Of a DNA stretch of 64,000 nucleotides, positions 1 through 64,000 are shown in pieces. The translations under genes and the position numbers were made by a program. The stretch is from Spirochaetales bacterium (GTDB taxonomy: Bacteria; Spirochaetota; Spirochaetia; Sphaerochaetales; Sphaerochaetaceae), in NCBI GenBank assembly GCA_017614375.1, contig JAGABZ010000013.1:76414-140413 (forward strand), given 5' to 3'. Positions within the stretch are counted from its first letter, which is position 1. Every line of letters starts with the position of its first letter. Below the pieces are notes generated by a model. It was not told where the DNA came from, ran no database searches, and worked only from the letters and a program-made list of their open reading frames with translations.

Positions 1-313
1 GCGAAAGACTGACAAACGGCCCTGTCCCGTACGGGTGGTACACCAGAAGCAGCCCGCTTTCGGCAAAGACTTCCTTTCCCGCCACACAGGCCGTCTGCAC
101 CAGCCGCAGACTCAGCTCCCGGTCCAGCCTGAGTTCGGCCCCCAGGCAGAACTGGGTACTCCGGCCGAAAACCAGATCTGCCGCAAATGCACTATCGAAG
201 TCCAGTGAAAACCTGTCGTCCCCGCGGCCGAAAATCCCTGCGGAGACCGGCCACACGGCCGCGAGGAACAACAGGAAGGTGATAAGGAGCGACCTCAGTC
301 TATGACCCGGCAT
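1..313 (-). CDS. exported protein, cut by window edge
   Basis: The N-terminal 104 codons are visible; the gene runs off the left edge. The start is an ATG at 313 preceded by GGAAGG at a normal distance. The product opens with MPGHR, then a hydrophobic stretch and an Ala-x-Ala type cleavage site (WPVSA), so it is predicted to be exported by a Sec signal peptide. The mature part alternates polar and hydrophobic residues, as in a beta-barrel or beta-sandwich, but too little is present to name a family. It overlaps the end of the upstream lipoprotein gene by 19 bp, so the two are probably co-transcribed and translationally coupled. Confidence 0.6.
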   Translation of the reverse strand, partial: MPGHRLRSLLITFLLFLAAVWPVSAGIFGRGDDRFSLDFDSAFAADLVFGRSTQFCLGAELRLDRELSLRLVQTACVAGKEVFAESGLLLVYHPYGTGPFVSLS

Positions 314-2406
314 AGGGCGAGCCTTCCGTCAGCCCGGCAGACGAGCATGTACGAGCCGGAAAGAGCGAACATCGACAGACCCGGGGTGCTTTCCTGGAAT
401 ACGATGCAGTTTTCAAGCATCGTCAGCACGTTACCGTTGCTTCTGGACAGGCAGTAGACCACCCTCTGCTCCGAGTCCATCGCGTAGAGATAGGTCGACT
501 GGCTGTTGTAGAGCAGCTGGTCTGCCGTCAGCTGCACGGTCTGCGGAGTAACGTATGCCGTCTGGTTGATCCCGATGGCCCCGATGCTGAAGACGAAGTT
601 CTCCAGACTGCCGTTGGAGACGGTCAGACAACCGTCCGAACCCAGGGCGACAGCTGCCGGGACACTGGTGGTGCTGCCGATTTTTCTGAAGCTCTGCACC
701 GCTCCGGTCTGGGACCTCTGGGCCAGGTAGATCTCGGTCTTGTCCGCGGCGGTGAGGGCAACCACTCCTCCGGAGGGCGAGATGGCCATCCTGCAGTCGG
801 CGGTGAAGTCCTCGGGGATGGTGCTGAAACCGCCCAGGACCGGGGAGCCGGTGGACATGCGGAACCACAGGATTCTGTGACTGACCGTGGTACCGTTGAG
901 CACGGTCCGGTTGGCCAGCACATAGGCCATGTTGTCCGACGGGGAGAAATCCAGGGCGCGGACCTCGGAGATCTGGGCCGAGACGCTCGAGCCTGGGATG
1001 GTGAAAGTCCCGGTAATCCTGGCCAGGTCGCCGGTACACATGGCGATGGTTCCGGTATCCTGGTCATAGCGCATGAACGTGACGTTCTCGGTACCGCCGT
1101 AGTTGTCCAGAGTGATTATCCACGGCAAAACCGGGTGGCTCTTTACCATCGTGATGCTGCTGATGAACGGGAAATCATCGGTGCTGTACACGCTGACCAG
1201 ATCCAGATAGTTCCGGGTAACCTTCATTACGGCGATCTTTCCCGCGGACGGACTGACCACGAGGAACCGTCCTCCGGGTAGGGCCGAGACCATCGTGTCG
1301 GACCCCAGCTCGAGATAGGTGCAGGAACTGCCCGTCTTTCCTATCTGGATTGTCGAGAACTCGCTGATCTTGCAGATCGTGCCGCTCTGGCCACCGGATA
1401 TGGCCAGAAACGAGGCCGACACGCAGCCCAGGCTGCCCTGAAGCGAATTGCTCACCACCGCGTCGATCCGGTGGCTGCCGGCTGTGACATTGACCGTCTT
1501 CGTATTGGTCTTTTCCAGAGTCGCAGCCGCACCGCAGGCCTGGCCGTCGATGAACCACTGGATCTTCAGACCGGGCGAGGCCTCGAACTCGTCATCCAGG
1601 GTAAAGGTGACCTGGTTGTCGGTGTTGGCCTGAAGCTGGCAGGTGTCGTCGGAAAACGTGAACCCCGTGAGGGTCCCCCTTACAGGTACGCTCGAGCGGT
1701 TGTTCAGCAGGAAGTAGCCGGACGCGTCGGCGTACTGCATCTGCATTATGCTCAGGTTTCCGGTGGTGGTCTGGCCGCCGACTATCCGGATTGATTCGAC
1801 GAACCCTCCCACGTGGAAATCTCCCGACATCAGCACCCCGCGGACGACGTACGAACCGGCGGCCAGCTCGGTGCTCAGGGTGACCCTGCGGTTTGCGTAG
1901 TCCGGGCTGATCTCCAGCTGGCTCTCCTCGCCGCCCTGGGAACGGATATAAAGCCTGATGTTTGGATCGGGCACCTCGGTGTTTTCCCAATCCACCGTCA
2001 GGTTCAGCGTACCCGTACCGACCATCTGGTCCAGGGTAATCTGGACGGTTCCTGAATTCTGGCTCAGCTCGCAATCGGCCGAGCCCCGGATCAGCGCCAC
2101 ACCCTGTGCGTTCAGACCGGTGGCGGTCACATGCCATGAACCCACCTCCAATCCGTTGATCGTCACCGAGGCGCTGTCGGTGGACACTTCGAACACGGCA
2201 TTGTTCGGCCCGCTTCCGTTTACGCGGTAACGCGTGATCTGAAGCGACGCGGTGTCCTGGGGCACCAGGGTCTTTACTCCGAGCTCGGTCTTTCTGAGTA
2301 GCAGCTTCATGGCGGCAGTACCGCTTTCGTCGCTGCATGAGACTCCCAGCAGGAGCACGAATACGCAGAGCAGTGCAACGGCTCTTTCAAACAGATGTCT
2401 TTTCAT
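295..2406 (-). CDS. large lipoprotein of unknown function (703 aa)
   Basis: The chosen start is the ATG at 2406, eight bases after a GGAGG; a longer reading frame extends upstream but has no ribosome site and would bury the signal peptide. Residues 1-22 form a lipoprotein signal with lipobox LGVSC, so the protein should be lipidated and membrane-anchored. The rest has no TM helix and is rich in Ser, Thr, Gly and Val, with repeated beta-strand-like segments. The first half resembles stacked Ig-like modules and the second half may be a beta-propeller (GGRFLVVSP, then regular WF/VL strands); this is a guess from composition. It precedes the truncated exported gene in an apparent two-gene operon. 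A repeated leader element carries its Shine-Dalgarno site. Confidence 0.75.
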   Translation of the reverse strand: MKRHLFERAVALLCVFVLLLGVSCSDESGTAAMKLLLRKTELGVKTLVPQDTASLQITRYRVNGSGPNNAVFEVSTDSASVTINGLEVGSWHVTATGLNAQGVALIRGSADCELSQNSGTVQITLDQMVGTGTLNLTVDWENTEVPDPNIRLYIRSQGGEESQLEISPDYANRRVTLSTELAAGSYVVRGVLMSGDFHVGGFVESIRIVGGQTTTGNLSIMQMQYADASGYFLLNNRSSVPVRGTLTGFTFSDDTCQLQANTDNQVTFTLDDEFEASPGLKIQWFIDGQACGAAATLEKTNTKTVNVTAGSHRIDAVVSNSLQGSLGCVSASFLAISGGQSGTICKISEFSTIQIGKTGSSCTYLELGSDTMVSALPGGRFLVVSPSAGKIAVMKVTRNYLDLVSVYSTDDFPFISSITMVKSHPVLPWIITLDNYGGTENVTFMRYDQDTGTIAMCTGDLARITGTFTIPGSSVSAQISEVRALDFSPSDNMAYVLANRTVLNGTTVSHRILWFRMSTGSPVLGGFSTIPEDFTADCRMAISPSGGVVALTAADKTEIYLAQRSQTGAVQSFRKIGSTTSVPAAVALGSDGCLTVSNGSLENFVFSIGAIGINQTAYVTPQTVQLTADQLLYNSQSTYLYAMDSEQRVVYCLSRSNGNVLTMLENCIVFQESTPGLSMFALSGSYMLVCRADGRLALCRVID

Positions 2407-2410
2407 TTTT

Positions 2411-2460
2411 CTGCCTCCGCCCCCTCTATCCGCGTCAAAAGCCGAATCGCTGAGAAGAAA
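2411..2460 (-). repeat. leader repeat, copy A
   Basis: One of four related copies (also at 10324, 22480 and 40356). Read on the minus strand it runs from a T/C-rich stretch through TTCTCAGCGA and CGCGGATAGA to GGGGCGGAGG, which is the Shine-Dalgarno site of the lipoprotein gene that starts at 2406. The copies match best in TCTCAGCGA, in GCGGATA and in GGCGGAGG. Confidence 0.6.
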
Positions 2461-2507
2461 ATGAAAAAACTTTGAGAATCGTGTAAACTCAACTCCGGAG
2501 GCCGTCA

Positions 2508-3008
2508 ATGCTGACAATCGTGAAGGGCCTGATTCTGGCCTGCATGCTGATGATTATCGCCGGAGGAATGGGCGCCGTGCCCCGCTGGGTCGACATCCCC
2601 GTCTTCATAGCCTCCATGGGACTGGTATACCTCTACTGGCGCCTTTCCTACTGGGTCTCCGACAAGATGGTGGGCAAGTCCCGACCGACCTCCGCCCCGG
2701 TGCTCTTCTCCGTTTTCGCCGGCAAGGTCCCGGCAATCGCCGAGGACGACCTCCTTCGCGGCCGGCTGATAATCAGCCAGGGGCGCATTGAGCTGTACAA
2801 ACGGACCAGGGACCGCAAAAACCCCTGCGTCCTGGCCTGGGAAATCCCGGCGGATACGATTACATCCGTCAGCTTCGGGAAGGTTACAGGCTCCAGAAGC
2901 GGCTTTACACTTCACACCGCCGATGACGGATTCAGTTTCACCTGCGCCTCCATCGACAAGCACAAACAGCAGCTTTTCTCCGCCCTGGGCTGGAAGATAG
3001 AAAACTGA
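2508..3008 (+). CDS. membrane protein with a PH-like cytosolic domain (166 aa)
   Basis: A GGAGG five bases before the ATG supports the start. Two hydrophobic segments near residues 4-24 and 29-48 look like TM helices. The rest (about 65-166) is soluble and beta-rich, with the rhythm of PH/GRAM-type domains found in small bacterial membrane proteins: a strand around RLIISQGRIELYKR, then WEIPADTITSVSFGK, and a C-terminal helix. The family is not identified with certainty. It is divergent from the lipoprotein gene at 2406 with about 100 bp between the starts, and is followed 44 bp later by cysE with its own promoter. Confidence 0.6.
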   Translation: MLTIVKGLILACMLMIIAGGMGAVPRWVDIPVFIASMGLVYLYWRLSYWVSDKMVGKSRPTSAPVLFSVFAGKVPAIAEDDLLRGRLIISQGRIELYKRTRDRKNPCVLAWEIPADTITSVSFGKVTGSRSGFTLHTADDGFSFTCASIDKHKQQLFSALGWKIEN

Positions 3009-3014
3009 ATCGGC

Positions 3015-3043
3015 TTGCTAAACGCCCCGGCCGTGGTTAAGAT
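3015..3043 (+). promoter_or_regulatory. promoter of cysE, leaderless
   Basis: TTGCTA at 3015-3020 and TAAGAT at 3038-3043 are separated by exactly 17 bp. The cysE ATG begins nine bases after the -10 box and there is no Shine-Dalgarno site, so the mRNA probably starts at or within two bases of the ATG. Confidence 0.55.
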
Positions 3044-3052
3044 TAGCGCTAT

Positions 3053-3880
3053 ATGACGGATTTTGACGAACTTGCGAAAATCAGCGAAACATTGCTGAGC
3101 ACCGGAGTTTCCGATGCCGCGCCGTATGTCGGGCTCAAGGAGCGCACCGAAAAGCTCACCGATGACCTCCTGGCCACCCTCTATCCCTGCCACCTCTCAT
3201 CAGCCGGGGCGATTGCCTGCGGTATTTCATGGCTCAGAAGCATCGAGGGGGCGATGGCCGAAGTATTTGCCCAGGTCTCGGTTCCCGAACCGGAAAAAGT
3301 CGCCGGAAACGTCATCCGCCGCCTGCCCGAAATAAAGGACACGCTCGACAAGGACGTCCGTGCCGCCTTTGAGGGTGACCCCGCCGCAATCAGCATCGAC
3401 GAGGTGATTCTCACCTATCCCGCCCTGACGGCAATCGGAACCTACAGGCTCGCCCACGCCATCCTCACCGAGGGCGTTCCGCTGATTCCCAGGATCATGA
3501 GCGAATACGCCCACCGCCTGACCGGCATCGACATCCATCCGGGAGCGAAGATCGGGGCATGGTTCTTCATCGACCACGGCACCGGGGTCGTAATCGGCGA
3601 GACAACCACGATAGGCGAACATGTAAAGCTCTACCAGCACGTCACCATCGGCGCGAAGAGCTTCGACGCCAATCCCGACGGCAGCCTGGTAAAGGGCGTC
3701 AAGCGCCACCCCGACATCGGAAACAACGTCGTCATCTACGCCGGAGCGACAATCCTCGGCGGAGACACAATCATCGGAGACGGAGCGGTCATCGGCGGAA
3801 ACGTCTGGCTTACCCACTCCGTCGCCCCGGGCGAAACAGTCCAGGCCAAACCCGCCAGCCTCACCAGAAAGCAGAACTGA
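3053..3880 (+). CDS. cysE: serine O-acetyltransferase
   Basis: Transfers acetyl from acetyl-CoA to L-serine, giving O-acetylserine for cysteine synthesis (EC 2.3.1.30). The N-terminal half (about 1-140) is the helical SAT domain. The C-terminal half is a left-handed parallel beta-helix with hexapeptide repeats (GIDIHPGAKIG, GTGVVIGETTTIG, NNVVIYAGATILG). The catalytic His in HPGA and the His of IDHGTG are present. At 275 aa it matches the EpsC/long SAT type found in anaerobes rather than the shorter Bacillus form. Cys synthase is not in this window. The gene is monocistronic: it has its own promoter and is followed by a repeat array and a convergent hydrogenase operon. Confidence 0.93.
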   Translation: MTDFDELAKISETLLSTGVSDAAPYVGLKERTEKLTDDLLATLYPCHLSSAGAIACGISWLRSIEGAMAEVFAQVSVPEPEKVAGNVIRRLPEIKDTLDKDVRAAFEGDPAAISIDEVILTYPALTAIGTYRLAHAILTEGVPLIPRIMSEYAHRLTGIDIHPGAKIGAWFFIDHGTGVVIGETTTIGEHVKLYQHVTIGAKSFDANPDGSLVKGVKRHPDIGNNVVIYAGATILGGDTIIGDGAVIGGNVWLTHSVAPGETVQAKPASLTRKQN

Positions 3881-3968
3881 TTCCGCACCCCTGACTACGT
3901 CCACATCAGGCTCTTTTTTAGGAACATGAGTATCCGCAAATCGTCATTGCCGGTCGTTTTCGTGTGCA

Positions 3969-4110
3969 GTATCCGAAAACATCATCTCAAGGGCATTTTT
4001 CGGATACAAGCGTATCCGAAAACCTCGTTTCAAGCGCTTTTCTCGGATACAAGCGTATCCGAAAACCTCGTTTCGGCGCCTTTTTTCGGATACATGAGGT
4101 ATCCGAAGCA
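3969..4110 (+). repeat. tandem 43-bp hairpin repeats, word GTATCCGAAAA
   Basis: GTATCCGA begins at 3969, 4012, 4055 and 4099, a 43-44 bp period. Each of the first three units closes with TTCGGATAC or CTCGGATAC, so each unit is an inverted repeat with about 18 bases between the arms. The fourth unit is truncated. The array fills the gap between the convergent cysE and hydA genes. Confidence 0.8.
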
Positions 4111-4123
4111 TTTGCGATTTTCA

Positions 4124-4154
4124 CAAAAAAAGAGGCGCCCCGAAGGACGCCTCC
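4124..4154 (-). terminator. intrinsic terminator of the hydrogenase operon
   Basis: On the minus strand GAGGCGTCC, loop TTCG, GGGCGCCTC, then seven T. The nine-base-pair stem with a stable tetraloop and U-tract lies 20 bases after the hydA stop codon. Confidence 0.85.
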
Positions 4155-4172
4155 AAAGTCGCGGGACGCGGT

Positions 4173-5918
4173 TTACTGGTAAATCGGTCTCTGGTGATAC
4201 TTGGTGTGCAGAAGCTCCTCCGACTTCTCGGAAAGCGGCGCACCGAGGAACTCATCGTAAATCTTCTTGATCGACGGATTCTGGTGCGAGCAGCGGACCG
4301 CGCTTCTCTTGTCGTCGGCATACAGGCCGGCGGTTCTCGCGGCACGGTTCGGGGTGCTGCTGGCGTAGGGCTGTCCGCCTCCGGAGATGCATCCGCCCTT
4401 GCAGGCCATGACCTCGATGAAGTGGTATGGAGGTTCCTTGCCCTCGGCCCTGGCCTTGCGGACTTCTTCCAGAACGGTCTTTACGTTGCCCAGACCGCTG
4501 ACAATCGCGACCTTCAGGTCCAGATCGCCGGCCTTGATGGTGGCGGTCTTGATTCCTTCCGGTCCGCGGACGGCGTCGACATCGACACCCTCGAGCTCCT
4601 TGCCCGTCACAGCCCAGTAAGCGGTTCTGATTGCCGCTTCCATGACTCCGCCGGTGTTTCCGAAGATGGTTCCGGCACCGGAGTACTCTCCGATCGGATC
4701 ATCGACGTCGGACTCGGGCAGGACGGAAAGGTCGATGCCCTTGGCCTTGAACATCCTGGCCAGTTCGCGGGTGGTGATGGAAATGTCGGTGTCCTTGTAT
4801 CCGGAGGCGGACATGTTCTCGTCACGGCCGATTTCGAACTTCTTGGCGGTACAGGGCATGACGGCCACGTTGACGATGGTCGCCGGGTCGATTCCGGCCT
4901 TCTGTGCCCAGTAGGTCTTGGTAATCGGGCCCTGCATCTGCATCGGGGACTTGGCCGAGGAGAAGTTGGGAATCATATCCGGGTAGTACTTCTCCATGTA
5001 GTCGGTCCAGGCCGGGCAGCAGCTGGTCAGCTGGGGCAGGACTCCGCCGTGGGTCAGGCGGTGGACAAGCTCGCTTCCCTCTTCCATGATGGTCAGGTCG
5101 GCGGCGAAGTTGGTGTCGAACACCTTGTCGAAGCCGAGCTGTCTGAGACCGGTGTACAGCTTGCCGACGGTCAGGGCTCCGTCGCCCATTCCGAATTCCT
5201 CGCCGATACCTACGCGGACCGACGGAGCGATGTTGACGACGACCGTCTTGGCCGGGTCGTTAATCGCCTGGCGGACCAGTTCGGTGTCGTCGCGCTCATA
5301 GATGGCTCCGACCGGGCAGTGGGCAGCGCACTGGCCGCACTTGACACAGGGAGAATCGTTGAGCGGGAGGTTACAGGCAGGCTGCATCTGGGAACCGTCG
5401 CCGCGGCCGACATACTCGAGGGCGTAGACACCCTGCAGGTCCTGACAGACCTCGACGCAGCGGCCGCACTTGATGCACTTGGTCGGCTCGAGGATGATCG
5501 ACGGGGAGGACTCATCCTTTGGCAGGCGCTTTACGCGGGCATCGAACGGGATTTCCCTGATTCCGAAGTCGGCAGCCAGCTTCTGCAGTTCGCAGTTCTG
5601 GTTGCGGATGCAGGTCAGGCAGTCCGCCGGATGGGTGGAGAGAATCAACTCGATGACGGTCTTGCGGGCCTGGAACAGCTCCGGGTCATCGGTGATGTAG
5701 CTGGCGCCCTCCTGTACCGGAGAAGCACAGGCTCTCTGGATCTTCGGCGAGCCTTCCATCTTCACGATGCACAGACCGCATGAGGCGGTCGGCTTGATGT
5801 CCTCGTGGTAGCAAAGGGTCGGAATCTTCACTCCGGCCGCTGTCGCCGCTGCGAGAACAGAGGATCCGGCTTCGACTTCAACCGGGATACCATTTATCTT
5901 TACATGAACAACACTCAT
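4173..5918 (-). CDS. hydA: [FeFe]-hydrogenase catalytic subunit
   Basis: Reduces protons to H2 (or the reverse) in a cytosolic NAD-linked, probably electron-bifurcating, HydABC complex. An N-terminal plant-type 2Fe-2S domain is followed by the His-containing 4Fe-4S motif (THPADCLTCIRNQNCEL) and two 4Fe-4S clusters (CIKCGRCVEVC and CVKCGQCAAHC). The H-cluster domain has all three signatures: TSCCPAW (L1), MPCTAKKFE (L2) and EVMACKGGCISGGGQP (L3). The C-terminal small-subunit region is fused. Its 581 aa is the usual length of this group. It is the last gene of the operon, 13 bases after hydB, with a strong terminator behind it. Confidence 0.96.
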   Translation of the reverse strand: MSVVHVKINGIPVEVEAGSSVLAAATAAGVKIPTLCYHEDIKPTASCGLCIVKMEGSPKIQRACASPVQEGASYITDDPELFQARKTVIELILSTHPADCLTCIRNQNCELQKLAADFGIREIPFDARVKRLPKDESSPSIILEPTKCIKCGRCVEVCQDLQGVYALEYVGRGDGSQMQPACNLPLNDSPCVKCGQCAAHCPVGAIYERDDTELVRQAINDPAKTVVVNIAPSVRVGIGEEFGMGDGALTVGKLYTGLRQLGFDKVFDTNFAADLTIMEEGSELVHRLTHGGVLPQLTSCCPAWTDYMEKYYPDMIPNFSSAKSPMQMQGPITKTYWAQKAGIDPATIVNVAVMPCTAKKFEIGRDENMSASGYKDTDISITTRELARMFKAKGIDLSVLPESDVDDPIGEYSGAGTIFGNTGGVMEAAIRTAYWAVTGKELEGVDVDAVRGPEGIKTATIKAGDLDLKVAIVSGLGNVKTVLEEVRKARAEGKEPPYHFIEVMACKGGCISGGGQPYASSTPNRAARTAGLYADDKRSAVRCSHQNPSIKKIYDEFLGAPLSEKSEELLHTKYHQRPIYQ

Positions 5919-5931
5919 TGCTTACTCCTCT

Positions 5932-7719
5932 TTACTGGATCGAGATGGCGCCGAACTTACAGGTCTGGATACAGGTTCCGCACTTGATACACTTGGTCTG
6001 GTCGATCGTGTGCGGCTGCTTCAGACTGCCGGAGATGCAGCTGACCGGGCACTTGCGTGCGCAGGCCGTGCAGCCCTTGCACTTCGCCGGGTCGATGACG
6101 TAGCTGATGAGCTTCTTGCACTTTCCGGCCGGGCACTTCTTGTCCACGATGTGGGCAATGTACTCGTCCCTGAAGAACTTCATCGTCGACATGACGGGGT
6201 TCGGGCTGGTCTGGCCGAGGGCGCAGAGCGAAGCCTTTCTCATCGTGTTGGCGATTTCGGTCAGGGTGTCCAGATCCTTCATCGTTCCCTTTCCGTCGGT
6301 GATCTTCTCGAGGATTCCGAGCATCGTCTTGCCGCCGATACGGCAGGGCATGCACTTTCCGCAGGACTCGTCGACGGTGAAGTTCAGGTAGAACTTGGCC
6401 ACGTCGACCATGCAGTCGTCCTCGTCCATGACGATCATTCCGCCGGATCCCATCATCGAGCCGATCTTCACCAGCGAACCGAAGTCGATCGGGGTGTCGA
6501 GGTTCTCGGAAGTGATGACGCCGCCGGAAGGTCCGCCGGTCTGCACAGCCTTGAACTTCTTGCCGTGGGCGATTCCGCCGCCGATGTCGTAGACGATCTC
6601 ACGCAGCGTGGTGCCCATCGGGACTTCGACCAGTCCGGAGTTGCAGATCTTTCCGGTAAGGGCAAAGACCTTTGTTCCGTGGGAATCCTCGTCGCCGATC
6701 TTGGAGAACCACTCGCCGCCCTTGTGGATGATGACGGGGATGTTGGCCCAGGTCTCGACGTTGTTGATTACGGTCGGCTTTTCCCAGAGGCCCTTGACGG
6801 CCGGGAACGGCGGACGCGGAACGGGCATTCCCCTGTGTCCCATGATGGACTGCAGCAGAGCCGTTTCCTCACCGCAGACGAAAGCGCCGGCGCCGAGGCG
6901 GATCTCGATGTCGAAGTCGAATCCGCTTCCGAGGATGTCCTTACCGAGCAGGCCGAGTTCCTTGGACTGGGCCATTGCGACTTCCAGTCTGTGGATGGCC
7001 AGCGGGTACTCCGCGCGGATGTAGATGAATCCCTGATGGGCTCCGATCGCCTTTCCGCAGATAGTCATGGCCTCGAGTACCGAGTGCGGGTCACCTTCGA
7101 GGGTGGAGCGGTCCATGTAGGCACCGGGGTCGCCTTCGTCGGCGTTGCAGACGACGTACTTGATGTCGGACTCGACGTTCTTGGAGAAGTTCCACTTCAT
7201 CCAGGTCGGGAATCCGGCGCCGCCGCGTCCGCGGAGACCTGCGATCTTGAGCTGTTCGATGATGTCCTCCGGGGTCATCTCAAAGAGCGCCTTCTCCAGG
7301 GCGGCGTAACCGTCTCTGGCGATGTACTCGTTGATGTTCTCCGGATCGATGAATCCGCAGTTCCTCAGAACGATTCTGAACTGCTTCTGGTAGAACTTGA
7401 TGTCCTCGACCTGGGCGTGCTTGGCGGCCTTTTCCTTATCGTAGAGAAGGCGCTTGACCTCACGGCCCTTGATGATGTGCTCGGCAATCAGTTCGTGAGC
7501 GTCCTCCGGGGCGACCTTCACGTAGAAGGAGTCCTCCGGGAGAATCTTTACGATCGGTCCCTGTTCGCAGAAACCGAAGCAGCCTGTCTGGACGATCTGG
7601 ACCTCATCGGCCACGCCCTGCTTCTCGGCCTCCAGCTTGAGGTTGTCGAAGATCTGCTGACTGCGGCTGGATTCACAGGCGGTACCGCCGCAAACCAGGA
7701 TATAGTTTCTAAAAGCCAT
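5932..7719 (-). CDS. hydB: NAD-linked hydrogenase subunit, NuoF-like
   Basis: Diaphorase-type subunit that carries FMN and the NAD(H) site and passes electrons to hydA. Domains in order: N-terminal thioredoxin-like 2Fe-2S (CGGTACESS, then QTGCFGFCEQGP), the Nuo51 FMN/NADH domain (LRGRGGAGFPTWMKW), an SLBB region, the NuoF 4Fe-4S motif (ESCGKCMPCRIG) and a C-terminal two-cluster ferredoxin (CKGCTACARKC and CIKCGTCIQTC). The 595 aa length matches HydB of fermentative anaerobes. It is the fourth gene in the operon hydC, ATPase, 2Fe-2S protein, hydB, hydA. Confidence 0.95.
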   Translation of the reverse strand: MAFRNYILVCGGTACESSRSQQIFDNLKLEAEKQGVADEVQIVQTGCFGFCEQGPIVKILPEDSFYVKVAPEDAHELIAEHIIKGREVKRLLYDKEKAAKHAQVEDIKFYQKQFRIVLRNCGFIDPENINEYIARDGYAALEKALFEMTPEDIIEQLKIAGLRGRGGAGFPTWMKWNFSKNVESDIKYVVCNADEGDPGAYMDRSTLEGDPHSVLEAMTICGKAIGAHQGFIYIRAEYPLAIHRLEVAMAQSKELGLLGKDILGSGFDFDIEIRLGAGAFVCGEETALLQSIMGHRGMPVPRPPFPAVKGLWEKPTVINNVETWANIPVIIHKGGEWFSKIGDEDSHGTKVFALTGKICNSGLVEVPMGTTLREIVYDIGGGIAHGKKFKAVQTGGPSGGVITSENLDTPIDFGSLVKIGSMMGSGGMIVMDEDDCMVDVAKFYLNFTVDESCGKCMPCRIGGKTMLGILEKITDGKGTMKDLDTLTEIANTMRKASLCALGQTSPNPVMSTMKFFRDEYIAHIVDKKCPAGKCKKLISYVIDPAKCKGCTACARKCPVSCISGSLKQPHTIDQTKCIKCGTCIQTCKFGAISIQ

Positions 7720-7735
7720 TGCTCTCCCCCGTTCC

Positions 7736-8128
7736 TCAAGCCTTCATGATGTCCACGGAAGGCCTGTCGTAGATGTGGTCGGTGACAAGCTTCTTTCCGA
7801 TGACGTGCGATTTGACAATCTCGCGGGCAACGGCGGCGTCGACCTTTCCATAGATCGTGGCGGGCATGCCGGGAACGATGACCTCGACGGTCGGCTCGAC
7901 GTAGCACAGACCCATGCATCCGGTCTGGGTTACGGCGACGTTCTCAATCTTTTCCTCGTCCAGGACCTTCAGGAACTCATCGAGGACCGTCTTGGCTCCG
8001 GCGGCGATACCGCAGGTGCCCATGCCGACGATTATCTGGCTGTCCTTGCCGGCCAAGTCGCGCTTCTGGAGCGCATCCTGTTTCTGTTCTCTCAGTTTCC
8101 TGAGCTCTTCCAAAGAAATCTTTGCCAT
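7736..8128 (-). CDS. thioredoxin-like 2Fe-2S ferredoxin of the hydrogenase operon
   Basis: A 130-aa electron carrier with the four-Cys pattern of thioredoxin-fold ferredoxins: GMGTCGIAAGAK holds only one Cys, and the later pair is in QTGCMGLCYVEP. Similar stand-alone proteins sit between the NuoE-like and NuoF-like genes in clostridial and Thermotoga-type hydrogenase clusters. The start at 8128 follows GGAGAACAGAA; an upstream in-frame extension lacks a ribosome site. The first conserved motif shows only one of the two Cys usually expected, so cluster binding there may use a different ligand or be lost. Confidence 0.8.
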   Translation of the reverse strand: MAKISLEELRKLREQKQDALQKRDLAGKDSQIIVGMGTCGIAAGAKTVLDEFLKVLDEEKIENVAVTQTGCMGLCYVEPTVEVIVPGMPATIYGKVDAAVAREIVKSHVIGKKLVTDHIYDRPSVDIMKA

Positions 8129-8148
8129 TTCTGTTCTCCTGTATGTTT

Positions 8149-8727
8149 TTACCGGGCCAAACGAAGCTCGTGTTCCGTCCTGCAACCGTCCAGTCCCTCC
8201 TCAAGCCCCTCCAGATACTGGCGGGCCAGATTCAGCGAACCGGCGGTCTTCAGTTCAAGCAGGGCGTCGATCAGGTCGGATCTGCTGACCTGGTAGGCGT
8301 CGCTTCCGGCAGGGGTGTCCAGGCTCCTGTCAACCGCAACATCGCATCCCTCCGGAGCTCCGGAAAAGATGGCAAGCAGCGTCGAGGGGAGGTTTCCCAG
8401 GGGCGGTACGTCGATGTCGGTCAGATCGAACTCAAACGACACCTTTGTTCCGCGGCCCTCCTCGGACTCCAGACTGAAAGCGCAGCTCGTCTGTTTGACG
8501 AACGGCAACCCCAGTCCGACCTTTCTCCTGCTGTGCTTGATTCCGTCCGTGTAGAACGGGTCGGTAACGCGCTTCTGCACCTCCGCGCTCATTCCCTTTC
8601 CGTTGTCCTGAATCACAAAACCGATCCGGTCCTGTGTCTCGGCGATGGTGATCCTGACCATTGTCGAGCCCGCCTCGAGCGAGTTCTGGGCGATGTCCAG
8701 GAGGAAGTCGCAGAGGAATACATGCAT
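8149..8727 (-). CDS. histidine-kinase-like ATPase in the hydrogenase operon (192 aa)
   Basis: A GHKL/HATPase_c domain without any phosphoacceptor His domain or sensor. The N-box is DFLLDIAQNSLEAGS, the G1 box DNGKGM and the G2 box VGLGLPF. The domain ends near residue 105 and is followed by about 85 residues without a recognised motif. Small ATPases of this kind are found in NAD-dependent [FeFe]-hydrogenase operons, where their role is not settled; assembly or regulation has been considered. It starts 12 bases after hydC and lies 20 bases before the 2Fe-2S gene, so it is clearly within the operon. Confidence 0.85.
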   Translation of the reverse strand: MHVFLCDFLLDIAQNSLEAGSTMVRITIAETQDRIGFVIQDNGKGMSAEVQKRVTDPFYTDGIKHSRRKVGLGLPFVKQTSCAFSLESEEGRGTKVSFEFDLTDIDVPPLGNLPSTLLAIFSGAPEGCDVAVDRSLDTPAGSDAYQVSRSDLIDALLELKTAGSLNLARQYLEGLEEGLDGCRTEHELRLAR

Positions 8728-8739
8728 CCCGGCCGGCCT

Positions 8740-9213
8740 TTACGCGAATTTAGCGAGGATTCCCGGTACGGCTTCCTTGGTCAGTTTGCCAAACACCTCG
8801 CCGGAAATCGTCATGACGGGAGCAAGTCCGCAGCAGCCGACGCACCTGACAGCCTCGAGCGAGAACTTGCCGTCCTCGGTGACCTGTCCGACGTCGATGC
8901 CGAGCTCCTTGTTGATGGCCTCGACGACCTTGTCACCGCCCTTCAGATAGCACGCCGTTCCCAGGCAGACAGCGATGTTGTGTTCGCCCGGTTTGGTGAG
9001 CTTGAAGAAGTGGTAGAAGGTGACGACGCCCCAGACCTTGGCAAGGGGGATGTCCAGCAGCTGGGAAACTTTTTCGGCAGCCTCCCTGGAGATGTAACCC
9101 ACCTCCCCCTGCACCTTGTGGAGAACCATGATCAGGTTCCCCGGCTTCTCTTTCCACTCGTTGATGAAAGCCATCAGCGAATCGGAAAACTTCAATTCTT
9201 CTCTTTCAGACAT
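8740..9213 (-). CDS. hydC: hydrogenase subunit, NuoE-like 2Fe-2S protein
   Basis: First gene of the operon; 157 aa from the ATG at 9213, which follows GGAGG by four bases. A longer frame upstream would overlap the promoter and is rejected. The NuoE fold binds a 2Fe-2S cluster through Cys in CLGTACYLKGG and in RCVGCCGLAPV. The N-terminal helical part (VLHKVQGEVGYISREA) is typical. It partners HydB in NADH oxidation or reduction. Confidence 0.94.
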   Translation of the reverse strand: MSEREELKFSDSLMAFINEWKEKPGNLIMVLHKVQGEVGYISREAAEKVSQLLDIPLAKVWGVVTFYHFFKLTKPGEHNIAVCLGTACYLKGGDKVVEAINKELGIDVGQVTEDGKFSLEAVRCVGCCGLAPVMTISGEVFGKLTKEAVPGILAKFA

Positions 9214-9250
9214 GGAACCTCCAAAATTCCTGTGAAATCTCACTTTTTTA

Positions 9251-9279
9251 ATCGTATCACAAAAGACTTTACAACTCAA
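9251..9279 (-). promoter_or_regulatory. promoter of the hydrogenase operon
   Basis: On the minus strand TTGAGT (9279-9274) and TACGAT (9256-9251) are separated by 17 bp. The -35 box overlaps the last codons of the endonuclease-like gene. A short dyad, GTGAGATTTCAC, lies just downstream in the leader. Confidence 0.5.
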
Positions 9280-10318
9280 CAAAAGATGTCAGTCTGACCC
9301 ACACCGGAAGGTGGTCCGAAAGCCCGCTTCTGAGCCTCGGAACATAGGCCACGGGCAAGCCCTGACCGTCCGTCAGCCCGGAGCCGGTGTACACACCGCC
9401 TCCGTCATACTCCGGCCCCTGCCTGTCAAAGGCTTCCCCGCCGCAGAGAATCCTGTCGAAACAGTACCACTCCCCTCTGTAGACATACGAACCCGGAGCC
9501 TCCTTCTGCGTCCCTTCATCCTCCCAGAACGAGTACCAGCACCCCGCCGCCGGTGGCCCGCCGGTAACAACCAGCGAGCCTGCGCACCCGGCCAGGACAG
9601 CATCATCCCAGCCGGCGTACGCCAGCGCGGGGCACAGCCCGGGGGCCTTCTGCAGCAGAGCCGCCGAACAGTTGATGTCCGTGTTGAAATCCCCGGCCAG
9701 CAGCACAACCGCCCCGGGGTAGAGAGCCGAAGCCTCGGCGGCGGCGCAAATCAGCGCTGCGGACGTCGCCAACCGGTCCGGCTCGGTTTCCTCCGGACCG
9801 TCGCTGCGGCTCTTGGCGTGAAAGCCCAGAACAACAACGTCAGCCCCGCCGAAAACCAGACGGATCCGCAGAACCGGCCTCTGGCCCTCCACCCCGATTA
9901 CCGCCACATCATCCCGTTCCACCGGGACGCGGGCTATGAAGCCGGTCTGGATTGCCCGGCCGGCACCGGCGGTTGTGCCGTACCAGAGATAGCCTTTTGA
10001 CGCAAGCAGAGAGCAGAGGTCATAAAGCACCCTGTCGTTCTCAACCTCCTGCAGGACCAGCAGATCCGGACGGGGATCGAGGGCGGTGATTGCCGACGCC
10101 AGATTCCTCACCCGGTTCCGATAGGCTGAGTGATCCCAGAGGGCGGAGTTCTGAAAGTCGGAGTATTCGGTTCCTTCGGTGAGGTCGTCGAACATGCATT
10201 GGACGTTCCAGCTGGCCACCACCAGAGCTGACCTCGCCGGCTCGGCCGGGCCGCAGGAGCAGCTGAGAAGACAGAGCGCGCAGATACAGAGCAAAAAGAT
10301 GCAGGATTTCCCGTTCAA
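9269..10318 (-). CDS. lipoprotein endonuclease/exonuclease/phosphatase family protein
   Basis: A 349-aa member of the DNase I/EEP fold. Motifs: ASWNVQ (metal-binding Asn), LLVLQEVEND (catalytic Glu), GFHAKS (His), LAGDFNTDI (Asp/Asn) and LSDHLPVW (terminal His). The signal peptide ends in a lipobox (LCLLSCSCG), so it should act outside the cytoplasm, on DNA, sugar phosphates or phospholipids; the substrate is not readable. The start is TTG at 10318, chosen because GGAGG stands six bases before it and no ATG fits. The ribosome site belongs to leader repeat copy B. Confidence 0.85.
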   Translation of the reverse strand: MNGKSCIFLLCICALCLLSCSCGPAEPARSALVVASWNVQCMFDDLTEGTEYSDFQNSALWDHSAYRNRVRNLASAITALDPRPDLLVLQEVENDRVLYDLCSLLASKGYLWYGTTAGAGRAIQTGFIARVPVERDDVAVIGVEGQRPVLRIRLVFGGADVVVLGFHAKSRSDGPEETEPDRLATSAALICAAAEASALYPGAVVLLAGDFNTDINCSAALLQKAPGLCPALAYAGWDDAVLAGCAGSLVVTGGPPAAGCWYSFWEDEGTQKEAPGSYVYRGEWYCFDRILCGGEAFDRQGPEYDGGGVYTGSGLTDGQGLPVAYVPRLRSGLSDHLPVWVRLTSFVEL

Positions 10319-10323
10319 GGTTA

Positions 10324-10370
10324 ACCTCCGCCCCTATATCCGCGCCGGAAGGCGTTTCGCTGAGAAAAAG
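10324..10370 (-). repeat. leader repeat, copy B
   Basis: On the minus strand: TTTTTCTCAGCGAAACGCC, then a short CGCC/GGCG hairpin, GCGGATATAG and GGGGCGGAGG. As in copy A the element ends in the ribosome-binding site of a lipoprotein gene, here with a TTG start. Confidence 0.65.
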
Positions 10371-10378
10371 GCGGAAAA

Positions 10379-12589
10379 TCAGCGGGAAACTTTACGGAGG
10401 CTGTATCCGAAGTAAAGCAGGGCGAGCATGTCCTGGACGTCGAACGAACCGATGTCGATGTCCGCTGCGGCCAGGAGACCCTCCTTGAGGTTCTCCAGAC
10501 GGCTGTCATAGGACACCGATGAGCGTCTGACCATCTCCAGACAGAACGAGCGGATATAGGCACTGTCGCTCCGGGCAAAGGCACTGTAAATCGCGTCGTA
10601 GCTCCCGTCGATGTCCTCCAGGTCCCTCGCCTCGGGCAGGAAGTCGTCGAGGAAATCGCTGCAGGTGCCGATGTTCATCAGCTCATACAGCTGGGTCAGG
10701 CGGGGCGAGCCGAATTTGAGGAAACTGGCGATCAGGGCGTAGCGGGTCTGGCGGTAGGCCCAGCTGCGGCCGTTTCTGACCGGCAGGAAGAAGTCACGGT
10801 AGAACAGCCCCTCTCTGTCCATGTTGCGCTTGGCTATGAGGAAGTCTATCTCCTCGTCTATGTGGCTGGCCTTCAGACTGAGGGCGTTGACCTGGTCGAG
10901 GTACCTGTACGAATCGGAGAAGCGCGAAAGGCTCTTGCTCGCCATCGAACGCGAGGCTCCCCAGCGTGAGTTGAGCAAATGCTCCAGGGCCTGTCTGGCC
11001 GTCGGGTCGTCTATGTAGCCACCCAGGGCGCCGATGGCGTCGAGCTGGGTATAGGAGTCGTCGTCCTGCGCTATCAGGGCCAGGTCCTTGACCAGGGCCG
11101 GGCGGGGATGGTCACCCAGGGCGTGGATTATCTCGACCTTGTCCGGTGAGAACGGGGAGTAGAGCTTGCGGCGGATGTCGTCTGTCGCCACCCCGGTGAG
11201 GTTGTTTCCGAGGGACAAAAGCAGGATGCGGCGCCTAAGCGGGTCCTTTGTCTTTTCAATCCGGTCGATCATCGAGAAGGCCTGTAGCCCGTGCATCGAG
11301 AAAATCGCCTGGGCGGCCCGGGCGGCGGACAGACTGTGGCGCTCCGTGACAAACAGGGTCAGCACATAGCCGCCGATGCACAGAATCAGAGCGAGCAGGA
11401 AGCAGAACGAATAGGTGTTGCCCAGAAGAGGCAGGGACGAGCTTCCCAGGACGGACACCCCGAGGTCGACCGCGTACCCCGCCCCGATGCCGACGCCCAC
11501 CGCGCAGACGGCGATAAAGAACGTGACAAAGGTGCTGAAGCCGACCGGGTCGTCCTCCGGGATAATCGCGGTGACCATCTTGCTCGTCATCAGGTTGATG
11601 CAGTTGATGAAGAAGTTGGCCAGAAAGCCCAGAGCAAAGAACAGGGCCACAGGGGCCGTCGGCGGCAGGACGATCCACGCCGCCAGCACGATGGTTATCA
11701 TCACCGTGTTCAGCAGAACCAGGGGCTTGGCCCCGATCCGGTCGGAGAGCCTTCGCATGACCATGCTTGAAGACACCAGTCCGACGGCTGCCGCGACCGA
11801 GTAGACCAGGACCATGGTATCCCCCAGTCCAAGCACCCGGCTCATGAACGGCACCGCCATCTGGACGATGATCAGGGCGCAGATGAACACCGAGCGCAGG
11901 ACTATAGGCAGCCACAGACGCGGGTCGGCAAAGACCTTTTTCCACAGGGCCCCGAGCGGGACTCTCTTTTGCTCGACCGTCCTGCGGCACGGGATGCGGG
12001 CGTAGTCGACCGAGCTTATGCTGTTGGCCAGGATGCCGGCCATCTGCAATCCGATTATTCCGGTAAGGGCGGAGAGGGCCCTGATACCCGTCACCAGGGC
12101 GCTGATTACCTTTGCCGCCAGAGACGAGCACTGAAAGGCGGTGCTGAATCTCGACAGAACCGCCCCGCGGTTGTTGATGCTGCTGACGTTCTTGGCAGAG
12201 AGGTCGTTGAAGACTATCCCGAGCGAACGGAACAGGCAGTACATCAGATAGGTCCCCAGAAGCAGGGCAACCGCCGGGGCGCCCTCGAGGAAGAACAGGC
12301 CTATGTATCCCAGACAGAACACGCCCCGCATCATCCAGCAAAAGCCGTGCGAGTGCTCCTGATGGTGCCCGTCAAAGAGGGGTATGATGAACGGAACCGC
12401 GATCCCCGATGCATAGAGCGCGGCCGAAATGATGCCCATTATCAGGTTTCCGGCGTTGAAATGCGCGGCAAGAAGGAAAACCAGGGTATCGCCGAGGAAA
12501 ATCGCCGAGAAACCGTTGAAGATTTCGGCCCGGAACATCCTCCTCCGGCCGTCCTGCTTCTCCTCTTCGTTGAGAAATCTGGTTGGCAT
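10379..12589 (-). CDS. MFS-like transporter fused to a HEAT-like cytosolic domain (736 aa)
   Basis: Residues about 20-425 carry some 12 hydrophobic helices in the order of a major facilitator protein, with a helix 8-9 loop of the RLSDRIGAKPLV type (MFS motif A-like). From about 430 to the end the protein is soluble and alpha-helical with repeating helix pairs (DPTARQALEHLLNSRWGASRSMASKSL and similar), as in HEAT or ARM repeats. MFS proteins are usually about 400 aa, so the tail is a fusion. The substrate is unknown. It starts at 12589, just after clpP ends, so the pair may be co-transcribed. It is followed by leader repeat B. Confidence 0.75.
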   Translation of the reverse strand: MPTRFLNEEEKQDGRRRMFRAEIFNGFSAIFLGDTLVFLLAAHFNAGNLIMGIISAALYASGIAVPFIIPLFDGHHQEHSHGFCWMMRGVFCLGYIGLFFLEGAPAVALLLGTYLMYCLFRSLGIVFNDLSAKNVSSINNRGAVLSRFSTAFQCSSLAAKVISALVTGIRALSALTGIIGLQMAGILANSISSVDYARIPCRRTVEQKRVPLGALWKKVFADPRLWLPIVLRSVFICALIIVQMAVPFMSRVLGLGDTMVLVYSVAAAVGLVSSSMVMRRLSDRIGAKPLVLLNTVMITIVLAAWIVLPPTAPVALFFALGFLANFFINCINLMTSKMVTAIIPEDDPVGFSTFVTFFIAVCAVGVGIGAGYAVDLGVSVLGSSSLPLLGNTYSFCFLLALILCIGGYVLTLFVTERHSLSAARAAQAIFSMHGLQAFSMIDRIEKTKDPLRRRILLLSLGNNLTGVATDDIRRKLYSPFSPDKVEIIHALGDHPRPALVKDLALIAQDDDSYTQLDAIGALGGYIDDPTARQALEHLLNSRWGASRSMASKSLSRFSDSYRYLDQVNALSLKASHIDEEIDFLIAKRNMDREGLFYRDFFLPVRNGRSWAYRQTRYALIASFLKFGSPRLTQLYELMNIGTCSDFLDDFLPEARDLEDIDGSYDAIYSAFARSDSAYIRSFCLEMVRRSSVSYDSRLENLKEGLLAAADIDIGSFDVQDMLALLYFGYSLRKVSR

Positions 12590-12602
12590 CTGTCAAACGG
12601 AA

Positions 12603-13163
12603 CTAGAGTTCCGACCTGTTTCTCACAACCTTTGAAATCAGTCCGTACTCCACCGCCTGGGCGCTGTCCATCCAGCAGTCCCTGTCGGTGTCCCTGCGGA
12701 CATCCTCGATGCTTTTGCCCGTCTGGGCGGCAATCTCGGCGTTGATCTTTTCCTTGAGCTTCTCAAGCTGTCTGGCGTGGATCTCGATGTCCGAGGCCAC
12801 CCCGCGCATCTGGCTGGAGGGCTGGTGAATCAGGTACTCCGAGCCGGGGAGGCCGACGCGGTGCTCCTTGTCCGCGGCCAGCAGAATCAGGGCGGCGGCG
12901 CTTGCCACCAGGCCCATGCCGACCATAGTCACCGGGCAGGAAACGAAGCGGAGCATGTCGAAAATCGCGTAGCCGGCGTTCACGTCGCCGCCGGGGGAGT
13001 CCAGGAAAACGGTGATCGGGCCGTCGCCCTCCGCCTCGAGGATGAGAAGCTGCTTGGCGACCCTTTCCGAGGTTTCTTCGGAAATCTCGCCGCAGATCAT
13101 TATGCTGCGGGTCTTTATCAGTTTTTCATCAAGTCCTGTGGACTCGGCCTTTTTCTCTTCCAA
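12603..13163 (-). CDS. clpP: ClpP-family serine protease
   Basis: A 186-aa cytosolic protease subunit of the barrel-forming ClpP family. The catalytic Ser is S88 in MGLVASAAALI, where most ClpP have AASMGA; His is H113 in YLIHQPS; Asp lies in the RRDTDRD stretch. The N-terminus has only a short propeptide-like tail. No Clp ATPase (clpX, clpA or clpC) and no tig gene is beside it, and the ASAA motif differs from the housekeeping form, so this may be a second ClpP paralogue. Upstream (13164-13302) lies a short gap shared with the divergent era promoter. Confidence 0.88.
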   Translation of the reverse strand: MEEKKAESTGLDEKLIKTRSIMICGEISEETSERVAKQLLILEAEGDGPITVFLDSPGGDVNAGYAIFDMLRFVSCPVTMVGMGLVASAAALILLAADKEHRVGLPGSEYLIHQPSSQMRGVASDIEIHARQLEKLKEKINAEIAAQTGKSIEDVRRDTDRDCWMDSAQAVEYGLISKVVRNRSEL

Positions 13164-13267
13164 AACAGTCCTCCCGGCCCTGAGGGGCCTCTGTATGCAA
13201 ATCCTGCGTGGTAAATAATAACAACCTTTGGACTCTTTGATAAGGCCTTGATAAGGCCCAAGGCACC

Positions 13268-13296
13268 TTGCTGTCCTTAAGCGGTGCCTCTATAAT
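13268..13296 (+). promoter_or_regulatory. promoter of era, leaderless
   Basis: TTGCTG (13268-13273), 17 bp, TATAAT (13291-13296). The ATG starts seven bases after the end of the -10 box and no Shine-Dalgarno site exists, so transcription probably starts at the ATG. Two copies of GATAAGGCC lie just upstream. Confidence 0.65.
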
Positions 13297-13302
13297 CGCC
13301 GT

Positions 13303-14196
13303 ATGGGAACCGAGAAACTCAAGTGCGCCACCGTTTCGGTCATCGGCCGCCCCTCGTGCGGCAAATCGACCTTTTTAAACTCGATCTGCGAGAACAAGGT
13401 CGCCATCACATCGCCCGTCCCCCAGACGACCCGCAACCGGATCAAGGGAATCTACACCGATGTCCGCGGACAGCTGGTGTTCATCGACACCCCCGGTCTG
13501 CATGACAACAAGGCGGAGCTCAACCGCCGGCTGAGAGAAATCGCCGTCACGGCCCTGAGGGAAAACGACCTGGTTCTCTACATGATTGATGCCACCCGCG
13601 CCCCCGGGCCCGAGGAGAGGGACGTCTCCAGAATGGCCGCCCAGTGCGGCAGGCCGGTCGTCATCTGCGTCAACAAAAAGGACCTGGCCACGCAGGAGCA
13701 GATCGACCGGACCCTGGAATACCTGGCGGAAGTCCTGCCGGGAAACACCCCGCTGGTGGCCTCAGCCCTGGAGGACTCCGGGCTGGACGAGGTGCTCATA
13801 GCCCTCTTCGCCGCCGCGCCGCAGGCCCCGCTTCTCTACCCCGGGGAGGAATTCACCGACCAGGACCTGGACTTCAGGGTCTCCGAAATCATCCGGGAAA
13901 AAGCCATGGAGGGCATGCGTGCCGAACTGCCCCACTCGGTGTTCGTCGAGGTGGAGGACCTGCAGATGACGGATGACGGTCTGTTGCTGATCAGGGCCGC
14001 GATAAATGTCGAGCGGGACTCTCAAAAGGGCATAATAGTCGGAAGCGGCGGGTCTAACATCAAACGGATCCGCACCGAGGCGGCCAAGGACATCCGCAGA
14101 ATCTTCCCCGGACGCAGGCTCAATCTGGACATCAGGGTAAAGGTCAGCCCGAACTGGAGGCGCAATCAGTCCCTGCTCAAATCAATGATTAAATAG
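13303..14196 (+). CDS. era: GTPase Era
   Basis: Ribosome-assembly GTPase that binds 16S rRNA near its 3' end. The G1 box is GRPSCGKST (usually GRPNVGKST), G3 is DTPGLH and G4 is NKKD. The C-terminal KH domain (about 215-297) includes GIIVGSGGSNIKRIRTEA. The 297-aa length is typical. It appears monocistronic, converging on lysK with only seven bases between the stop codons. Confidence 0.95.
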   Translation: MGTEKLKCATVSVIGRPSCGKSTFLNSICENKVAITSPVPQTTRNRIKGIYTDVRGQLVFIDTPGLHDNKAELNRRLREIAVTALRENDLVLYMIDATRAPGPEERDVSRMAAQCGRPVVICVNKKDLATQEQIDRTLEYLAEVLPGNTPLVASALEDSGLDEVLIALFAAAPQAPLLYPGEEFTDQDLDFRVSEIIREKAMEGMRAELPHSVFVEVEDLQMTDDGLLLIRAAINVERDSQKGIIVGSGGSNIKRIRTEAAKDIRRIFPGRRLNLDIRVKVSPNWRRNQSLLKSMIK

Positions 14197-14203
14197 AAAC
14201 AGC

Positions 14204-15769
14204 TCAGTAGCGGGCCAGGATGGGAAGGACGCGGGCCTTGCCGCAGGCCTTGATGAAGCCGGCCAGCTTCGGGCCGCGGGCCTTTGAGATCAGGACGTTG
14301 TACACCGTGCTGAAAAACTCGCCGGCTTCGATTCCCGCGTCGGCGGCGACCTGGTAGAGTCTCTCGGAGAATTCCTTTTCGCTCATGCCGTCCATTTCCT
14401 CAACCGCCGCCGCCAGACCGCGGATCGCCTTTCTCTGGGGTTCGGCCAGATCAAGCGGGGGTCGGTCAGGACTTGCCAGGGAAAAACGGAAATCCTCAGG
14501 AGCGTCGGTGGTGATCCAGTTCCAGGCGCAGACGCACTTGGCCCTCAGGCGCTCAAGTTGCGAGGGTTTGACGTCGCCGAGGACGGAAATGACCTTTTCG
14601 GTGTCGCCGTCGTGGATCTGCAAAAGGTTGCAAAGGTGGCGGAAAGGAATCTGGTAGCTCGGCTCGGAGGGGATGCCGTCGACCTGGCTCAGCTCGAAGA
14701 TACGCTTTCCCTTTGCCAGGCGCTTTTCGTTGACGGGCAGCAGGCCGAAGTAGATACGTTCACAGTTCTCGTAGTCCTCGTAGATTTTCAGTACGTCCAG
14801 GTCAAACGAGATGCTGAATTCGGACGACGGGCGGGTCGAGGCGAACAGGTAGCGTACGATTTCCGGGATGTAGACCTCAAGCAGGTCGTCCAGGGTGTCG
14901 ACGTTGCCCTGGGAGGAGGACTGCTTGCCCTTGCCCTTGAAAGTGATGAAGTCGTACTTGAACGAAACCGGAGCCTCGGCACCGTAGATGCGCACAATCT
15001 GGCGCGAAGTGTCGAACGAGCCGCCCTGGCTGTGGTGGTCCTTTCCGGCCGGCTCGAAGTCCACTCCCTCGCGGGCCCAGCGCATCGGCCAGTCGATTCT
15101 CCAGTTGAGCTTGACCAGGCCGGTCTTCCTCAGGTCGACCGTCTCGGTTTCGCCCGTCTCATCGTCGCGGTACGTCAGGCCCCACTCCCCGTCCCAGCCC
15201 AGGACCGTGGTCGTGTCCTTTCCAGTGAAGCCGGAAAAGACGCTGACCGGCCACCAGTTTCCGTCCAGCGGCTCGGTGCGGTAGGTGTTGAGGATGTCGA
15301 TTATCTCCTGCCTGTGCTCCAGGGCGGTGCGGATGCCCTCGGCGTACATCGAGCTCTGGTAGCGCTCGGACTGGTAGAGGTACTCGGGATGGATTCCGAC
15401 TGTGGGCAAGACCTGTTCGACCGCCAGTTCGTTGGCTCTGGCGTAACTTGAGGCGTTTCCCACCAGATCGGGGACGGATGTGATCGGCTTTCTCAGGCAG
15501 GTCTCCAGAAAGTCCTGTCTGGGCATGTTCTTCGGGACCTTGCGGAACACATCGTAGTCATCCCAGCTGTAGATGAAGCGGACCTTCTCGCCCCGGTCGC
15601 GCAGGGCCCGGACGACGAGGTCGACCGAGATAATCTCGCGGAAGTTTCCGATGTGAACCGTGCCCGAAGGGGTGATTCCCGAAGCGCAGGTATAGACGGC
15701 CTTCGGCCCCTTTTCCCTTATTATCCTGTCGGCGTAAATATCCGCCCAATGAAGTGAATTCTGTTCCAT
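14204..15769 (-). CDS. lysK: lysyl-tRNA synthetase, class I
   Basis: Charges tRNA-Lys with lysine (EC 6.1.1.6) using the class I Rossmann fold rather than the usual class II enzyme. The HIGH-like signature is HIGN at residues 39-42 and the KMSKS-like loop is KGKQSSSQG at about residue 280. At 521 aa it matches the bacterial class I enzymes. In bacteria this form is known mainly from spirochaetes and some Alphaproteobacteria, which supports the taxonomic guess. The C-terminal helical anticodon domain is complete. The start has no Shine-Dalgarno site; see its promoter. Confidence 0.94.
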   Translation of the reverse strand: MEQNSLHWADIYADRIIREKGPKAVYTCASGITPSGTVHIGNFREIISVDLVVRALRDRGEKVRFIYSWDDYDVFRKVPKNMPRQDFLETCLRKPITSVPDLVGNASSYARANELAVEQVLPTVGIHPEYLYQSERYQSSMYAEGIRTALEHRQEIIDILNTYRTEPLDGNWWPVSVFSGFTGKDTTTVLGWDGEWGLTYRDDETGETETVDLRKTGLVKLNWRIDWPMRWAREGVDFEPAGKDHHSQGGSFDTSRQIVRIYGAEAPVSFKYDFITFKGKGKQSSSQGNVDTLDDLLEVYIPEIVRYLFASTRPSSEFSISFDLDVLKIYEDYENCERIYFGLLPVNEKRLAKGKRIFELSQVDGIPSEPSYQIPFRHLCNLLQIHDGDTEKVISVLGDVKPSQLERLRAKCVCAWNWITTDAPEDFRFSLASPDRPPLDLAEPQRKAIRGLAAAVEEMDGMSEKEFSERLYQVAADAGIEAGEFFSTVYNVLISKARGPKLAGFIKACGKARVLPILARY

Positions 15770-15776
15770 GCCGACG

Positions 15777-15806
15777 ATTATATGCCAAGCCGCCGCTGTG
15801 TTTCAA
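15777..15806 (-). promoter_or_regulatory. promoter of lysK, leaderless
   Basis: On the minus strand TTGAAA (15806-15801), 18 bp, TATAAT (15782-15777). The ATG at 15769 begins eight bases after the -10 box, leaving no room for a leader. Confidence 0.65.
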
Positions 15807-15832
15807 TTCAGCGGCTTTCACGCCGGCGCAAC

Positions 15833-15861
15833 TTCCTGAGAGGCCCGCGATGTGTTATCAT
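15833..15861 (+). promoter_or_regulatory. promoter of the outer-membrane protein-thyA-dfr operon
   Basis: TTCCTG (15833-15838), 17 bp, TATCAT (15856-15861), followed by a leader of about 17 bases with GGAGG before a GTG start. Confidence 0.5.
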
Positions 15862-15885
15862 TAATCCGACTACCGGAGGAAAACC

Positions 15886-17097
15886 GTGAGAAGAATGAAG
15901 AAAGCCCTCGTACTGTTGACAATCATCGCCCTGGCAGCCGGAATCTGTTTCGGCGCCGGCGGAGACTTTGCGTTCCTGTTTACCGAACTCGACCAGCACG
16001 TCGAGATTCTCAACGGTTTCCTGCCCACGTTGGTCACGGTGGGCGCCGGCTACAGGGGGCTGACCCTCTCCGATGGCGACCTGACCCAGATCAACCTCAC
16101 CTTCGGCGGCGGCTACACCCAGCGCAAATCCTACCAGAACCCCGTCGACGGCAGCCCGCTCTCCGGCGATTTCCTCGTCTTTGACGCCATCCAGACCCGC
16201 TGGAACCTCAAAATGCTCCAGGGACTGGGCGAAAGCTGGGTGCAGGGACAGGACCTGGTGACCCTCTACGCAGGCTACGAAGGCCGATGGGAAAAGTACG
16301 TCGACTCCATGGTCAAAACCCAGCTCAGACACAACGGCACCGCCGACATCACCCACCCCGCCGAGACCACCTACCCCGTCCCGACGCTGGCAGGCTGGCA
16401 GGGCGGCGCCCTGGCCGGCACCACAATCCTGCGCGAGCTTGACGCCGACCGGACGATGACCGCCACAACACTTTATGCCGGAATCATCCTCAACGGCATG
16501 GAGGACACCGGAGTCACCTCGGACGGCATCCTCGGCAAATTCGACCTCCAGTGGGCACCCGGCGGGCTCAGCACCGACGAAATCTCGTACTTCTCTGCAA
16601 CACTCAATGTCGTGGTTTCCAAGACCCTCTGGCAGAAACAGGCCGCAAACGGCTCCAACGCCCTGTCGATTGTCCTCATCGACCGCTTCAACGCCAACTG
16701 GACAGACGGCTCCTATGTCCCCCTCTACGCCCAGGGCCCCGTCTCGCTCGGCCGCAAGGTCCGCGGGTACAACACCTACGCTTTCAACACCAACTTCACG
16801 GTGGTCAACAACCTCGATTTGAGAATCAGCGGCCCGGACAGGATGCTCGATTTCCTAAACGGCGTCTTCCCCCGCCTGAACCTGTTTGTCGACTGCGGCT
16901 GGCACTCCGGCCGGTACTTCAACAGCGCAATCGAGGGCAGCCACTTCCTGGCCAGCACCGGCGCCCAGCTGGAGATGTCGTTCATGGACTTCATCGACCT
17001 GGGCATCCAGGTCGCCTGGATCCTCTCCGACACGCAGAATCCCGTCACCCCGTGGAGCCGCATGATCATGGGCGCCACCTTCTTCCTCGACTTCTGA
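15886..17097 (+). CDS. predicted outer-membrane beta-barrel protein (403 aa)
   Basis: The start is taken as GTG at 15886, six bases after GGAGG; the ATG three codons later is too far from it. A Sec signal peptide ends near CFGAG. The mature protein is made of alternating strands with many Gly, Tyr, Phe and Trp residues and ends in FFLDF, the Phe-terminated last strand that outer-membrane barrels use for assembly. No polypeptide-transport domains are seen, so it resembles a simple barrel rather than BamA. Function unknown. It leads a three-gene unit with thyA and dfr. Confidence 0.65.
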   Translation: MRRMKKALVLLTIIALAAGICFGAGGDFAFLFTELDQHVEILNGFLPTLVTVGAGYRGLTLSDGDLTQINLTFGGGYTQRKSYQNPVDGSPLSGDFLVFDAIQTRWNLKMLQGLGESWVQGQDLVTLYAGYEGRWEKYVDSMVKTQLRHNGTADITHPAETTYPVPTLAGWQGGALAGTTILRELDADRTMTATTLYAGIILNGMEDTGVTSDGILGKFDLQWAPGGLSTDEISYFSATLNVVVSKTLWQKQAANGSNALSIVLIDRFNANWTDGSYVPLYAQGPVSLGRKVRGYNTYAFNTNFTVVNNLDLRISGPDRMLDFLNGVFPRLNLFVDCGWHSGRYFNSAIEGSHFLASTGAQLEMSFMDFIDLGIQVAWILSDTQNPVTPWSRMIMGATFFLDF

Positions 17098-17107
17098 TGG
17101 CCCGGCG

Positions 17108-17938
17108 ATGAGTTACGCAGACACTGTTTTCATAGACAACATCCGGCAAATCCTCAGCCGGGGCTTTGACGACTCCTCACTCGAAGTCCGCCCCCGCTGG
17201 CAGGACGGAACGCCCGCCCACACAATCAAGCTCTTCGGGCTGGTCAACCGCTACGATCTGAGAAAGGAGTTCCCGATTATCACCATCCGGCGCACCTACA
17301 TGAAGTCCGCCGTCGACGAACTGCTTTGGATCTGGCAGAAGAAGTCCAACAACATCAACGAGCTCGGTTCCCACGTCTGGGACAGCTGGGCCGATGAGAA
17401 CGGCTCTATAGGCAAGGCATACGGCTACCAGCTCAGCGTGAAACACACCTATCCCGAGGGACAGTTCGACCAGGTCGACCGGGTACTGTACGACCTGAAG
17501 CACAACCCCCAGAGCAGGCGGATTCTCACCAGTTTGTACAACCACTCCGACCTCTCCGAGATGCGCCTCTACCCCTGCGCCTGGTCAATGACCTTCAACG
17601 TCAGCGGCAACACCCTCAACGGCATCCTCAACCAGCGCAGTCAGGACATGCTGACGGCCAACAACTGGAACGTCGTCCAGTACGCAGTCCTCCTGCACCT
17701 GATGGCCCACGTCAGCGGCCTGGTCGCCGGCGAGCTGGTACACGTCATCGCCGACGCCCACATCTACGACCGCCACATCCCCATCGTCAAGGAAATCATC
17801 GAAAACCCGCAGTACCCCGCTCCGCAGTTTGTGATGAACCGCGAAAAGACCGACTTCTACTCCTTCACCCCGGACGACTTCAAACTGGAGAACTACCTCT
17901 GCTGCAAGAAGAAGTTCGACATCCCGGTGGCGGTCTGA
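17108..17938 (+). CDS. thyA: thymidylate synthase
   Basis: Methylates dUMP to dTMP using methylene-tetrahydrofolate, releasing dihydrofolate that the next gene product would recycle. The nucleophile is C157 in RLYPCAWS (most ThyA have PPCH). The phosphate/folate motif is QRSQD at 176-180, where most enzymes have QRSCD. N188 in NNWNVVQYA fits the dUMP-binding Asn. At 276 aa the length is normal. The unusual neighbours of Cys157 and the Gln179 change mark a divergent subfamily rather than decay, since the frame is intact and the other blocks are conserved. Confidence 0.9.
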   Translation: MSYADTVFIDNIRQILSRGFDDSSLEVRPRWQDGTPAHTIKLFGLVNRYDLRKEFPIITIRRTYMKSAVDELLWIWQKKSNNINELGSHVWDSWADENGSIGKAYGYQLSVKHTYPEGQFDQVDRVLYDLKHNPQSRRILTSLYNHSDLSEMRLYPCAWSMTFNVSGNTLNGILNQRSQDMLTANNWNVVQYAVLLHLMAHVSGLVAGELVHVIADAHIYDRHIPIVKEIIENPQYPAPQFVMNREKTDFYSFTPDDFKLENYLCCKKKFDIPVAV

Positions 17939-17947
17939 GGAGGGACG

Positions 17948-18400
17948 ATGCAGGCAATCCTCCACTGTGACAGAAACTGGGGCATCGGCCGGCGCAACGA
18001 CCTGATGTTCCGCCTCCCGAAGGACATGAAGTTCTTCCGCACCACCACCTCGGGCAAGGTCGTCGTCATGGGCTCCAACACCCTGCTCTCCTTCCCCGGC
18101 GGCCTGCCTCTGAAGAACCGCACCAACATAGTCCTCTGGCCCGGCGGCGACCCAAAGCGCGCTCAGCGCGACGGCTTTGTCATGGTCTCAACCCTCGACG
18201 AACTCTTTGACGCAATCCGCGGCTATGACCCCGACTCGGTATTCGTCATCGGCGGGGCGATGATGTACCGCACCCTGCTGCCCTACTGCACCCGCGTCCT
18301 GCTGACCAAGGTCGACGCCGACGGCGGGGCCGAGGTCTTTTTCCCCGACCTTGACAGCCTGCCGGAGTGGCATCTGGTCTCCGAATCAGCCCCCGAGTAG
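17948..18400 (+). CDS. dihydrofolate reductase, broken by an in-frame TAG
   Basis: NADPH-dependent reduction of dihydrofolate to tetrahydrofolate. DHFR blocks are clear: IGRRNDLMFRLPKDMKFFR (folate site), VVVMGSNT, RTNIVLW and VFVIGGAMMY (NADPH site). The reading frame stops at TAG 18398-18400 after SESAPE. The same frame continues without another stop to TGA at 18458-18460, giving 19 more residues (DNGYTIRFTTYEN and so on) that match the last beta-strand of DHFR. The stop therefore removes a strand the fold normally needs. A nonsense mutation, a sequencing error or read-through are all possible. The gene follows thyA by nine bases. Confidence 0.85.
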   Translation: MQAILHCDRNWGIGRRNDLMFRLPKDMKFFRTTTSGKVVVMGSNTLLSFPGGLPLKNRTNIVLWPGGDPKRAQRDGFVMVSTLDELFDAIRGYDPDSVFVIGGAMMYRTLLPYCTRVLLTKVDADGGAEVFFPDLDSLPEWHLVSESAPE

Positions 18401-18479
18401 GACAACGGCTACACAATCCGCTTCACAACCTACGAAAACGCCTCGCCCCGGCAGTTCTGACACCCGCTGAGGTTTCCCG

Positions 18480-19715
18480 TCAGGACCGGTCAGAAGTCGC
18501 GGTGAAATCGGCGCAGCGCTCGACCACCCTCTGAAATGCCACATCCGCGTCCGCCCAGGCGGAAAGGAAATCCCTGTCGCTGCCGGCGTCGGCGAACTTC
18601 TCCGGCTCGAATCCGGCATAGAACGCCCTCTCCTCCTCCAGGCACGCGCGGGTGAACTGCTCAAAATCACCCTCCGGGACGCTTCGGGCACGGTCAATCC
18701 ACCTTCTCTGGGTTTCGGCCAAAGCCTCGGAGAACTCAGCCGGCACGACCCGGCCCACAAGCCTGCGGCGGTACCTCTCGGCCGCAATCCAGTAATCCCT
18801 GTCCAGAACGTTGACAAAAGAGTTGAACTTGAATGGCTTGTACAGAGTCACGCAGGGCTGGCTGGCGCCGGCAAGCCACAGCGTCATACCGCGGTCCCCG
18901 ATTTCCACCGCCATGGACTGGGTCGTGTTGTTGCGTGCCTTGTCGCCGAAGTGCATGCAGACGGAGGCCTGCCCGTTTTCAGCAAACGGGTTGCGCACGG
19001 CGTCGTTGTGCTGACGCAGGGCGTTGATCATTTCCTCAATGTTCCCGATTGAGTCAAGCACGCGGCCCGTCTGGGCGAAGCGCTCACGGGAGCGGCTGCG
19101 GCGGGTCAGAGGCTCATCGATGTATTTTCCCTTGAAATCAAAACCGCTTGCACTCCTGTAGGCATCGGCGTCCGCACCGAGGACGATGCAGTTGCTGATA
19201 TTGATCCGCCCTCCCCTCTTGAGGGCCCAGTCGCGGCCGCAGGTCTCCAGGTAGGCGATTCCGTTGCGGTCGGCCAGCAGATAGGCGTTGTCGTAGTGCA
19301 TCTCGATATCAAATGCACCGTTCCCGCCCTGACCGTACTGCTCCAGCAAATCCGTGATGACCTTTACACCCTCATCGACACTGCCGGCCCTCTCCAGGGC
19401 GGCGCGCAGGATATCCATTCCCATCAGGCCCCTGTCCGATTTCGGGGTGTTGGACCACAGAGCCTCGTTTCCGATGCACAGCCCGTGCTCGTTCACCCCG
19501 ATTTCAGCTCCCCAGATCCACTGCGGCCGGCAGATTACAACGGCGTTGGTATGGGCCGCCTGGGGAAAGTCGATATAGCGGGCATGGATCATCTCACCCG
19601 GCGCCCGGTCCGCGGCGGGATGAAACTCAATCGGCTGAATCTCGTTCGGCCGGCGGTCGCTGTTTTTGCCGAACAGCACCGCGTTTCCGGTTTTTACGCT
19701 CAAAGTGTCACACAT
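18480..19715 (-). CDS. C69-family peptidase, secernin-like
   Basis: An N-terminal nucleophile (Ntn) hydrolase of the dipeptidase/secernin type, 411 aa. The start at 19715 is set by GGAGG six bases upstream and by the family rule that the nucleophile Cys is residue 2 (MCDTLSV), exposed after Met removal. Conserved blocks follow: LFGKNSDR near residue 20 and GVNEHGLCIGNEA. A longer frame upstream reads through the repeat array and is rejected. There is no signal peptide, so it acts in the cytosol. Its substrate is unknown; family members cleave dipeptides or are of unclear role. Confidence 0.85.
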   Translation of the reverse strand: MCDTLSVKTGNAVLFGKNSDRRPNEIQPIEFHPAADRAPGEMIHARYIDFPQAAHTNAVVICRPQWIWGAEIGVNEHGLCIGNEALWSNTPKSDRGLMGMDILRAALERAGSVDEGVKVITDLLEQYGQGGNGAFDIEMHYDNAYLLADRNGIAYLETCGRDWALKRGGRINISNCIVLGADADAYRSASGFDFKGKYIDEPLTRRSRSRERFAQTGRVLDSIGNIEEMINALRQHNDAVRNPFAENGQASVCMHFGDKARNNTTQSMAVEIGDRGMTLWLAGASQPCVTLYKPFKFNSFVNVLDRDYWIAAERYRRRLVGRVVPAEFSEALAETQRRWIDRARSVPEGDFEQFTRACLEEERAFYAGFEPEKFADAGSDRDFLSAWADADVAFQRVVERCADFTATSDRS

Positions 19716-19830
19716 ACCCAACCTCCGCTGCTGATTATAGCCCCTGCCGGGCCTGTTAACAATTACGGTGTTGCCCGCTGCCGGCTCTCGAGGCGGAAGC
19801 CGGGATTCTTGTGAGCCAACCAGGCCCTGG

Positions 19831-19914
19831 AAATCGTCGTTTTTGTTTGATTTCAGATAAAAAAGACGATTTGTCGACCCTAACCCCGCCTTTTTAATAA
19901 AAAACGACGATTTT
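19831..19914. repeat. two 42-bp hairpin-repeat units, word AAATCGTCGTTTTT
   Basis: Unit one spans 19831-19872, from AAATCGTCGTTTTT to AAAAAAGACGATTT, an inverted repeat. Unit two spans 19873-19914 and ends in AAAAAACGACGATTTT, its left arm decayed. It lies between the divergent C69 peptidase and P-loop genes. The rest of this 280-bp gap shows no gene. Confidence 0.6.
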
Positions 19915-19995
19915 CCCAACGAAGCCGGGCGGCAAATTGAATCAGGACAAAGCCCGGCAGATTGATTACAATCAGTTCAGGCTGCGGCAGAATCG

Positions 19996-20544
19996 ATGAC
20001 AGGCAATCTGGGAACGAGAATTCTTATAGTGGGGTGTCCGGGCAGCGGAAAGAGCACGCTGGCCCGCAAACTCGGGGAGCGGTCAGGACTTGCCCTGATT
20101 CACCTCGACAACATCTGGTGGAAACCCGACCGGACCCACGTAAGCCGCGAAGAGTTCGACCAGGCGCTGAAGGCGATTCTCAGGACCGACGGCTGGATCA
20201 TCGACGGCAACTACAGGCGGACGTACGAAATGCGCATCGCCGCCTGCACCGGGGTGATTTTCATGGACCTGCCCGAGCAGCAGTGCCTGCGCGGCATCAC
20301 GGAGCGCATCGGACAGGCCCGCCCAGACATCCCATGGACCGAGGACAGCCTCGACCCCGAACTGGTCGCCATGGTCCGCGACTACCGCCGCGCTGTCCGC
20401 CCCCTGCTCTTATCGCTGCTGGCCGCCCACCCTGACAGGCGCACGGTCATCCTCACATCCCGCGCCGAAGCCGACGCCTGGCTGGAGAGCACCGGAAACA
20501 GTTTCCGCGTATTTCCGGCTGATACAGCACGGGATAGTCCCTGA
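19996..20544 (+). CDS. small P-loop nucleotide kinase-like protein (182 aa)
   Basis: Resembles the adenylate-kinase-like family often labelled DNA topology modulation protein (FlaR). The Walker A is GCPGSGKST near residues 13-21. HLDNIWWKP and DGWIIDGNYRRT are characteristic blocks of this family. The lid-like Arg region is short. The true substrate of the family is not known. The gene stands alone, divergent from the C69 peptidase, and faces the PD-(D/E)XK/DUF2075 gene tail to tail. The start lacks a clear Shine-Dalgarno site. Confidence 0.8.
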   Translation: MTGNLGTRILIVGCPGSGKSTLARKLGERSGLALIHLDNIWWKPDRTHVSREEFDQALKAILRTDGWIIDGNYRRTYEMRIAACTGVIFMDLPEQQCLRGITERIGQARPDIPWTEDSLDPELVAMVRDYRRAVRPLLLSLLAAHPDRRTVILTSRAEADAWLESTGNSFRVFPADTARDSP

Positions 20545-20567
20545 GTCCCTGATTAGATACCTGGGTA

Positions 20568-22421
20568 TCAGCAGCAAAGCATGTTCTTGAGGTATTCTCT
20601 CAAAGGGGCGTCTACGCAGTAGATGTAACACCCCTTGAGGCCTCTGGAAAGAAGGACTTTGTATGTTCTGCGGATGAGTTGATCTGCTTCTTCGTCACTT
20701 GTTGTTCTTCTTCCGATACCGCTGGATTTGTCGTCCTTTGAAACAGCATTCCTGTCGGTCCGGACATGACCGTCCTTGTAGTACAGATCCCTGCCGATAA
20801 TCACCCCGACATAGTCGAATTCCATCCCCTGACAGGTGTGAATACAGCCGACTTCCTCAAAAGAAGCAGGATTCACTGCCCAGTGGTCATCCTTCTCGAG
20901 ATTCCACTTTGCCCTGAAGCCGCCGGGAAGCTCAATATCCCAATCTCCACGTTTGTTTTTCACATTCCAGTCAAAGCAATAGCCTGAAATCATTCTGGCT
21001 TTGTTGTTAATTCCGTTGAGTTCCCTCAATTCATCCCGCATGGCTACAGGGTCGTCAAACACCTTGACCTTCAGTTTGTTGAACTCAAAGGAAGTGTTGG
21101 CAGTGCGTTTAAGCTCCAGAAGATTGTTGAGAAACGAAATGTAGCCGTCACTACCGTCGCATCTGAACTGAGACACCAATTCATAAGGCCTGTGCAGAAC
21201 CGCGCCTTCCCTTCTGGCGTACTCTTCTATGGTCTTTACCGAGTATTTGTCGAATACCGTAATCCGCTGGTCTTCATCAACAAAGAAGACCGATATCCTG
21301 GCCGCCTTGATTGCGTCTTCGAGCATGTCGTTTCCGGGATACATGTAGGGTTTCTTCTGCATCCTGTGGGCTTCATCATAGATTCCGACGTCAAGTCCGT
21401 TGACAGGGGTTCCCGGAAGGGCAAACGGTGACTGAATTGCCTTCTGGAGGTTGACCATCTTACGTGCATTGCCCTTGGAAAGGAGAACCGAATAACACTT
21501 TCTGGGAGCCATGTTCTTTGTGATGTATGAAGCATTCAACTTAAGATCTGAAATACATTTGGCAAGAACATTGATTGCAACGACGGATTTCCCGGTACCC
21601 GGGCCGCCGGTAATGATGATGACATGCTTCCGGCCGTCCTTTTCGGAGTCCTTGATTGCCTTCATGATTTTGTCATAGGCGACAATCTGTTCATCAATCA
21701 GATGAAACTCCTCATTTCCGCAGAGCATTGAATCCAACGCGTCCTGAAGCGACTTCGTCGGCTTGAGTCGGCCTTCCTCAATCCTGTACAGCAGCGAATC
21801 GTCCTCTGCCTTGAGATGGATATACTGCTTGATGAAATTTCGGATTTTCAGGACATCTTTCTGAAGGAATGCCGGAGCTTCCGCTGTCCATTCACTGTAG
21901 AGATTGTCCTCTATCACCGGACGGTACACCTCTCCGAGGTTGTGAAGATAGGTGCAGGGAATCAGCGTGCGGGAATTGACATGAATATCATCGCAATAGT
22001 CCAGAATCAGGCATTTGTATGAGTAGGCCTGATACGAGGGATGCGCAACCGGCTCATGCGACCTGAGATCGGACATAACCAGATGGCTGCAGTTCTCATC
22101 GACTTTCTCCACCTTGGCCCACTGTTTGAGTTCGACTATGACAACGTGATCCTCTTCCCCGCTATTCCCCATAATCATGAAATCAACTCGTTTGCTCGTC
22201 TGGGGAATGTTGTATTCAATTGCAACCTGACAATCCGGGGAGAAGTAATCGTCCTTCAGCGCATCCTTCATAAACCGAAGGGAGTTATTCCAAGAATTGA
22301 CCTCGCTGGGAGACCCACCGCTCAGACCCTTTTCCCTGAGTTTGCCCAAAAGAATATCCGGCATCTCATTCAGTTCGACATTCTCCCTGAACCTGCCGAG
22401 GCTGTCGTTATAGATGATCAA
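20568..22421 (-). CDS. PD-(D/E)XK nuclease-DUF2075 helicase fusion (617 aa)
   Basis: The N-terminal domain (about 1-190) has a PD-(D/E)XK nuclease pattern: E69 in VAIEY, D80 in RVDFMI and E97-L-K99 in VVIVELKQW. Residues about 240-615 form a superfamily 1-like DUF2075 helicase (Schlafen group-3 related): Walker A GGPGTGKS at 272-279, Walker B IYDEAHR near 347-353, FFVDEDQR, THCQG-like motif V (HTCQGMEFDYVGV) and the C-terminal SRGLKGCYIY. Such proteins are often found near defence genes; that role is inference here. The start is TTG at 22421 after AAGGG. The gene is visibly AT-richer than its neighbours, suggesting transfer. A TATAAT stands 20 bases upstream. Confidence 0.85.
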   Translation of the reverse strand: MIIYNDSLGRFRENVELNEMPDILLGKLREKGLSGGSPSEVNSWNNSLRFMKDALKDDYFSPDCQVAIEYNIPQTSKRVDFMIMGNSGEEDHVVIVELKQWAKVEKVDENCSHLVMSDLRSHEPVAHPSYQAYSYKCLILDYCDDIHVNSRTLIPCTYLHNLGEVYRPVIEDNLYSEWTAEAPAFLQKDVLKIRNFIKQYIHLKAEDDSLLYRIEEGRLKPTKSLQDALDSMLCGNEEFHLIDEQIVAYDKIMKAIKDSEKDGRKHVIIITGGPGTGKSVVAINVLAKCISDLKLNASYITKNMAPRKCYSVLLSKGNARKMVNLQKAIQSPFALPGTPVNGLDVGIYDEAHRMQKKPYMYPGNDMLEDAIKAARISVFFVDEDQRITVFDKYSVKTIEEYARREGAVLHRPYELVSQFRCDGSDGYISFLNNLLELKRTANTSFEFNKLKVKVFDDPVAMRDELRELNGINNKARMISGYCFDWNVKNKRGDWDIELPGGFRAKWNLEKDDHWAVNPASFEEVGCIHTCQGMEFDYVGVIIGRDLYYKDGHVRTDRNAVSKDDKSSGIGRRTTSDEEADQLIRRTYKVLLSRGLKGCYIYCVDAPLREYLKNMLCC

Positions 22422-22479
22422 TTATCCCTTCCCCTATCTGAGGCATTATAGGCCGCCAACATGGTGGATAACAAGGTTT

Positions 22480-22675
22480 TCGGCTCCGCCGCCCGGTATC
22501 TGCGTCAGAAGGCTTTTCGCCGGGAGAATTCAGAAGAATGTGCAGTTTTTTTCAAAACCTGCAAATTGATGCTATTTGGATAGCATCATTTTTCGGAAAT
22601 GAGGGAAAAGATGTCAAAAAAATAGCATCGATTTTGAGTTTTGCGATAAATGATGCTATAAACCCAGCCCGGAGC
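22480..22675 (-). repeat. repeat block D: degraded leader plus GATGCTAT array
   Basis: Related to the block at 40226-40406 but on the opposite strand. GATGCTAT or its complement lies at 22568, 22580, 22622 and 22652; successive same-orientation copies are 42 bp apart (22580 to 22622). The conserved AAAAAAACTGCACATTCT follows on the minus strand, then a decayed leader repeat in which the terminal GGCGGAG is not next to a start codon. Confidence 0.75.
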
Positions 22676-22684
22676 AGGAGCAGG

Positions 22685-22726
22685 TCAGCAGGTGGTGAAG
22701 CAACAGAGGGTGGTGCCTTCGAAAAC
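22685..22726 (-). pseudogene. galM 3'-end remnant
   Basis: On the minus strand 39 bases (22723-22685) match the last 39 bases of the galM gene (40166-40204) at 34 positions, including the TGA stop, and encode FEGTTLCCFTTC against FESTTLYRFTTC. Upstream of this the similarity fades. The remnant sits in front of array D just as galM sits in front of array C. The rest of the gap to 22801 shows no feature. Confidence 0.7.
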
Positions 22727-22801
22727 CTGGAAAAGGCTTCGGTCCGGCAGTTTTCTCGCGGAGCTCAGTCATTGTCATTCATTTTTCAGGCAGCGCTGAA
22801 G

Positions 22802-24358
22802 TCAGGCCCGGGGCATGGACCGGCCAAGGTACTCAGCGACGGCCAGGGCGCAGTTCATGCCGTCGAGGGCAGCGGAGACTATGCCTCCGGCGTAGCCGGC
22901 GCCCTCGGCGCAGGGGAACAGGCCCGGGCGGGACATCAGGCTTCGGGCATCGCGGACTATGCGGACCGGGCTGCTGGTCAGGGTTTCGGAGGCGATCATC
23001 AGAGCGTCGTTCGTAAGGAAGCCGGGGGCCTTGGATCCAAAGTTCCAAAAGCCCTCGCGCAGGCGGCAGGCTATGCCCTCGGGCAGCAGGCGGTTGAGAT
23101 CGGCCGGAACGACGCCGTTCATGTATGAGGTGCGGATCAATGTCCTGTTGGGCTGTTTGTTGACAAAATCGGCCATGAGCTGGCCGGGAGCGGACATCGA
23201 ACCGGAGGAGAAGTCGAAGGTGCGCTTCTGCAGGGTCCGGACGAAGTCCAGCATTCCGAACACCCCGGAGAATCGGGCCGGGAGGTCTTCGGGGCGGATT
23301 TCGACGACCATGGCGGAGTTGGAGAACCTGCCGCTGCGGGCGCTGGCGCTCATGCCGTTGACGTTGACAGTGCCCGTTTCTGTCATGGCGGGGACGACAA
23401 CTCCGCCGGGGCACATGCAGAACGAGTATACGCCCCTGCCGCGGACCTGGGTGACAAAGCTGTATTCAGCCGGCGGCAGGAACTGCGGGCGGCCGTTGTA
23501 CTGGATGCTGTCGATAAGCTCACGCGGGTGTTCGAGGCGGACGCCGACGGCTATGCCTTTGCTCTGGAGCTGAACACCCTGGGCATCGAGGAAATGATAG
23601 ACATCAAAGGCGCTGTGCCCGGTGGCCAGGATTACCGGTCCGCGCAGTTGTTCGCCGGATTCGGTCGCAACGCCGGAGACGGTCAGGACTTGCCCGGAAA
23701 GGAGGGAAGTGACCTTGGTGTTGAACCGGACGATTCCGCCGCAGGAGGTGATCAGGGAGCGGATCGAGCGAACGATCGAGGGGAGTTTTTCCGAGCCGAG
23801 GTGGGGATGGGCTTCGTAGAGGATGCCCGCGTCGGCGCCGCTTCGGACAAAGGTGTTGAGGACCTTGGGCAGGTCGCCGCGCTTGGTGCTGCGGGTGTAG
23901 AGCTTGCCGTCCGAGTAGGTGCCCGCCCCGCCCTCGCCGAAGCAGTAGTTGTTCACCGGGTCGACGATGCCGCTGCGGTGCATGGCTGTGATGGCGGTGC
24001 GGCGCTCTTCGACCGGGCCGCCGCGTTCGAGGACTACGGGTTTCAGGCCGAGTTCGATAAGCTGCAGAGCGGCGAAAAGCCCTGCCGGGCCGCTTCCGAC
24101 GACGATGACTTCAGGCGCACCGGAGACGTCGCCCAGGGTAAACCGGCTCTGCGGTGGCAGGCTCTCGCCCGGCGCGTAGAGTCTGACTTTGAAGCAGATT
24201 CTGGTCTCTCTGCGCCGGGAGTCGATGCTTTTCTTTTCGATTGTGAGCCGGTCGACGGCACCCGGTCCGAGGCCTGTGCTTCTGAGCGCGGCGGCCAGCA
24301 GACTCTGATAGTCGTCACTCTGGCCGGGGCGGAGGATTACCTCGGTTGTGATGCTCAT
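22802..24358 (-). CDS. FAD-dependent oxidoreductase, COG2509-like (518 aa)
   Basis: A cytosolic flavoprotein of the uncharacterised FAD-dependent dehydrogenase group. After about 90 residues of an N-terminal domain comes the dinucleotide-binding motif VVGSGPAGLFAALQL. Later blocks typical of the group are CFGEGGAGTYSDGKLYTR, LATGHSAFDVYHFL and the C-terminal CAEGAGYAGGIVSAALDG. The physiological substrate is unknown. It overlaps proB by four bases (ATGA), so it is the third gene of the proA-proB operon, although no role in proline synthesis is established for the family. Confidence 0.88.
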   Translation of the reverse strand: MSITTEVILRPGQSDDYQSLLAAALRSTGLGPGAVDRLTIEKKSIDSRRRETRICFKVRLYAPGESLPPQSRFTLGDVSGAPEVIVVGSGPAGLFAALQLIELGLKPVVLERGGPVEERRTAITAMHRSGIVDPVNNYCFGEGGAGTYSDGKLYTRSTKRGDLPKVLNTFVRSGADAGILYEAHPHLGSEKLPSIVRSIRSLITSCGGIVRFNTKVTSLLSGQVLTVSGVATESGEQLRGPVILATGHSAFDVYHFLDAQGVQLQSKGIAVGVRLEHPRELIDSIQYNGRPQFLPPAEYSFVTQVRGRGVYSFCMCPGGVVVPAMTETGTVNVNGMSASARSGRFSNSAMVVEIRPEDLPARFSGVFGMLDFVRTLQKRTFDFSSGSMSAPGQLMADFVNKQPNRTLIRTSYMNGVVPADLNRLLPEGIACRLREGFWNFGSKAPGFLTNDALMIASETLTSSPVRIVRDARSLMSRPGLFPCAEGAGYAGGIVSAALDGMNCALAVAEYLGRSMPRA

Positions 24359-25494
24359 CCTTCGCGGCCCTCGGTGTCGGCCGGTTCGGTGAATACGATG
24401 TCATCCGGACGGAAAAGGACGTCCTTGTACCCCTCGCCGAGGATTCCGGCCAAGTCCCGGCTGTCCTTGCCGGCGACCATGGCGATCTGGGTGCTGGAGT
24501 AGTAGACCACCGCCTTAGCAAACGGGGTGCCTTCTTTGTCCGAGATGTGGACCACGTCGCCCCGGTCAAAGATGCCCTCGACCCGCACGACGCCCTTTGG
24601 AAGGAGCGATTTGTGCTTAAGCAGGGCCTTTTTCGCCCCGTCGTCGACGAGGATGCTCCCCTTGTGGGTGTTGTTCATGATCCACCTCTGACGCTGGGAC
24701 AGGTGGGTCTCGGGGACTATCCAGGTTCCGATTTCCTCCCCTGCCAGGATTCTGGGCAAGGCATTGTCTTCGTACCCGCTGGCGATTATGCACCCGCAGC
24801 CGGCCCGGCCGGCTATCTGGGCGGCGGCGAGCTTGCTTTTCATCCCTCCGGTGCCCAGACGGCTTCCGGCGCCGCCGGCATAGGCCAGGACGCTCCGGTC
24901 GATTTTCCCGACGGTAGTAAGCAGCCGGGCCCCGGGGTCCCTGCGCGGGTCGGCGGTGAACAGGCCGGGGATGTCGGAGAGGATAATCAGCAGCTGGGCG
25001 TCGATCTTGCTGGCAATCAGGGCGGCCATCTGGTCGTTGTCGCCGAAGGTGGTGCCGATTTCGCGGGTGCTGATCACGTCGTTTTCGTTGAAGACAGGGA
25101 CAACCCCCAGCTCAAGCAGGGTGTTCACGCTGTTTCGCAGGTTCACGTAGGTGCGGCGGTTGTTCATCTCGTCCCGCGTCAGCAGGACCTGGGAGCAGAC
25201 GATGCCGTGACGGGCGAAACTTGAGCGGTAACTGGACATCAGAATCGGCTGGCCGATGGCGGCGCAGGCCTGGCGCATCTCGATTTTCGTGACGGCTTCG
25301 GTGATGCCCAGCTCACGGCGCCCCATCCCGATTGCCCCGGAGGTGACCAGCAGGACCTGCAGGCCTTTGTCGCGCAGGGCCGAAAGCTGATCGACTATGG
25401 AGTCGATCCTGGCGGTGTCGATTCCGCTGCTGCAGGTCAGCAGGTTGGTGCCGACCTTTACCACAACCGTCTTCACATGGTCGAACTTTCTCAT
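24355..25494 (-). CDS. proB: glutamate 5-kinase
   Basis: First step of proline synthesis: phosphorylates glutamate to glutamyl-5-phosphate. The amino-acid kinase domain (1-260) has VVKVGTNLLT, LVTSGAIGMGRRELG and the NENDVIS and FGDNDQMAALIA blocks. A C-terminal PUA domain (about 280-360) gives the 379-aa bacterial length. The start overlaps the proA stop by four bases, and the product hands a labile intermediate to ProA. Confidence 0.96.
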   Translation of the reverse strand: MRKFDHVKTVVVKVGTNLLTCSSGIDTARIDSIVDQLSALRDKGLQVLLVTSGAIGMGRRELGITEAVTKIEMRQACAAIGQPILMSSYRSSFARHGIVCSQVLLTRDEMNNRRTYVNLRNSVNTLLELGVVPVFNENDVISTREIGTTFGDNDQMAALIASKIDAQLLIILSDIPGLFTADPRRDPGARLLTTVGKIDRSVLAYAGGAGSRLGTGGMKSKLAAAQIAGRAGCGCIIASGYEDNALPRILAGEEIGTWIVPETHLSQRQRWIMNNTHKGSILVDDGAKKALLKHKSLLPKGVVRVEGIFDRGDVVHISDKEGTPFAKAVVYYSSTQIAMVAGKDSRDLAGILGEGYKDVLFRPDDIVFTEPADTEGREG

Positions 25495-26813
25495 GACTTC
25501 TCCCCGCCGAGGTTGACCGACTCTCCGCCGGCGCCGAGGTTGATGTGCTCAAAGGCCCGGGCGCCGCTTCCCATATAGGTGGCGGCAACCTGCCCGCTTC
25601 CGCAGAGCAGATACTTGGTCGTCATCAGGCCCTCAAGTCCCACCGGGCCGCGGGCATGGATCTTTGACGTCGAGATTCCCACCTCCGCCCCCAGTCCGTA
25701 GCGGTAGCCGTCGGCAAACCGGGTGCTGCAGTTGGCAAAGACGCTGGCGCTGTCGACCTTTCTCATAAAGGCTGCTCTAGCTACGGGGTCCCGGGTGATA
25801 ATCGCGTCGGTGTGGTGCGAGGTGTGCTTTGAGATGAAGTCTATCGCCTCGTCCGTACTGTCGACGGTCTTTATGCTGATTATCAGGTCCAGATACTCGG
25901 TGTCCCAGTCGGCGTCGGTTGCCGGCTTGCAGTCAATGATGGCCTGAACCGCTTCATCTCCGCGGATTTCCACACCGGCCGCGGCAAAAGCGGTCGCCAT
26001 TTTCGGCAGGAACTCCCCGGCGACCGCCCTGTGCACCAGGAGGTTCTCGATGCTGTTGCAGGCCGAGGGATAGTTGGTCTTGGCATCCAGGGCGCAGGCA
26101 ACAGCCAGGTCCGTGTCGGCCGCGGCGTCGACGTACATCGAGCACAGTCCGTCGGCGTGTCCGAGCACCGGAATCAGGGTGTTTTCCATGACGTAGCGGA
26201 CAAAGCGGTTCGAGCCGCGGGGGATGATCAGGTCGATGACGCCCTGGGCCTTGAGCATCTGCGCCACATCATCATGGGTCTCGAGAAGTTCAATCCAGCC
26301 GGGAGTGGCAAACGAGCCGGCGCAGCTGCGCCTGATGCTTTCAACCAGGGCGCGGTTGGTGTTGATGGCCTCGCTTCCGCCTTTGAGAATCAGGCAGTTG
26401 CCGCTTTTCAGACAGAGAGAGGCAATCTGCAGCAGGGCATCGGGCCTGGCCTCGAAGACCATCCCTATGACCCCGATCGGGACGCTGATCTTCTCCAGAA
26501 GCAGGCCCTCGTCAAGCTTCTCGCGATACAGCACCCGCCCGATCGGGTCGGGCAGAGCGGCCACTTCGCGGATTGAGGCGATGGAGGCATCGAGTTTTTC
26601 ACGGGAGAACTTCAGCCTGGCCCGGACCGGAGCCGGCAGGGACGCGGCGTTCTCCAGGTCAGTGCGGTTCGCCTCGAAAATCGCGTCGGCATCGGCCAGA
26701 AGCCCGCCAGCGATTCTTTCCAACAGAGCCCTTCGGTCCGGGTCGGAGGACGCGGACAGAGCGGTGGTCATGGCCTTGACCTGCAAAAACCTGCCGTAAA
26801 TGCCGGATGTCAT
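25491..26813 (-). CDS. proA: glutamate-5-semialdehyde dehydrogenase
   Basis: Second step of proline synthesis: NADPH-dependent reduction of glutamyl-5-phosphate (EC 1.2.1.41). The aldehyde dehydrogenase fold has its catalytic Cys in NYPSACNSIENLL. IPRGSNRFVRYV and the C-terminal RGPVGLEGLMTTKYL are ProA signatures. At 440 aa the length is slightly above usual because of a 10-residue N-terminal extension. GGGAGG stands five bases before the ATG and a TATATT -10 box a little further upstream, so this is the first gene of the operon. Confidence 0.96.
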   Translation of the reverse strand: MTSGIYGRFLQVKAMTTALSASSDPDRRALLERIAGGLLADADAIFEANRTDLENAASLPAPVRARLKFSREKLDASIASIREVAALPDPIGRVLYREKLDEGLLLEKISVPIGVIGMVFEARPDALLQIASLCLKSGNCLILKGGSEAINTNRALVESIRRSCAGSFATPGWIELLETHDDVAQMLKAQGVIDLIIPRGSNRFVRYVMENTLIPVLGHADGLCSMYVDAAADTDLAVACALDAKTNYPSACNSIENLLVHRAVAGEFLPKMATAFAAAGVEIRGDEAVQAIIDCKPATDADWDTEYLDLIISIKTVDSTDEAIDFISKHTSHHTDAIITRDPVARAAFMRKVDSASVFANCSTRFADGYRYGLGAEVGISTSKIHARGPVGLEGLMTTKYLLCGSGQVAATYMGSGARAFEHINLGAGGESVNLGGEKS

Positions 26814-26940
26814 GTAAACCTCCCGTTTGAATCAATATAGCCCAAGCAGGCACGGAAAGTAAATCTCGCCCGGCGGTAGGCACCGGCGCGTTTTGGTTCT
26901 ATACTTCGGACAGCGGCGCCGGCCGCGTTTTGGAGGAAAT

Positions 26941-27750
26941 ATGGTTGAAGTCGGAATTATCGGATGCGGAAACATGGGAAGCGCCATCGCCTCGGCCCTC
27001 TGCGGCAACCCCGGTTTCAGGGTCACCGTCTTCGATTCCGCCCCCTCGGTCACCTCGGCTTTCGTCCGGGCCAATCCGGGAGCCCGCGCCGCGGATTGCG
27101 TGCAAGCCCTGACCGCCTCCGCCTCTTTTGTGGTGTTGGCCGTCAAGCCTCAGACCCTCCCCTCGCTTTATCCCGTCCTCCGCGGGTGCGGTTCAGAATC
27201 GAAAAAGTGGATCAGCATAGCCGCCGGTGTCGATCTGGACACCCTGGTACGCAATCTGGGCACATCCGAGGTTGTCCGCTTCATGCCCAACATTTCAGCC
27301 CGGGTAAAAAGCGCCGTCACCGCCGTGGCAGCCGCGCCGGGAGCCTCTGAGCAAACCCTGCGGACTGCCTTGGAAATCGCCGGGGCTTTCGGCTCGGCCT
27401 TTGTGCTGGAGGAAAATCTCTTTTCCGCCTTTATCGGCACCAGCAGCTCGGCCATAGCCTATATCCTGCAGTTCCTGCACGCACTGGCCCTCGGCGGAGA
27501 AGCCCAGGGCATCCCCTACGAAACGGCAATCCGGATGGCCGGGGACACGATGACCGGCGCGGTAAAGCTCCTGCAATCCTCGGACAAGGGCGCCCCTGAG
27601 CTGGAAAAGTCGGTCTGCTCACCCGGCGGCACTACAATCGAGGGTGTGAAAGTACTCGAAGACGAACACTTCAACGACACCGTAATCCGCGCAGTCGCCG
27701 CCGCCGCCCAAAAGGCCGGGATTATGGAAGAAGCAGCGAAAAAGGCCTGA
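26941..27750 (+). CDS. proC: pyrroline-5-carboxylate reductase
   Basis: Last step of proline synthesis, reducing P5C with NAD(P)H. The Rossmann motif VGIIGCGNMGSAIASAL opens the protein, and the C-terminal dimer domain has SCSPGGTTIEG-like sequence (SVCSPGGTTIEGVKVLE). The start at 26941 is fixed by GGAGG five bases upstream; a longer frame begins inside the promoter region. It is divergent from proA with about 130 bp between the starts. TATACT near 26901 may be its -10 box. Confidence 0.95.
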   Translation: MVEVGIIGCGNMGSAIASALCGNPGFRVTVFDSAPSVTSAFVRANPGARAADCVQALTASASFVVLAVKPQTLPSLYPVLRGCGSESKKWISIAAGVDLDTLVRNLGTSEVVRFMPNISARVKSAVTAVAAAPGASEQTLRTALEIAGAFGSAFVLEENLFSAFIGTSSSAIAYILQFLHALALGGEAQGIPYETAIRMAGDTMTGAVKLLQSSDKGAPELEKSVCSPGGTTIEGVKVLEDEHFNDTVIRAVAAAAQKAGIMEEAAKKA

Positions 27751-27762
27751 TCCAGTTTTCGC

Positions 27763-28251
27763 TCAGGCTTTCAAAGCGTCAGCCAGCTGTGAGAGTTTTT
27801 CTTCGGCCTCAGCCCGGTTGCTTCCGGGGAGCCGGAGGCAGACCGAGCTTGCGATTTTACTCCCGTTCAGGGCCGCCGCGATGTTGTCAAAGGCCCTGCC
27901 CTCACTCCCGCTCGCGCTGCTGGCGACCAGATGGACTGTTTTACCCTCAAGCGGATATTTTTTCAGCAAAGCCCCGATTGCCGGGGCAAAGGTGCCGGCC
28001 CATATGGGAAAAAAGAGAACGATCTGCTGATAATCCGCGGGGTTGAGGGTCAGTTCGTTCAGCCCCGGGTCGATTCCCTTGATGGCGCTTCGGCCGCCGA
28101 TGAGGAACTTGAAAAAGCCCCGCTTCGGGGGTTCACGCCTGACAATCAGGCGCTCGATGTCGGCCTGCTCCCCGAGCTTCTCGGCCAGACAGGTCGCCGC
28201 CCACTCGGAATTGCCTTCGAACGAATAGTAGAGAATCAAAGTGCGCTTCAT
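27763..28251 (-). CDS. flavodoxin-like protein (162 aa)
   Basis: FMN-binding flavodoxin fold. The phosphate-binding loop is LYYSFEGNSEW, close to the T/S-x-T-G-N-T loop of flavodoxins, and VLFFPIWAGTFAPAIGALL is the second FMN loop of the flavodoxin/WrbA-like group that includes small oxidoreductase partners. No membrane or export signal is seen. It probably carries electrons for an unknown partner. The start at 28251 is the ATG seven bases after a TATAAT, without a Shine-Dalgarno site. Confidence 0.82.
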   Translation of the reverse strand: MKRTLILYYSFEGNSEWAATCLAEKLGEQADIERLIVRREPPKRGFFKFLIGGRSAIKGIDPGLNELTLNPADYQQIVLFFPIWAGTFAPAIGALLKKYPLEGKTVHLVASSASGSEGRAFDNIAAALNGSKIASSVCLRLPGSNRAEAEEKLSQLADALKA

Positions 28252-28258
28252 GCACAGC

Positions 28259-28305
28259 ATTATACAGCCGTCCGTACTGTTTTCATACAGCCGATTACCC
28301 TATAA
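28259..28305. promoter_or_regulatory. divergent promoters, flavodoxin and CM-aminotransferase
   Basis: Minus strand: TATAAT at 28264-28259, eight bases before the flavodoxin ATG (leaderless). Plus strand: TGTTTT, 17 bp, TATAAT at 28300-28305, giving a leader of about 13 bases with GAGG before the fusion gene. Confidence 0.5.
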
Positions 28306-28324
28306 TAAGCCAAGCGAGGTTGAC

Positions 28325-29818
28325 ATGGCCGATCTTCAGGACCTGAGAGACACTATAGACGCCATCGATGAAAAGATGGCCCGGCTTTTCTCCGAAAGGA
28401 TGGACGCCGTAGCCGCGGTGGCCCGGTTGAAAAAGGACACCGGAAAGCCGACCCGGGACGAGGCGCGCGAAAGGCAGATCATCGAAAGCCATCTGGCTGA
28501 GATTCCGCCGGAGTACCGGCCGGAATACCGCGCCTTCATGAACGACCTCTTTTGCGCGTCGCGCGCCTATCAGGACCGCGTTGCCGGCCGCGGTGAGAAG
28601 CTGCTTCGGGCCGAAGCGGACGGAACGCCCTACTTCGACAACGCCTTCGGCGCTGTCCGTGCCGCCCGGCAGTACACCGCGACAGACAAAATCAATGCCA
28701 CGGTCGGTTCCCTCTGCGACGAAGACGGCTCCCTTGTCGCCTTCGACTCCGTCTGGAAAACCTACGATGAGATTGACGGCAGGGCAAAGGCGGCCTACGC
28801 GCCGGCCATCGGCGGAAGCGGGGAATTCAACTCCGCCGTCTTTGCCTGGCTCAACCGCCTGGGCAACATCCGCCTGCCCCATGCCTGCCTGGCCACACCG
28901 GGCGGCACCGGAGCCCTGAGCGTCGCCGTCGACAGCGCGCTGGAAAGCGGCGGGACACTTCTGATTCCCTCCATAGGCTGGGGTACCTACGCCGTAATGG
29001 CCAAAGTGAAAAAGTGCCGTATTGCGCGGTATCAGTTGTTTATTGACGGCAAACTGACAACAGAGGGCATCAAGACCGCCGCCGAAGCGGTGATGAAAGA
29101 CGAGGGACGGGTCACGGTAATCATCAACGACCCGTGCCACAACCCCACCGGCGCCTCGTTTACCTCACAGCAGTGGGCCGACCTGATGGACTTCTTCAAC
29201 GACCTGTCCATGTCGGGCCCGGTTACTCTGATAAACGACATCGCCTACATCGACTACGCCGCGGACCCGGACAGGGCCACCGCCTACATGGAGAACTTCA
29301 ACCGCATCGCAGAGAATGTCGCCGTCATCCTGGCCTTCAGCTGCTCAAAGACGATGACGGCCTACGGAATGCGCCTGGGCTGCGCCGTGATTCTATGCGC
29401 CTCTGCTGACAAGGCCGACAGGCTGCTCAACGCCTATACCCGCTACGCCCGCAGTACCTGGAGCAATGTCAATAACGGCTTCATGCAGTGCTTCTCCCGT
29501 GTCATGGCCGACCCGGCAGCCTTTGTTGAGGAAAAGAAGCAGGCGGTAGAGATGCTCAAAAAGCGGGCGCTGCTGTTCTGCACCCAGGCTAAGCGGTGCG
29601 GTCTGAGTCTGTACCCGTACACCGAGGGCTTTTTTGTCACAATCCGGGTGGAGGATGAGCAGAAACTGCTTGAACTGGATGAGGCGCTTCAGAGGCAGGG
29701 CATCTTCGGTGTGCGTTTCCCCGGCGCCCTGAGGCTGGCCCTCTGCGGAATCAGCCTGGCCCAGACCGACGGTCTGGCCCCCAGGATCAAGGCGACCCTG
29801 GACAGCCTCGGTCATTGA
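28325..29818 (+). CDS. chorismate mutase-aromatic aminotransferase fusion (497 aa)
   Basis: Residues 1-85 are an AroQ-type chorismate mutase (LRDTIDAIDEKMARLFSER, then RDEARERQI), which converts chorismate to prephenate. From about 95 to the end lies a class I PLP-dependent aminotransferase with INDPCHNPTGAS and the PLP-Lys motif FSCSKTMTAYGMRLG, similar to aspartate or tyrosine aminotransferases. The pair would make prephenate and later transaminate phenylpyruvate or hydroxyphenylpyruvate, so one polypeptide supplies both steps absent from the facing operon. The start at 28325 follows GAGG by five bases. Specificity for aromatic substrates is inferred from the fusion and context. Confidence 0.88.
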   Translation: MADLQDLRDTIDAIDEKMARLFSERMDAVAAVARLKKDTGKPTRDEARERQIIESHLAEIPPEYRPEYRAFMNDLFCASRAYQDRVAGRGEKLLRAEADGTPYFDNAFGAVRAARQYTATDKINATVGSLCDEDGSLVAFDSVWKTYDEIDGRAKAAYAPAIGGSGEFNSAVFAWLNRLGNIRLPHACLATPGGTGALSVAVDSALESGGTLLIPSIGWGTYAVMAKVKKCRIARYQLFIDGKLTTEGIKTAAEAVMKDEGRVTVIINDPCHNPTGASFTSQQWADLMDFFNDLSMSGPVTLINDIAYIDYAADPDRATAYMENFNRIAENVAVILAFSCSKTMTAYGMRLGCAVILCASADKADRLLNAYTRYARSTWSNVNNGFMQCFSRVMADPAAFVEEKKQAVEMLKKRALLFCTQAKRCGLSLYPYTEGFFVTIRVEDEQKLLELDEALQRQGIFGVRFPGALRLALCGISLAQTDGLAPRIKATLDSLGH

Positions 29819-29832
29819 ATCCGATTGGAACC

Positions 29833-30276
29833 TTACTTGCGGAGCGCCAGACTTTTAAGCAGTTCCAGCGCCTCGATGTAGCCGTCAAATCCGTGGCCAG
29901 CGATGGTGGCGGCGCAGACTGCCCTGCAGTAGGAAACGCGGCGGAAATCCTCGCGGGAACCGACATCGGAGATGTGGACTTCCACAACGGGGAGCGGAGA
30001 GATTGCCTTTATGGCGTCGGCCAGGGCGATACTGGTGTGGGTGTAGCCCCCGGGGTTGAGCACCACCCCGTCGTATTTCTCAAAATACGCCTCTTGAATC
30101 CAGTCGATCAGCACACCCTCGTGGTTTGACTGCCTGCATTCCACGGTCACATCATTCCCGGCGGCCCACGACAGGGCCTTGGCCAGAAGATCCCCGTAAG
30201 AGGCCTGACCGTAGATTTCCTTTTCGCGGATGCCGAGCATGTTCAGGTTCGGCCCGTTGAGCAGCATGAACTTCAT
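29833..30276 (-). CDS. aroQ: 3-dehydroquinate dehydratase, type II
   Basis: Third step of the shikimate pathway: removes water from dehydroquinate. Type II signatures: LNGPNLNMLGIRE, the lid loop Arg/Tyr region (REKEIYG), QSNHEGVLIDWIQ and NPGGYTHTSIAL. At 147 aa the length is typical. The ATG at 30276 overlaps the tyrA stop (ATGA), and the gene is the last of the aromatic operon, facing the chorismate mutase fusion with 14 bases between stops. Confidence 0.95.
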   Translation of the reverse strand: MKFMLLNGPNLNMLGIREKEIYGQASYGDLLAKALSWAAGNDVTVECRQSNHEGVLIDWIQEAYFEKYDGVVLNPGGYTHTSIALADAIKAISPLPVVEVHISDVGSREDFRRVSYCRAVCAATIAGHGFDGYIEALELLKSLALRK

Positions 30277-31121
30277 CTTTTTCCGAACCTCTTGCGTCGC
30301 TCGGTGGCGAGAATCATCAGTTTCTTGAGCTCCGGCACGTCCTCGGCGTTGATCAGGTCGCGCATGCGGGTCATCTGGGCAATCAGGGCGTCGACCTCGG
30401 CTGTCAGGTAGTCCTTGTTGCATATAAACAGCTCCGGCCAGAGGTCTTCGTTGATGTTGGCCACCCGGGTCAGGTCACGGAAGCTGTCGCCGGTGTAGTC
30501 ACAGAGTTTGGGGTTGTCCGAGATGTTCATCAATGAGAGGGCTATGACGTGGCAGAGCTGGGACACGAAGCCGATGATCCGGTCGTGTTCTGCGGCGTCG
30601 AGGGTCGAGACCCTGTGGAATTTGAGGATCCGGGCCAGTTCCCTGGCCGTCTCCAGTCCGCGCTCGGTGTTCTTCTTTGTGGGGACGATGATGAAGTTGG
30701 CCTGCTCGAACTGGCTGCAGTCGGCGTAGGCGATTCCCTTGTACTCGCGGCCGGCCATCGGGTGGCAGGCGATGTACTCCACATCCGGGCGGAGCATGTC
30801 GTTGACACGTCCCATCACCTCGCGCTTGATACCGGTCACGTCGGTCAGGATGCTGCCCGGCTTGAGCAGGTGCTGGTTGGTCCCGATCCACTCGACGAAG
30901 GTCCGCGGATAGAGGGCGCTGATGACGATGTCGCTGTCTTTGACCAGCTCGGGCTCAGGCCCGCCCTCGACTATCCAGTGCATCTTCTTGGCAAAGGCGA
31001 TCGTCGACGGGTCGATGTCGATTCCCGTCACGTTGTAGCCGGCGTTGTACAGGCCCTTCGCGTAGCTTCCGCCCAGCAGGCCCAGGCCGACGATTGTTAT
31101 CTTTGTCGCTCTGCTTATCAT
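30273..31121 (-). CDS. tyrA: prephenate dehydrogenase
   Basis: NAD(P)-dependent oxidative decarboxylation of prephenate to hydroxyphenylpyruvate for tyrosine. The Rossmann motif is IVGLGLLGGSYAKGL and the prephenate-binding block is CHPMAGRE with FIIVPTKKN. At 282 aa it is the short form without an ACT domain or chorismate mutase fusion, which agrees with the mutase being encoded at 28325. It overlaps aroA and aroQ by four bases each. Confidence 0.94.
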   Translation of the reverse strand: MISRATKITIVGLGLLGGSYAKGLYNAGYNVTGIDIDPSTIAFAKKMHWIVEGGPEPELVKDSDIVISALYPRTFVEWIGTNQHLLKPGSILTDVTGIKREVMGRVNDMLRPDVEYIACHPMAGREYKGIAYADCSQFEQANFIIVPTKKNTERGLETARELARILKFHRVSTLDAAEHDRIIGFVSQLCHVIALSLMNISDNPKLCDYTGDSFRDLTRVANINEDLWPELFICNKDYLTAEVDALIAQMTRMRDLINAEDVPELKKLMILATERRKRFGKR

Positions 31122-32434
31122 ACCTCTTTCACCTCCGCTCCCAGTTTTTGCAGTTCTTCAAAGAACCCCGGAAAGCTCTTTCCGACCGATTCCGCCCCCG
31201 AAATCACCGTCGGTTCATCAAAACACGCGGCAAGGACGGCGAGGGCCATGGTAACCCTGTGGTCGTTGTGCGAGTCGAACCTTTCGGGCTTGGCGGGAAC
31301 GGCCGCGGGTCTGATTACCACAGTACCAGTGTTTTCCTCTGTTGCGCAACCGGTGCGCCCGAGCTCCGCGGCCATGGCGGCTATCCTGTCCGACTCCTTC
31401 ATCCTCAGCCGGGAGCAGTCGGTGAACACCGACGGCCCTTCGAGGGCTGAGGCAAAGGCGAAAAGCGCCGGTCCGAGGTCAGGACAGTCGGCCAGGCTTG
31501 CCTTGATTCCCCTGAGCCTCACTGAGCCGGGGACGGAGAATCTGCAGCCTCCGGCGAGGGGCGCAACTTCCATCCCGGACTGTTCGCACAGGGCGGCTAT
31601 CACGCTGTCCCCCTGAACGGAGTCCGGATCAAACCCGGCTACCGTGACCGGCACCCGCCCCAGTCCGGCCAGGACGGCGAAAAAGGCCGCCTGCGAGGCA
31701 TCCGGGGGCACCGTCGCAGTAAATGACCTGTAGGCCTGCCCTCCGGGAACTGTGAAAACGTCCCCCTCCCGGATGACCCTTATCCCGGCCCGGCCGAGGG
31801 CTTCAAGGGTGAGGTTAACATACGAAGCGGACTCAAAAGGCGCTTCTACGGCTATCGTGCTCTGGCCCTTGAGCAGGGGCAGGGCAAACAGCAGCCCGGT
31901 TATGAACTGTGAGGAGATGTTTCCCGGCACCCGGTACGCCCCGCTTTTCAGAGTGCCTGACGCCACGATGATGTCGCGCTCCGAGTCCCTGTCCCGTGTC
32001 AGGCTGAACAGCCGTTCATAGACGTCCATCGGCCTTCGGCTGAGCCGGCCGGAAGTCCTGAAAACGCACTTTCCGGAAAAAAGACAAAAAAGCGGAAGCA
32101 GGAAGCGCAACGTGCTGCCCGACTCCCCGGCGTCGCAGATGAGACCCGGATCAGAGCCCGCGGACAGGCCGCTGCCCGAAACGCGACCGCCGATGCCCCG
32201 GACGGAGACATCCAGCGCACCTTCTGCGCAGGGGCTGATCGAGAACGAAGCCCCGAGGGTCTCCAGGCACCCGATTGTGGCGCGGATGTCGGCGTTGTCC
32301 GCCACGTTGCGGACAACTGAAACCCCGTCGGCAAGGGCGGCGGCAATGAGCAGCCGGTGCGATACCGATTTGCTCGGCGGCACTCGCACCTCTGCGCCCT
32401 TCAATGCCCCCCTGCAGACCGCAACATCCATCAA
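31118..32434 (-). CDS. aroA: 3-phosphoshikimate 1-carboxyvinyltransferase (EPSP synthase)
   Basis: Joins shikimate-3-phosphate and PEP. Two beta-alpha repeats are present; PPSKSVSHRLLIAAALA is the N-terminal signature, DAGESGSTLRFLLPL the active-site loop (normally N-A-G-T; here D-A-G-E-S-G-S) and RMKESDRIAAMAAEL the second PROSITE-type block. The DAGESGS loop departs from the sensitive NAGTAxR form and resembles class II or more divergent enzymes. 438 aa. Confidence 0.94.
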   Translation of the reverse strand: MMDVAVCRGALKGAEVRVPPSKSVSHRLLIAAALADGVSVVRNVADNADIRATIGCLETLGASFSISPCAEGALDVSVRGIGGRVSGSGLSAGSDPGLICDAGESGSTLRFLLPLFCLFSGKCVFRTSGRLSRRPMDVYERLFSLTRDRDSERDIIVASGTLKSGAYRVPGNISSQFITGLLFALPLLKGQSTIAVEAPFESASYVNLTLEALGRAGIRVIREGDVFTVPGGQAYRSFTATVPPDASQAAFFAVLAGLGRVPVTVAGFDPDSVQGDSVIAALCEQSGMEVAPLAGGCRFSVPGSVRLRGIKASLADCPDLGPALFAFASALEGPSVFTDCSRLRMKESDRIAAMAAELGRTGCATEENTGTVVIRPAAVPAKPERFDSHNDHRVTMALAVLAACFDEPTVISGAESVGKSFPGFFEELQKLGAEVKEV

Positions 32435-32441
32435 TGGTTCC

Positions 32442-33458
32442 TCAGAGATCCCTGCCCACCGCGCGGGCGACCGCTCTGGCCTTGGTCACCAGAGCCCGGA
32501 ACTTCTCCGGCTTGAGGGACTGGGCGCCGTCGCTGAAAGCCTGGTCGGGCCTGTCGTGGACCTCGATTATCAGCCCGTCCGCACCGGCGGCAACCGCGCC
32601 CAGGGCCACCGGCTCGACGAGTTTCCAGTCCCCGCTGGCGTGGGACGGGTCGATGACCACCGGCAGATGGGTCTTTTCCTTCAGAAGCGGAATCACCGCC
32701 AGGTCCATGGTAAAGCGGGTCATCTTCTCAAAGGTCCGGATGCCGCGCTCGCAGAAAATCACGTTCGGATTGCCGTTGGCCATGATGTACTCCGCCGCCA
32801 TAATCCACTCCTCGACCGTCGAGCTCATGCCGCGCTTGAGCATCACCGGCTTGTTGATCCGCCCGACCGCCTTCAGAAGTTGGAAGTTCTGCATGTTCCG
32901 CGCCCCGATTTGGACCAGGTCGATGTACTCGATGAACTCGTCCAGATTGCGCTCGCTCATGATCTCCGAAACCACCGGCAGCCCGGTGCGTCTGCGGGCT
33001 TCGGCCAGGTCGAGAATTCCCTCGTAGCCCAGGCCCTGGAATGAATACGGCGAAGTCCGGGGTTTGTAAGCCCCTCCGCGCAGGATGCTCGCCCCGCAGT
33101 CCTTGACCGCCCGGGCGATGGAGCACAGGCCCTCCAGCGACTCGACTGAGCACGGCCCGGCCATCACGGCCACCTTCTGCCCCGCTCCGATCTTTACCCC
33201 CTCGACGTCGACGACCGTGTCCTCCGGGTGAAACATCCTGTTTGCCAGCCGGTACGGAACCTGTACGCGCTGGACATTCTCGATCCATACGTTGGACCGC
33301 ACATCACGCTCGTCCAGCCTCGTCGTGTCGCCGACCAGACCGAAAACGTCGAAATTCTCACCGTGGATCCTGTGGACCCGCACGCCCTTTGACTCGAAAT
33401 ACTCGGCCAGACGGTCGATTTCGATCTGCGGCGTGTTCGGTTTCAGGGTGATGATCAT
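32442..33458 (-). CDS. aroF: 3-deoxy-7-phosphoheptulonate (DAHP) synthase
   Basis: First committed step: condenses PEP and erythrose-4-phosphate. The C-terminal barrel has VAVMAGPCSVES, LRGGAYKPRTSPYSFQGLG and IDPSHASGDW. Residues 1-70 form the ferredoxin-like domain known from Thermotoga-type (class I beta) enzymes, where it confers feedback inhibition by Tyr or Phe. The presence of that domain suggests the same control here. 338 aa, eight bases upstream of aroA and two bases after aroE-aroK. Confidence 0.94.
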   Translation of the reverse strand: MIITLKPNTPQIEIDRLAEYFESKGVRVHRIHGENFDVFGLVGDTTRLDERDVRSNVWIENVQRVQVPYRLANRMFHPEDTVVDVEGVKIGAGQKVAVMAGPCSVESLEGLCSIARAVKDCGASILRGGAYKPRTSPYSFQGLGYEGILDLAEARRRTGLPVVSEIMSERNLDEFIEYIDLVQIGARNMQNFQLLKAVGRINKPVMLKRGMSSTVEEWIMAAEYIMANGNPNVIFCERGIRTFEKMTRFTMDLAVIPLLKEKTHLPVVIDPSHASGDWKLVEPVALGAVAAGADGLIIEVHDRPDQAFSDGAQSLKPEKFRALVTKARAVARAVGRDL

Positions 33459-33459
33459 A

Positions 33460-34698
33460 TTATGCTCCTTCGATTATTCTCATGATTCCGGCCAAGGCCT
33501 GACCGACCCCGGCGTTGTTGGCCACCGTCGCGTCGGCGTACTTCTCATAAAGCGCTCCGCGCTCCGAATAAAGCCTGTCCAGGTCACTCCGGGACCTGGC
33601 CAGCGGACGGCCTTCGCCTGCCTCAAGCAGCTCGGTCTTTCTCTCCAGCCGGACAATCAGGCCGTTGTAGGCGAGGTTTCTCATGTTCCGCTCACTGAGC
33701 ACCACCCCGCCGCCGGTGGCAATCACCAGCCCGGTCCGCAGTCTCAGGCCTTCAATCACCTCCGCCTCACGGGCGCGGAACCCAGCCTCTCCCTCGGTGG
33801 CGAAGATTTCGGGAATCGTCCTCCCGGCGGCGGCCTCGACCAGCGCGTCCGTATCGACGAAAGCCCTGCCCGCCTCCCCGGCCACGGCCTTTGCGATGGT
33901 CGTTTTTCCCGAGGCGGGCATCCCTATCAGCACCAGATTGCGCCGTAAGGTCGTCAGCCTTGTCAGACACTGCCGCGCCTTCGCCGGGTCCAGCGGGGTA
34001 CCGGTGAACAGTTGATCAGCGTAAAAAGCCTGGGTGACGAGCATCTCAAGCCCCCCGAAGGCCTCAATCCCGCACTTTTGCGCCTGCAGCATCAGCGCCG
34101 TGCGCAGCGGGTTGGCAACCACGTCCACCACGGCCCGCAGCCCCCGTATCCGGCCGGTTTCGACCGGGACGGCGTCCACATCGGGGTGCATCCCCACCGG
34201 GGTCGTGTTGATCAGGACGGCAAACTCCCTCCGATACAGTTCATCGTACCCGATGGTTCCCCCATGGGAGGCGGGAGTGCGGCTGACGCGCACAGGCTTT
34301 CCTTTGCAGAGGCACACCGCCTCGACGGCGGCCAGGCTGGCCCCTCCGGTACCGAGGATCGCCACATCGGCTCCTGCGACCGGCAGACCGTGGTTCTCAA
34401 GAATCCCCCTGAGCCCCAGACAGTCGGTGTTGTACCCGCACAAACGGCCTTTGTCGTTGACTATCGTATTCACCGCCCCGATTCTCCGGGCTGAATCATC
34501 AATCTCATCCAGCAGGGGCAGCACGGATTGCTTGTACGGAATCGTCACATTGATTCCGTCGAAGTCTCTCTTTCGCAGGAAGTCCGGCAGACTCTGAGGC
34601 TCCAGCTCCCACAGGGCATAGTCCTCCCCGATGAGCATCCTGTGGATTTCAGGCGACCAGGAATGCCCCAGCCTCTGCCCGATCAGGCCCAGTTTCAA
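33460..34698 (-). CDS. aroEK: shikimate dehydrogenase-shikimate kinase fusion
   Basis: Residues 1-250 are AroE (GLIGQRLGHSWSPEIHRML, NVTIPYKQS, and the NADP site ILGTGGASLAAVEAV); residues about 255-412 are AroK with Walker A GMPASGKTT, VDTDALVE and ATGGGVVLS. The fusion performs two consecutive-in-pathway reactions, dehydroshikimate to shikimate to shikimate-3-phosphate. The two enzymes are usually separate in bacteria. The AroE substrate Lys is in TIPYKQS. The stop lies in the intercistronic region two bases before aroF, and the start overlaps aroC by four bases. Confidence 0.94.
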   Translation of the reverse strand: MKLGLIGQRLGHSWSPEIHRMLIGEDYALWELEPQSLPDFLRKRDFDGINVTIPYKQSVLPLLDEIDDSARRIGAVNTIVNDKGRLCGYNTDCLGLRGILENHGLPVAGADVAILGTGGASLAAVEAVCLCKGKPVRVSRTPASHGGTIGYDELYRREFAVLINTTPVGMHPDVDAVPVETGRIRGLRAVVDVVANPLRTALMLQAQKCGIEAFGGLEMLVTQAFYADQLFTGTPLDPAKARQCLTRLTTLRRNLVLIGMPASGKTTIAKAVAGEAGRAFVDTDALVEAAAGRTIPEIFATEGEAGFRAREAEVIEGLRLRTGLVIATGGGVVLSERNMRNLAYNGLIVRLERKTELLEAGEGRPLARSRSDLDRLYSERGALYEKYADATVANNAGVGQALAGIMRIIEGA

Positions 34699-35798
34699 AG
34701 GTCGCCTCCGCCAAGGGCATCCGCCCCGCGCCTTTGGGCAATCAGATCGGCAATCACAAGCGCGGTGATACTGTCAACGACCACCCTTGCCCGGTGGATA
34801 ATGGCCGGGTCATGCCTGCCGTCCAGATGCAGTCCGGTGTTTTCCATCGATGAGAAATCCACCGTCTCCTGCGGCTTTGAAACCGAACTTGTCGGCTTGA
34901 TTACGGTGCGGAAAACCATCGGCATCCCGTTGGTAAGCCCGCCGTTGATTCCTCCGGCGTTGTTCGTCAGCGCCGTGACTCTGGAGTCAACGACCCTCAG
35001 CGGGTCATTGGCCTGGCTGCCCTTCATCCGGGCCAGTTCAAACCCGGCGCCGAACTCGACGCCCTTTACCCCGCCGATTGAAAAGAGCGCCCGGGCAAGC
35101 GCGCCCTCGACCGAGTCGAACCAAGGCTCGCCCAGACCGGCCGCCAGTCCGCAGACGGCCGTCTCGAGGATTCCTCCGACCGAGTCGCCCTCATCTGCCG
35201 CGGCCCGGACAGCGGCCTGCATCCTCTGGGATGCTTGGGCGTCGAGGACGGCGAAGTCCGTCGCGTTCAATGCCCTGATCTGCTCAACAGGGTTGAAATC
35301 AAAAGCAATATCTTGAATTCCGGCTATCGAAGCGATATGGCTCCCGATAAGCACGCCCTGTCTCTCCAGCGCCTGGCGGACTACTGCCGCTGCAGCAACA
35401 ATCGGCGCGGTAAGCCTCCCGGAGAAATGCCCGCCTCCGCGCCAGTCGTAAAAATTGCCGTATCTGGCGCGGGCAGGCCAGTCGGCATGCCCCGGCCGGG
35501 CGACATTTTTCAAAACATCGTAGTCGCCTGAGCGCACATCGTTGTTTTCGATTATCACGGTCATCGGAGCGCCGGTGGTAAAGCCGTCCTTCACCCCGCT
35601 GACAAATCGCGGGATATCGGCCTCGTGCCTCTGCGTGGACAGCGTTCCGACTGCCATGCGCTGATTCATCATGGCATCTATATATGCCTCATCCACAGCC
35701 AGACCGGCCGGCAGGCCGTCAACCACTGCACCGACACACGGTCCGTGGGACTCTCCGAACAAAGTCAGCCTGATCAGTGTTCCCAAAGTATTGCTCAT
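34695..35798 (-). CDS. aroC: chorismate synthase
   Basis: FMN-dependent 1,4-elimination of phosphate from EPSP to give chorismate. Signatures: FGESHGPCVGAVVDGLPAG at the N-terminus, RPGHADWPARARYGNFYDWRGGGHFSGR in the middle (positions about 100-128) and GGINGGLTNGMP near 275. 367 aa, normal. No flavin reductase domain is present, so reduced FMN must come from another enzyme. Overlaps aroB and aroE-aroK by four bases. Confidence 0.96.
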   Translation of the reverse strand: MSNTLGTLIRLTLFGESHGPCVGAVVDGLPAGLAVDEAYIDAMMNQRMAVGTLSTQRHEADIPRFVSGVKDGFTTGAPMTVIIENNDVRSGDYDVLKNVARPGHADWPARARYGNFYDWRGGGHFSGRLTAPIVAAAAVVRQALERQGVLIGSHIASIAGIQDIAFDFNPVEQIRALNATDFAVLDAQASQRMQAAVRAAADEGDSVGGILETAVCGLAAGLGEPWFDSVEGALARALFSIGGVKGVEFGAGFELARMKGSQANDPLRVVDSRVTALTNNAGGINGGLTNGMPMVFRTVIKPTSSVSKPQETVDFSSMENTGLHLDGRHDPAIIHRARVVVDSITALVIADLIAQRRGADALGGGDL

Positions 35799-36808
35799 CC
35801 GGCCCTCCTTGTGAGTATCCGCTCAAGCTCCCCGTATGAAACCGTCCGGAGCTCGCCCCGTCCGATTTCATCCACCCGGACAATCGTCACTCCGTCGGCG
35901 GACGCCTTTTTGTCCGCCGAGACCAGCTCCATTATCCGCCGCGGTTCATAGGCGCAGCTTACAGGCAGGCCCACAGCGCAGAGTACCTTTTCCAGCCTGC
36001 GGCGGATTTCATCGTTTTCAAGAATCGCGACCATCCCCATCGCCACGCACTCGCCGTGGAGGTACTCCCCGCCTGAGGCGCTCTCAAAGGCATGGCCGAA
36101 TGTGTGTCCGAAGTTGAGGATTCTGCGGATTCCCTGCTCGTCCTCGTCCTGCTCGACGATTGACCTCTTGTACTGAAGACAGGCGGTGATGACCCCCTGA
36201 ATATCGTTTTTCCACGTTCCGTCCTCAAAGGCGGCAAACAGCGCCGCGTCGCCGATCATGGCGGTCTTGATTGCCTCCGCCAGGCCGTTGGCCAGCTGCC
36301 GCTTCGGCAGGGTCGAGAGGGTGTCCGGGTCGATTATCACCATCGAGGGTTGATGGAAAGCACCGACGATGTTCTTGATTCCGCCGAGGTTCACAGCGGT
36401 CTTGCCCCCGATCGAGGAATCAATCTGCGCCAAAAGCGTCGTCGGGATGCCGACATACCGGATGCCGCGCATGTAGGTGGCGGCGGCGAATCCTCCCAGG
36501 TCCCCGACCACCCCGCCGCCGAGGGCAATCAACGTGCCGCTGCGCCTGATCGGGCAGGCGGCCATGTGCTCAAGCACCTCGGTGTAGGTCCCGATGTTCT
36601 TCGCCCGCTCGCTCGCGTTAAACACGTGCACGGACGCGCGCGGAAACTGTGCGGAAAGCTCGTCCACCCAGCACCGGGGCACCCCGGAGTCGGTCAGGAT
36701 GAACGCGCCGCCCTCGCACGGACCGATCAGTTCGGCGGCCCTTTTCAGCGCGCCGCGGGCTATGGTTATCGGATAGGTTCTCTCTCTGGTCCTGACGGTG
36801 ATTTCCAC
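35795..36808 (-). CDS. aroB: 3-dehydroquinate synthase
   Basis: Second shikimate step: NAD- and metal-dependent cyclisation of DAHP. GGGVVGDLGGFAAATYMRGI, PTTLLAQIDSSIGGKTAVN and the metal His motif LNFGHTFGHAFE with LHGECVAMGM are intact. The start is taken as GTG at 36808, six bases after GGAG and 14 bases after the pheA stop; the frame stays open much further upstream only because it overlaps pheA. 337 aa from this start. Confidence 0.93.
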   Translation of the reverse strand: MEITVRTRERTYPITIARGALKRAAELIGPCEGGAFILTDSGVPRCWVDELSAQFPRASVHVFNASERAKNIGTYTEVLEHMAACPIRRSGTLIALGGGVVGDLGGFAAATYMRGIRYVGIPTTLLAQIDSSIGGKTAVNLGGIKNIVGAFHQPSMVIIDPDTLSTLPKRQLANGLAEAIKTAMIGDAALFAAFEDGTWKNDIQGVITACLQYKRSIVEQDEDEQGIRRILNFGHTFGHAFESASGGEYLHGECVAMGMVAILENDEIRRRLEKVLCAVGLPVSCAYEPRRIMELVSADKKASADGVTIVRVDEIGRGELRTVSYGELERILTRRAG

Positions 36809-36822
36809 TTTTCGCTCCGGCT

Positions 36823-37650
36823 TCAGAGGGTCACTTCGGCGGCCTTGTAGCAACCGAAGACCCTGACGTCGATACAATCGTACTTCAGACGGCGCAGAAC
36901 CTCCTGGACATCCGGGTCGCGGAGGTTGCCGGCGAAGTCGAGATAGAAACTGTACTCGAACAGCCTGCCGACTATCGGGCGGGACTCGAGTTTGAGCACG
37001 TTGATATTCAGCGCCGAGAAGATTCCCAGGGCGTTGTACAGAGCACCCGGGCGGTGCTTGAGGGTAAGCATTATGCTGATTTTGTCGGCGTTGGAGGGGA
37101 ACGACGGGTCCTGTGTCAGACATAGGAAGCGGGTCATGTTCTTCGGGTTGTCCTGGACCGGCCCCTGCAGGATTTCCATCCCGTAAAGCTCGGCTGCCAG
37201 CGAACTGGCGATGGCTGCCTTGCTCCGGTCACCCTGTGCGGCGATGAACTTCACGCTCAGGGCGGTGTCGTCGTAAACCACTGGGCGCAGTGCCGGGTTG
37301 CGCTGGAAAAAACCGCTGCACTGGGCGATTGCCTCCGGGTGGCTGTAGACCTCCCGGATTTCCCCGAAGGACGTCCCCGGCAGGACGATGAGGTTCTGGT
37401 TTATCGGGACAACCACCTCTCCCACCGCGTTGAGGCTGTGCTTCTGGAAATGGTCATAGGTGCGCGAGATCAGGCCGGTCGTCGTGTTTTCCACCGGGAA
37501 CATCCCGAACTGGACCGTCCCTTTTTCCAGGGCGTCGAACATATCGGAAAACTCCCTGAATCCGACCGCCTCGCAGCCGTCCTGACCGAAAAAGGACCTG
37601 ACGGCCATCTCCGAAAAGGCGCCGTGCACCCCCTGATATCCGACTTTCAT
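36823..37650 (-). CDS. pheA: prephenate dehydratase with ACT domain
   Basis: Converts prephenate to phenylpyruvate for phenylalanine. The catalytic domain (1-180) has VGYQGVHGAFSEMA, GMFPVENTTTGLI and the TRF motif KNMTRFLCL. Residues about 195-275 form the ACT domain that binds Phe for feedback control (GALYNALGIFSALNINVLKLESRP). No chorismate mutase domain is fused, consistent with its place at 28325. The ATG at 37650 follows GGAGG by six bases; the longer upstream frame is rejected. 275 aa. Confidence 0.95.
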   Translation of the reverse strand: MKVGYQGVHGAFSEMAVRSFFGQDGCEAVGFREFSDMFDALEKGTVQFGMFPVENTTTGLISRTYDHFQKHSLNAVGEVVVPINQNLIVLPGTSFGEIREVYSHPEAIAQCSGFFQRNPALRPVVYDDTALSVKFIAAQGDRSKAAIASSLAAELYGMEILQGPVQDNPKNMTRFLCLTQDPSFPSNADKISIMLTLKHRPGALYNALGIFSALNINVLKLESRPIVGRLFEYSFYLDFAGNLRDPDVQEVLRRLKYDCIDVRVFGCYKAAEVTL

Positions 37651-37661
37651 GACAGGCCTCC

Positions 37662-37949
37662 TCAGGCGGCGAGCACGTATGCCCAAAGCAGGTACAACAG
37701 GGCAATCTGGGCCAGAAGCATCAGCGGGAAAAACAGGGCGAAGTACCAGTGCTTGGTCTTGTGACGCATCACCGTCATCCCCAGCACGCCGCCCAGTCCG
37801 CCGAACAGACCGCAGAAGAGAAACAAGGTCTTCTCCGGCACCCGCCGCTTGCCCTTCTCGGCACACTTCTTGTCGTAGGCCATCATGCAGAAAGAAATGA
37901 TGTTCATAAGCAGCAGAACCGCGCCGATGATGATGTACTTGATATCCAT
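37662..37949 (-). CDS. DUF1294-family membrane protein (95 aa)
   Basis: A small integral membrane protein. A first TM helix (DIKYIIIGAVLLLMNIISF) is followed by a short basic loop (DKKCAEKGKRRVPEKT), then a glycine-rich helical part (FCGLFGGLGGVLGM), the family motif RHKTKHWYF and a last TM helix. This is the pattern of DUF1294, whose function is unknown. The start at 37949 follows GGAGG. It heads the aromatic operon by position, 11 bases before pheA, though it need not act in that pathway. Confidence 0.85.
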   Translation of the reverse strand: MDIKYIIIGAVLLLMNIISFCMMAYDKKCAEKGKRRVPEKTLFLFCGLFGGLGGVLGMTVMRHKTKHWYFALFFPLMLLAQIALLYLLWAYVLAA

Positions 37950-38108
37950 GACTCCCTCCGTCATTCCGCTCAGCTTTATTTTGGAATGTTGCCGCTTGTC
38001 CGGTTGCCGGCTCCGATGAGCGCGCCCGGGCCCAACACCCCGCAATACCCCGTTAGAATACTATTTTCGGGATTGGGATAACAAGGCGTGAGCCGGAGTT
38101 TCCCGGCC

Positions 38109-38603
38109 CTACCACCTCAGCGAAAAGACGAAGTCGTCCATGTAAAAGCCGTGGCCGATGTCATTCTTCTCCTCGCGGATGACCTGAAAACCCATCTTTT
38201 CGTAGATTCTCACCGAGCTGTTGTTGCGGTTTACGTTCAGCTGGATTTCCCTGAGCCCGGCCTCCGCGGCCCTTTGCCGGACATATCCGACCATCCGCCG
38301 CCCCAGCCCCCGGCCCCGCACATCTCTTTCGAGGTACAATTTGCTCAGGTACAGATGGTCATCCCGGCGGTACCAGGCCAGAAAGCCGACATCCCGGCCG
38401 TCGAGTCTGACAAACCGGTAGTTGTAGCCGTGCTCCAGCTGCTCCCTGATTCCCCGCACGGACTGGAAACGCTCCAGCATATAATCGTTCTGCTCCCTGC
38501 CGATTATCGGGTCGTAATGCTCGCGGACTATCCCGGTGGCCAGGGCCGACATCGCCTCCAGAGCCGCCTCATCCCCCGCATCCAGGGCAACGAACTCAAC
38601 CAT
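38109..38603 (-). CDS. GNAT-family N-acetyltransferase
   Basis: A 164-aa acetyl-CoA-dependent transferase. Motif A, the CoA pyrophosphate loop, is LERDVRGRGLGRRMV; motif B includes LREIQLNVNRNNSSVRIYEKMGFQ. The acceptor is unknown. The ATG shares its first base with the stop of the nitroreductase gene (TGATG), which explains the missing Shine-Dalgarno site and implies translational coupling. Confidence 0.88.
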   Translation of the reverse strand: MVEFVALDAGDEAALEAMSALATGIVREHYDPIIGREQNDYMLERFQSVRGIREQLEHGYNYRFVRLDGRDVGFLAWYRRDDHLYLSKLYLERDVRGRGLGRRMVGYVRQRAAEAGLREIQLNVNRNNSSVRIYEKMGFQVIREEKNDIGHGFYMDDFVFSLRW

Positions 38604-39118
38604 CAGAGGTACTTCACCGTTTCGCAAAGGGGCTTGCGGCTGAAATGCCTCTCCGACGGGCCGACTCCCGAGGCGGCATACCCCAGCGGCATCAGCGCCA
38701 CCGGCACCAGATTGTCCGGCAGCTCAAACTCCTTTGACAACTCGTCCGGCAGAAACGAGCCGACCCAGCACGAGGCCACACCCAGCTCCTCGGCCTGCAG
38801 CATCATGTGGGTCATCACGATCGAGCAATCCACATATCCCGCCGGAAATCCCGGTTTGGCCGGATTGGTCCAGCACTCATCCCGGTCAAAGCAGATCAAA
38901 AGCACGGTCGAGGCCCCGTAGATGCTCCTTGTCAGCGTGTTGACCTTCGCCAGGGCCTCGGCGCTCTGAAGCACAAAAACATGCTGCGGCTGCAGGTTCT
39001 TCGCGGTCGGCGCAAGCCTGCCCGCCTCGAGAATCTTCCCAAGACTCTCTGCCTCCACCGGACGGCCGTCAAATCCGCGGGTCGAAAACCGCCGCGACAC
39101 AATCTCAGCAAAACCCAT
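38603..39118 (-). CDS. nitroreductase-family oxidoreductase (171 aa)
   Basis: A small FMN-dependent NAD(P)H oxidoreductase. SRRFSTRGFDGRPV is the N-terminal FMN-phosphate block, PTAKNLQPQHVFVL the flavin loop and GVASCWVGSF the mid-protein segment. Its natural substrate is unknown. The start at 39118 follows GGGGG. A promoter of the form TTGTGC, 17 bp, TAGAAT lies just upstream on the minus strand. Forms a two-gene operon with the GNAT gene. Confidence 0.86.
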   Translation of the reverse strand: MGFAEIVSRRFSTRGFDGRPVEAESLGKILEAGRLAPTAKNLQPQHVFVLQSAEALAKVNTLTRSIYGASTVLLICFDRDECWTNPAKPGFPAGYVDCSIVMTHMMLQAEELGVASCWVGSFLPDELSKEFELPDNLVPVALMPLGYAASGVGPSERHFSRKPLCETVKYL

Positions 39119-39232
39119 ATCTGCCCCCTGTTGAGAGGATTCTACCACACCGCCCCGGCCCGCACAAAATGAATCGGCCAGGCCTTGACCTGCAACACTA
39201 AAGCACCGATAGTAAACTCCAGCGGAGACAAC

Positions 39233-40204
39233 ATGGAAATCAGACAATACACCTTCACCAGCGGGCTTTACTCGTTCTCGATCCTCAACCTCGGATGCGC
39301 CGTGACCGCAATCCGCACCCCGGACCGCTGCGGCCGGATCGCCAACGTCACCCTGCCTTTCATCGGCACCGAAGCCGACGTCATCCTCCGCTCCGCCAGC
39401 TTCTTCGGCATGACCATCGGACGCTTTGCCAACCGCATCGCCGGCGCCTCGTTTCCGCTTTCGGGCAAGGCCTGGTCGTTCGCCCCAAACGATGGCCCGA
39501 ACCTCCTCCACAGCGGCAAAAACGGTATCTGGTCAAAAATCTGGGACATCAAGCCCACCCCTGACGGCTTCCTCTGCACCCTCTCCGCCACCCAGGCCGA
39601 GGACGGCTTTCCCGGCGATGCGGAAATCACCGTCCGCTTCTCCCTCTCCGCCGGCGGGGATTTTACCATCCGCTACAGTGCCACCTGCACCGCGCCGTGC
39701 CCGTTCAACCTGACCAACCACACCTACTTCAACCTCACCGGCGACCCGGCGCGGGACATCCTCTCCCACACCGCCCGGATCAACAGCAGCAGCATTGTCG
39801 AGGCCGGAGCCGGCCTGATCCCCACCGGCCGCATCCTCCCCGTGCAGGGCACCGCCTGGGACTTCACCGCCGAGAAACCAATCGGCCGGGACATAGACTC
39901 CCCCGCCCTTGCCCCCGCCGGCGGCTATGACCACGCCTTTGTCCTCAGCCCGGGCGGGCCGTTTGTACGCATCACCGAGCCGCAGTCGGGGCGCGTCCTC
40001 GAGGGCTTCACCGACATGCCGGCGGTCCACTTCTACACCGGCAACTACCTCGACGGCGAATTCGGCTATCACCGCCGGCACGGCTTCTGCCTCGAAACCG
40101 AGTTCTACCCCGACTGCGTCAACCGCCCTGAATTCCCCTCCTGCATAGTCCGCCCGGGCGAGACCTTCGAAAGCACCACACTCTACCGCTTCACCACCTG
40201 CTGA
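39233..40204 (+). CDS. galM: aldose 1-epimerase (galactose mutarotase)
   Basis: Interconverts alpha and beta anomers of aldoses. The fold is a beta-sandwich; GRFANRIAGASFPL carries the Asn/Arg block, SGKNGIW the first catalytic-site loop, NHTYFNLTG the substrate His and EFYPDCVNRPEF the catalytic Glu region. 323 aa from the ATG at 39233, which follows GGAGA. It stands near, but not in, the glycan locus. Its last 39 coding bases recur as a remnant at 22685-22723. Confidence 0.92.
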   Translation: MEIRQYTFTSGLYSFSILNLGCAVTAIRTPDRCGRIANVTLPFIGTEADVILRSASFFGMTIGRFANRIAGASFPLSGKAWSFAPNDGPNLLHSGKNGIWSKIWDIKPTPDGFLCTLSATQAEDGFPGDAEITVRFSLSAGGDFTIRYSATCTAPCPFNLTNHTYFNLTGDPARDILSHTARINSSSIVEAGAGLIPTGRILPVQGTAWDFTAEKPIGRDIDSPALAPAGGYDHAFVLSPGGPFVRITEPQSGRVLEGFTDMPAVHFYTGNYLDGEFGYHRRHGFCLETEFYPDCVNRPEFPSCIVRPGETFESTTLYRFTTC

Positions 40205-40225
40205 TTCTGTTTTCATACGTGCCCA

Positions 40226-40406
40226 ATAGCATCTTTTTGCGCCAAATGCAGAATTGATGCTATTTTTGTGTCATCTTTTTTCGCATTTCGAAGAAAAGAT
40301 GCTATCGAAATAGCATCAATTTGCAAGTTTTGAAAAAAACTGCACATTCTCCTGTTTTTCTTCTCAGCGAAACGCCTCTTGGCATGGATAGTAGCGGCGG
40401 AGGAAA
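40226..40406 (+). repeat. repeat block C: GATGCTAT array plus leader repeat
   Basis: ATAGCATC at 40226 and 40310, GATGCTAT at 40256 and 40298; the two GATGCTAT copies are 42 bp apart and 40298-40317 is a tight hairpin. The block continues with AAAAAAACTGCACATTCT and then leader copy C (40356-40406: TTCTCAGCGAAACGCC through GGCGGAGG), whose last bases are the ribosome site of the gene at 40411. It starts 21 bases after the galM stop codon. Confidence 0.8.
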
Positions 40407-40410
40407 AACT

Positions 40411-41184
40411 ATGTACGAGGAAACTATCAAGGCACTTCAGCGAAGGCTGGCGAAGGTTTCTGAGGTGCTTTCGAGACCGGTTCCGGATACTGAAGGCAGG
40501 CTCCTCTGTCGGTTGAGCCGTAATCCTGTGATGTATTACAGGAAGACAGCAGCCGGAATCGAATATCTGGGCCGGGGAAAGGAAAACGAGATCCGGCTGC
40601 TGGCCCAGAAGCGGTACGAGCAACGGCTGCACACGCTGGCGCTAAAGGAGAAGCGGGCCCTGGAAACGGCAATAGCGCTTTTGGGCAAGGCCAGACCGTT
40701 TGAGTCGGTCGGGGCCGAAATGTCCGAAGGAATCATGCGCTTTGTTATCCCGCACGGCGGTACGGATGAGGATTTCGTGAAAAGCTGGCTGGGTGTCAGG
40801 TACAACCGCAAGCCTGTCGGCAGAGAGGCTGTTGTCACGGCGAGGGGTGAAAGCGTGCGGTCAAAGAGCGAGGCGATCATTGCCGACAGGCTGCTGAGGG
40901 CCGGGGTTCCGTACCGCTATGAGTTTCCGGTGAATCTGGGAAAGGACGGGCTGTACCACCCGGACTTCATGGTGCTGAACAGGCGGACCCGGCAGGAATT
41001 CTTCTGGGAGCATTTCGGTATGCTGGACAACCCCGGATATGCCTATACGAACATCAGAAAACTGCGGATCTACGCCGCTCACGGCCTGTATCCAGGGGTG
41101 AACCTCATCCTGACCGCCGAGGCCGAGGGCCAGGTGCTGGACACACAGGAAGTCGAGGCGCTGATCAGACAGTACCTGCTGTAG
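40411..41184 (+). CDS. predicted PD-(D/E)XK-like nuclease (257 aa)
   Basis: The first 100 residues are charged and helical. The C-terminal half has the arrangement of a restriction-type nuclease: SKSEAIIADRL with E154, then YEFPV with E171, YHPDFMVLN with D185 and FFWEHFGM with E200. This layout (SE, PDF, WEH) recurs in many Firmicutes proteins of unknown role, some linked to mobile DNA. It is not a named restriction family. The ATG at 40411 follows GGAGG by seven bases, and the ribosome site is part of leader repeat C. Confidence 0.75.
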   Translation: MYEETIKALQRRLAKVSEVLSRPVPDTEGRLLCRLSRNPVMYYRKTAAGIEYLGRGKENEIRLLAQKRYEQRLHTLALKEKRALETAIALLGKARPFESVGAEMSEGIMRFVIPHGGTDEDFVKSWLGVRYNRKPVGREAVVTARGESVRSKSEAIIADRLLRAGVPYRYEFPVNLGKDGLYHPDFMVLNRRTRQEFFWEHFGMLDNPGYAYTNIRKLRIYAAHGLYPGVNLILTAEAEGQVLDTQEVEALIRQYLL

Positions 41185-41220
41185 ATGCGCAAACGCAAAG
41201 GCCGGGGGTCGGAACCGGGG

Positions 41221-43005
41221 TCAGAAAGAAACGAAGACAGTGCCGTCGCCCTTGATCTGGCGCTCACGCTCCAGGGCGTGGAGGACGGAGGTGGTCAGGG
41301 GGTCTTTTTTCTGCTCTTCGGTCAGGGCAAAGCGGCCGGTTGAGGCGATTGCATTGAGGATGGTGCGGGCGACGGCCGTTTCGGGACGGTCGGCGTTGCG
41401 CATCGCCTGGCGGTGGCGGGCCGTCAGGGCCTCTGCGACCGGCCTGAGGACGTCGGTCAGGGAAGGCACGCACTTGAGATAGACGGCGTTCTTGTCCTCC
41501 GTGCCTGAGTTGCGCGAGACAATCAGGGCGACGGTCATGCCGTCCTTGAGCACCGCACAGGACAGGACGTTGCGGTCCTTGAAGAAGCGCCGTTCAAAGG
41601 TCAGACCGTCGCGGATGGCCGCCGGCGCAGAGGCCAGAGCGGGACCGAGGGCGGCTGAGAGCATAGCGGCATCTTCGTCAAACAGCGCCGTGCCCTCGGC
41701 AAAGAGGTGCTTGTCCACGAAGTAGGTGTAGTAAGTGCCGGAGAACCCGCGCTCGAAGCTCTCCAGACCCTCTTCAAGGGCCAGGGCAGTCAGGGCGGCG
41801 GTCAGCAGGCCGTTGCCGGAGAGCAGGGTCTGACCGTTTTGCAGAGGCATCGGGATGATGACGTGGCCGGAGGACTCGAAACCGATGGACAGGGCCGGGT
41901 CGGCGCAGTTGCAGATCCACTTGTCACCGACGTCGGTGATCAGGCTGCGGCAACCGAAACGGCCGGCGAAGGAGACGGAGGCCATGATGTCCGACTCGAG
42001 GGTGCAGACGATGGTCGATGCCGGGGCCAGCCGGCCGGAGCGGTCGAGCAGGCCGAGGATGAGATAGGCTTCCTCGTCTCCGTCGTAGACCCGCACGCAG
42101 TCCGAGGCCGCGTCATATTTGAGGAGCATGCCCCGGTCGCCGTCGCCGTCGGTGACGATGCCGTACGAGGCGGGGTTCTCAAAGAGGGTCCTGACAATCG
42201 CCGGCGAATAGGGAATCTGGGCCCGGGTGTACTTCTCGTGGCCCTCGATTTCGGCCACTCCGCAGTTGCGGTTGATGTTGTAGCCCTTCTCGTCCTCGGA
42301 GATGCGACGGAAACAGAGGCCGTGGCCGGCGAAAAAGGCGTCGGCGTAGCGGGTCCAGGCACCGGCGGCGGTGTCGAGGATGAAGTTCATCCCCTTCATG
42401 CGGCCGTAGGGAATGTTCTTTTCCAGCGTGTCCAGGATCATGCCGGCCGGTTCAGCCTGAACCACGGGGCCGGTCGACGAGGACTTGCCCGAAACCGGTG
42501 AGGGACCGGACTGTGAGGCGGCGAGGGCCTTTTCGTACATGATGCGCGAGAGGCGGATGTCGCTGATTTCGCCCTCGGGGAGGAGTTTTTTGCCGTTGAC
42601 GAAGAACTTGATGCCGTTCTGGTTGGACGGGTTGTGGCTGGCGGTGAGCATCGCCGCGCCGTGGCAGCCGTGCAGCAGCTGGTACTGGGGAACGGCCGGC
42701 GTGGGGACGGTGCCGAGCGAATACACGGTAGCGCCGCCGGCTGCGAATGCGTTGTCCATGGCGCGCACAAAGGCGTTGTCATTGACGGCATCGCGGCCGT
42801 CGGAACCGGTGACGTAGGTGCTCGCGGCAGTCCCGCCGATAAGGGTGGTGAACGAGAGTACCGCGAGCTCGATGAGGGATGGGGTGATGACGGCGCTCTT
42901 TCTGAAGAGCTTCAGAGCATCCATCCAGGAGAGGGAGACGGTGTCGGTCTTGCCCCTGATACCGTCGGTGCCGAAGAAGTTCACATTCTCAAGAGTGCTG
43001 TCCAT
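41221..43005 (-). CDS. alpha-D-phosphohexomutase (594 aa)
   Basis: Moves phosphate between C1 and C6 of a hexose. The phospho-Ser is S123 in TASHNP, the metal loop TDGDGDRGML, the sugar loop FESSGHVII and the phosphate-binding loop SRNSGTEDK. The N-terminus FFGTDGIRG resembles GlmM, but 594 aa is longer than GlmM (about 450). It starts four bases after the GH94 stop, so the pair should convert the sugar-1-phosphate released by the phosphorylase to the 6-phosphate. The substrate could be Glc-1-P or GlcNAc-1-P. The SRNSGTE loop lacks the usual Pro after Glu. Confidence 0.88.
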   Translation of the reverse strand: MDSTLENVNFFGTDGIRGKTDTVSLSWMDALKLFRKSAVITPSLIELAVLSFTTLIGGTAASTYVTGSDGRDAVNDNAFVRAMDNAFAAGGATVYSLGTVPTPAVPQYQLLHGCHGAAMLTASHNPSNQNGIKFFVNGKKLLPEGEISDIRLSRIMYEKALAASQSGPSPVSGKSSSTGPVVQAEPAGMILDTLEKNIPYGRMKGMNFILDTAAGAWTRYADAFFAGHGLCFRRISEDEKGYNINRNCGVAEIEGHEKYTRAQIPYSPAIVRTLFENPASYGIVTDGDGDRGMLLKYDAASDCVRVYDGDEEAYLILGLLDRSGRLAPASTIVCTLESDIMASVSFAGRFGCRSLITDVGDKWICNCADPALSIGFESSGHVIIPMPLQNGQTLLSGNGLLTAALTALALEEGLESFERGFSGTYYTYFVDKHLFAEGTALFDEDAAMLSAALGPALASAPAAIRDGLTFERRFFKDRNVLSCAVLKDGMTVALIVSRNSGTEDKNAVYLKCVPSLTDVLRPVAEALTARHRQAMRNADRPETAVARTILNAIASTGRFALTEEQKKDPLTTSVLHALERERQIKGDGTVFVSF

Positions 43006-43009
43006 ATGC

Positions 43010-45496
43010 TCAACCCATTATTACTTCGACGAGGTGCTTCTTTCCGTCGCAGAAGGAAAGCGGGATATAAGCGGTGCCTGTCTCCTTTCCGTCGACGAGG
43101 AGTCTCTTCACCCCGCGCTGGACGGCAGAGGGGTTGGAGTACTTGATGCTGAACTCGGTGTTCCTGAAGGTGCGCACCGCGGTGAAGGTCTTCCACGAGG
43201 CCGGGACGCACGGGTCGAGGATCAGGCCCTTGTAGTCCGGCCTGATGCCGAAGATGTTCTCGCAGAGCACCCTCTCACGGGTCGGAGCGGAGCCGGTGAG
43301 CCAGGTGTGGCCGGCGCGGCCGTATTCCTGGCTGGCGGGGCTGCAGACGTACTCGGGATAGACAAACGGCTCGGCGGCGTAGTTGAACGGATTGTCCTTG
43401 GCACAGACGGCCGGCAAGGTGCTGTAGAAATAGTGCCATGCGCGGTCGCCCTCACCGGCGTAGCAGAGGGAGGCGATGAACCAGCTCTCGGCGTGGCGGA
43501 AGAAACTGCCGTTCTCCTTCTTTCCGGGCGCGTTGCGCTTCCAGGCGGTGTAGTCCACAGGCGGCTTGCCCTTGGCCAGGGTGTAGTCGGCGGTGCACAG
43601 GGCGATTCCGCCCTTGGCCACGAGTTTCTTCTCTACCGCCTTGCGGCTGGTTTCGAACTGCTCGGGGGTGGCCAGGCCGCTGTACAGGGCCCAGGCGATC
43701 GGCTCGAGGAACAGCCTGCCGTCGGTGTCGGCGGAACCGACATCCTGGCTCTTGTCCTTGTTCGGTCCGAGCAGGCGGACAAAGGTGCCGGTGGAGTCGA
43801 CGCAGTACTTGCTGACGGTCTTCTTGATGAGAGCAGCCTTGGAGCGGGAATCGGCGGCCAGTTCGGGCTTTTTGATGAAGTCGCACAGTTCGGCGAAGTC
43901 GCTGAAGGCCTTGTACAGCTGCATGGCGGCCATGACCGAGCCGTGGTCCTCGAATCCGGAGAGGTCGTCGTTCCAGTCGGCGTCGAACATCTGCGGGATG
44001 CCGTCGTCGCTGTGGGTCCAGACCTGGCTGAGGGCCATCTGGCAGTGTTCGAAGATCGAGCCTTCGCGGGCAGGGCGCTGTTCCTTGGCGTCGGCGTAGG
44101 GAACGATTTCGTCAAGCAGCGAGGTGTCGCCGGTTTCCTTTACATACTCGCACACGGCATAGATGAACCAAATCGGATCGTCGCAGGCGTGGAAGTCCAG
44201 AGTTCCCGGGGCGGAGACGTAGAAGTTGTGGTAGGTTCTGCCGTCGGAGAACATCTGCTCGGCGATGTACTTGATAAAGGCGCGGGTCTTCGGGCTTTCC
44301 TGGGCAAGTCCTGCCAGAATGTCCTGCAGGATGTCCCTGAAACCGAAGCCGTACTCGAATCCGGAGTGGAAGCGGCTCTTCATCCTGTTGAGGTTGAGAA
44401 CCATGGCGCACTGGTACTGGATCCACTTGAACGATGGCCCGAAAAGCCTGTTTCCGGGTACATGGAAGCGCAGTTTGTCGAAATCAGCCTGCCATTCCTT
44501 TTTCACCTTTGCCAGCATCTTTTCCGCCGTCTCGGGGTTGGAGAGCTTGGCGCAGATGGAGCGGAGCTCCTTTTTGCCCTTGTGGTAGTAGTTGTCAGTG
44601 CTGCCGGCGGCGCTGAAGATGGTGAAGGTCGTCTCCCCGTTTGCCGGAATCGTGATGTCGAAGCACACGACCGAGAGCGAGCTGGTCGAATCCTGGGCGT
44701 TGGCGCAGGAAAGGACGCCGGTCTCGGGAGCCAGCGGGTCGGCCATCGTCCTGGTGTAGTGCCCGACGAAGTCCTCGTAGCGCATGCTGTACTGTACGAG
44801 CTTCTCGCTGGAGCCGTGCAGCAGGACCTTTCCGAAGAACCCGTAGTCGGCGTCCTCGTCGTCGTCGAACGGGATTCCGTAGCCGTTGAACCAGATCAGC
44901 GAGTCGAGCTTCTTGTCGTAGAAGCCGCCGGCCATCATCATCGAGTTGAAGCCTGAGAACTGCAGGGCGCGGGCGTCACCGACGTTGACCGGATTGACAC
45001 CGAAGACGCGGAGCTTTCTCTCCCTGTTCTCGGTGTTTTTGACATTGACCAGCTGGACCATCGCGTCGAACTCGTCGGGGATGAAGCAGCGGGTCCTGGT
45101 CTGAAGGCCCATGTACTCCGTCTCGCGGGTCACGCAACCGAAGGAATAGGTCGTGGTGAGCTTCTGGTCTTGGTGGAGCACCGGGTACCAGCAGTCGGTG
45201 AAGTACTTGCCGTTCTCGCTGAAGTAGATGAACGAACCGAGCTGGCGGCACTTGTACGGGTCCTCGTGGACAAATCCGTTGACCAGATCGCCCTCCTGGG
45301 TTCCGATTCTTGCAAACGAGGAACCGTTGTTGGTGATTCCCCAGCAGAGTGTCTTGGTGGGTTCCTGGTTGCGCCTGGTCTCAAGCATCAGCCAGGGCTC
45401 GCGGGTCATGTTTCCCGCCTCTTCCCTTATGCATACGTCACCGTTTCTGAGGAAGGAGAAATCTCCGTTCCGGCCTGTTTTTCCCTTTCTGTTCAT
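43010..45496 (-). CDS. GH94-family disaccharide phosphorylase (828 aa)
   Basis: Cleaves a beta-linked disaccharide with phosphate, giving a sugar-1-phosphate. The (alpha/alpha)6 barrel has the family blocks FEYGFGFRDILQD, DADWNDDLSG (proton-donor Asp at about residue 507) and AGHTWLTGSAP with YKGLILDPCVP. The N-terminal beta-sandwich does not resemble the standard cellobiose or chitobiose phosphorylase opening, so the specificity is open. No signal peptide: a cytosolic enzyme, fed by the importer. The ATG at 45496 follows GGGGG. The operator word TTTAACGTGAAA lies 21-34 bases upstream. Confidence 0.9.
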   Translation of the reverse strand: MNRKGKTGRNGDFSFLRNGDVCIREEAGNMTREPWLMLETRRNQEPTKTLCWGITNNGSSFARIGTQEGDLVNGFVHEDPYKCRQLGSFIYFSENGKYFTDCWYPVLHQDQKLTTTYSFGCVTRETEYMGLQTRTRCFIPDEFDAMVQLVNVKNTENRERKLRVFGVNPVNVGDARALQFSGFNSMMMAGGFYDKKLDSLIWFNGYGIPFDDDEDADYGFFGKVLLHGSSEKLVQYSMRYEDFVGHYTRTMADPLAPETGVLSCANAQDSTSSLSVVCFDITIPANGETTFTIFSAAGSTDNYYHKGKKELRSICAKLSNPETAEKMLAKVKKEWQADFDKLRFHVPGNRLFGPSFKWIQYQCAMVLNLNRMKSRFHSGFEYGFGFRDILQDILAGLAQESPKTRAFIKYIAEQMFSDGRTYHNFYVSAPGTLDFHACDDPIWFIYAVCEYVKETGDTSLLDEIVPYADAKEQRPAREGSIFEHCQMALSQVWTHSDDGIPQMFDADWNDDLSGFEDHGSVMAAMQLYKAFSDFAELCDFIKKPELAADSRSKAALIKKTVSKYCVDSTGTFVRLLGPNKDKSQDVGSADTDGRLFLEPIAWALYSGLATPEQFETSRKAVEKKLVAKGGIALCTADYTLAKGKPPVDYTAWKRNAPGKKENGSFFRHAESWFIASLCYAGEGDRAWHYFYSTLPAVCAKDNPFNYAAEPFVYPEYVCSPASQEYGRAGHTWLTGSAPTRERVLCENIFGIRPDYKGLILDPCVPASWKTFTAVRTFRNTEFSIKYSNPSAVQRGVKRLLVDGKETGTAYIPLSFCDGKKHLVEVIMG

Positions 45497-45516
45497 ACTG
45501 CCCCCGTAGTGTGCCG

Positions 45517-45530
45517 TTTTCACGTTAAAT
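45517..45530 (-). promoter_or_regulatory. LacI-type operator before the GH94 gene
   Basis: TTTTCACGTTAAAT on the plus strand, a near-palindrome centred on CG, 21 bases before the GH94 start. The word recurs inverted at 45632 and again at 57372. Confidence 0.6.
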
Positions 45531-45631
45531 GTGTTTTTCCGCACCGGCGGAAAAGCCGTGAAAAGTCGCCTTCGCGTCAATTTCAGGTCCCGCAAGACAT
45601 TAAATCGAAAACGCCCCCGAAAAAACCCTCG

Positions 45632-45645
45632 ATTTAACGTGAAAA
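45632..45645 (+). promoter_or_regulatory. LacI-type operator before the importer
   Basis: ATTTAACGTGAAAA lies five bases before TTGACT (45651-45656), the best -35 candidate for the binding-protein gene. The -10 box is not clear (TACACC at 45672 has a 15-bp spacing). Confidence 0.5.
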
Positions 45646-45738
45646 TTTGCTTGACTTTTCACTTCGGAGAATACACCATGAAAATGCACTTGTCAAATTC
45701 GAAGTGTAAGAAAGTGTCAGAAAAGGAGAGAATGATAT

Positions 45739-47184
45739 ATGAAGAAAACCTTTACTGTTCTTCTCGTCGTCCTGCTGATTGCGTCGGTCTTCATGGCCGT
45801 ATCCTGCAGCAAGGGCGAAACCACCGCCAAATCCTCGGCCAAGAAAGAGACCGTAAAGATTCAGGTGATGGTCGGATTCGGAACCGGAACGGATCCCTCG
45901 CAGATTGCCGTTCATGAGGAACTCCAGAACGAGTTCAACAGCACAATCGGCAAGGAAAAGGGAATCGAGCTCGAGTTCGTCACCGTCCAGTACTCCGACG
46001 CGGCTCAGAAGTTCACCACACTGCTCTCGGCAAAGATGGCCCCGGACATCTGCGGACCCGTCGGCGTCATGGGAGTTGCGAACTTCATCGACGAATGGGA
46101 AGACCTGACCCCGTACCTCGAGAGGGACAACTACGATCTCTCCGTTTTCGACAGTCAGCTTGTTGAGAGCAACCGTTACAACATCGAGGGTGAGTCCAAG
46201 CTCGTCGGACTTCCGATCGGCTACTACCCCTCCGCCCTGTACTACAACGAGGACATCTACGACAGAGCCGGACTGGAGTATCCGCCCACCGAATGGGGCA
46301 CTCCGGAATGGACCTACGACGCCCTGTACGAGCAGGCCAGGAAGATGACCATCGACAAGTGGGGACTGACTCCCGACGACGAGGACTTCGACGAGGACAA
46401 CGTAGTCCAGTACGGCTACGACGGAACCGACTGGAGCCCGTGGAGAGCATGGGTCGGAAAGTTCTTTGACGAGAACGGCAAGTCCGTCGCCCTCGGAATG
46501 ACCGACGACTTCAGGACCGCCACCATGAACAGCCCGGAGTGGATCGAGGCCTTCACCGAACTCGAGAGACAGCTCTATGTCGAGAAGGTCAGACCCAGAT
46601 CCTCCGCCGCGGCCGGCGCATCCCTGTTCGGCGACAACGACCCGCTCGGATCCAACAGACTCGGCGTCTGGGAAGTCTTCTCCTGGATGAGCTACGCCTA
46701 CGAGACTTGGGACGCCAACTTCACCTGGAACATCGGCGCAATCCCCTCGATGAACGGACACGTCGTTTCCGCGACCAACATCGACACATTTGTCATGACC
46801 AAGAGCGGAAACCACAAGGACGAAGCCTGGGAAGTCTACAAGTGGCTCTTCAGCGAAGACGTCTACAACAGGCTCAGCCACAACTACGGCAGCATCCCCG
46901 CCATGAAGTCCCTCCAGGACAAGTGGCTTGACGAGCAGAAGGCCGTCAGACCGAACATCAACTGGCAGGTCCTGCTCGACGCCGGCGAGTACGCCGACAA
47001 CCCGAACAACGAGTCCTGGGTTCCCAACTTCGGAGAGGTCTGGGATGCCATGGAATTCGCCATGTCCAGCATCATCGGCGGACTGTATGACTCTCCGGAG
47101 CAGGTTGCCGAGGAACTCAACGACGAGGTCCAGGGCTACCTGGATGAGTACTGGGCCGCTCAGGACGCCAAGGCCAGCAAATAA
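45739..47184 (+). CDS. sugar ABC transporter substrate-binding lipoprotein
   Basis: A family 1 (extracellular sugar) solute-binding protein of 481 aa. The signal peptide ends in the lipobox FMAVSC with lipidated C23. Typical blocks are DLTPYLERDNYD, the hinge region around GLPIGYYPSALYYNEDIYD and TKSGNHKDEAWEVYKWLFS near the C-terminus. Aromatic residues are plentiful, as expected for a carbohydrate site. GGAGAG stands nine bases upstream. It is followed by two permease genes; no ATPase gene is nearby, so a shared MsmK-type ATPase encoded elsewhere is likely. Confidence 0.94.
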   Translation: MKKTFTVLLVVLLIASVFMAVSCSKGETTAKSSAKKETVKIQVMVGFGTGTDPSQIAVHEELQNEFNSTIGKEKGIELEFVTVQYSDAAQKFTTLLSAKMAPDICGPVGVMGVANFIDEWEDLTPYLERDNYDLSVFDSQLVESNRYNIEGESKLVGLPIGYYPSALYYNEDIYDRAGLEYPPTEWGTPEWTYDALYEQARKMTIDKWGLTPDDEDFDEDNVVQYGYDGTDWSPWRAWVGKFFDENGKSVALGMTDDFRTATMNSPEWIEAFTELERQLYVEKVRPRSSAAAGASLFGDNDPLGSNRLGVWEVFSWMSYAYETWDANFTWNIGAIPSMNGHVVSATNIDTFVMTKSGNHKDEAWEVYKWLFSEDVYNRLSHNYGSIPAMKSLQDKWLDEQKAVRPNINWQVLLDAGEYADNPNNESWVPNFGEVWDAMEFAMSSIIGGLYDSPEQVAEELNDEVQGYLDEYWAAQDAKASK

Positions 47185-47196
47185 GCCGGGGGAAGT

Positions 47197-48123
47197 ATGG
47201 GTAAGAAAAAGGAAAAGAGGATAATCCCCCAGTCCGAGAGATACGCGCGGTTCGGATACTGGTTCATCCTGCCCTGGATGATCGGTTTCACCGTGTTCAC
47301 CTTCGGACCGATGGTATTCTCCCTGTATCTTTCGCTCACGGACTTCGCGGGGACCAGCCTCAGGGACGCCTCGTTCGTCGGTCTGGGCAATTTCAAAAGG
47401 CTCTTTACCGACAGCGAGACCTGGCACAGTCTGAAAGTCACACTGAAATTCGGAATGATGTCACTCCCGCTCGGGCTGGTCGCCGGCTTCCTGCTGGCGT
47501 ACCTCCTGAACATGAAGGTGCCCCTCATGAAGATGTGGCGAACAATCTTCTACCTCCCGGCGATGATAAGCGGAGTCATCGTCGCCACCCTGTGGCGCGG
47601 ACTCTTCGACGACAAGTACGGAATCATCAACTACCTGCTCGGACTGGTCAACATCAACGGTCCGCAGTGGCTGCTTGACCCGAAGTACATCCTCTACTGC
47701 TTCCTCTTCCTCTCCGTCTGGGGATGCGGAGGCGGCATGGTCGTTTACCTCTCGGGACTTCAGAGCATTCCGACCGCTCTCTACGAGGCGGCTGAGATCG
47801 ACGGCTGCAACAAGTTCCAGCAGCTGATCTTCATCACCATCCCGCAGATGACCCCGATTTTCTTCTTCAACATCATCATGGGTCTGATCGGAGCGTTCCA
47901 GTACTTCGCCGAACCGATGACGCTGGTAGGTGCCAACGGAGGCCAGGCAAAGGCGGCCCTGTTCTACAACCTGTATCTGTACAACCACGCGTTCAGGTAC
48001 AGGAACATGGGTTACGCCTCGGCACTGGCCTGGTTCCTGTTCGTAATCGTTCTGGTGCTGACACTGCTTGTGTTCAAGTCTTCGGAACTCTGGGTCTTCT
48101 ATGAAGCGGAGGTGAAGAAATGA
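47197..48123 (+). CDS. sugar ABC transporter permease, MalF-like (308 aa)
   Basis: Six TM helices with the inner-membrane component signature EAAEIDGCNKFQQLIFITIPQM, which docks on the ATPase (positions about 205-226). The N-terminus is a short basic tail (MGKKKEKRIIPQSER) before the first TM helix near 25-45. It overlaps the next permease gene by four bases (ATGA). The pair forms the heteromeric channel for the sugar delivered by the binding lipoprotein. Confidence 0.94.
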   Translation: MGKKKEKRIIPQSERYARFGYWFILPWMIGFTVFTFGPMVFSLYLSLTDFAGTSLRDASFVGLGNFKRLFTDSETWHSLKVTLKFGMMSLPLGLVAGFLLAYLLNMKVPLMKMWRTIFYLPAMISGVIVATLWRGLFDDKYGIINYLLGLVNINGPQWLLDPKYILYCFLFLSVWGCGGGMVVYLSGLQSIPTALYEAAEIDGCNKFQQLIFITIPQMTPIFFFNIIMGLIGAFQYFAEPMTLVGANGGQAKAALFYNLYLYNHAFRYRNMGYASALAWFLFVIVLVLTLLVFKSSELWVFYEAEVKK

Positions 48124-49205
48124 GCAGAGCACTTACAAAACAGCACCTGGCCAAACGGCGGACCATAATCGCCACAGTCCTGATTGTCCTGGCAGCCATC
48201 CTGATTTTGTATCCGGTTGTCTCGATGATCGGCGGCTCGTTCTCCTCCAAGCAGGCGTACAAGACGATTCCGTCCTCGATCGTCCCCCTGGAGGGAAAGG
48301 ACGTCCAGCTCAAAAAGCAGACAATCAAGGTCTCCGGAAGCGACTTCACCATCGCCGAAGGATCCTACAAGGTCTACTGGGTTGAAATCGACGGTGAGAA
48401 ACACGCCCTGGCCGATGTCGGAAAGGACAACGCCACCAAGCAGCGCATCTTCGTAAATCCGGACAACACTTCAGAGACGTACCTCGCCCCGGCGGCGATG
48501 CCGGACGACCGTGTCGTTCACATGGTCTTCCACTTCACCAACTACCCCGAGGCCCTGGAAAAGGCTAACTTCGGACGCTACATCCTGAACACCCTGTTCC
48601 TGGTTGTCGTCAACACGTTCGGAGCCCTGCTCTCGTCGTCTCTCGTCGCGTACGGATTCTCCAGGTTCCGGTTCAAGGGACGCAACGCCCTGTTCATCGT
48701 CCTGCTTTCGACGATGATGCTGCCGGCCCAGGTCTCCCTGATTCCGAGCTTCATCATCTACCAGAAGCTGGGTTGGTATAACACCTACCTGCCGCTGACC
48801 GTAGCCGCGTACTTCGCCTCCAGCCCGTGGAACGTATTCCTGATGAGACAGTTCTTCATGGGACTTCCGATGGAACTGGACGAAGCGGCCAAGATCGACG
48901 GATGCGGACCTCTGAAGATCCTGTGGAAGGTCATCGTACCCCAGTCGACCGCGGTGCTCCTGACGATCACCCTCTCGACGGCGGTGTTCTGGTGGAACGA
49001 CTACTACTACTCGCTGATCTACCTCCAGGACAAGGACAAGTACCCGGTCGCGCTGGGACTGCAGTCCTTCGACGCCCTGTATTTCCAGAGCAGCCACCTG
49101 AAGGCGGCAGCCACCGTCATGATGATGATTCCTCCGATTCTGATGTTCTTCCTCTTCCAGAAGTACTTCATCCAGGGAACCGTCATCTCCGGCGTCAAGG
49201 GTTGA
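48120..49205 (+). CDS. sugar ABC transporter permease, MalG-like, with extra loop (361 aa)
   Basis: The C-terminal two-thirds hold the usual five helices and the coupling motif DEAAKIDGCGPLKILWKVIVP. Between the first TM helix (about 20-42) and the second (about 155-175) lies a hydrophilic insert of roughly 100 residues; in most MalG-type permeases this periplasmic segment is under 40. The insert is beta-rich (KKQTIKVSGSDFTIAEGSY) and may contact the binding protein or the outer-membrane side. Co-transcribed with the other importer genes. Confidence 0.92.
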   Translation: MSRALTKQHLAKRRTIIATVLIVLAAILILYPVVSMIGGSFSSKQAYKTIPSSIVPLEGKDVQLKKQTIKVSGSDFTIAEGSYKVYWVEIDGEKHALADVGKDNATKQRIFVNPDNTSETYLAPAAMPDDRVVHMVFHFTNYPEALEKANFGRYILNTLFLVVVNTFGALLSSSLVAYGFSRFRFKGRNALFIVLLSTMMLPAQVSLIPSFIIYQKLGWYNTYLPLTVAAYFASSPWNVFLMRQFFMGLPMELDEAAKIDGCGPLKILWKVIVPQSTAVLLTITLSTAVFWWNDYYYSLIYLQDKDKYPVALGLQSFDALYFQSSHLKAAATVMMMIPPILMFFLFQKYFIQGTVISGVKG

Positions 49206-49208
49206 CAG

Positions 49209-50135
49209 ATGCAGAACCTGTACGGCGTCAAGCTTTACAGTCCGGCTTTCTGCGACAGCAGGAATCTGGATGCGATGGAGGAATGCGGCATAAACGCCGT
49301 GTTCCTCGGTCGCGATGCCCTGACGCCGTCGTTCTGCGCGGAATTGAACAAACGCGGGCTCTTCTGGAACATAGTCGAGCCCGTTTTCCTTCTTGACGAG
49401 CACGAAACCCGCCCCGCGGCAACCCTCGGCGACGGGTCGGCGGCGGTGGACGACTGGGTCAGGTTCGCCTGCCCGTCGGACGGCGCCCACATGGACGGTG
49501 TCCGTCGGAGGCTCGTTGACGACATCAGAACATACAACCCGCCGGGAGTCTCGCTGGACTTTCTGAGGTTCTTCCAGTTCTGGGAGACCACGGCCCCCGA
49601 CGCGGACCGCGCAGCACTGCCGCAGTCGTGCTACTGCGATGAATGCAGAAAACGCATGCAGGCCTGTGCCGACGCCGCCGAATGGAGGCGAAGCGTCATC
49701 ACATCCACCGCGGGCGAGCTGTCAGGGCTTGCCCGGGAAAACAAAAAAGGCATCAGGGTCGGAATCCATTGCGTGCCGTGGAAACGCGACATGTACGACG
49801 ATGCAATTAGGGATATCATCGGCCAGGACTTCACCGCCCTCGCCCTGGTTGCGGACTACCTGACACCGATGATCTATCATTTCATGATGCGCCGCGAAAG
49901 CGCCTATGTCCGGGAGTTCATCCTCGACATGGCCGCCCAGGGGTGCACCGAGATTCTGCCGTCCGTACAGGCCCGGCAGGTTTACAGACAGGACATAATG
50001 GACGTGCGCGAGTTCGCCGCCGTGATTGACGCGGCGCTGTCGGACCCTTCGCGCGGAGTATTGATATACAGATGGGAGGATCTGGCGGATGACCGGCAGC
50101 GGCTGGAAATCCTGAAATCCGCCCTGAAAGGCTGA
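49209..50135 (+). CDS. TIM-barrel-like protein of the glycan locus (308 aa)
   Basis: No signal peptide, so cytosolic. The pattern of strands ending in polar residues fits a (beta/alpha)8 glycosidase-like barrel: YGVKLYSP, INAVFLG, GLFWNIVEPVFL, GVSLDFLRFFQFW, IRVGIHCVPW, YLTPMIYHFM and GVLIYRWED. A CYCDECRKRM segment could bind a metal. Candidate acids are the Asp of SLDFL and Glu of NIVEP. I do not recognise the family. It starts three bases after the permease stop with AAGGG upstream, so it belongs to the importer operon and probably acts on the imported sugar. Confidence 0.7.
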   Translation: MQNLYGVKLYSPAFCDSRNLDAMEECGINAVFLGRDALTPSFCAELNKRGLFWNIVEPVFLLDEHETRPAATLGDGSAAVDDWVRFACPSDGAHMDGVRRRLVDDIRTYNPPGVSLDFLRFFQFWETTAPDADRAALPQSCYCDECRKRMQACADAAEWRRSVITSTAGELSGLARENKKGIRVGIHCVPWKRDMYDDAIRDIIGQDFTALALVADYLTPMIYHFMMRRESAYVREFILDMAAQGCTEILPSVQARQVYRQDIMDVREFAAVIDAALSDPSRGVLIYRWEDLADDRQRLEILKSALKG

Positions 50136-50151
50136 TTACAGAGGTTTGAGA

Positions 50152-51108
50152 ATGAAGAAGAGTTTCACCCGTATCGCTGCCGCCGCCCTGGCGGTGCTGT
50201 TGCTGGCAATCATCGCACTGACCGTTTCCTGCTCAAAGGATTCCAAAGGCGCCGCGGAAACGGCCAAGGTCGACTACGGCCCGAGCATTCCGTTCGAAAA
50301 GACGGCCAAAGTGACCTGGGCGGGCTGCAGATGCTCCACATACGGAATCAAGCCCTTCCCCTCCGCCGAGGAGTGGGATACATACGTGACCCGCATGGCC
50401 TCCGAGTACGAGGGCAGCATTCCGACCTTTGTCTGGATCGTCGGCTATGTCTCTGGAAACGGCGATGTGCAGAGCTGCACGATCAACTTCCCCCTCGAAG
50501 AAAAGATCCAGGGCGTCGTGACATTCCCCTACGACGAGAACGAGGACTTCCTGACCATGTGCGACGAAAAGGGCTACTCGGTCTGGCTGCAGGTCGAACC
50601 GGGCGACTGCGACGTGGTTTCCCTGGCAAAGGCGACGATGGAGCGCTACAAGAACCACAAGTCGGTCAAGGGATTCGGCGTCGATGTGGAGTGGCACAAG
50701 ACCTACGACACCGAGGGCTACGGAACAAAGATCACCGACGAACTGGCCCGGCAGCTTGACGAGGCAATCAAGTCGGTCGACCCGCGCTTTACCCTTTTCC
50801 TCAAGCACTGGGACATCAACTGGATGCCGGACGAGTACCGCTCCGATATAATCTTCGTAAACGACAGCCAGCAGTTCAAATCGCTCGAGGCCATGAAGAA
50901 ACTGTTCGACGGCTGGGCCAGATGGTTCTACCCCAACGCCGTTCTGTTCCAGATTGGCTACGAGGCCGACTACAACCTCTGGCGCAAGCTGGACAATCCG
51001 AAGAAGGACCTCGGTGATTACCTGGCGGAGGACATCCCCGACGACCAGCATGTGGGAATCATCTGGGTCGACTTCACCCTCAAGCAGGCGATGAAGAAAG
51101 GAAAGTAA
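50152..51108 (+). CDS. glycan-locus lipoprotein, family member 1 (318 aa)
   Basis: Start at ATG 50152, seven bases after GAGG; a TTG two codons earlier is less likely. Lipobox LTVSC gives a lipid anchor. The mature part shares its full length with the products at 51112 and 57394. Shared blocks in order: IVGYVS, a C-x-FPL stretch, GYSVWLQVEPG, VKGFGVDVEW, FLKHWD, FVNDSQ, FQIGYEADYN and GIIWVDFT. Strands ending in acidic residues suggest a glycosidase-like barrel, with the D-V-E of GVDVEW as candidate catalytic residues. I know no named family for it. Confidence 0.75.
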   Translation: MKKSFTRIAAAALAVLLLAIIALTVSCSKDSKGAAETAKVDYGPSIPFEKTAKVTWAGCRCSTYGIKPFPSAEEWDTYVTRMASEYEGSIPTFVWIVGYVSGNGDVQSCTINFPLEEKIQGVVTFPYDENEDFLTMCDEKGYSVWLQVEPGDCDVVSLAKATMERYKNHKSVKGFGVDVEWHKTYDTEGYGTKITDELARQLDEAIKSVDPRFTLFLKHWDINWMPDEYRSDIIFVNDSQQFKSLEAMKKLFDGWARWFYPNAVLFQIGYEADYNLWRKLDNPKKDLGDYLAEDIPDDQHVGIIWVDFTLKQAMKKGK

Positions 51109-51111
51109 GAC

Positions 51112-52134
51112 ATGAAAAAGATGGTTTTGTTTCTTATACTCTGCGTTTTTCTGCTGGTATCCTGCACCGGCGGCATCGAGCTTCCATGGAACAGACCGGA
51201 CAACGGTGATGACAACGGCGGAGGCGGGGGCACCCAGGAACCGGGTGGAACCGGCGCCGTGAAGTGGGCGGGAATCAGGTTTTCCTCATATGGAATGAGG
51301 TCCGCCTACGGAAAGGACAACTTCCCCGACAAGACCAAGACCTCCAACCTGATTTCCAAGATGCGGGGCTACTATGACGACAGCAAGGGAACCTGCATCC
51401 TCATAGTCGGTACGGTCAGCGAGTCCAACTGGACCTGCAGTCTGGATTTCCCGCTGAGCAAGGAAATCGACCTGGTCTACGGCAGCAAGAATGACAGATA
51501 TGAGGATTATCTCACCGCTTTCGACAATGCCGGCTACTCCGTCTGGCTCCAGGTCGAACCGGGCAACGCCGACCTTGTGGCCCTGGCAAAGGAAGTGATG
51601 ACCCACTACAAGAACCACACCTGCGTCAAGGGATTCGGAATCGACGTCGAGTGGTACAGGCCCGCCGGAACCGACGGCTACGGCACCAAGCTCACCGCGA
51701 CCGAGGCCAGGAAAGTCCTGACCGAAATCCGGAAAATCAACTCCGGCTACACCCTGTTCATAAAGCACTGGGACAGGAGATGGCTGACCGACGGAAAGTC
51801 CGCCGACGAGGGCATCATCTACGTCAACGACAGCCAGAACTATCTGGGCCTGGACGAAGACGACGAAATCACCACCGCGCTGATCAACTCCTTCTCCACC
51901 GAGGAACTCAACGAGGCCGCCGAGGACATGATCGACGACTTCTCCAGATGGGCCAAGGCTTACTACCCCAGCCCCGTCATGTTCCAGATCGGATACGAAA
52001 AGGACACGCCCTTCTGGAAGCGGCTGTACACCAACCCCGCCAAGGGCCTGGGCGAGGCAATCGCCGCCGGCATTCAGACCAAGAATGACATCGGCATCAT
52101 CTGGGTGGACTTCACCGTCAACCAGGTTCTGTAG
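51112..52134 (+). CDS. glycan-locus lipoprotein, family member 2 (340 aa)
   Basis: Signal peptide with lipobox LLVSC, then a Gly/Asp-rich linker of about 25 residues (NGDDNGGGGGTQEPGG), then the same domain as its neighbour, with FGIDVEWYR, FIKHWDRRWL, YVNDSQN and FQIGYEKD. Compared with member 1 it has a longer N-terminal linker and an insert of about 20 residues after VNDSQN. The gene lies three bases after the previous one, so the pair is a tandem duplication in the same operon. Outward-facing sugar binding or hydrolysis is inferred. Confidence 0.75.
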   Translation: MKKMVLFLILCVFLLVSCTGGIELPWNRPDNGDDNGGGGGTQEPGGTGAVKWAGIRFSSYGMRSAYGKDNFPDKTKTSNLISKMRGYYDDSKGTCILIVGTVSESNWTCSLDFPLSKEIDLVYGSKNDRYEDYLTAFDNAGYSVWLQVEPGNADLVALAKEVMTHYKNHTCVKGFGIDVEWYRPAGTDGYGTKLTATEARKVLTEIRKINSGYTLFIKHWDRRWLTDGKSADEGIIYVNDSQNYLGLDEDDEITTALINSFSTEELNEAAEDMIDDFSRWAKAYYPSPVMFQIGYEKDTPFWKRLYTNPAKGLGEAIAAGIQTKNDIGIIWVDFTVNQVL

Positions 52135-52149
52135 GAGCGCTGCCGGTCT

Positions 52150-53154
52150 ATGGTAACGATAAAGGACGTAGCCCAACTCGCGGGAGTCTCCCATACCACC
52201 GTTTCGCTGGCGATACGCGGCTCAAAGAGCATCACGCCCGAAACGAGGGAAAAGGTCCTGAAGGCGGCGCGGCAGCTTAACTATCACCCCAACCATCTGG
52301 CCCGTTCCCTGGTGAACGGAAAGACGGGCGTAATCGGCATCGTCGCCAACTTCTTTTCCAGCACCTTTGAAATGGAGATTCTCAAGGGCATCGAGCAGAG
52401 CGTCCACTCGACCGAGACCGACTTTTCAATCAACCTGTTCTCGACCCTGGGCAAGAACGACGAGGTCCTGACCGACATCTGTCTGGGCCGCCACGCCGAC
52501 GGGGTCATCCTGCTTTCAATCAGCCCCTCTGCCGAAATCGTCAAGCTTTTCAACGACAACAACTGTCCGATGATAGTGATTGACGAACAGGCCGAGGGAG
52601 CCATTGAAATCGTCATGGACAACTTCCACGGGGCCTACATGGCGACCGAGCACCTGATCAACTCCGGCCGGAAGAATCTTGCCCTGGTCCTCGGCCGGGA
52701 CAACCAGCGCGAGCTCGGCCTGTCTCAGAGCGAGAGGAAAAACGGCTTTCTGCAGGCCCTGAAGGACCACGGCATGAGCTTTGATGACCGGAACACCTTC
52801 TACATCGAGGACTATTACTTTGAGGAAGGCCAGGTCGTCTTCAAGCGCATGCAGCGCTACCGCGGGAACATCGACGGGATATTCTGCGCAGCCGGCGATA
52901 TGGTGGCCTCAGGCATGGTTCTTGAGGCGAAAACCGAGCACGTCAGGATTCCGGAGGACATCGCAATCATCGGGTACGATGACATAATCTCCTCCTCGAT
53001 GATCGACCCGCCGCTGACAAGTATCCGCCAGCCGCTCTTCCAGATCGGAAAGAACGGCTACGCCAGGATGGTGAGGCTCCTCGAGGGAACCGAGGAGTAC
53101 AAGCCGAACAAATTCGTATATGAACCGCAGTTGATAGTCAGAGGTTCTGTCTGA
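52150..53154 (+). CDS. LacI-family transcriptional regulator
   Basis: A 334-aa DNA-binding repressor-type protein. The helix-turn-helix (IKDVAQLAGVSHTTVSLAI, residues 4-22) is followed by the hinge helix NHLARSLVNGKTG, which inserts at a central CG in operators of this family. The rest is a periplasmic-binding-protein-like sugar sensor ending in IIGYDDIISSSM and TSIRQPLFQIG. Genes at both sides are glycan-use genes, and the CG-centred word TTTCACGTTAAA stands at three of the locus promoters, so it is the likely regulator. AGGAG is about 11 bases upstream. Confidence 0.94.
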   Translation: MVTIKDVAQLAGVSHTTVSLAIRGSKSITPETREKVLKAARQLNYHPNHLARSLVNGKTGVIGIVANFFSSTFEMEILKGIEQSVHSTETDFSINLFSTLGKNDEVLTDICLGRHADGVILLSISPSAEIVKLFNDNNCPMIVIDEQAEGAIEIVMDNFHGAYMATEHLINSGRKNLALVLGRDNQRELGLSQSERKNGFLQALKDHGMSFDDRNTFYIEDYYFEEGQVVFKRMQRYRGNIDGIFCAAGDMVASGMVLEAKTEHVRIPEDIAIIGYDDIISSSMIDPPLTSIRQPLFQIGKNGYARMVRLLEGTEEYKPNKFVYEPQLIVRGSV

Positions 53155-53185
53155 CAATCTGCGTTTCGCATAAAAGGAGTAGAAA

Positions 53186-54277
53186 ATGAAGAGATTTCTG
53201 ACCTGCATTCTGGTGGCAATGATCGCCTTTTCCGCCTTTGCCGCAGTCAACGTCACAATCGACACAATCACCATGTTCTCCGGCGCCGGAGATCCCCAGG
53301 GACTGATCCAGAAGGGTTTCGTCATCGGTGGCGCCGACGAGGCAATCATGGCCGACATCAACTTCAGCCTCAGCAGCAGCTACGGCTCGGCTCTGGTCAA
53401 CATCCGCGCTGAAATGCCCTCCAGCAAGTACAACGGAGCCAGCGTCTCCATCCACGGATGGGAAGTGAACGCCAAACTCAACGACTGGGCAACCCTTTCT
53501 CTCGGAAACACCGCCGTCGAGCTGTTCAACGAGAGCATCAACTGGGAACCCGTCTTCGGAGCCGGTCTGTTCGAGTCGATGCGCAACAGGCTGTATTTCG
53601 ATCTCGACGTCGGTTCGGACATCGAGGTCATCGTCGGAATCTCCCCGAAGAACTACGCGACCAACCCGCTTAAGACCCTGCAGCTCGCCGCCATCTACGA
53701 TATTCCGATGCTGATGAAGGTCGCCGCCGAGTTCTGGATGGTTCCGGACAACCTCTGCCAGACGATGTACGGCGACGGAGAAGTCAAGGCCATCAGCGTC
53801 CAGCTGGACTATGTCGAAATCGAGAACACCAACCTGCTGCTCGGATACACCGCCTTCCTCGCTGAGGGTGCCCTGGTCCAGAACAGAATCGACCTGCTGG
53901 CCTCCTATACTCCCGAAGGATTCGAGTTCGAGGTTTACGACGCCCTGCTTCTGCGCATGTACGCCGGAACCCACCCGGGTAACAGATTCGCCGCAAAGGC
54001 CACCTATTACGCCACCGAAAAGCTCGCCCCGTCGATCAGCTTCAACTGGTTCAAGAACTACGGCTACAACGGCGAGTCCGGTTTCGCATGGTCCGACTGC
54101 CAGCTCTGCGACGCCATCGCCAACGGGTCGCTGTTCGTAATCGAGCCGCGTCTGGGCTTCACCGTTTCGGACAACACCTCCGGTTACCTCGGAGCACAGT
54201 TCAAGTTCGATGCGACCCCGGAAGCCGCCAGCAAGTCTTTCTGGTCCCTCCAGCTCGGCCTGACCGCTACATTCTGA
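53186..54277 (+). CDS. predicted outer-membrane porin-like protein (363 aa)
   Basis: Sec signal peptide ending at FAAV. The mature protein is built of alternating strands with Asn/Gly turns and ends in LQLGLTATF, with the terminal Phe of outer-membrane barrels. About 14-16 strands can be sketched, as in porins. Its position between the LacI gene and the phosphatase in the glycan locus suggests a channel for the oligosaccharide. AGGAG six bases upstream supports the start. No recognised family name. Confidence 0.7.
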   Translation: MKRFLTCILVAMIAFSAFAAVNVTIDTITMFSGAGDPQGLIQKGFVIGGADEAIMADINFSLSSSYGSALVNIRAEMPSSKYNGASVSIHGWEVNAKLNDWATLSLGNTAVELFNESINWEPVFGAGLFESMRNRLYFDLDVGSDIEVIVGISPKNYATNPLKTLQLAAIYDIPMLMKVAAEFWMVPDNLCQTMYGDGEVKAISVQLDYVEIENTNLLLGYTAFLAEGALVQNRIDLLASYTPEGFEFEVYDALLLRMYAGTHPGNRFAAKATYYATEKLAPSISFNWFKNYGYNGESGFAWSDCQLCDAIANGSLFVIEPRLGFTVSDNTSGYLGAQFKFDATPEAASKSFWSLQLGLTATF

Positions 54278-54297
54278 GTTCCTCCAGGGGCTGAAAG

Positions 54298-55890
54298 ATG
54301 AAAAGATTCTACCGAAGCCTTTGCGTCTTCCTGATTGCCTTGGCGGTCGTCTTCGCCTGCTGCTCGTGTACCGAGAAGCAGGTGGAGATCGAGAGGATAA
54401 CGCTGAACGTCACGACCAAGACCCTGGTCTCCGGCGAGTCGTATCAGCTTGTGGCCAAGGCCTATCCGGAAAACGCCTCACAGGAATTCACCTGGACGTC
54501 GTCCAACACCAGCTACGTCACCGTCTCTGAAACCGGCCTGATCAAGGGCAAGAACACCGGCAACGACACCTCGTCGGGCATCAAGGTCACCGCGACCAGC
54601 AAGTCCGACCCGACCAAGAAAAAGGCCTGCACAATCTATGTCGAAGTCGCTCCGCCTGCCACCTTCACCGTTTCCAAGACTGGTATGCTCACCGCCGGTC
54701 CCGGACAGGACGCCTCCACCAGCGCCGTAATTTCCTGGCACGCCGCCACCCCCGATTCGGTCCTTGAGTACACGACCTACGAGGACACCGGATACGCGGC
54801 CAAAACCACCCAGGAGTGCCCCGGAACCATTTCCACGGCCGACTTTGCAGACACGGCCACCCACTACCGTTGCAGAGTAGTGCTCACCGGCCTGACTCCC
54901 GACACCTCCTATCGGTACCGCATCGTCAACGGTACCAGCACGACACAGGAGGGCTACTTCAGGACCGCCGGAAGCGACACGACCTTTCAGTTCATGTGGC
55001 TGAGCGACCTGCACACCCCGAAGGGCAGTTCTTCCTACGTCTCCAGAGTCTCCGAGCTGATCAACTTCGCCAACGCAAAGGACGGGGTCGACCTCGACTT
55101 CTGCCTGTTCACCGGCGACATGGTCAACAAGGGCCAGATATACAAGCACTGGAACTACTGGTCTGACAGCGGGCTGATGAGGAACATGACCTACGCGTTC
55201 CTCAGCGGAAACCACGACTACTATCCGTACGGCACGAAGGACCGCAACAGCAACGCCTATTTCAAGGATGTGGCGGCCTATCCGTACAACAACACCCAGG
55301 CCTCCACTGCCGTTCTGGACAGCAACTACTGGTTCATCTGGAACAGGGTCATGTTCGTCTGCGTCGATAACTTCACCAGCGAGGGCGCTACCACCAGGAC
55401 CCAGAGCGGAAGCAGTGTTTCCGCCCAGGTAGCCTGGGTCCGGGCCGTGGTCAACGCCAATGCGGGCAACTTCGACTATCTGGTCTACGCCCAGCATCTG
55501 CCGTTCTTCATCAACGACGAGCCGTGCAGCTATGGCCAGTACTCCGACTGGCGCGCCCTCTTCGACGAGCTGAAGGTTGACTTCGCCCTGTCCTCGGACG
55601 AGCACGCCTACACCCGCACAAAGCCGCTGAAGAACAACGCCGCCGTAGCCCTGACCGACGGAAAGGTCACCGACGGCACTGTTTACGTCACCAGCTTCGA
55701 GACCGAGGGCTCCAAGGTCGACACACCGACCAACAAAGCCTCGGCCTCTGCCAAATACGCTGCCTACTACGGCGGCGGCGGTGTTGCCGGTGTCTACTTC
55801 ACCGTCACGCCCGAGGAGATGACTCTGCACCTCATCGGAGCCAACGGCACTGAGTATGACACTGTCACAGTCCTGAAGAAGACCCGCTAG
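54298..55890 (+). CDS. lipoprotein purple-acid-phosphatase-like phosphoesterase (530 aa)
   Basis: Lipobox region VFACCSC. A bacterial Ig-like (BIG2) domain spans about 30-115, then the fibronectin-like N-terminal domain of purple acid phosphatases (about 120-220), then a calcineurin-like metallophosphoesterase domain: LSDLHTP, TGDMVNKG, SGNHDYYP and VYAQHLPF. The last motif, normally GHxHxY, is SDEHAYTR, where Asp replaces the first His. That His is a metal ligand in most members, so the second metal site may be altered. It is predicted to be anchored in the envelope and to remove phosphate from an extracellular ester. Ends in a terminator. Confidence 0.88.
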   Translation: MKRFYRSLCVFLIALAVVFACCSCTEKQVEIERITLNVTTKTLVSGESYQLVAKAYPENASQEFTWTSSNTSYVTVSETGLIKGKNTGNDTSSGIKVTATSKSDPTKKKACTIYVEVAPPATFTVSKTGMLTAGPGQDASTSAVISWHAATPDSVLEYTTYEDTGYAAKTTQECPGTISTADFADTATHYRCRVVLTGLTPDTSYRYRIVNGTSTTQEGYFRTAGSDTTFQFMWLSDLHTPKGSSSYVSRVSELINFANAKDGVDLDFCLFTGDMVNKGQIYKHWNYWSDSGLMRNMTYAFLSGNHDYYPYGTKDRNSNAYFKDVAAYPYNNTQASTAVLDSNYWFIWNRVMFVCVDNFTSEGATTRTQSGSSVSAQVAWVRAVVNANAGNFDYLVYAQHLPFFINDEPCSYGQYSDWRALFDELKVDFALSSDEHAYTRTKPLKNNAAVALTDGKVTDGTVYVTSFETEGSKVDTPTNKASASAKYAAYYGGGGVAGVYFTVTPEEMTLHLIGANGTEYDTVTVLKKTR

Positions 55891-55915
55891 GCTCCTTTTC
55901 AGGTCATCGATTTCC

Positions 55916-55957
55916 AAGGCCGCAACCTCTCTCGACGGGCTGCGGCCTTTCCTTTTA
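55916..55957 (+). terminator. intrinsic terminator after the phosphatase
   Basis: AAGGCCGCA (55916-55924) pairs with TGCGGCCTT (55941-55949), followed by a T-rich tail. It closes the importer-to-phosphatase transcription unit. Confidence 0.75.
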
Positions 55958-55974
55958 ACTGTGCTGTACCCGGG

Positions 55975-56098
55975 TTTTCAGAATAAAACCCGGGAATTTG
56001 CCCTTTTATTCTGAAATTTCCGAATAGAGGCTCCGATTTTTGCGGTTTATTCTGAAAATTCAGAATAAAGCCCCTGATTCCGGCCTTTTATTCTGAAA
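55975..56098. repeat. three 41-bp hairpin repeats, word TTCAGAATAAA
   Basis: Units at 55975-56016, 56017-56057 and 56058-56098. Each is TTTCAGAATAAA or a variant, about 16 GC-rich bases, then TTTATTCTGAAA. The middle unit has a decayed left arm (TTTCCGAATAGA). The array lies between convergent genes, beside two ordinary terminators, so it is not needed for termination. No gene is seen in this 300-bp gap. Confidence 0.8.
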
Positions 56099-56144
56099 CT
56101 CCCGGAATCTGCCCTTCCCCAGCCCGGGGGCGATTCTTGCCGGA

Positions 56145-56178
56145 CAAAAAAATCCGGGAGTTTGCGCTCCCGGATTTA
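56145..56178 (-). terminator. intrinsic terminator of the CE4 gene
   Basis: On the minus strand AAATCCGGGAG, loop CGCAAA, CTCCCGGATTT then a T run; an 11-bp perfect stem 20 bases after the stop. Confidence 0.88.
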
Positions 56179-56197
56179 TGCAACTTAAAGGTGAGAC

Positions 56198-57355
56198 TCA
56201 GATCTTCAGCCCGGCTTCAGGGTCGCTGAGCATTTCGACCATCTGCTTGGCGGTGACCACCTGTACATCAGGCTTGGTGAGGATGTACTCGAGCAGTCTG
56301 CGGACGAAGTTCCTTCTCTCCGGGCCGTGGGCCTTGAGTCTGGCCGGGTCGGCGTCTTCGAGGTCGTACTTCTCGTATTTCTCCGAGTAGATGTCGGTGT
56401 GGAATCCGAGGAAATACGGACAGCGGTTGCCCTCGTAGTGCAGGTCAAAGGTATAGGCAAAGGTGGCAAAGGCATCGTCTTCGGACATGAAGAACTCAAA
56501 CCATGCAGTCCAGTCCATGCCGGTGACCTTTCCGGTTTCCTTGTCGAAGTACTGGTTCTCGGCGGCCAGGCGGTCCCGCAGGCCCGGCTTGGTGCCGTAC
56601 TTCTCGCACAGCTCGTCCGGCGGGGCGATGATGACATACATCGGCAGGGCCCACAGACCGGGGTGCTTGCCTATAAGCGGCTCGCTGGCGTAGAAGTCCT
56701 CGGCGACGAAGGTCTCTCCGGGGCTGCCGTTGTCCAAGGTGTACGGCCACAGTTCGTTTGAGCCGTGCCTGTCGTTCTGCCAGCCCTCCTCGACAGCAGC
56801 CTCGAACTTGAGTCCGAGCTTCTGGACCGAGGTGAAAACATTGTCGTTGTACTCGAGGTACGGGGTTCTGAAGCCCACGATCTTCGAGCGCTCCAGGCCG
56901 ATGCCGGAGTCCTTCTTGGTCGGGTCATAGGGCTTTTCCAGTACGCTGTAGCACTTCTCGTGCTCGGCCATCCAGTCCTCTGTGCTCATGATGGGGACTC
57001 TCTTGGCGGGCACGTCGTCCCAGTCCACATCAAGTCCGTGGGGGTGGGAATAGGTATGCATCTCCAGCTCGTGACCTTCCTCCAGGGCGCGGTGCCAGAT
57101 CTGCTTGACGAAGGAGTCGTCCTCGAGGGGGTTGTTGTCGATGTTGTTGCCCTTGAGGAAGAATGTCCCGAAAATCGGGCTTCCGTCATGGTTCTTGTGC
57201 TCGGCGAACAGATCGAGGATGAACTTCATTCCGCCTTCACCGCCTGAACCGGGAAGCCCGGAATAGGCGTTGTCATCAAAGGTGAAGGCGACGAGCTGCT
57301 TTACTTGCTTCGGCTCAAGGCCGAACGGGGGTTTATCGGAAGGTATTCTGTTCAT
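56198..57355 (-). CDS. polysaccharide deacetylase-like protein, CE4 (385 aa)
   Basis: The NodB-type barrel: motif 1 AFTFDDNA (D27, D28), motif 2 H100-x3-H104 in EMHTYSHPH, and motif 3 GFRTPYLEYN. Metal-dependent removal of acetyl or similar groups from a sugar polymer is the family activity. There is no signal peptide, so it is a cytosolic enzyme, unlike most secreted CE4 proteins; the substrate may then be an imported oligosaccharide. The start at 57355 is seven bases after the -10 box and lacks a good ribosome site. It has its own operator-bearing promoter in the locus. Confidence 0.86.
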   Translation of the reverse strand: MNRIPSDKPPFGLEPKQVKQLVAFTFDDNAYSGLPGSGGEGGMKFILDLFAEHKNHDGSPIFGTFFLKGNNIDNNPLEDDSFVKQIWHRALEEGHELEMHTYSHPHGLDVDWDDVPAKRVPIMSTEDWMAEHEKCYSVLEKPYDPTKKDSGIGLERSKIVGFRTPYLEYNDNVFTSVQKLGLKFEAAVEEGWQNDRHGSNELWPYTLDNGSPGETFVAEDFYASEPLIGKHPGLWALPMYVIIAPPDELCEKYGTKPGLRDRLAAENQYFDKETGKVTGMDWTAWFEFFMSEDDAFATFAYTFDLHYEGNRCPYFLGFHTDIYSEKYEKYDLEDADPARLKAHGPERRNFVRRLLEYILTKPDVQVVTAKQMVEMLSDPEAGLKI

Positions 57356-57361
57356 GCCCCA

Positions 57362-57390
57362 AGCATAACACTTTCACGTTAAACAATAAA
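57362..57390 (-). promoter_or_regulatory. promoter-operator of the CE4 gene, leaderless
   Basis: On the minus strand TTTATT (57390-57385), 17 bp, TATGCT (57367-57362). The operator word TTTCACGTTAAA (57372-57383, plus-strand reading) fills the spacer. Only six bases separate the -10 box from the ATG. Confidence 0.7.
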
Positions 57391-57393
57391 CTG

Positions 57394-58365
57394 TTATTTC
57401 CCTTTGTCGATGACATCGGCCAGTGTGAAGTCCACCCAGATTATTCCCTTGTCGTTGTCCGTGTAGCAGGCATCGAGAATTGCCGCGCCGAGCTCCTTTG
57501 CCGGGTTCTCCATTTCGCCCCAGATACCCTCGTCGGCCTCGTAGCCGATCTGGAACATCACCGGGCAGGGGTCGAAGTAGAATGCCCAGGCGGAGAACTC
57601 CTCCTTCATCTTATCCAAAGCCGACGAACTTCTGCCGCCGCGGAAGCCCTGGCTGTCGTTGACGTAAATCAGCCCGTCCATCGCGTCGGGAAGCCATTTG
57701 TTGTCCCAGTGCTTGACGAATACCGTGTAGTCGGGGTTGACCGCCCTGACCGCCTCCAGAACCTGTGCAGCGAGGTCCTCGTCCAGCTTTGTGCCGTACC
57801 CGCGGGTTCCGGCGGGTTTGTACCACTCCACGTCGATTCCGAAGCCCTTGACGCAGGGGTGGTTCTTGTAGTGGTTCATGACTTCGGTTGCCAGGGCCAC
57901 GAGGTCGGCGTTGCCCGGCTCGACCTGGAGCCAGACGGAGTAGCCGGCTTTGTCGAAGGCCTTGAGGTACGCCTCGTAGAAGTCCTCGTCCTTTCCCTGG
58001 ACCATGTCGATCTCGTGCGAGAGGGGGAAGTCCAGACGGCAGGTCCATTCGGACTCGCTGACGACTCCGACTATGAGGATGAAGGTTCCCGTGCTGCCTT
58101 CGTAGCGGTCAGCCATCTTTTGGGCGAAGCCGGACATGGCTTTGACCTTGGGGAACTTGCCCTCTCCGAAACTGTCCTCCATGCCGTAGCCGGACACCCT
58201 GATACCGGCCCACTTCGCGCCGTCGGCAGGTTCGGTATCGACCTGCCCGGCATCGCGGGAGGCGGAGGAATCGGAAGTCTTTGACCCTGCGCAGGATGGA
58301 ATCACAATCAGAGATGCCAGAAGCAGGCACACAACAAACAGAGACAGGATACTGCGGTTCTTCAT
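57394..58365 (-). CDS. glycan-locus lipoprotein, family member 3 (323 aa)
   Basis: Third paralogue of the family at 50152 and 51112, here on the other strand beside the CE4 gene. Lipobox IVIPSC with lipidated Cys near residue 24. Shared blocks: AGIRVSGYGMEDSF, GYSVWLQVEPGN, VKGFGIDVEWYK, FVKHWDNKWL, YVNDSQGF, FQIGYEADEG and GIIWVDFTLADV. ATG 58365 follows GAGG by five bases; a longer frame reads back into the DUF2442 gene. Function unknown; the invariant D-V-E and acid/aromatic blocks suggest a carbohydrate-active enzyme or binding protein of a new family. Confidence 0.75.
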   Translation of the reverse strand: MKNRSILSLFVVCLLLASLIVIPSCAGSKTSDSSASRDAGQVDTEPADGAKWAGIRVSGYGMEDSFGEGKFPKVKAMSGFAQKMADRYEGSTGTFILIVGVVSESEWTCRLDFPLSHEIDMVQGKDEDFYEAYLKAFDKAGYSVWLQVEPGNADLVALATEVMNHYKNHPCVKGFGIDVEWYKPAGTRGYGTKLDEDLAAQVLEAVRAVNPDYTVFVKHWDNKWLPDAMDGLIYVNDSQGFRGGRSSSALDKMKEEFSAWAFYFDPCPVMFQIGYEADEGIWGEMENPAKELGAAILDACYTDNDKGIIWVDFTLADVIDKGK

Positions 58366-58402
58366 ACTTACCTCGATGCCTGAATGATACCACATCCGGG
58401 GC

Positions 58403-58942
58403 TTATGAATCAGGGCAACTTGCGCCAAACGGTGTTTTGTTGTAGGCAGGGGCGGCTTCGGCAGCAAGCATTCCTGGTTCGGAATTGCTGTCCCACTCTC
58501 TGGATTTTAGGGGGCCGTATTCCCGAATCATGGCACTTCTGGTCACAACCCATTGCTTTCCGAAGTTGCAGACATCATAACCGACGCGGAGCTTGCCATA
58601 GGAGATGGCTTTTCTCAATGTACTCTCATTCAAGCCCCAAAGCTCAGTCGCGTCACTGAGGGCCAGCAGATCGTCAAAGGGAGTCGGGACAGGGGTTCCG
58701 TTGTCCCATAGCTCATTGCAGGAAAGATCCAGTTCGTCATCCCAGACCACCCCGTATCCGGAGCCCTCGACATGAACCATTTCCAGAAGCTGTCTGTTCT
58801 CAAGCAGCGGTTTGAACCCGGGGAACCTGCCAAGCAGTTGCCTCATATCATAAATCTTGCTAATCCCATCCTCAAACTGCGCAATCAGCGTGTTTGCGTC
58901 CACAACTCCGATACTTTTAACCCTATGAAAAACATATTCCAT
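58403..58942 (-). CDS. DUF2442-HTH protein, probable autoregulator (179 aa)
   Basis: Residues 1-85 match the DUF2442 domain (VKSIGVVDANTLIAQFEDG, then a strand-rich region ending YGVVWDDELDLS), often found in antitoxin partners of DUF4160 toxins. Residues about 95-150 form a helix-turn-helix of the excisionase/AlpA-like kind (LWGLNESTLRKAISYGKL). The start at 58942 follows GGAG; an upstream in-frame ATG has no ribosome site. No toxin gene lies beside it. The promoter holds a perfect dyad, suggesting self-repression. The gene is AT-richer than its neighbours. Confidence 0.75.
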   Translation of the reverse strand: MEYVFHRVKSIGVVDANTLIAQFEDGISKIYDMRQLLGRFPGFKPLLENRQLLEMVHVEGSGYGVVWDDELDLSCNELWDNGTPVPTPFDDLLALSDATELWGLNESTLRKAISYGKLRVGYDVCNFGKQWVVTRSAMIREYGPLKSREWDSNSEPGMLAAEAAPAYNKTPFGASCPDS

Positions 58943-58993
58943 ATTCACTCCAGAGGCGGAAGAGACCTGAACTCCTGACTCTCCCACATCGAG

Positions 58994-59022
58994 AAGATAT
59001 CACGCCAACGTGATAATGTAAA
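58994..59022 (-). promoter_or_regulatory. promoter with an operator dyad in its spacer
   Basis: On the minus strand TTTACA (59022-59017), 17 bp, TATCTT (58999-58994). The spacer and edges hold the perfect dyad TATCACGCCAACGTGATA (58998-59015). It drives the DUF2442-HTH gene with a leader of about 45 bases. Confidence 0.75.
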
Positions 59023-59130
59023 GCCCTGCTGTTTCCGGGCAAGGAAAATGGTTTAAGCAGGGGCGGTTTCGAGGGCGGAGCACGCAGGCCGCAGGCCGAT
59101 TACAACTGAGCCGGAGGTGCCGCGTCCGCG

Positions 59131-59166
59131 GATAAAAGACAAGGCAGAGGACCAAGCCTCTGCCTT
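59131..59166 (-). terminator. intrinsic terminator of the secreted-protein transcript
   Basis: AAGGCAGAGG (59141-59150) pairs with CCTCTGCCTT (59157-59166), a 10-bp perfect stem with a T run on the minus-strand side (59131-59140). Confidence 0.75.
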
Positions 59167-59279
59167 GAATGTATATTCTATACATGTGGGGACCGTTTCA
59201 TTACCCGGGATCCCCGTCCCAGGTTCTCTCGCTTGCACCCCGCAGGGGGATGCAAGCTGACAACCTAGGGTTGATTCTT
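59167..59279 (-). other. hairpin-rich 3' region, possible structured RNA
   Basis: Between the secreted-protein stop and its terminator, the minus strand holds CAACCCTAGGTTG, then GCTTGCATCCCC pairing with GGGGTGCAAGC around a CTGC loop, a GGGGATCCCGGG segment, and the dyad TGTATAGAATATACA. No coding frame with a ribosome site is seen. This could be a 3'-derived small RNA or RNA-stability region. The part from 59023 to 59130 shows nothing I can support. Confidence 0.4.
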
Positions 59280-59281
59280 TG

Positions 59282-59914
59282 TTACGTGATGGTGTAGTTG
59301 ATGGTGACAGTAGCGGTATAATTGCCCTGGGAAAGACCTGCTCGCTCTGCCCAAGAAGCCACGATGTATCCAACAGCCGCCGGGGAGGAGGTTCTGTTGA
59401 TTGCAATATTGGCAGCATAGGTGAGATTCAGCTTCTGGTCGACTGTTTCGTCCTTGGCAATAGCGCTGATGCCAGAGGGAAAAGTGGTCTCGGGAACGAA
59501 TTCTCCGAGGGTAACAGCGTTGCGAACTTCACCAGCTCCATTGAGCTTCCAACCGACACAGGACACTGTGATAGAAGCAGTTTCTGCCGCAGAAATTGAG
59601 TAAAGAGAAGAATCGAAAATCTTCAAAGCAACATATCCCTTAGGCATTGTTCCATTAATAATCGAGTCATCAACTACTACCGGTTCAGCAAGGGTAGAAG
59701 TTCTTGCGTCGCTGTAGGTGAGATTAGACAGGGTCGCAAGATTATTAGTAGGAGCATCGGCGTCGTTCCCAACAACATAAGCCCAAGAATAAGCAGGAGC
59801 CCAGTTATCAGTAAGAACATACTTAAGAGTCAGAGTGCTGTCAGCCGGATCAGTGGCGAACACACCAACCATGGCGATAGCCAGAACGAGAAGAATTGCA
59901 AAAGCCTTTTTCAT
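59282..59914 (-). CDS. secreted beta-sandwich protein of unknown function (210 aa)
   Basis: Sec signal peptide ending VGVFA. The mature part has many Thr, Ser, Ala and Asn residues and regular strands, one clear Cys and the C-terminal GNYTATVTINYTIT, a last-strand pattern reminiscent of pilin, spore-coat-U-like or DUF4402 domains; this is composition-based only. No lipobox, sorting motif or TM segment. ATG 59914 follows GAGGGA. The gene is clearly AT-richer than the rest of the window, hinting at transfer or surface-protein bias. A strong TTGACA promoter and its own terminator suggest abundant expression. Confidence 0.65.
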   Translation of the reverse strand: MKKAFAILLVLAIAMVGVFATDPADSTLTLKYVLTDNWAPAYSWAYVVGNDADAPTNNLATLSNLTYSDARTSTLAEPVVVDDSIINGTMPKGYVALKIFDSSLYSISAAETASITVSCVGWKLNGAGEVRNAVTLGEFVPETTFPSGISAIAKDETVDQKLNLTYAANIAINRTSSPAAVGYIVASWAERAGLSQGNYTATVTINYTIT

Positions 59915-59976
59915 TTTTATTTCCCTCACATTTTGTAAGTCTTGCTTTTTCCGAGGCTACGCCCCGTTGCAATGGT

Positions 59977-60006
59977 AAGGTACTATACCCTGGGGCCAGA
60001 TGTCAA
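59977..60006 (-). promoter_or_regulatory. promoter of the secreted-protein gene
   Basis: Consensus TTGACA (60006-60001), 18 bp, TACCTT (59982-59977), giving a leader of about 55 bases. The remaining AT-rich part of this gap, 60007-60199, holds runs of A and T but no gene I can support. Confidence 0.5.
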
Positions 60007-60199
60007 CAGTTTTATCAAAAAAAGTTAAAAATTTTTCAACCTCATAGTTTGCCATGTGTTCATTTTCTTTTATTACAATAATTAAAACAGGGAAAAAATT
60101 TTTGCAACTTATGACACATTTAGATCTCTTGTCAAAACTTTCTGCCCTTCCGGCCCTTGGTTCAGGTGAAAGTTTGTCGTTTTTTGCCAAACTTCGGAC

Positions 60200-60226
60200 A
60201 AAAGCAAGGGCGGCCGCAGCCGCCCT
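60200..60226 (-). terminator. intrinsic terminator of htpG
   Basis: GGGCGGC, loop TGCG, GCCGCCC on the minus strand (60226-60209), followed by TTGCTTTTG; located 26 bases after the htpG stop. Confidence 0.7.
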
Positions 60227-60251
60227 GTCGGGGTTGAGGATGGTCCCTTGT

Positions 60252-62099
60252 TCAGGCCAGCAGGTTGTGCAGGCGGCGGGAGAAGTCAGCCGGGTCGGAG
60301 GGCATCAGGCCCTCGGCCAGCAGAGCCTGGTCGAGCAGGACCCGGCAGGCGTCGGTGACAAAGCTCTGGTCTTCGGAGTTCTGGATCTTTTTGACCACCG
60401 GGTCGTCGATGTTGATCTCCAGGATCGGCTTGATCTGCGGGGCTTCCTTGGTGTGGTCCATCATCCGCATGATCTGCTGCATCTGGATGGACATCTCGTC
60501 GGCGTCAGCCACTACCGCGGCGGAGGCATCGGTCAGACGGTTGGAGACCTTAACATCCTTGACGAGATCGCCGAGGGCTTGCTTGAATCTGGCAACCAGG
60601 TCCGGGGCTTCCTTTTTCTCCTCGTCAGAGGAAAGCTCGTCGGCGCTGTCGGACTTGTTGACCGCCTTGAGAGGGACGTCCTGATACTGCCCGAGGGAGG
60701 TCATGACCAGGTCGTCGATGTCGTCGTCCATCAGCAGGACCTCGATGCCCTTCTGCTTGTATTTGCCCAGAAGCGGGGAGTTGCGCAGGGTGTTCTCGGT
60801 GCTGCCGGTCAGGTAGTAGATGCTCTTCTGGTCCGAGCCCATCCGCTCCTTGTACTGGGCCAGCGAAGTGTAGCCCTCGACCGAGGTGCTCTTGAAGCGG
60901 ACCAGTTCGGCCAGTTCGGACTTGTTGGCGAAGTCGGAGTACAGGCCCTCCTTAAGCGGGCGGTTGTAGTTGTCGATGAACTTCTTGTACAGCTCGGGGT
61001 TGGACTCGGCGATCTTCTTGAACTCGGAGAGGAGCTTTTTGACCGAGGGGGTGCGGATGTTGGACATGACACGGTTCTGCTGGAGTATTTCGCGGGAGAC
61101 GTTCAGCGGCAGGTCCTCCGAGTCGATTATGCCGCGCACGAAGCGAAGGTAGGTCGGCAGCAGCTCCTTGTCGTCATCGGTGATGAAGACGCGCTTGACA
61201 TAGAGCTTGACGCCGGGCTTGTAGTCGGCGTGGTACATGTCGAACGGGGCCTGGGCCGGGACGAAGAACAGCGTGGTGTACTCGTTGGCGCCTTCGGCCT
61301 TTGTGTGGACGTAGAACAGCGGGTCGTCGGAATCGCCGGTGCTGCTCTTGTAGAACTCGTTGTAATCCTTGTCGGTCAGCTCGGATTTGGAGCGGGTCCA
61401 CAGGGCGCTGGCACTGTTGATCTGCTCGCGCTTGTGCTCCTTTCCGGTGACCTCGTACTTGTCGTTGTAGGTGTTCTGGTCATAAGAGAGGAAAATCGGG
61501 TAGGCAACGTGGTTGCTGTACTTCTTGACCAGCCTCTCCAGGTCCCAGCGGTTGGCGAACTGGCTGCCGTCCTCGTTGAGGTAGATTGTAATCGTCGTTC
61601 CCTGCTCCGGGCGCTCGGCCTCCTCGATGGTGTACTTCTCCACCCCGTCGCTGGCCCACTTCCAGGCCTGGTCCTCGCCGTATTTGCGGGTGACGACCTC
61701 GACCTTTGAGGCGACCATGAACACCGAGTAGAATCCCACACCGAACTGTCCGATCAGGTTGGAGTCCTTCTTCTGCTCCTCGGTGAGGTTCTCGAGGAAC
61801 TTGCGGGTTCCGCTGCGGGCAATCGTGCCCAGGTCCTCGTTCAAATCGTCGTGGCTCATGCCGATTCCGTTGTCCGAGATGGTCAGGGTGCGCTTGTCCC
61901 CCTCGGTGAACCCGAGCTCGATCTTAAGCCCGCCCTCGATCTCGTTGCCCGAGGTCAGCAGCTGGTACTTGAGCTTGTCCAGGGCATCGGATGCATTTGA
62001 GATCAACTCGCGCAGGAAAATCTCCCTGTTGGAGTAGAGTGAGTGGATTATAAGGTGAAGAAGTTGCGAAACTTCCGTCTTGAACTGCTTTCTTTCCAT
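60252..62099 (-). CDS. htpG: molecular chaperone HtpG (Hsp90)
   Basis: ATP-driven cytosolic chaperone dimer. The N-terminal ATPase has IFLRELISNASDALDKL, ISDNGIGM and IGQFGVGFYSVFMV; the middle domain has DLPLNVSREILQ with the catalytic Arg; the C-terminal dimerisation domain ends near the stop. At 615 aa it is a typical bacterial Hsp90. The ATG follows GGAGG. The promoter TTGCCT, 17 bp, TATCTT and a GAAGCG/CGCTTC hairpin in the leader lie just upstream; no CIRCE element was found. Confidence 0.97.
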   Translation of the reverse strand: MERKQFKTEVSQLLHLIIHSLYSNREIFLRELISNASDALDKLKYQLLTSGNEIEGGLKIELGFTEGDKRTLTISDNGIGMSHDDLNEDLGTIARSGTRKFLENLTEEQKKDSNLIGQFGVGFYSVFMVASKVEVVTRKYGEDQAWKWASDGVEKYTIEEAERPEQGTTITIYLNEDGSQFANRWDLERLVKKYSNHVAYPIFLSYDQNTYNDKYEVTGKEHKREQINSASALWTRSKSELTDKDYNEFYKSSTGDSDDPLFYVHTKAEGANEYTTLFFVPAQAPFDMYHADYKPGVKLYVKRVFITDDDKELLPTYLRFVRGIIDSEDLPLNVSREILQQNRVMSNIRTPSVKKLLSEFKKIAESNPELYKKFIDNYNRPLKEGLYSDFANKSELAELVRFKSTSVEGYTSLAQYKERMGSDQKSIYYLTGSTENTLRNSPLLGKYKQKGIEVLLMDDDIDDLVMTSLGQYQDVPLKAVNKSDSADELSSDEEKKEAPDLVARFKQALGDLVKDVKVSNRLTDASAAVVADADEMSIQMQQIMRMMDHTKEAPQIKPILEINIDDPVVKKIQNSEDQSFVTDACRVLLDQALLAEGLMPSDPADFSRRLHNLLA

Positions 62100-62148
62100 G
62101 AAAGGCCTCCGTTTATTGGGAAGCGGCCCGCGGTCGCTTCAATAGGGG

Positions 62149-62177
62149 AAGATAACAAAAATCCCCGCCGGAGGCAA
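62149..62177 (-). promoter_or_regulatory. promoter of htpG
   Basis: On the minus strand TTGCCT (62177-62172), 17 bp, TATCTT (62154-62149). The leader holds a GAAGCG/CGCTTC stem before the GGAGG. Confidence 0.6.
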
Positions 62178-62183
62178 ATGTGC

Positions 62184-63308
62184 TCAGAGCAGCGGGCGCA
62201 CCGATGACAGGAATGAAGTGTGGAACAGGAACTCGTCCAGAGCCAGGTTTACTGCCGCGACCATGTTTGCCCGCTCACCCAGGGATGAGGGCCGGATCTC
62301 CGGCACGCCGACAAAGCGCGGGCAGTGCGAAGCGACCGATTCACGCAGTCTGTCCGACAGCTGAGGCGGGATTGTGCTCCCCTGCCCGCCGAGGATGACC
62401 GTGCTGCATCCGCAGACCGCGCAGGCCGAGACGATTGCGCGGGCCATGGCGCCTATGGCTCTGTCGATGCCGGGGCTGTCCCAGAGCTCTGCGAGCGTCT
62501 TTCCCGCCTCAGCCCCGATTGCCGGGCTTGAGGCGCAGGCCTCCAGACAGCCGATGCTCCCGCAGGTGCACAGAGCGGTGTCGGAGACCTTCAGGTGCCC
62601 GAACGCTTCGCTGACGGAAACAGCCCGCCCGTCCCTGACCAGGGCGGCGCTGATGCTCTCGCCCCAATCTATATATAGTATGCTCCCCTCAGCGGGGTTT
62701 TCGGCCCGGACCAGAGCCTGAAGCGACGGCGCCAGCACGGCTTTGAGCCCAAGCGACTTTTCCATGACTTCGGCCAGGGGGATGTCCGGCCAGGGCAGGA
62801 AGGGACAGCGTTTCAACAGCCGCCCGTCGGGGGAAACGGAGCCGCGCACGGTGATTCCTATGCCCGCCACGCTGCCCTCAGGGGCCAGTCTGACGCTGCG
62901 CATCGCGCTTTTTATGAGGCTGACGCAGAAATCCTCGGCGCTGCGGGTAGCCTCGGTGGGGATGCGCTCAAAGCGGACAACCGAGTTGTTCATGTTGCCG
63001 AGGGCGATGGTGCAGGTTTTCGGGCCGATGTCGATTCCCAGGGCCAGGGCAGCGTCGGGGACCAGTTCAAGGGCCGTCGGGCGGCGGCCGTTTGAAACCT
63101 CGATCTTTCCGGCGGCGCGGACCAGGCCGCGCTCGGAGAGGTCATCGACTATCTCGCCTACGGAGACCTTGTTGATTCCGGTCATGCGGGCAAGAGCGGC
63201 CTTTGACAGGCCACGGTTATCCCGCAGGAGGTTGAGCACCCTGCAGGTGTTGATTGCCCTGGCCGTGGCCGGCCAGCTGAGTTTCATTGTCTGTCCGTCG
63301 GATTCCAC
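62184..63308 (-). CDS. ROK-family transcriptional regulator (NagC/XylR type)
   Basis: Residues about 20-75 form a winged helix-turn-helix (LSKAALARMTGINKVSVGEIV). The rest is a ROK sugar-kinase-like domain with LGIDIGPKTCTIALG, the zinc motif C-T-C-G-x2-G-C-L-E (CTCGSIGCLEACAS) and VILGGQGS. In this family the kinase site often serves as a sugar sensor. The start could be GTG at 63308 or ATG at 63287 (MKLSWPATARAIN); neither has a good ribosome site. It may control a sugar pathway elsewhere; nothing here links it to the 41-58 kb locus. Confidence 0.9.
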   Translation of the reverse strand: MESDGQTMKLSWPATARAINTCRVLNLLRDNRGLSKAALARMTGINKVSVGEIVDDLSERGLVRAAGKIEVSNGRRPTALELVPDAALALGIDIGPKTCTIALGNMNNSVVRFERIPTEATRSAEDFCVSLIKSAMRSVRLAPEGSVAGIGITVRGSVSPDGRLLKRCPFLPWPDIPLAEVMEKSLGLKAVLAPSLQALVRAENPAEGSILYIDWGESISAALVRDGRAVSVSEAFGHLKVSDTALCTCGSIGCLEACASSPAIGAEAGKTLAELWDSPGIDRAIGAMARAIVSACAVCGCSTVILGGQGSTIPPQLSDRLRESVASHCPRFVGVPEIRPSSLGERANMVAAVNLALDEFLFHTSFLSSVRPLL

Positions 63309-63363
63309 CCCTTCATGATACTACAAGTCAGGCCGGGTTGAAACGCCGCGGACAAAAGAAAGG

Positions 63364-63419
63364 GCGGGTGCCTGACATATAGGGTTGGGAGTGGGGAGAT
63401 TGTGCTGTCAGACACCCGC
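63364..63419. other. long-arm inverted repeat before a micro-ORF
   Basis: GCGGGTGCCTGACA (63364-63377) and TGTCAGACACCCGC (63406-63419) pair with one mismatch around a G-rich loop containing GGGTTGGGAGTGGGG. On the minus strand the arm is followed by CCCTTTCTTTT, so it could also act as a terminator for antisense transcription. Confidence 0.5.
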
Positions 63420-63431
63420 AAAAGGAGGTAC

Positions 63432-63473
63432 ATGAGTTGCCGGAAACAATCAGGCAAAGGTATTCTTGCATAA
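63432..63473 (+). CDS. possible 13-residue leader peptide
   Basis: ATG at 63432 stands directly after AAAGGAGGTAC, the strongest Shine-Dalgarno sequence in the window, and reads MSCRKQSGKGILA before TAA. No similar peptide is known to me. It may be a leader peptide, a translated small RNA or chance. It lies in the 350-bp gap before the rhomboid gene; the sequence from 63474 to 63620 is AT-richer and has two copies of a TGTCRGAATAAAC word (63563 and 63593) but no other gene. Confidence 0.3.
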   Translation: MSCRKQSGKGILA

Positions 63474-63622
63474 AAATCCGTAACGCGCAAGACTTTTCCC
63501 GGACTTTTTTCGTCGCAAACCTCTACATTGTAACAATTAACATAAGACATAACGCATGTATGTGTCAGAATAAACACTGCATAAATGACACCTGTCGGAA
63601 TAAACCGCCCTTTTACGCCCGA

Positions 63623-63651
63623 TTGACTATCCGGCGGCGGATTCGTATTTT
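63623..63651 (+). promoter_or_regulatory. promoter of the rhomboid gene, leaderless
   Basis: TTGACT (63623-63628), 17 bp, TATTTT (63646-63651), seven bases, ATG. The spacer contains the dyad ATCCGGCGGCGGAT, which could bind a regulator. Confidence 0.55.
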
Positions 63652-63658
63652 CAAGGGG

Positions 63659-64000
63659 ATGAGAAACAGCATACTCAACAAACAGTTCAGATATACATAC
63701 TGGAACGCCTCGGCGGTACTGGCCGGAATCAACCTGCTGGTGTTCTTCCTGGTGAACTCGAACATCTATATCCGCAACTATCCCCTGACCTACTGGCTCG
63801 GCCTGAGCAGGGTGTTCATGGTCAACTTCCACGCCTTCTGGCAGTTTCTGACCTATATGTTCGTCCACCAGACCTTCGCCCACCTGTTTTTCAACATGCT
63901 GGCGCTGGTAATGTTCGGACTGGCCCTGGAGCGCAAGATCGGCTCGAATGAGTTTCTCGTCTTTTACCTGGTCTGCGGCCTTGTCAGCGGCGCCGTCAGC
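63659..64000 (+). CDS. rhomboid-family intramembrane protease, cut by window edge
   Basis: The first 114 codons are present. A first TM helix (SAVLAGINLLVFFLV) is followed by the L1 loop and the rhomboid signature TYMFVHQTFAHLFFNMLAL with its conserved His and Asn, then GLALERKIGSNEFLVFYLV. The catalytic Ser (GxSG) lies beyond the edge, so activity cannot be judged. The family cleaves substrates within the membrane. The start at 63659 is inferred from the leaderless promoter; GGGG touches the ATG and is too close to act as a ribosome site. Confidence 0.88.
   Translation, partial: MRNSILNKQFRYTYWNASAVLAGINLLVFFLVNSNIYIRNYPLTYWLGLSRVFMVNFHAFWQFLTYMFVHQTFAHLFFNMLALVMFGLALERKIGSNEFLVFYLVCGLVSGAVS

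Follow-up and report, generated by a model that had tools for sequence, protein, structure and literature searches.

Our analysis of five intergenic hairpin arrays in 64,000 nucleotides of DNA from a Sphaerochaetaceae-like spirochaete (the window) leads us to conclude that these arrays are probably the cognate DNA sites of a paralogous family of PD-(D/E)XK nuclease-like proteins, with one family of array words for each protein and further copies scattered in trans through the host genome. Judged from genome sequence, this points to an undescribed nuclease-and-repeat system, and no such system is described in the open-licence PMC literature that we searched.

All five arrays are present, no more than a few bases from the positions reported in the first-pass annotation, and Tandem Repeats Finder independently recovers two of them, at 3969-4107 (period 43) and 55977-56098 (period 41). 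None is assigned to a strand. The array at 3969..4107 consists of three 43-bp units and a trailing half-site carrying words of family F1 (GTATCCGA). It is a dispersed copy lying between cysE-like and [FeFe] hydrogenase genes, and the gene with F1 arrays is remote from it, at positions 3417-4193 of contig C5. At 19832..19912 the array reported earlier does exist, but it is degenerate and has kept only three good words of family F8 (AATCGTCGTTTT); an F8 array accompanies the gene at C13:301861-302760. The two F5 arrays (GATGCTAT) are located at 40225..40318, directly upstream of their nuclease-like gene, and at 22567..22660, the latter being a dispersed copy of the former. The array at 55977..56097 has three 41-bp units with the F2 word (TTC[A/C]GAAT) and is also a dispersed copy, the gene flanked on both sides by F2 arrays being located at C16:53674-54438.

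The arrays are real, as shown by the agreement of their coordinates and by scans of two contigs that exceed shuffled sequence. A scan for alternating words with exact 8-mers was run on 400 kb of the window's contig, where it found 13 arrays (0, 0, 4, 1, 2, 0, 0 and 1 in eight shuffles), and on 220 kb of a second contig, where it found 6 (none in any of three shuffles). A search that ignores the word, as proposed in the first-pass annotation together with a shuffled control, places direct pairs of intergenic 9-mers at spacings of 41, 42 and 43 bp at 13, 12 and 11 loci, respectively, while every other distance from 15 to 130 bp is represented at 0-2 loci, except for the harmonics 82, 84 and 86 (5, 4 and 6 loci). 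Periods of 41-43 bp dominate the intergenic repeats across 620 kb of host sequence: the best lag scores at least 10 in 52 of 238 intergenic regions and falls at 41-43 bp in 26 of these, whereas in one shuffled set 12 regions score and none falls at 41-43 bp. The 26 regions lie between convergent (12 of 68 pairs), co-directional (11 of 402) and divergent genes (3 of 67), which bears out the earlier observation that all three settings are used; scattered arrays favour convergent over divergent, promoter-bearing intergenic regions.

The first-pass annotation regarded the word as private to each locus, a reading that we reject because copies of the words occur genome-wide. Host words form about nine families with up to 13 loci each, and the word changes from family to family rather than from locus to locus, eight of the nine families each corresponding to a paralog of their own. 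The claim that the words share no sequence is correct between families and fails within them, the arrays at 22568 and 40226 having one word. Units of F1 occur at 9 host loci, F2 (TTCAGAAT) at 13 and F4 at 5, and the F9 (TGGCCTC) and F3 (TTTCATCAA) queries match 11 and 8 places; searching for the F8 word with a strict two-arm pattern gave no match. Both congeners searched lack word copies of F2, F9, F3 and F4, and the nuclease-like gene was not found in either of them. The copies of F1, F2, F3 and F9 are whole elements in unrelated flanks, and those of F1-F3 start and finish with the word; no target-site duplication of the kind that marks MITEs was recognised by eye at the element edges. By eye only, the loop ends of F4, F6 and F7 are similar, an observation that may bear on a common ancestry of the families via their loops. 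Recent IS copies were considered as a source and rejected, since the repeats longer than 200 bp listed for the 620 kb have identities of 66-90%, with a single one, a local array duplication, exceeding 85%.

The gene next to the array at 40225 (40411..41184, plus strand) encodes a protein of 257 amino acids, to which no Pfam or NCBIfam family is assigned. It combines an N-terminal part of unknown fold with a PD-(D/E)XK-like C-terminal domain (about residues 142-257), in which the acidic PD-(D/E)XK residues are present: E154, P184-D185-F186 and E200 are invariant across 23 sequences, as are S151, K152 and H201. The usual ExK lysine is missing from its place in these sequences, which read E200-H201-F/L202, and the invariant K152 might be a stand-in catalytic lysine. 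Structure comparison of the modelled domain yields Z scores of 8.5 for Bax1, 7.4 for VRR_NUC, 7.3 for TnsA and 6.2 for Hjc, a band that the tool calls middling. Foldseek gave no match at E <= 0.001 (best, Bax1 at 0.007), a search of the PDB by sequence gave no credible relative, and there are weak profile matches to PADLOC models named PD-DExK and to endonuclease PHROG models. The N-terminal half of the predicted model is of low confidence, and we therefore make no claim about its fold; its long-helix matches to Rad50 and prefoldin are taken as common coiled-coil arrangements. Standalone members of the family are about 253-299 amino acids long, and the open frame of the gene on contig C6 has 422. 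The domain also occurs, with partial cover, in five plasmid records, four of them annotated as AAA ATPase or helicase, and in nine viral contigs as part of a longer ORF (747-1133 amino acids within the contigs) with no adjoining array. One of these contigs (L278) has two detector matches past the ORF, at distances of about 2 kb and upwards, with spacings of 81 and 150.

The host has eight genes of this family, and the arrays adjoining them differ in word family from gene to gene (F1-F3 and F5-F9); three of the eight have arrays on both sides. No gene matching F4 was found in the host genome, which is 98% complete. All five family genes in the 620 kb have a listed array no more than 350 bp away, compared with 58 of the 539 genes predicted (hypergeometric P 1.2e-5), and the distance is 2-99 bp in the five host genes measured. 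Standalone relatives in other spirochaetes adjoin arrays with words of their own. Overall, an array occurs within 1 kb of 36 of 59 standalone genes (5 of 8 in the host, 6 of 17 in genomes G009, G010 and G020, and 25 of 34 in family f18), versus 4 of 170 control windows (each 2 x 1 kb) taken from six f18 genomes and G010. For f18 we took all 34 full-length standalone matches, leaving out those that were partial, split, interrupted or in long ORFs, and before the count we excluded L246 (G021), L254 and L258 (fragments in G020), and L269 and L271 (second pieces of split matches). The 23 genes without an array by our detector include three host genes with weaker arrays, eight with single weak matches only, which also occur in 18 of 120 control windows, and eleven with nothing; some gene flanks end at contig ends. 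The remaining gene, L286, has otherwise visible arrays and was lost to a merging artefact when the largest step of the detector changed from 75 in an earlier run to 100 in this count. Sampled congeners and other family members have single irregular array matches and one good 52-bp array, in G010, and 12 array matches, mostly irregular, occur in 1.26 Mb from named distant relatives of the hydrogenase locus.

Array periods across the spirochaetes are 41-43, 52-54, 63, 73-74, 83-86 and 94-96 bp. The best-fitting quantum is 10.6 bp (R 0.919, n=36; null 99.9% at 0.53), in a test that presupposes reasonably independent arrays; it is 10.50 bp in f18 alone (R 0.93, n=25) and 10.55 bp with one array per genome and turn class (R 0.94, n=26). 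As read from these periods, the repeat spacing is a whole number of helical turns, four in the host and four to nine in relatives. Together with A/T tracts phased near 10.4 bp inside the host arrays, this quantisation supports the initial suggestion that the sites fall on one helix face; tract phasing within units, beyond that forced by the period, is only moderately supported. The words also track the proteins, in keeping with the proposal of a fast-evolving binding-site class: over 38 gene-word pairs, Mantel correlations are 0.33 with the N-terminal and 0.28 with the C-terminal part (0 of 2000 permutations in each case). For this test the words of L247, L293, L242, L255 and L289 were assigned manually, and L270 was left out because no protein was recovered; the period correlation from the test is not used, since the periods of the hand-added genes were placeholders. 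Close proteins in different genomes have common words, some of them with a different number of turns.

Within units, word columns are mostly 0.8-1.0 conserved and s2, the stretch inside each inverted pair, mostly 0.3-0.7. In 95 units of F1-F4 we counted 83 one-sided arm changes versus 1 matched, where chance pairing would give about 5, and across units 53 versus 1, with about 3 expected; the counted changes are thus uncompensated, and we conclude for these four families that base pairing is not the constraint under which the words are conserved. Inspection by eye turned up a few matched changes in F6 and F4 units, which would fit pairing. That the arrays are structured RNAs, as had been suggested, or transcription terminators is the least credible of the alternatives, even though the units can fold (mean z about -4), those matched changes would agree with it, and one unit of the 3969 array itself scores terminator-like. 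The folding is equally good on both strands, and Rfam at its gathering threshold gives no match within the window; with the uncompensated changes, this leads us to abandon the structured-RNA proposal. The statement that termination alone does not explain the arrays is upheld at two loci, where a separate terminator-like hairpin of a minus-strand gene stands between gene and array: an ordinary one of the hydrogenase gene at 4131..4154 (minus strand), outside the F1 array, and one of the gene ending at 56198, at 56150..56177 (minus strand), outside the F2 array. The scan of these two loci reported none for plus-strand genes.

Scarcely more credible is the idea that the arrays are BIME-like topological elements: curved modules between genes that serve gyrase or a general nucleoid factor, their word being incidental. 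The bias to convergent intergenic regions and the phased A/T tracts would suit it, as would the predicted bend, about twice background (89 vs 37 degrees per 105 bp, calculated from wedge and twist values on the 36 host arrays, chosen by hand and 34 of them inside the 620 kb, that were also used for the tracts). However, no part of the units is better conserved than the words, which differ by paralog, and a general factor leaves the gene pairing unexplained. We also consider it improbable, if less so, that the arrays are a DNA antidote silencing a toxic nuclease, such that losing the arrays is penalised and gene and arrays are kept together as a selfish unit. Compatible with such an arrangement are the several private gene-array pairs in each genome, the resemblance of the domain to the C-terminus of candidate defence proteins, and an integer-turn lattice that could seat an inactive oligomer, yet it would not need the extra scattered arrays, and the 23 genes without a detected array speak against it. 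A more serious competitor, though still an unlikely one, is that the proteins are nuclease-derived regulators, with gene-adjoining arrays as operators for autoregulation, scattered arrays serving regulation or chromosome organisation, and no nuclease-driven movement. The short distances between array and gene, the word conservation at scattered loci, which resembles selection at each locus, and the helical phasing and curvature, which suit a bound lattice, are in its favour. Evidence against it comes from the rarity of scattered arrays between divergent, promoter-bearing genes relative to convergent ones, from the invariance of acidic E154, D185 and E200 in 23 proteins, and from copies of F1, F2, F3 and F9 that are whole elements with unrelated flanks.

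Under our preferred explanation, that of arrays as cognate sites of the nuclease-like family, each protein would recognise the 7-10 bp word of its own family. The words form inverted pairs on a lattice repeating every whole number of helical turns. All copies thus lie on one side of the DNA, which is predicted to be curved, and a row of protein molecules could occupy them next to one another. Each gene adjoins, or stands between, arrays of its own word, and the gene-less arrays lie between other genes as if the nuclease had copied them in trans, a scattering like that thought to occur for RAYT transposases and REPs. The sequences themselves show the pairing of genes with arrays, the co-variation of words and proteins, the quantised periods, the conservation of words independently of base pairing in the four families counted, and the dispersal of the arrays; from these we infer word binding, DNA cutting, and dispersal driven by cutting. 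A role as recombination substrate, also raised in the first-pass annotation, would fit a nuclease partner.

The closest parallel is the RAYT (TnpA-REP)/REP system, or 'REPtrons' (also known with BIMEs and REPINs), in which a gene of DNA-processing type likewise has inverted repeats of a class of its own on its flanks, copies lacking the gene lie between genes, several classes occur per genome, and repeats and enzyme co-vary (PMC2817692, PMC8266576). TnpA-REP requires the REP structure (PMC8266576), and selection for complementary mutations is suggested for the RAYT system (PMC2817692), unlike the uncompensated arm changes counted here in F1-F4. A turn-quantised spacing is not known to us for REPs. 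The enzymes are unrelated, being PD-(D/E)XK-like here and HuH (IS200/IS605-related) in RAYT. A RAYT was rejected as the driver: at E <= 0.001, PF01797 (Y1_Tnp) matches nothing in the 98% complete host genome, and it does match in 5 of 14 control genomes. The best NCBIfam match of one paralog is REP_Tyr_transpos, far below its cut-off (E 0.018, 14.9 of 80 bits).

The modelled domain matches the structure of TnsA, the Tn7 transposon nuclease, with an rmsd of 3.2 over 104 residues, and a Pfam TnsA-like model matches weakly (E 0.067); the Z of 7.3 is evidence of no more than a shared nuclease-like arrangement. Several transposase sites are also present at Tn7 ends, but the sites described here are inverted and on a strict lattice, and the likeness to TnsA is one of fold alone. 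The C-terminal domain is clearly related to that of the PDC-S68 candidate defence proteins of PADLOC (5e-27), whose models have about 1200 positions, but it is joined here to a different, short N-terminal part. BOX elements and NIMEs are modular, tandem, intergenic and dispersed repeats, as are our arrays; we know of neither a private gene partner nor a helical-turn lattice in the case of BOX elements and NIMEs.

More tentatively, and short of calling it the likelier outcome, we suggest a non-HuH selfish or domesticated repeat system, in which a one-protein PD-(D/E)XK-like nuclease, assembled as a turn-indexed lattice on arrays of its private word, may multiply these arrays by site-directed cutting and repair. 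Its paralogs would split by word and turns and so make up many non-cross-reacting pairs in one cell. If true, such a system would extend the problem of how small dispersed repeats spread through bacterial genomes and are retained there to a partner outside the HuH class, and would give a role to nuclease-like genes that are nameless in Pfam and NCBIfam. It would also constitute a natural set of orthogonal protein-DNA pairs built on one architecture, in which word and turn number vary separately and the recognition code would therefore be readable from genomes alone. The turn-quantised spacing makes a strong and checkable physical prediction, namely that a complex assembles cooperatively along a single face of the DNA.

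The five alternating inverted-repeat arrays that the first-pass annotation had placed at 3969, 19831, 22568, 40226 and 55975 of the window were all found there, and their 41-43 bp period is non-random, as an alternating-word scan, a word-free 9-mer test and an intergenic best-lag test agree. The scan recovered 13 arrays from 400 kb of the host genome, versus 0 to 4 per shuffle in eight shuffles, and six from a second contig of 220 kb, versus none in three shuffles. The 9-mer test, which assumes no word, placed intergenic direct pairs 41, 42 and 43 bp apart at 13, 12 and 11 loci, against a background of 0-2 loci per distance; harmonics appeared at 82-86 bp. The best lag fell at 41-43 in 26 of 238 intergenic regions, compared with none in one shuffled set. 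The accompanying idea that each locus carries a private word was mistaken: the words group into nine families (F1-F9). Within each family that we aligned (F1, F2, F3, F6 and F9) the elements are homologous and their flanks unrelated; the arrays are dispersed. The usual element has three units in F1, F2, F4 and F9 and two in F3, each unit consisting of two word arms around a central segment (s2). Many intergenic regions of the host, several of them adjoining arrays, also contain a distinct GGGGACGGTCAGGACTTGCCCGG-like oligomer, dispersed and some 40 bp long, with copies at C5:56204-56244, C5:8443-8478 and C13:241644-241682. The organism is a spirochaete close to the Sphaerochaetaceae; its [FeFe] hydrogenase shares 83%, 81% and 72% identity with records that carry a Spirochaetales or Sphaerochaetaceae label.

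Arrays of different words adjoin different members of one gene family. When the 539 proteins predicted in the 620 kb read in detail were clustered, the second largest group comprised five unknown paralogs adjoining arrays, including the window gene at 40411-41184 (+), next to the array at 40226. An array lies within 350 bp of 5/5 family genes versus 58/539 genes in this region (hypergeometric P 1.2e-5). The host has eight family genes, and each is paired with adjoining arrays of a word family of its own: F1 at C5:3426, F5 at C13:116824, F7 at C6:1731-2576, F2, F3 and F9 with arrays on both sides (C16:53677, C1:153369 and C5:48878), and, more weakly, F6 at C5:97672 (best lag 42, score 12) and F8 at C13:302200 (best lag 41, score 12). 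Only F4 (TGGTGGTTTT; arrays at C13:49393, 49687, 158686, 184912 and 333689) lacks a family gene among the nine word families of the host, and this orphan family may have lost its gene, or the gene may be absent from the assembly. Another array of the window, at 22567, adjoins a protein with a Schlafen group 3 DNA/RNA helicase domain (20568-22421, minus strand).

Among 41 genomes searched, the family is present in the host, G009, G010, G020 and G021 and absent from the other 36, including both congeners. One congener (G002, contig C63; L106 and L201) has a different array, with ACTTCTG words and a period of about 65, downstream of hydA. When 392 Spirochaetota genomes were searched with a profile, 37 had domain matches. 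In many of these the domain sits within a long reading frame of about 700-1500 aa; as a standalone gene it is found in the host's family and another spirochaete family, f18, which is probably Treponemataceae. With one detector applied to all genes and control windows, an alternating-word array was found within 1 kb of 36 of 59 standalone genes versus 4 of 170 control windows drawn from six f18 genomes and G010. The array-bearing genes number 5/8 in the host, 6/17 in G009, G010 and G020, and 25/34 in the f18 sample, which covers ten genomes with flanks of up to 1 kb; 11 of the 59 gave no array signal whatever. No array adjoins the domain in nine viral contigs, where it lies inside a longer ORF (747-1133 aa); in one of these, L278, the detector gave two hits, with spacings of 81 and 150, at a distance of about 2 kb or more past the ORF. 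Downstream of one standalone gene (L252, G009:C46) lies a CRISPR-like direct-repeat array with a 66-bp period and unlike spacers.

The words co-vary with the proteins. Across 38 gene-word pairs, five of whose words were chosen by hand, proteins of higher identity have more similar words (Mantel r 0.33 for the N-terminal part and 0.28 for the C-terminal part), and none of 2000 permutations reached the observed values. Close relatives in different genomes share a word: GCCTGCA in G303 and G315, TTATCCGTA in G312, G234 and G334, AAAATTACGG in G273 and G252, and GTCCGTA in G342 and G120. Because the number of turns can differ under the same word (GTCCGTA at 84 and 95 bp), word and spacing vary partly independently.

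Array periods are quantised in whole helical turns. The best arrays of the 36 array-bearing genes have periods of 41-43 (8), 52-54 (3), 63-63.5 (2), 73-74 (3), 83-86 (14, of which one 83-bp value comes from the host F9 array, taken at twice its period), 94-96 (5) and 137 bp (1, from L293, where the GCCTGCA array repeats every 74 bp). A free fit between 7 and 16 bp gave a quantum of 10.6 bp (R 0.919, against at most 0.525 for random periods at the 99.9% level), and similar values were obtained from f18 alone (n=25; 10.50, R 0.93), from the stronger arrays (n=24; 10.65, R 0.95) and when each genome contributed a single value for every turn class (n=26; 10.55, R 0.94). Inverted arrays of TTTTCCAA..TTGGAAAA in Lentisphaerae and Kiritimatiellaeota contigs (L080:3139-3238 and L074:2565-2623) have periods of 31 and 42, likewise close to whole turns; the stretches examined contain no family gene.

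A/T tracts at least four bases long recur in phase at about 10.3-10.5 bp inside 36 host arrays (power 3.4-3.7, versus about 1 both in shuffled arrays and in 267 other intergenic pieces). By a wedge calculation the arrays are predicted to bend by 89 degrees over 105 bp; the corresponding figures are 42 for their shuffled versions and 37 for 428 intergenic windows elsewhere. Since a 42-bp period by itself strengthens this signal, controls preserving the period were also run, and gave predicted bends of 54 and 57 versus 87 for the real arrays. The share of such controls matching the real bend was 0.01-0.45 and 0.07-0.49 per family, so that extra phasing of A/T tracts within the unit is only moderately supported; F9 has none beyond these controls.

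Array units fold equally well on either strand (mean z -4.1 and -3.9). At the two loci scanned for terminators, the minus-strand gene has a terminator-like hairpin of its own ahead of the array, the scan reported no such hairpin for the plus-strand genes, and one array unit scores as terminator-like by itself. By eye only, matched arm changes occur in a few units of F6 and F4. Over the 95 units of F1-F4, conservation lies at 0.8-1.0 for most word columns and at 0.6-0.8 for a few, with s2 mostly at 0.3-0.7, rising at its A/T-rich edges. Arm changes in these families were 83 single to 1 matched within units (about 5 matched expected from chance pairing) and 53 to 1 between neighbouring units (about 3 expected). 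Words are therefore conserved without pairing in these four families, kept as sequence and not as stem. The RNA reading and the terminator reading, the latter judged at two loci, are weak.

Pfam has no family for four members of the protein tested (best, TnsA-like, E 0.067), nor NCBIfam for two (best, REP_Tyr_transpos, E 0.018, far under cut-off). The protein's C-terminal part aligns with the end of the PADLOC PDC-S68 models (5e-27), and S151-K152, E154, P184-D185-F186 and E200-H201 are invariant in a 23-member alignment. A structure model (mean pLDDT 67.8; C-terminal blocks 75-94, N-terminal half of low confidence) resembles the nucleases Bax1, VRR_NUC, TnsA and Hjc with middling scores (Z 6-8.5), which support a nuclease-like C-terminal domain and are no proof of function.

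We found no description of such a nuclease-and-repeat system in open-licence papers, and call it new within that literature only. It would work in a fashion like RAYT/REP but is not a member of that system, because its enzyme is unrelated to RAYT and its repeats, as counted in F1-F4, are not kept as hairpins. Each protein would bind its own word, its copies would align along a single face of the DNA, and its action as a nuclease would spread arrays without the gene.

Follow-up and report, generated by a model that had tools for sequence, protein, structure and literature searches.

The closest described counterparts of the locus studied here are the REP/RAYT systems, in which dispersed intergenic palindromes, often in tandem clusters, form a separate repeat family beside each single-copy nuclease gene and also occur as solo repeats (PMC3116915, PMC8266576). 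A second point of reference is provided by late competence regulons, for example that of pneumococcal ComX, which comprise dprA, radC, ssbB, recA and comFC (PMC6560143). We analysed a window of 64,000 nucleotides from the 1.54-Mb genome of a Spirochaetales bacterium, in which an array of tandem palindromes precedes the gene of a PD-(D/E)XK nuclease. Our results point, with fair probability, to a partnership of the REPtron kind: every family of tandem palindromes would be cognate to one nuclease that is non-homologous to RAYTs and acts when the cell is competent.

The array belongs to a block that occurs twice in the window, as C and D. As a sequence-only reading of this DNA had claimed, the two align throughout (77% identity over 217 columns, E = 3e-42; DNA alignment and blastn). 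Common to both are a 39-bp galM tail (34 bases identical), a dyad array and an A-tract with CTGCACATTCT after it. All 8 occurrences of GATGCTAT in the window fall within these blocks (0.9 expected), and the AAAAAACTGCACATTCT tail is likewise confined to them within the window. Since galM is full length at C and only its last 39 bp are found at D, behind an unrelated FAD-dependent gene (22802-24358), block D derives from a C-region copy; the same reading was right on this point as well. Its proposed tie between the block and nuclease genes holds at C but not at D, where the helicase gene 3′ of the block has a sigma70-like -35/-10 of its own and adjoins the block only incidentally. In a homolog search of the genome, the PD-(D/E)XK domain of this helicase was not recovered as a relative of the nuclease at C.

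Two further members of the C/D array family, copies E and F, lie at C16:68222 and C16:75406, are 89% identical to each other over 188 bp and adjoin sugar-transport and phosphorylase-like genes. Their common tail is a piece of a separate 17-bp repeat, and its interpretation as a gene end was rejected. With up to 2 mismatches allowed, 26 copies of a motif of 17 bp, GGTCAGGACTTGCCCGG, occur in the 400 kb of contig C13, genic as well as intergenic and on both strands. Inside the window it is found around 14464, 20081, 23681 and 49720 (+) and around 9367 and 33504 (-). In a genome with a competence regulon, this motif is a candidate DNA uptake sequence.

The unit of the C/D array is a 42-bp dyad, ATAGCATC-N22-GATGCTAT-N4, present in about 2.5 copies. 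Arrays A and B in the window have the same build but different arms (Table 1). In the genome we recognized nine or more such families, mostly of 2-3 dyads of ~38-39 bp with a period of 41-43. These genome-wide counts cover one 400-kb contig (C13, 26% of the genome) and about 300 kb of chosen stretches, and the arrays were called by a k-mer criterion; automatic hairpin clustering missed most of them. The 400-kb contig carries about 18 arrays of eight arm families, and the ninth family, GGCCTCGC, came from later scans. On this contig all arrays are intergenic; about half of them separate convergent genes, and divergent gene pairs have none between them. Solo arrays that share their arms with nuclease-linked ones recur in intergenic DNA, D being one of them. 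For the TTGGTGG arm family, no cognate nuclease was found in the genome. At C13:49390-49803, two TTGGTGG arrays ~300 bp apart represent a tandem duplication that includes the flanks.

As single-stranded DNA the arrays are predicted to fold strongly (z -4.8 to -6.4). No covariation of the arms within units was found, and for this reason we do not claim hairpin formation as proven. A search of the window against Rfam gave no match. The C/D array motif was absent from the viral contigs searched; family genomes contained no convincing arrays with it, and sampled stretches of genus mates contained none. We also found no close strain carrying these arrays.

Table 1. Coordinates of features in the window and of the eight nuclease paralogs in the genome (positions without a contig prefix are those of the window)
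Feature	Position	Strand	Basis or remark
703-aa lipoprotein in the box regulon	295..2406	-	box 2427-2454
Array A, arms GTATCCGAAAA, period 43, 3.2 units	3969..4107		arm family of nuclease C5:3420-4193
Exo/endonuclease/phosphatase lipoprotein in the box regulon	9269..10318	-	box 10337-10364
PD-(D/E)XK-SLFN-g3 (DUF2075) helicase, incidental neighbour of D	20568..22421	-	PF09848 E 2e-85
Degenerate competence-type box in D (CCCGGCGAAAAGCC...)	22494..22526	-	PWM 29.6 vs 33-45 for boxes before competence genes/nucleases
Block D, copy of block C, solo array without nuclease	22510..22723	-	DNA alignment, blastn
Array D, arms ATAGCATC/GATGCTAT	22568..22660	-	ssDNA fold z -5.1
galM remnant in D, 39 bp	22685..22723	-	alignment, 34 identical
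galM (aldose 1-epimerase), full length, 3′ end copied into D	39185..40204	+	PF01263 E 6e-74
Block C: galM tail, 2.5-unit 42-bp dyad array, A-tract, start of promoter box	40166..40377	+	DNA alignment, blastn
Array C, arms ATAGCATC/GATGCTAT, cognate array of the nuclease at 40411	40226..40317; degenerate last half-unit to about 40350	+	ssDNA fold z -4.8
Competence-type promoter box CTCAGCGA-N16-GATA	40363..40390	+	exact-pattern count
PD-(D/E)XK nuclease, 257 aa, one of 8 paralogs	40411..41184	+	homolog search, conserved residues, structure model
Array B, arms TTCAGAATAAA, period 41, 3 units, between convergent genes	55977..56098		arm family of nuclease C16:53674-54438
Nuclease, array arms GATGCTAT	C13:116824		= window 40411
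Nuclease, array arms GGCCTCGC	C5:48878		
Nuclease, array arms TATCCGAA	C5:3420		
Nuclease, array arms TTGGGTA	C5:97672		array downstream only
Nuclease, array arms TTCAGAAT	C16:53674		
Nuclease, array arms TGATGAAA	C1:153348		
Nuclease, array arms CGTCGTTTTT	C13:301864		
Nuclease, array arms ATAACTTTTT	C6:1728		

The nuclease encoded after array C has no family match in Pfam, NCBIfam or PHROG. Its C-terminal domain is homologous to the C-terminal nuclease domain of PDC-S68, a candidate phage-defence helicase-nuclease in PADLOC (E 5e-27). Among 63 homologs, E154, D185, F186, E200, H201 and other residues are invariant; E154, D185 and E200-H201 are of catalytic type. In a structure model (pLDDT 95), the domain matches the PD-(D/E)XK enzymes Bax1 (prob 0.99), DrdV and MunI, although whole-chain PDB scores are weak (best E 8e-3). 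Both the fold and the conserved acidic active site are thus those of the PD-(D/E)XK superfamily. At the N terminus the model has a sheet of three strands and then a long helix, perhaps a domain for DNA binding.

In total, eight paralogs of this nuclease are encoded in the genome. Every one of them adjoins an array and the arms are different for each. On the 400-kb contig, 26 of the 304 called genes lie next to an array, which puts the probability of eight in eight by chance at about 3e-9. Three of the nuclease genes sit between direct array copies, with the flanking copies 92, 87 and 81% alike.

What the sequence-only reading took for a leader that formed one block with the array, and for a regulatory RNA of the block's own, is a competence-type promoter box. 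The pattern CTCAGCGA-N16-GATA has 16 exact copies in the genome, as against 0 for a reversed control, and lies 30-60 bp 5′ of start codons. It precedes dprA, recA, ssb (with one mismatch), comM, comF, radC, a DEAD helicase and two lipoprotein genes. Because the same box stands before competence genes that have no arrays, the leader is a promoter, neither a part of the repeat nor an RNA specific to the block. The array with its 42-bp spacing stands, refined to a 42-bp dyad; the leader is a separate element. The box is also found before five of the eight nucleases, with a weak copy before a sixth, so that 2-3 of the 8 have no clear competence box. By this measure, most of the eight nucleases probably belong to the competence regulon.

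A box common to known transformation genes was observed here and, with a separate promoter sequence, in the related genome G148. There, 36 sites (0 in the control) precede, among others, comEC, ssb, radC, 11 of 11 nucleases and two RAYTs with the Y1_Tnp domain (L294 and L296; L281 is similar by motif alone). In G148, RAYT-type and PD-(D/E)XK-type proteins seem to be under common control, and it is possible that RAYTs are linked to competence through the promoter of comEC, ssb and radC. Both lipoproteins of our window (295-2406 and 9269-10318) have apparent counterparts in the G148 regulon (L287, L297). G148 also carries a separate palindromic element of ~180 bp (CATGTGTATAGGCC...GATGCATGC...GGGCTATCCTGCC) beside many nuclease genes and one RAYT; it was seen at L255, L257, L258, L263 and L294, with inverted copies flanking both sides at L255. 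Additionally, toxin-antitoxin-like proteins (Gp49/HigB-like; MazE-like) with a competence box were noted in two genomes, at L100:7883-8305 and L282:1136-1480.

Beyond these cases, the nuclease is present in 22 of 138 genomes of the family, with up to 11 copies in each, and is missing from the two genus mates. Homologs were also found in Treponema, other spirochaetes, Fibrobacter, Lachnospiraceae (Clostridia) and Coriobacteriia, and arrays of this kind also adjoin homologs in Treponema, other spirochaetes and Clostridia. In 400-bp windows beside 120 homologs, an 8-mer dyad array was detected in 27 of 235, compared with 3 of 889 distant and 4 of 4700 shuffled windows; the distant windows are mostly coding and therefore an imperfect comparison, and the shuffles control for composition. 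The periods are mostly 40-42. Of the 120 homolog loci, 25 passed the strict array test, the remainder having one diverged dyad or none. In the multi-copy relative G150, the arms are again distinct for each nuclease paralog. At four loci (C5:97672, L131, L267 and L268), the arrays lie downstream only.

An empty-site comparison was made with a pair of Treponema genomes, XBD1002 and NK4A124. Of Treponema bryantii palindromes with arms TTCCGACAA, XBD1002 has 3 next to the nuclease plus 3 at other places, NK4A124 has 15, and B25 has none. A 4-unit array located between two genes in NK4A124 is missing between the same genes in XBD1002, and another array is kept with five units in both genomes. The orthologous empty site could reflect loss in XBD1002 as well as gain in NK4A124, as the two are indistinguishable in this comparison.

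These distributions bear on the view that the arrays are immobile host elements, either multi-site operators that autoregulate the nuclease genes or bidirectional terminators and mRNA 3′ protectors. The dyad spacing of roughly four helical turns, the location of arrays at the 3′ ends of genes and between convergent ones, and the conservation of arm sequences without covariation would all suit such roles. Nevertheless, many solo arrays are remote from any nuclease gene, some are downstream of the gene or flank it on both sides, each paralog has arms of its own, and an orthologous site lacks one array. We consider this explanation unlikely.

In the nuclease/repeat partnership that we favour, most nuclease copies would be transcribed from the host competence promoter. 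In the competent state, the nuclease would recognise the 38-39-bp dyad by the sequence of its arms and their inverted pairing and cut it, perhaps while the DNA is taken up in single-stranded form. Repair or recombination would then copy the arrays into new intergenic sites and keep the units alike, so the nuclease would mobilise its own array. Such events would have left E, F and, together with its galM tail, block D as solo copies. The strong single-strand folding fits a single-stranded substrate, yet recognition of the arm sequence is at least as likely, because the arms show no covariation within units.

It is also conceivable, though improbable, that the system serves competence-linked defence or kin recognition, with the nuclease screening incoming DNA and the arrays marking self or licensing uptake as cutting sites. 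The competence promoter and the closeness of the nuclease domain to the candidate defence protein PDC-S68 agree with this idea. On the other hand, with only tens of arrays per genome, located between genes, most DNA fragments would go unmarked, and several private families per genome would be unnecessary for screening.

In the type III toxin-antitoxin systems ToxIN and TenpIN, repeats are located directly before the nuclease gene, a layout that resembles the one observed here. With 2-3 repeats of 41-43 bp directly 5′ of a nuclease gene, the tandem repeats might be an RNA antitoxin and the nuclease its toxin. In such systems the array is always upstream and co-transcribed, but we found arrays that are downstream only, two-sided or solo, and the competence promoter, which sits between array and gene, would not transcribe the array. 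Moreover, each unit is a dyad and not a plain direct repeat, the fold is PD-(D/E)XK and not that of ToxN, and Rfam gave no match, all of which makes a toxin-antitoxin system very improbable.

Least credible is the sequence-only proposal that the block is a mobile cassette, or a hotspot of insertion, that carries varied defence genes together with a regulatory RNA of its own: C and D are indeed copies, each 5′ of a nuclease-bearing gene, but copies E and F adjoin sugar-transport and phosphorylase-like genes and carry no defence gene, and the supposed leader has no Rfam match and is a genome-wide competence promoter that also serves competence genes.

REP/REPIN are among the commonest bacterial repeats, and their mode of spread and the retention of their nucleases still call for explanation. 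A non-homologous nuclease family with a one-enzyme-one-repeat pairing constitutes a natural control, in which features common to both systems indicate mechanism. Furthermore, the competence promoter gives a testable timing of repeat movement, namely DNA uptake, a time at which the cell contains single-stranded DNA. The family would also supply many nucleases with matched, distinct target sequences. More tentatively, and with somewhat less than even confidence, we suggest that this is an independently evolved second class of bacterial repeats with dedicated nucleases, in which private palindromes spread at competence, with RAYTs as another competence-linked branch; the emergence of dispersed palindromes in bacteria would then be linked to natural transformation. 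In open-access text, we found no literature on a repeat-associated PD-(D/E)XK family or on its pairing with palindromes.

Compared with late competence regulons of the pneumococcal ComX type, the regulon described here has the same core gene set under one box (PMC6560143), but the box sequence differs and many repeat-associated nucleases are included. In contrast to PDC-S68, the protein is ~260 aa long, has no helicase, is multi-copy, lies beside arrays and is mostly in the competence regulon. As for REP/RAYT, a search for Y1_Tnp (PF01797) gave no match in the genome, with control genomes positive, and a RAYT origin of the arrays was rejected on this ground. No GTAG (or CGTC) tag was seen before the palindrome in arrays read by eye. 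The nuclease is of PD-(D/E)XK type and not HUH/Y1, and the units are long dyads of 38-39 bp with a period of 41-43 bp. Thus, with the Y1 transposase absent, the system is not a member of REP/RAYT, though it would work in a similar way. As in REP/REPIN-RAYT (REPtron, TnpA-REP), the repeats are palindromic, extragenic and dispersed, a different family accompanies each nuclease paralog (8 of 8 in this genome), and in G148 RAYTs use the very promoter of the PD-(D/E)XK nucleases.

Follow-up and report, generated by a model that had tools for sequence, protein, structure and literature searches.

Three paralogous genes for putative lipoproteins beside a sugar importer

The DNA analysed is a 64,000-nucleotide stretch from a Spirochaetales bacterium, hereafter called the window. 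It contains an operon encoding an ABC sugar importer, a divergent GH94 phosphorylase gene, and a polysaccharide deacetylase gene (Table 1). Three putative lipoproteins encoded here had been predicted to be paralogues. We found the three open reading frames at the expected positions and use FAM as a working name for the family. Identities across the mature domain are 46 and 48%, when copy 1 is compared with the other two, and 60%, for copies 2 and 3. The motifs GYSVWLQVEPG, VKGFG(V/I)DVEW, KHWD, VNDSQ, FQIGYE and GIIWVDFT, quoted in the original prediction, occur in all three. The proposed arrangement was also correct: two copies are in tandem in the importer operon (genes five and six, numbering from the binding-protein gene, with gaps of 3-16 nt) and the third is beside the deacetylase gene. 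Note that upstream TTG codons, at 50146 and 58467, give longer versions of the reading frames; the ATG starts were used instead. Inspected by eye, the N-terminal sequences include LTVSC, LLVSC and VIPSC, which are relaxed lipoboxes ending in Cys. These lipoprotein-like signal peptides are the evidence for a predicted envelope location.

Table 1. Genes and candidate operator sites of the locus, with positions counted from the first letter of the window
Feature	Position	Strand	Remarks
Phosphohexomutase, GlmM-like	41221..43005	-	
GH94 phosphorylase	43010..45595	-	Divergent from importer; longest ORF; DWND motif aligned to solved phosphorylases
Operator palindrome	45518..45529	.	GH94 side
Operator palindrome	45633..45644	.	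Directly before TTGAC of importer promoter
ABC sugar-binding lipoprotein (SBP_bac_1)	45739..47184	+	
ABC sugar permease, UgpA-like	47197..48123	+	
ABC sugar permease, UgpE-like	48120..49205	+	
c1, second GH-like TIM barrel	49209..50135	+	Closest in fold to Cwp19 and the C-terminal domain of PgaB (GH153)
FAM copy 1	50152..51108	+	Subfamily A; putative lipoprotein with TIM-barrel domain; ATG start 50152
FAM copy 2	51112..52134	+	Subfamily B; starts 3 nt past copy 1; ATG start 51112
LacI-family regulator	52150..53154	+	Candidate operator owner
c10, exported protein	53186..54277	+	Kept in 4 loci
Secreted phosphoesterase, calcineurin-like / purple-acid-phosphatase type	54298..55890	+	Big_2 domain
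Polysaccharide deacetylase	56198..57355	-	Pfam Polysacc_deac_1, 2.8e-12
Operator palindrome	57372..57383	.	In 38-nt gap upstream of deacetylase gene
FAM copy 3	57394..58365	-	Subfamily B; upstream of deacetylase gene, same strand; ATG start 58365

The same gene order, with GH94 opposite a run of binding protein, two permeases, c1, FAM, and often LacI, recurs in about ten spirochaete genomes. The DWND motif of the GH94 protein matches solved cellobiose phosphorylases in an alignment. The protein is too divergent for its substrate to be read from sequence. The true start codon probably lies on the downstream side of the operator at 45518. The c1 protein has no Pfam or NCBIfam match, carries conserved residues and gives a model with pLDDT 92; its gene precedes FAM in 16 loci. 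Since no signal peptide was seen, c1 is probably an intracellular glycosidase. We ruled out that FAM is a recent duplicate of c1, because profile-profile comparison found no relation. The GH94/mutase arm and c1, like the operator sites and the GH18 link described below, go beyond the original prediction.

FAM is an undescribed family

The three proteins had also been predicted to form an unrecognised family. As expected, all Pfam and NCBIfam models scored below threshold and the PDB contained no sequence relative. Judged against these resources, FAM is an undescribed family. Profile searches for an existing GH or DUF family behind it likewise produced no hit above threshold. Specifically, among 48 FAM members, none matched PF00704 (GH18) or the Pfam GHL10 model. 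The gathering cut-off of PF14488 (DUF4434) was not reached, the best E-value being 0.023, with a weak echo in 3 of the 48. Across 100 genomes of the phylum, PF14488 gave partial matches only, all sub-threshold.

A search of the whole genome (1.54 Mb, 17 contigs) revealed no fourth copy. By tblastn, relatives were located at 35 further GTDB loci, with E-values down to 4e-149, so homology is far above chance. In total, about 60 homologues were found in Spirochaetota, Anaerolineae (Chloroflexi), Aminicenantes, Kiritimatiellae and Ignavibacteria. The carriers are mainly metagenome-assembled genomes of rumen Spirochaetales and Treponema (GTDB contigs). The family is present in 9 of 394 sampled genomes (~2%) from the class of the source organism, and in 12 of 249 (5%) from the class of the Chloroflexi genome G457. 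Viral contigs were searched and FAM was absent from them.

Judged by sequence, FAM is two old subfamilies. Orthologues of copy 1 elsewhere are 59-73% identical and come first in tandem pairs; copies 2 and 3 are more like the second members of such pairs and the copies that stand alone. In some homologues the N-terminus carries CarboxypepD_reg or Flg_new repeats, or the C-terminus a Por_Secre_tail, additions that mark secretion or a surface location. One contig binned as Prevotella (L024), possibly a mis-binned spirochaete contig, has an operator of spirochaete type as well as two fusions of CarboxypepD_reg to FAM. Separately, a divergent FAM subfamily, of 20-23% identity, occurs in another spirochaete genus (L095, L096, L097). 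There, it adjoins a sigma-factor-like gene and an M23 peptidase gene is nearby, hinting at a cell-wall role in that genus.

A predicted TIM barrel with a conserved acidic pocket

The original prediction described the fold as barrel-shaped. The AlphaFold2 model, made for the copy 3 domain with 48 sequences, agrees. Briefly, it is an eight-stranded (ab)8 TIM barrel, with pLDDT 97 and pTM 0.93, and glycosidase-type barrels lead the structure comparison. The best Foldseek matches were GH5, endo H and Cwp19, at E-values of 1e-5 to 1e-4, with PbGH5A at the top (E 6.7e-6); b-glucuronidases and chitinase ChiC also appeared. Cwp19 headed the VIA-align ranking with Z 17.0 (238 residues aligned at rmsd 3.4), a lead of 2 units over the fold that followed. 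Lower scores were obtained for BT_0435 (4h41, DUF4434; Z 15.0) and GH5 (Z about 14.8), and XIP (9k1m) and class III chitinase folds were also among the matches. Note that the Foldseek TM was about 0.5, with rmsd of 6-8 A, and such scores are typical of TIM barrels generally, which counts against the interpretation preferred below. A fold this common is, alone, no proof of function.

The way conserved residues are distributed is stronger evidence. In TIM-barrel enzymes, the active site is at the C-terminal strand ends. Of 34 FAM positions that are at least 95% conserved, 18 fall within the 40 strand-C-terminal positions of the model (p 1e-8) and 3 within the 39 opposite-end positions. Invariant acids after strands had been predicted. 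In the model, these are E100 after b3, D129 and E131 after b4, D188 after b6, and D263 after b8. Across 62 distinct FAM domains, there is no substitution at E100, D129, K169, H170 or W261, and a single one, to Asp, at E131. Within the main family, 20 pocket positions are identical in 56 of 59 domains, even though these share 37-65% identity and include paralogues from the same genome. The divergent subfamily retains E100, D129, K169 and H170, with others altered. A conserved acidic pocket is, on this evidence, predicted at the catalytic face of the barrel.

The end of b4 reads K124-x-x-G127-x-D129-x-E131. This is the place of the catalytic D-x-E in GH18 enzymes and endo H, and D129-x-E131 stands there. 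The end of b7 reads Q223-x-G225-Y226, with no Glu in the main family. We infer that E131 would act as general acid/base, with D129 beside it, and that E100, K169, H170, D263 and the b8 residue W261 would line the pocket.

A putative LacI-type operator motif common to several transcription units

Alignment of GH94-importer intergenic regions, from 12 loci, exposed the palindrome TTTMACGTKAAA. This is LacI-type and typically adjoins a -35 box. The window contains three sites, where 0.24 are expected, and none of 100 shuffles reached three, using a near-identical pattern with one mismatch allowed. Genome-wide, there are five perfect sites. Four are credible: two between importer and GH94, one at the deacetylase gene, and one at the promoter (C16:18008) of a GH18 operon on contig C16 (C16:18008-30160; L139, L075). 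The fifth, at C13:172449, has the sequence GTTTCACGTGAAAC, adjoins gyrase and parA/parB-like genes, and was discounted because it is probably a parS. It has a one-mismatch partner at 172517, so that GTTTCACGTGAAAC and GTTCCACGTGAAAC lie between parA-like and gyrA-like genes (L140) and mimic a LacI-type operator.

The C16 operon encodes CBM4_9-type and Flg_new-repeat lipoproteins, alkaline-phosphatase-type proteins, a GH18 lipoprotein, a 383-aa protein and a hexapeptide acyltransferase. For the phosphatases and the CBM, the domains were identified in genome G425, in its homologous operon. Relatives have the operator in equivalent places. It precedes the deacetylase gene at two loci (L007, L008), the GH18 operon in G425 and G421, and a phosphoesterase-GH18-phosphatase-deacetylase run at another (L017). 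For stand-alone FAM genes, the operator is 46-58 nt upstream in G421 (L030/L163) and about 33 nt upstream in G435 (L038/L162). The latter genome also has two operators between the deacetylase gene and a CBM/Flg_new-type operon with a start resembling that of the GH18 operon (L161). G464 and G465 also have the motif close to FAM, but the reversed control motif turns up there too (3 and 7 times), so statistical support from these two genomes is weak or absent. No operator stands 5' of copy 3, for which the nearest site is past the stop codon.

The putative operator motif is, in summary, common to importer, deacetylase, GH18 operon and stand-alone FAM genes. Given its position and conservation, the palindrome may be bound by the adjacent LacI protein. 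If so, one genetic switch appears to control FAM, importer, deacetylase and chitinase. Note that G421 and G425 encode a second LacI paralogue, beside an MFS transporter gene, with its own perfect operator upstream (L157, L159).

FAM and GH18 are fused, and co-occur

In two Anaerolineae proteins, GH18 is N-terminal to FAM in one polypeptide (Pfam E 6e-45 and 8e-44). The one that we translated has an intact DGVDMDWE motif. Since the two fusions are 79-82% alike, we count them as one event. Across 101 genomes of the source organism's taxonomic family, GH18 is in 7 and FAM is in 7, with 6 in common (Fisher p 4e-8, from related genomes that are not independent). A sub-threshold-like FAM match in G339 (E 9e-4) was left out of this count. 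At class level (394 genomes), GH18 is found in 8 of 9 FAM genomes and 105 of 385 others (p 2.6e-4, uncorrected for relatedness), although the total of 113 GH18 genomes includes many short partial matches. The same GH18 subfamily is also close to the FAM locus at L017 and L010. In G421 and G425, the GH18 operon is on the contig that carries FAM, about 18-20 kb away. In the genome studied here, the GH18 protein encoded on C16 carries the catalytic motif. Note that FAM is not a recent duplicate of the apparently co-regulated GH18, since profile-profile alignment by hhalign against the GH18 proteins of this genome showed no relation (probability 0.4%).

FAM is probably involved in breakdown of N-acetylglucosamine polymers

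The original prediction was of a glycosidase or sugar-binding protein. Taken jointly, this is supported by the regulon, the fusion, and the co-occurrence with a GH18 chitinase. Our preferred interpretation is narrower, and we consider it fairly probable: FAM would be a surface, GH-like enzyme of one TIM-barrel domain that cleaves a GlcNAc-containing b-glycan, beside the apparently co-controlled GH18. Points against it, beyond the general nature of the barrel scores, are the incomplete GH18 signature, the Gln after b7, the missing operator 5' of copy 3, the divergence of GH94, the non-independence of the genomes counted, and the fusions being a single event. In this way, the lipoproteins probably help the cell to break down chitin-like (N-acetylglucosamine) polymers. 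We propose the following order of steps. Outside, GH18 and FAM, with the phosphatases, the CBM lipoprotein and the deacetylase, would process the polymer. The ABC importer would take oligosaccharides into the cell. These would be split by the GH153-like barrel c1 and, by phosphorolysis, GH94. The GlmM-like mutase would then convert the sugar 1-phosphate, feeding metabolism. Chitin is one candidate for the polymer, and others are peptidoglycan and GlcNAc polymers that are PNAG-like or phosphate-bearing. Plain chitin does not explain several secreted phosphatases in a glycan regulon and, since these are co-regulated, the polymer is possibly phosphate-bearing.

FAM could, instead, bind glycans without cutting them, the barrel capturing GlcNAc oligomers and passing them to the importer. 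Chi-lectins and XIP-type GH18 folds do bind without cutting, and the XIP and class III chitinase folds among our structure matches fit such a role. So do the many invariant Trp residues, the several FAM copies per genome, and the position of FAM close behind ABC permease genes here, and directly behind one in a different spirochaete family (L092, L093). Even FAM fused to GH18 could be a binding module. Nevertheless, no main-family copy, paralogues included, has lost E100, D129 or E131, and such strict retention of a buried acid/Lys/His cluster would be unexpected in a lectin. We regard pure binding as unlikely, if worth taking seriously.

A role in the cell's own wall is improbable. Here, FAM would be a peptidoglycan hydrolase or lytic transglycosylase, used for envelope remodelling rather than nutrition. 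This draws on Cwp19 being the best structural match, and on the M23 peptidase gene close to the distant subfamily (L095). Set against it, an importer, GH94 and mutase, under a common LacI-type operator, mark a catabolic regulon. Furthermore, presence in 7 of 101 family genomes is too patchy for a housekeeping wall enzyme. We give very little credence to a non-hydrolytic barrel enzyme, such as a Lys-dependent lyase or aldolase, an epimerase, or a transglycosidase, acting via K169 and H170 of b5. Both residues are invariant (62 of 62), and a Lys at the barrel mouth is reminiscent of class I aldolases, but in the known ones it is on b6. Similarly, an epimerase fold is low in the Foldseek list, but glycosidases dominate it, and a putative surface lipoprotein with a GH18 fusion and a chitin-type regulon argues for other chemistry.

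Within our preferred interpretation, of a surface enzyme acting beside GH18, a bolder version can be stated tentatively. FAM might found a glycoside hydrolase family that is new and has a catalytic arrangement peculiar to it (b3 Glu, b4 DxE, b5 Lys-His), cleaving a GlcNAc polymer, possibly phosphate-bearing, that GH18 alone cannot finish. More broadly, a family that spans five or more phyla, and for which the databases searched gave no model, is now linked to a specific, testable proposed function. A compact regulon is also defined in rumen spirochaetes, comprising importer, GH94, mutase, deacetylase, GH18, phosphatases and two undescribed barrel families. If the proposal is true, this would be a new enzyme for chitin-type or related GlcNAc polymers, of consequence for rumen carbon turnover and of use as a carbohydrate tool enzyme.

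Comparison with known systems

GH18 chitinases and endo H share with FAM the TIM barrel, D-x-E at the b4 end, and a Trp on b8. In addition, the Anaerolineae fusions join GH18 to FAM, and in the genome studied here the two appear to be under common control. However, FAM keeps only D-x-E of the GH18 signature DxxDxDxE and has the extra invariant residues E100, K169 and H170. Enzymes of GH5 and clan GH-A have in common with FAM the barrel and an acid after b4, which E131 fits. Conversely, clan GH-A has its Glu nucleophile after b7, where FAM has Q223. Hence, the FAM pocket fits neither GH18 nor clan GH-A. DUF4434 (BT_0435) likewise shares the TIM barrel, but every FAM member is far from significance.

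Cwp19, a GHL10 lytic transglycosylase of C. difficile, is the best structural match to FAM. Even so, Cwp19 and the C-terminal domain of PgaB, a GlcNAc-polymer hydrolase domain, are much closer to c1 (Z 25-26). The pocket residues of Cwp19 also differ from those of FAM (Cwp19 residues from PMC5765458).

Literature searches on this combination gave no relevant paper. The nearest parallel in gene set and logic is with chitobiose and cellobiose phosphorolytic uptake loci, which combine an ABC importer, GH94 and a sugar-phosphate mutase. To these, the system described here adds two undescribed barrel families, phosphatases and a surface GH18. Judged by the libraries searched, we conclude that FAM is new as a family but familiar in kind, consisting of TIM-barrel carbohydrate-active proteins in an uptake regulon that is also of a familiar sort.
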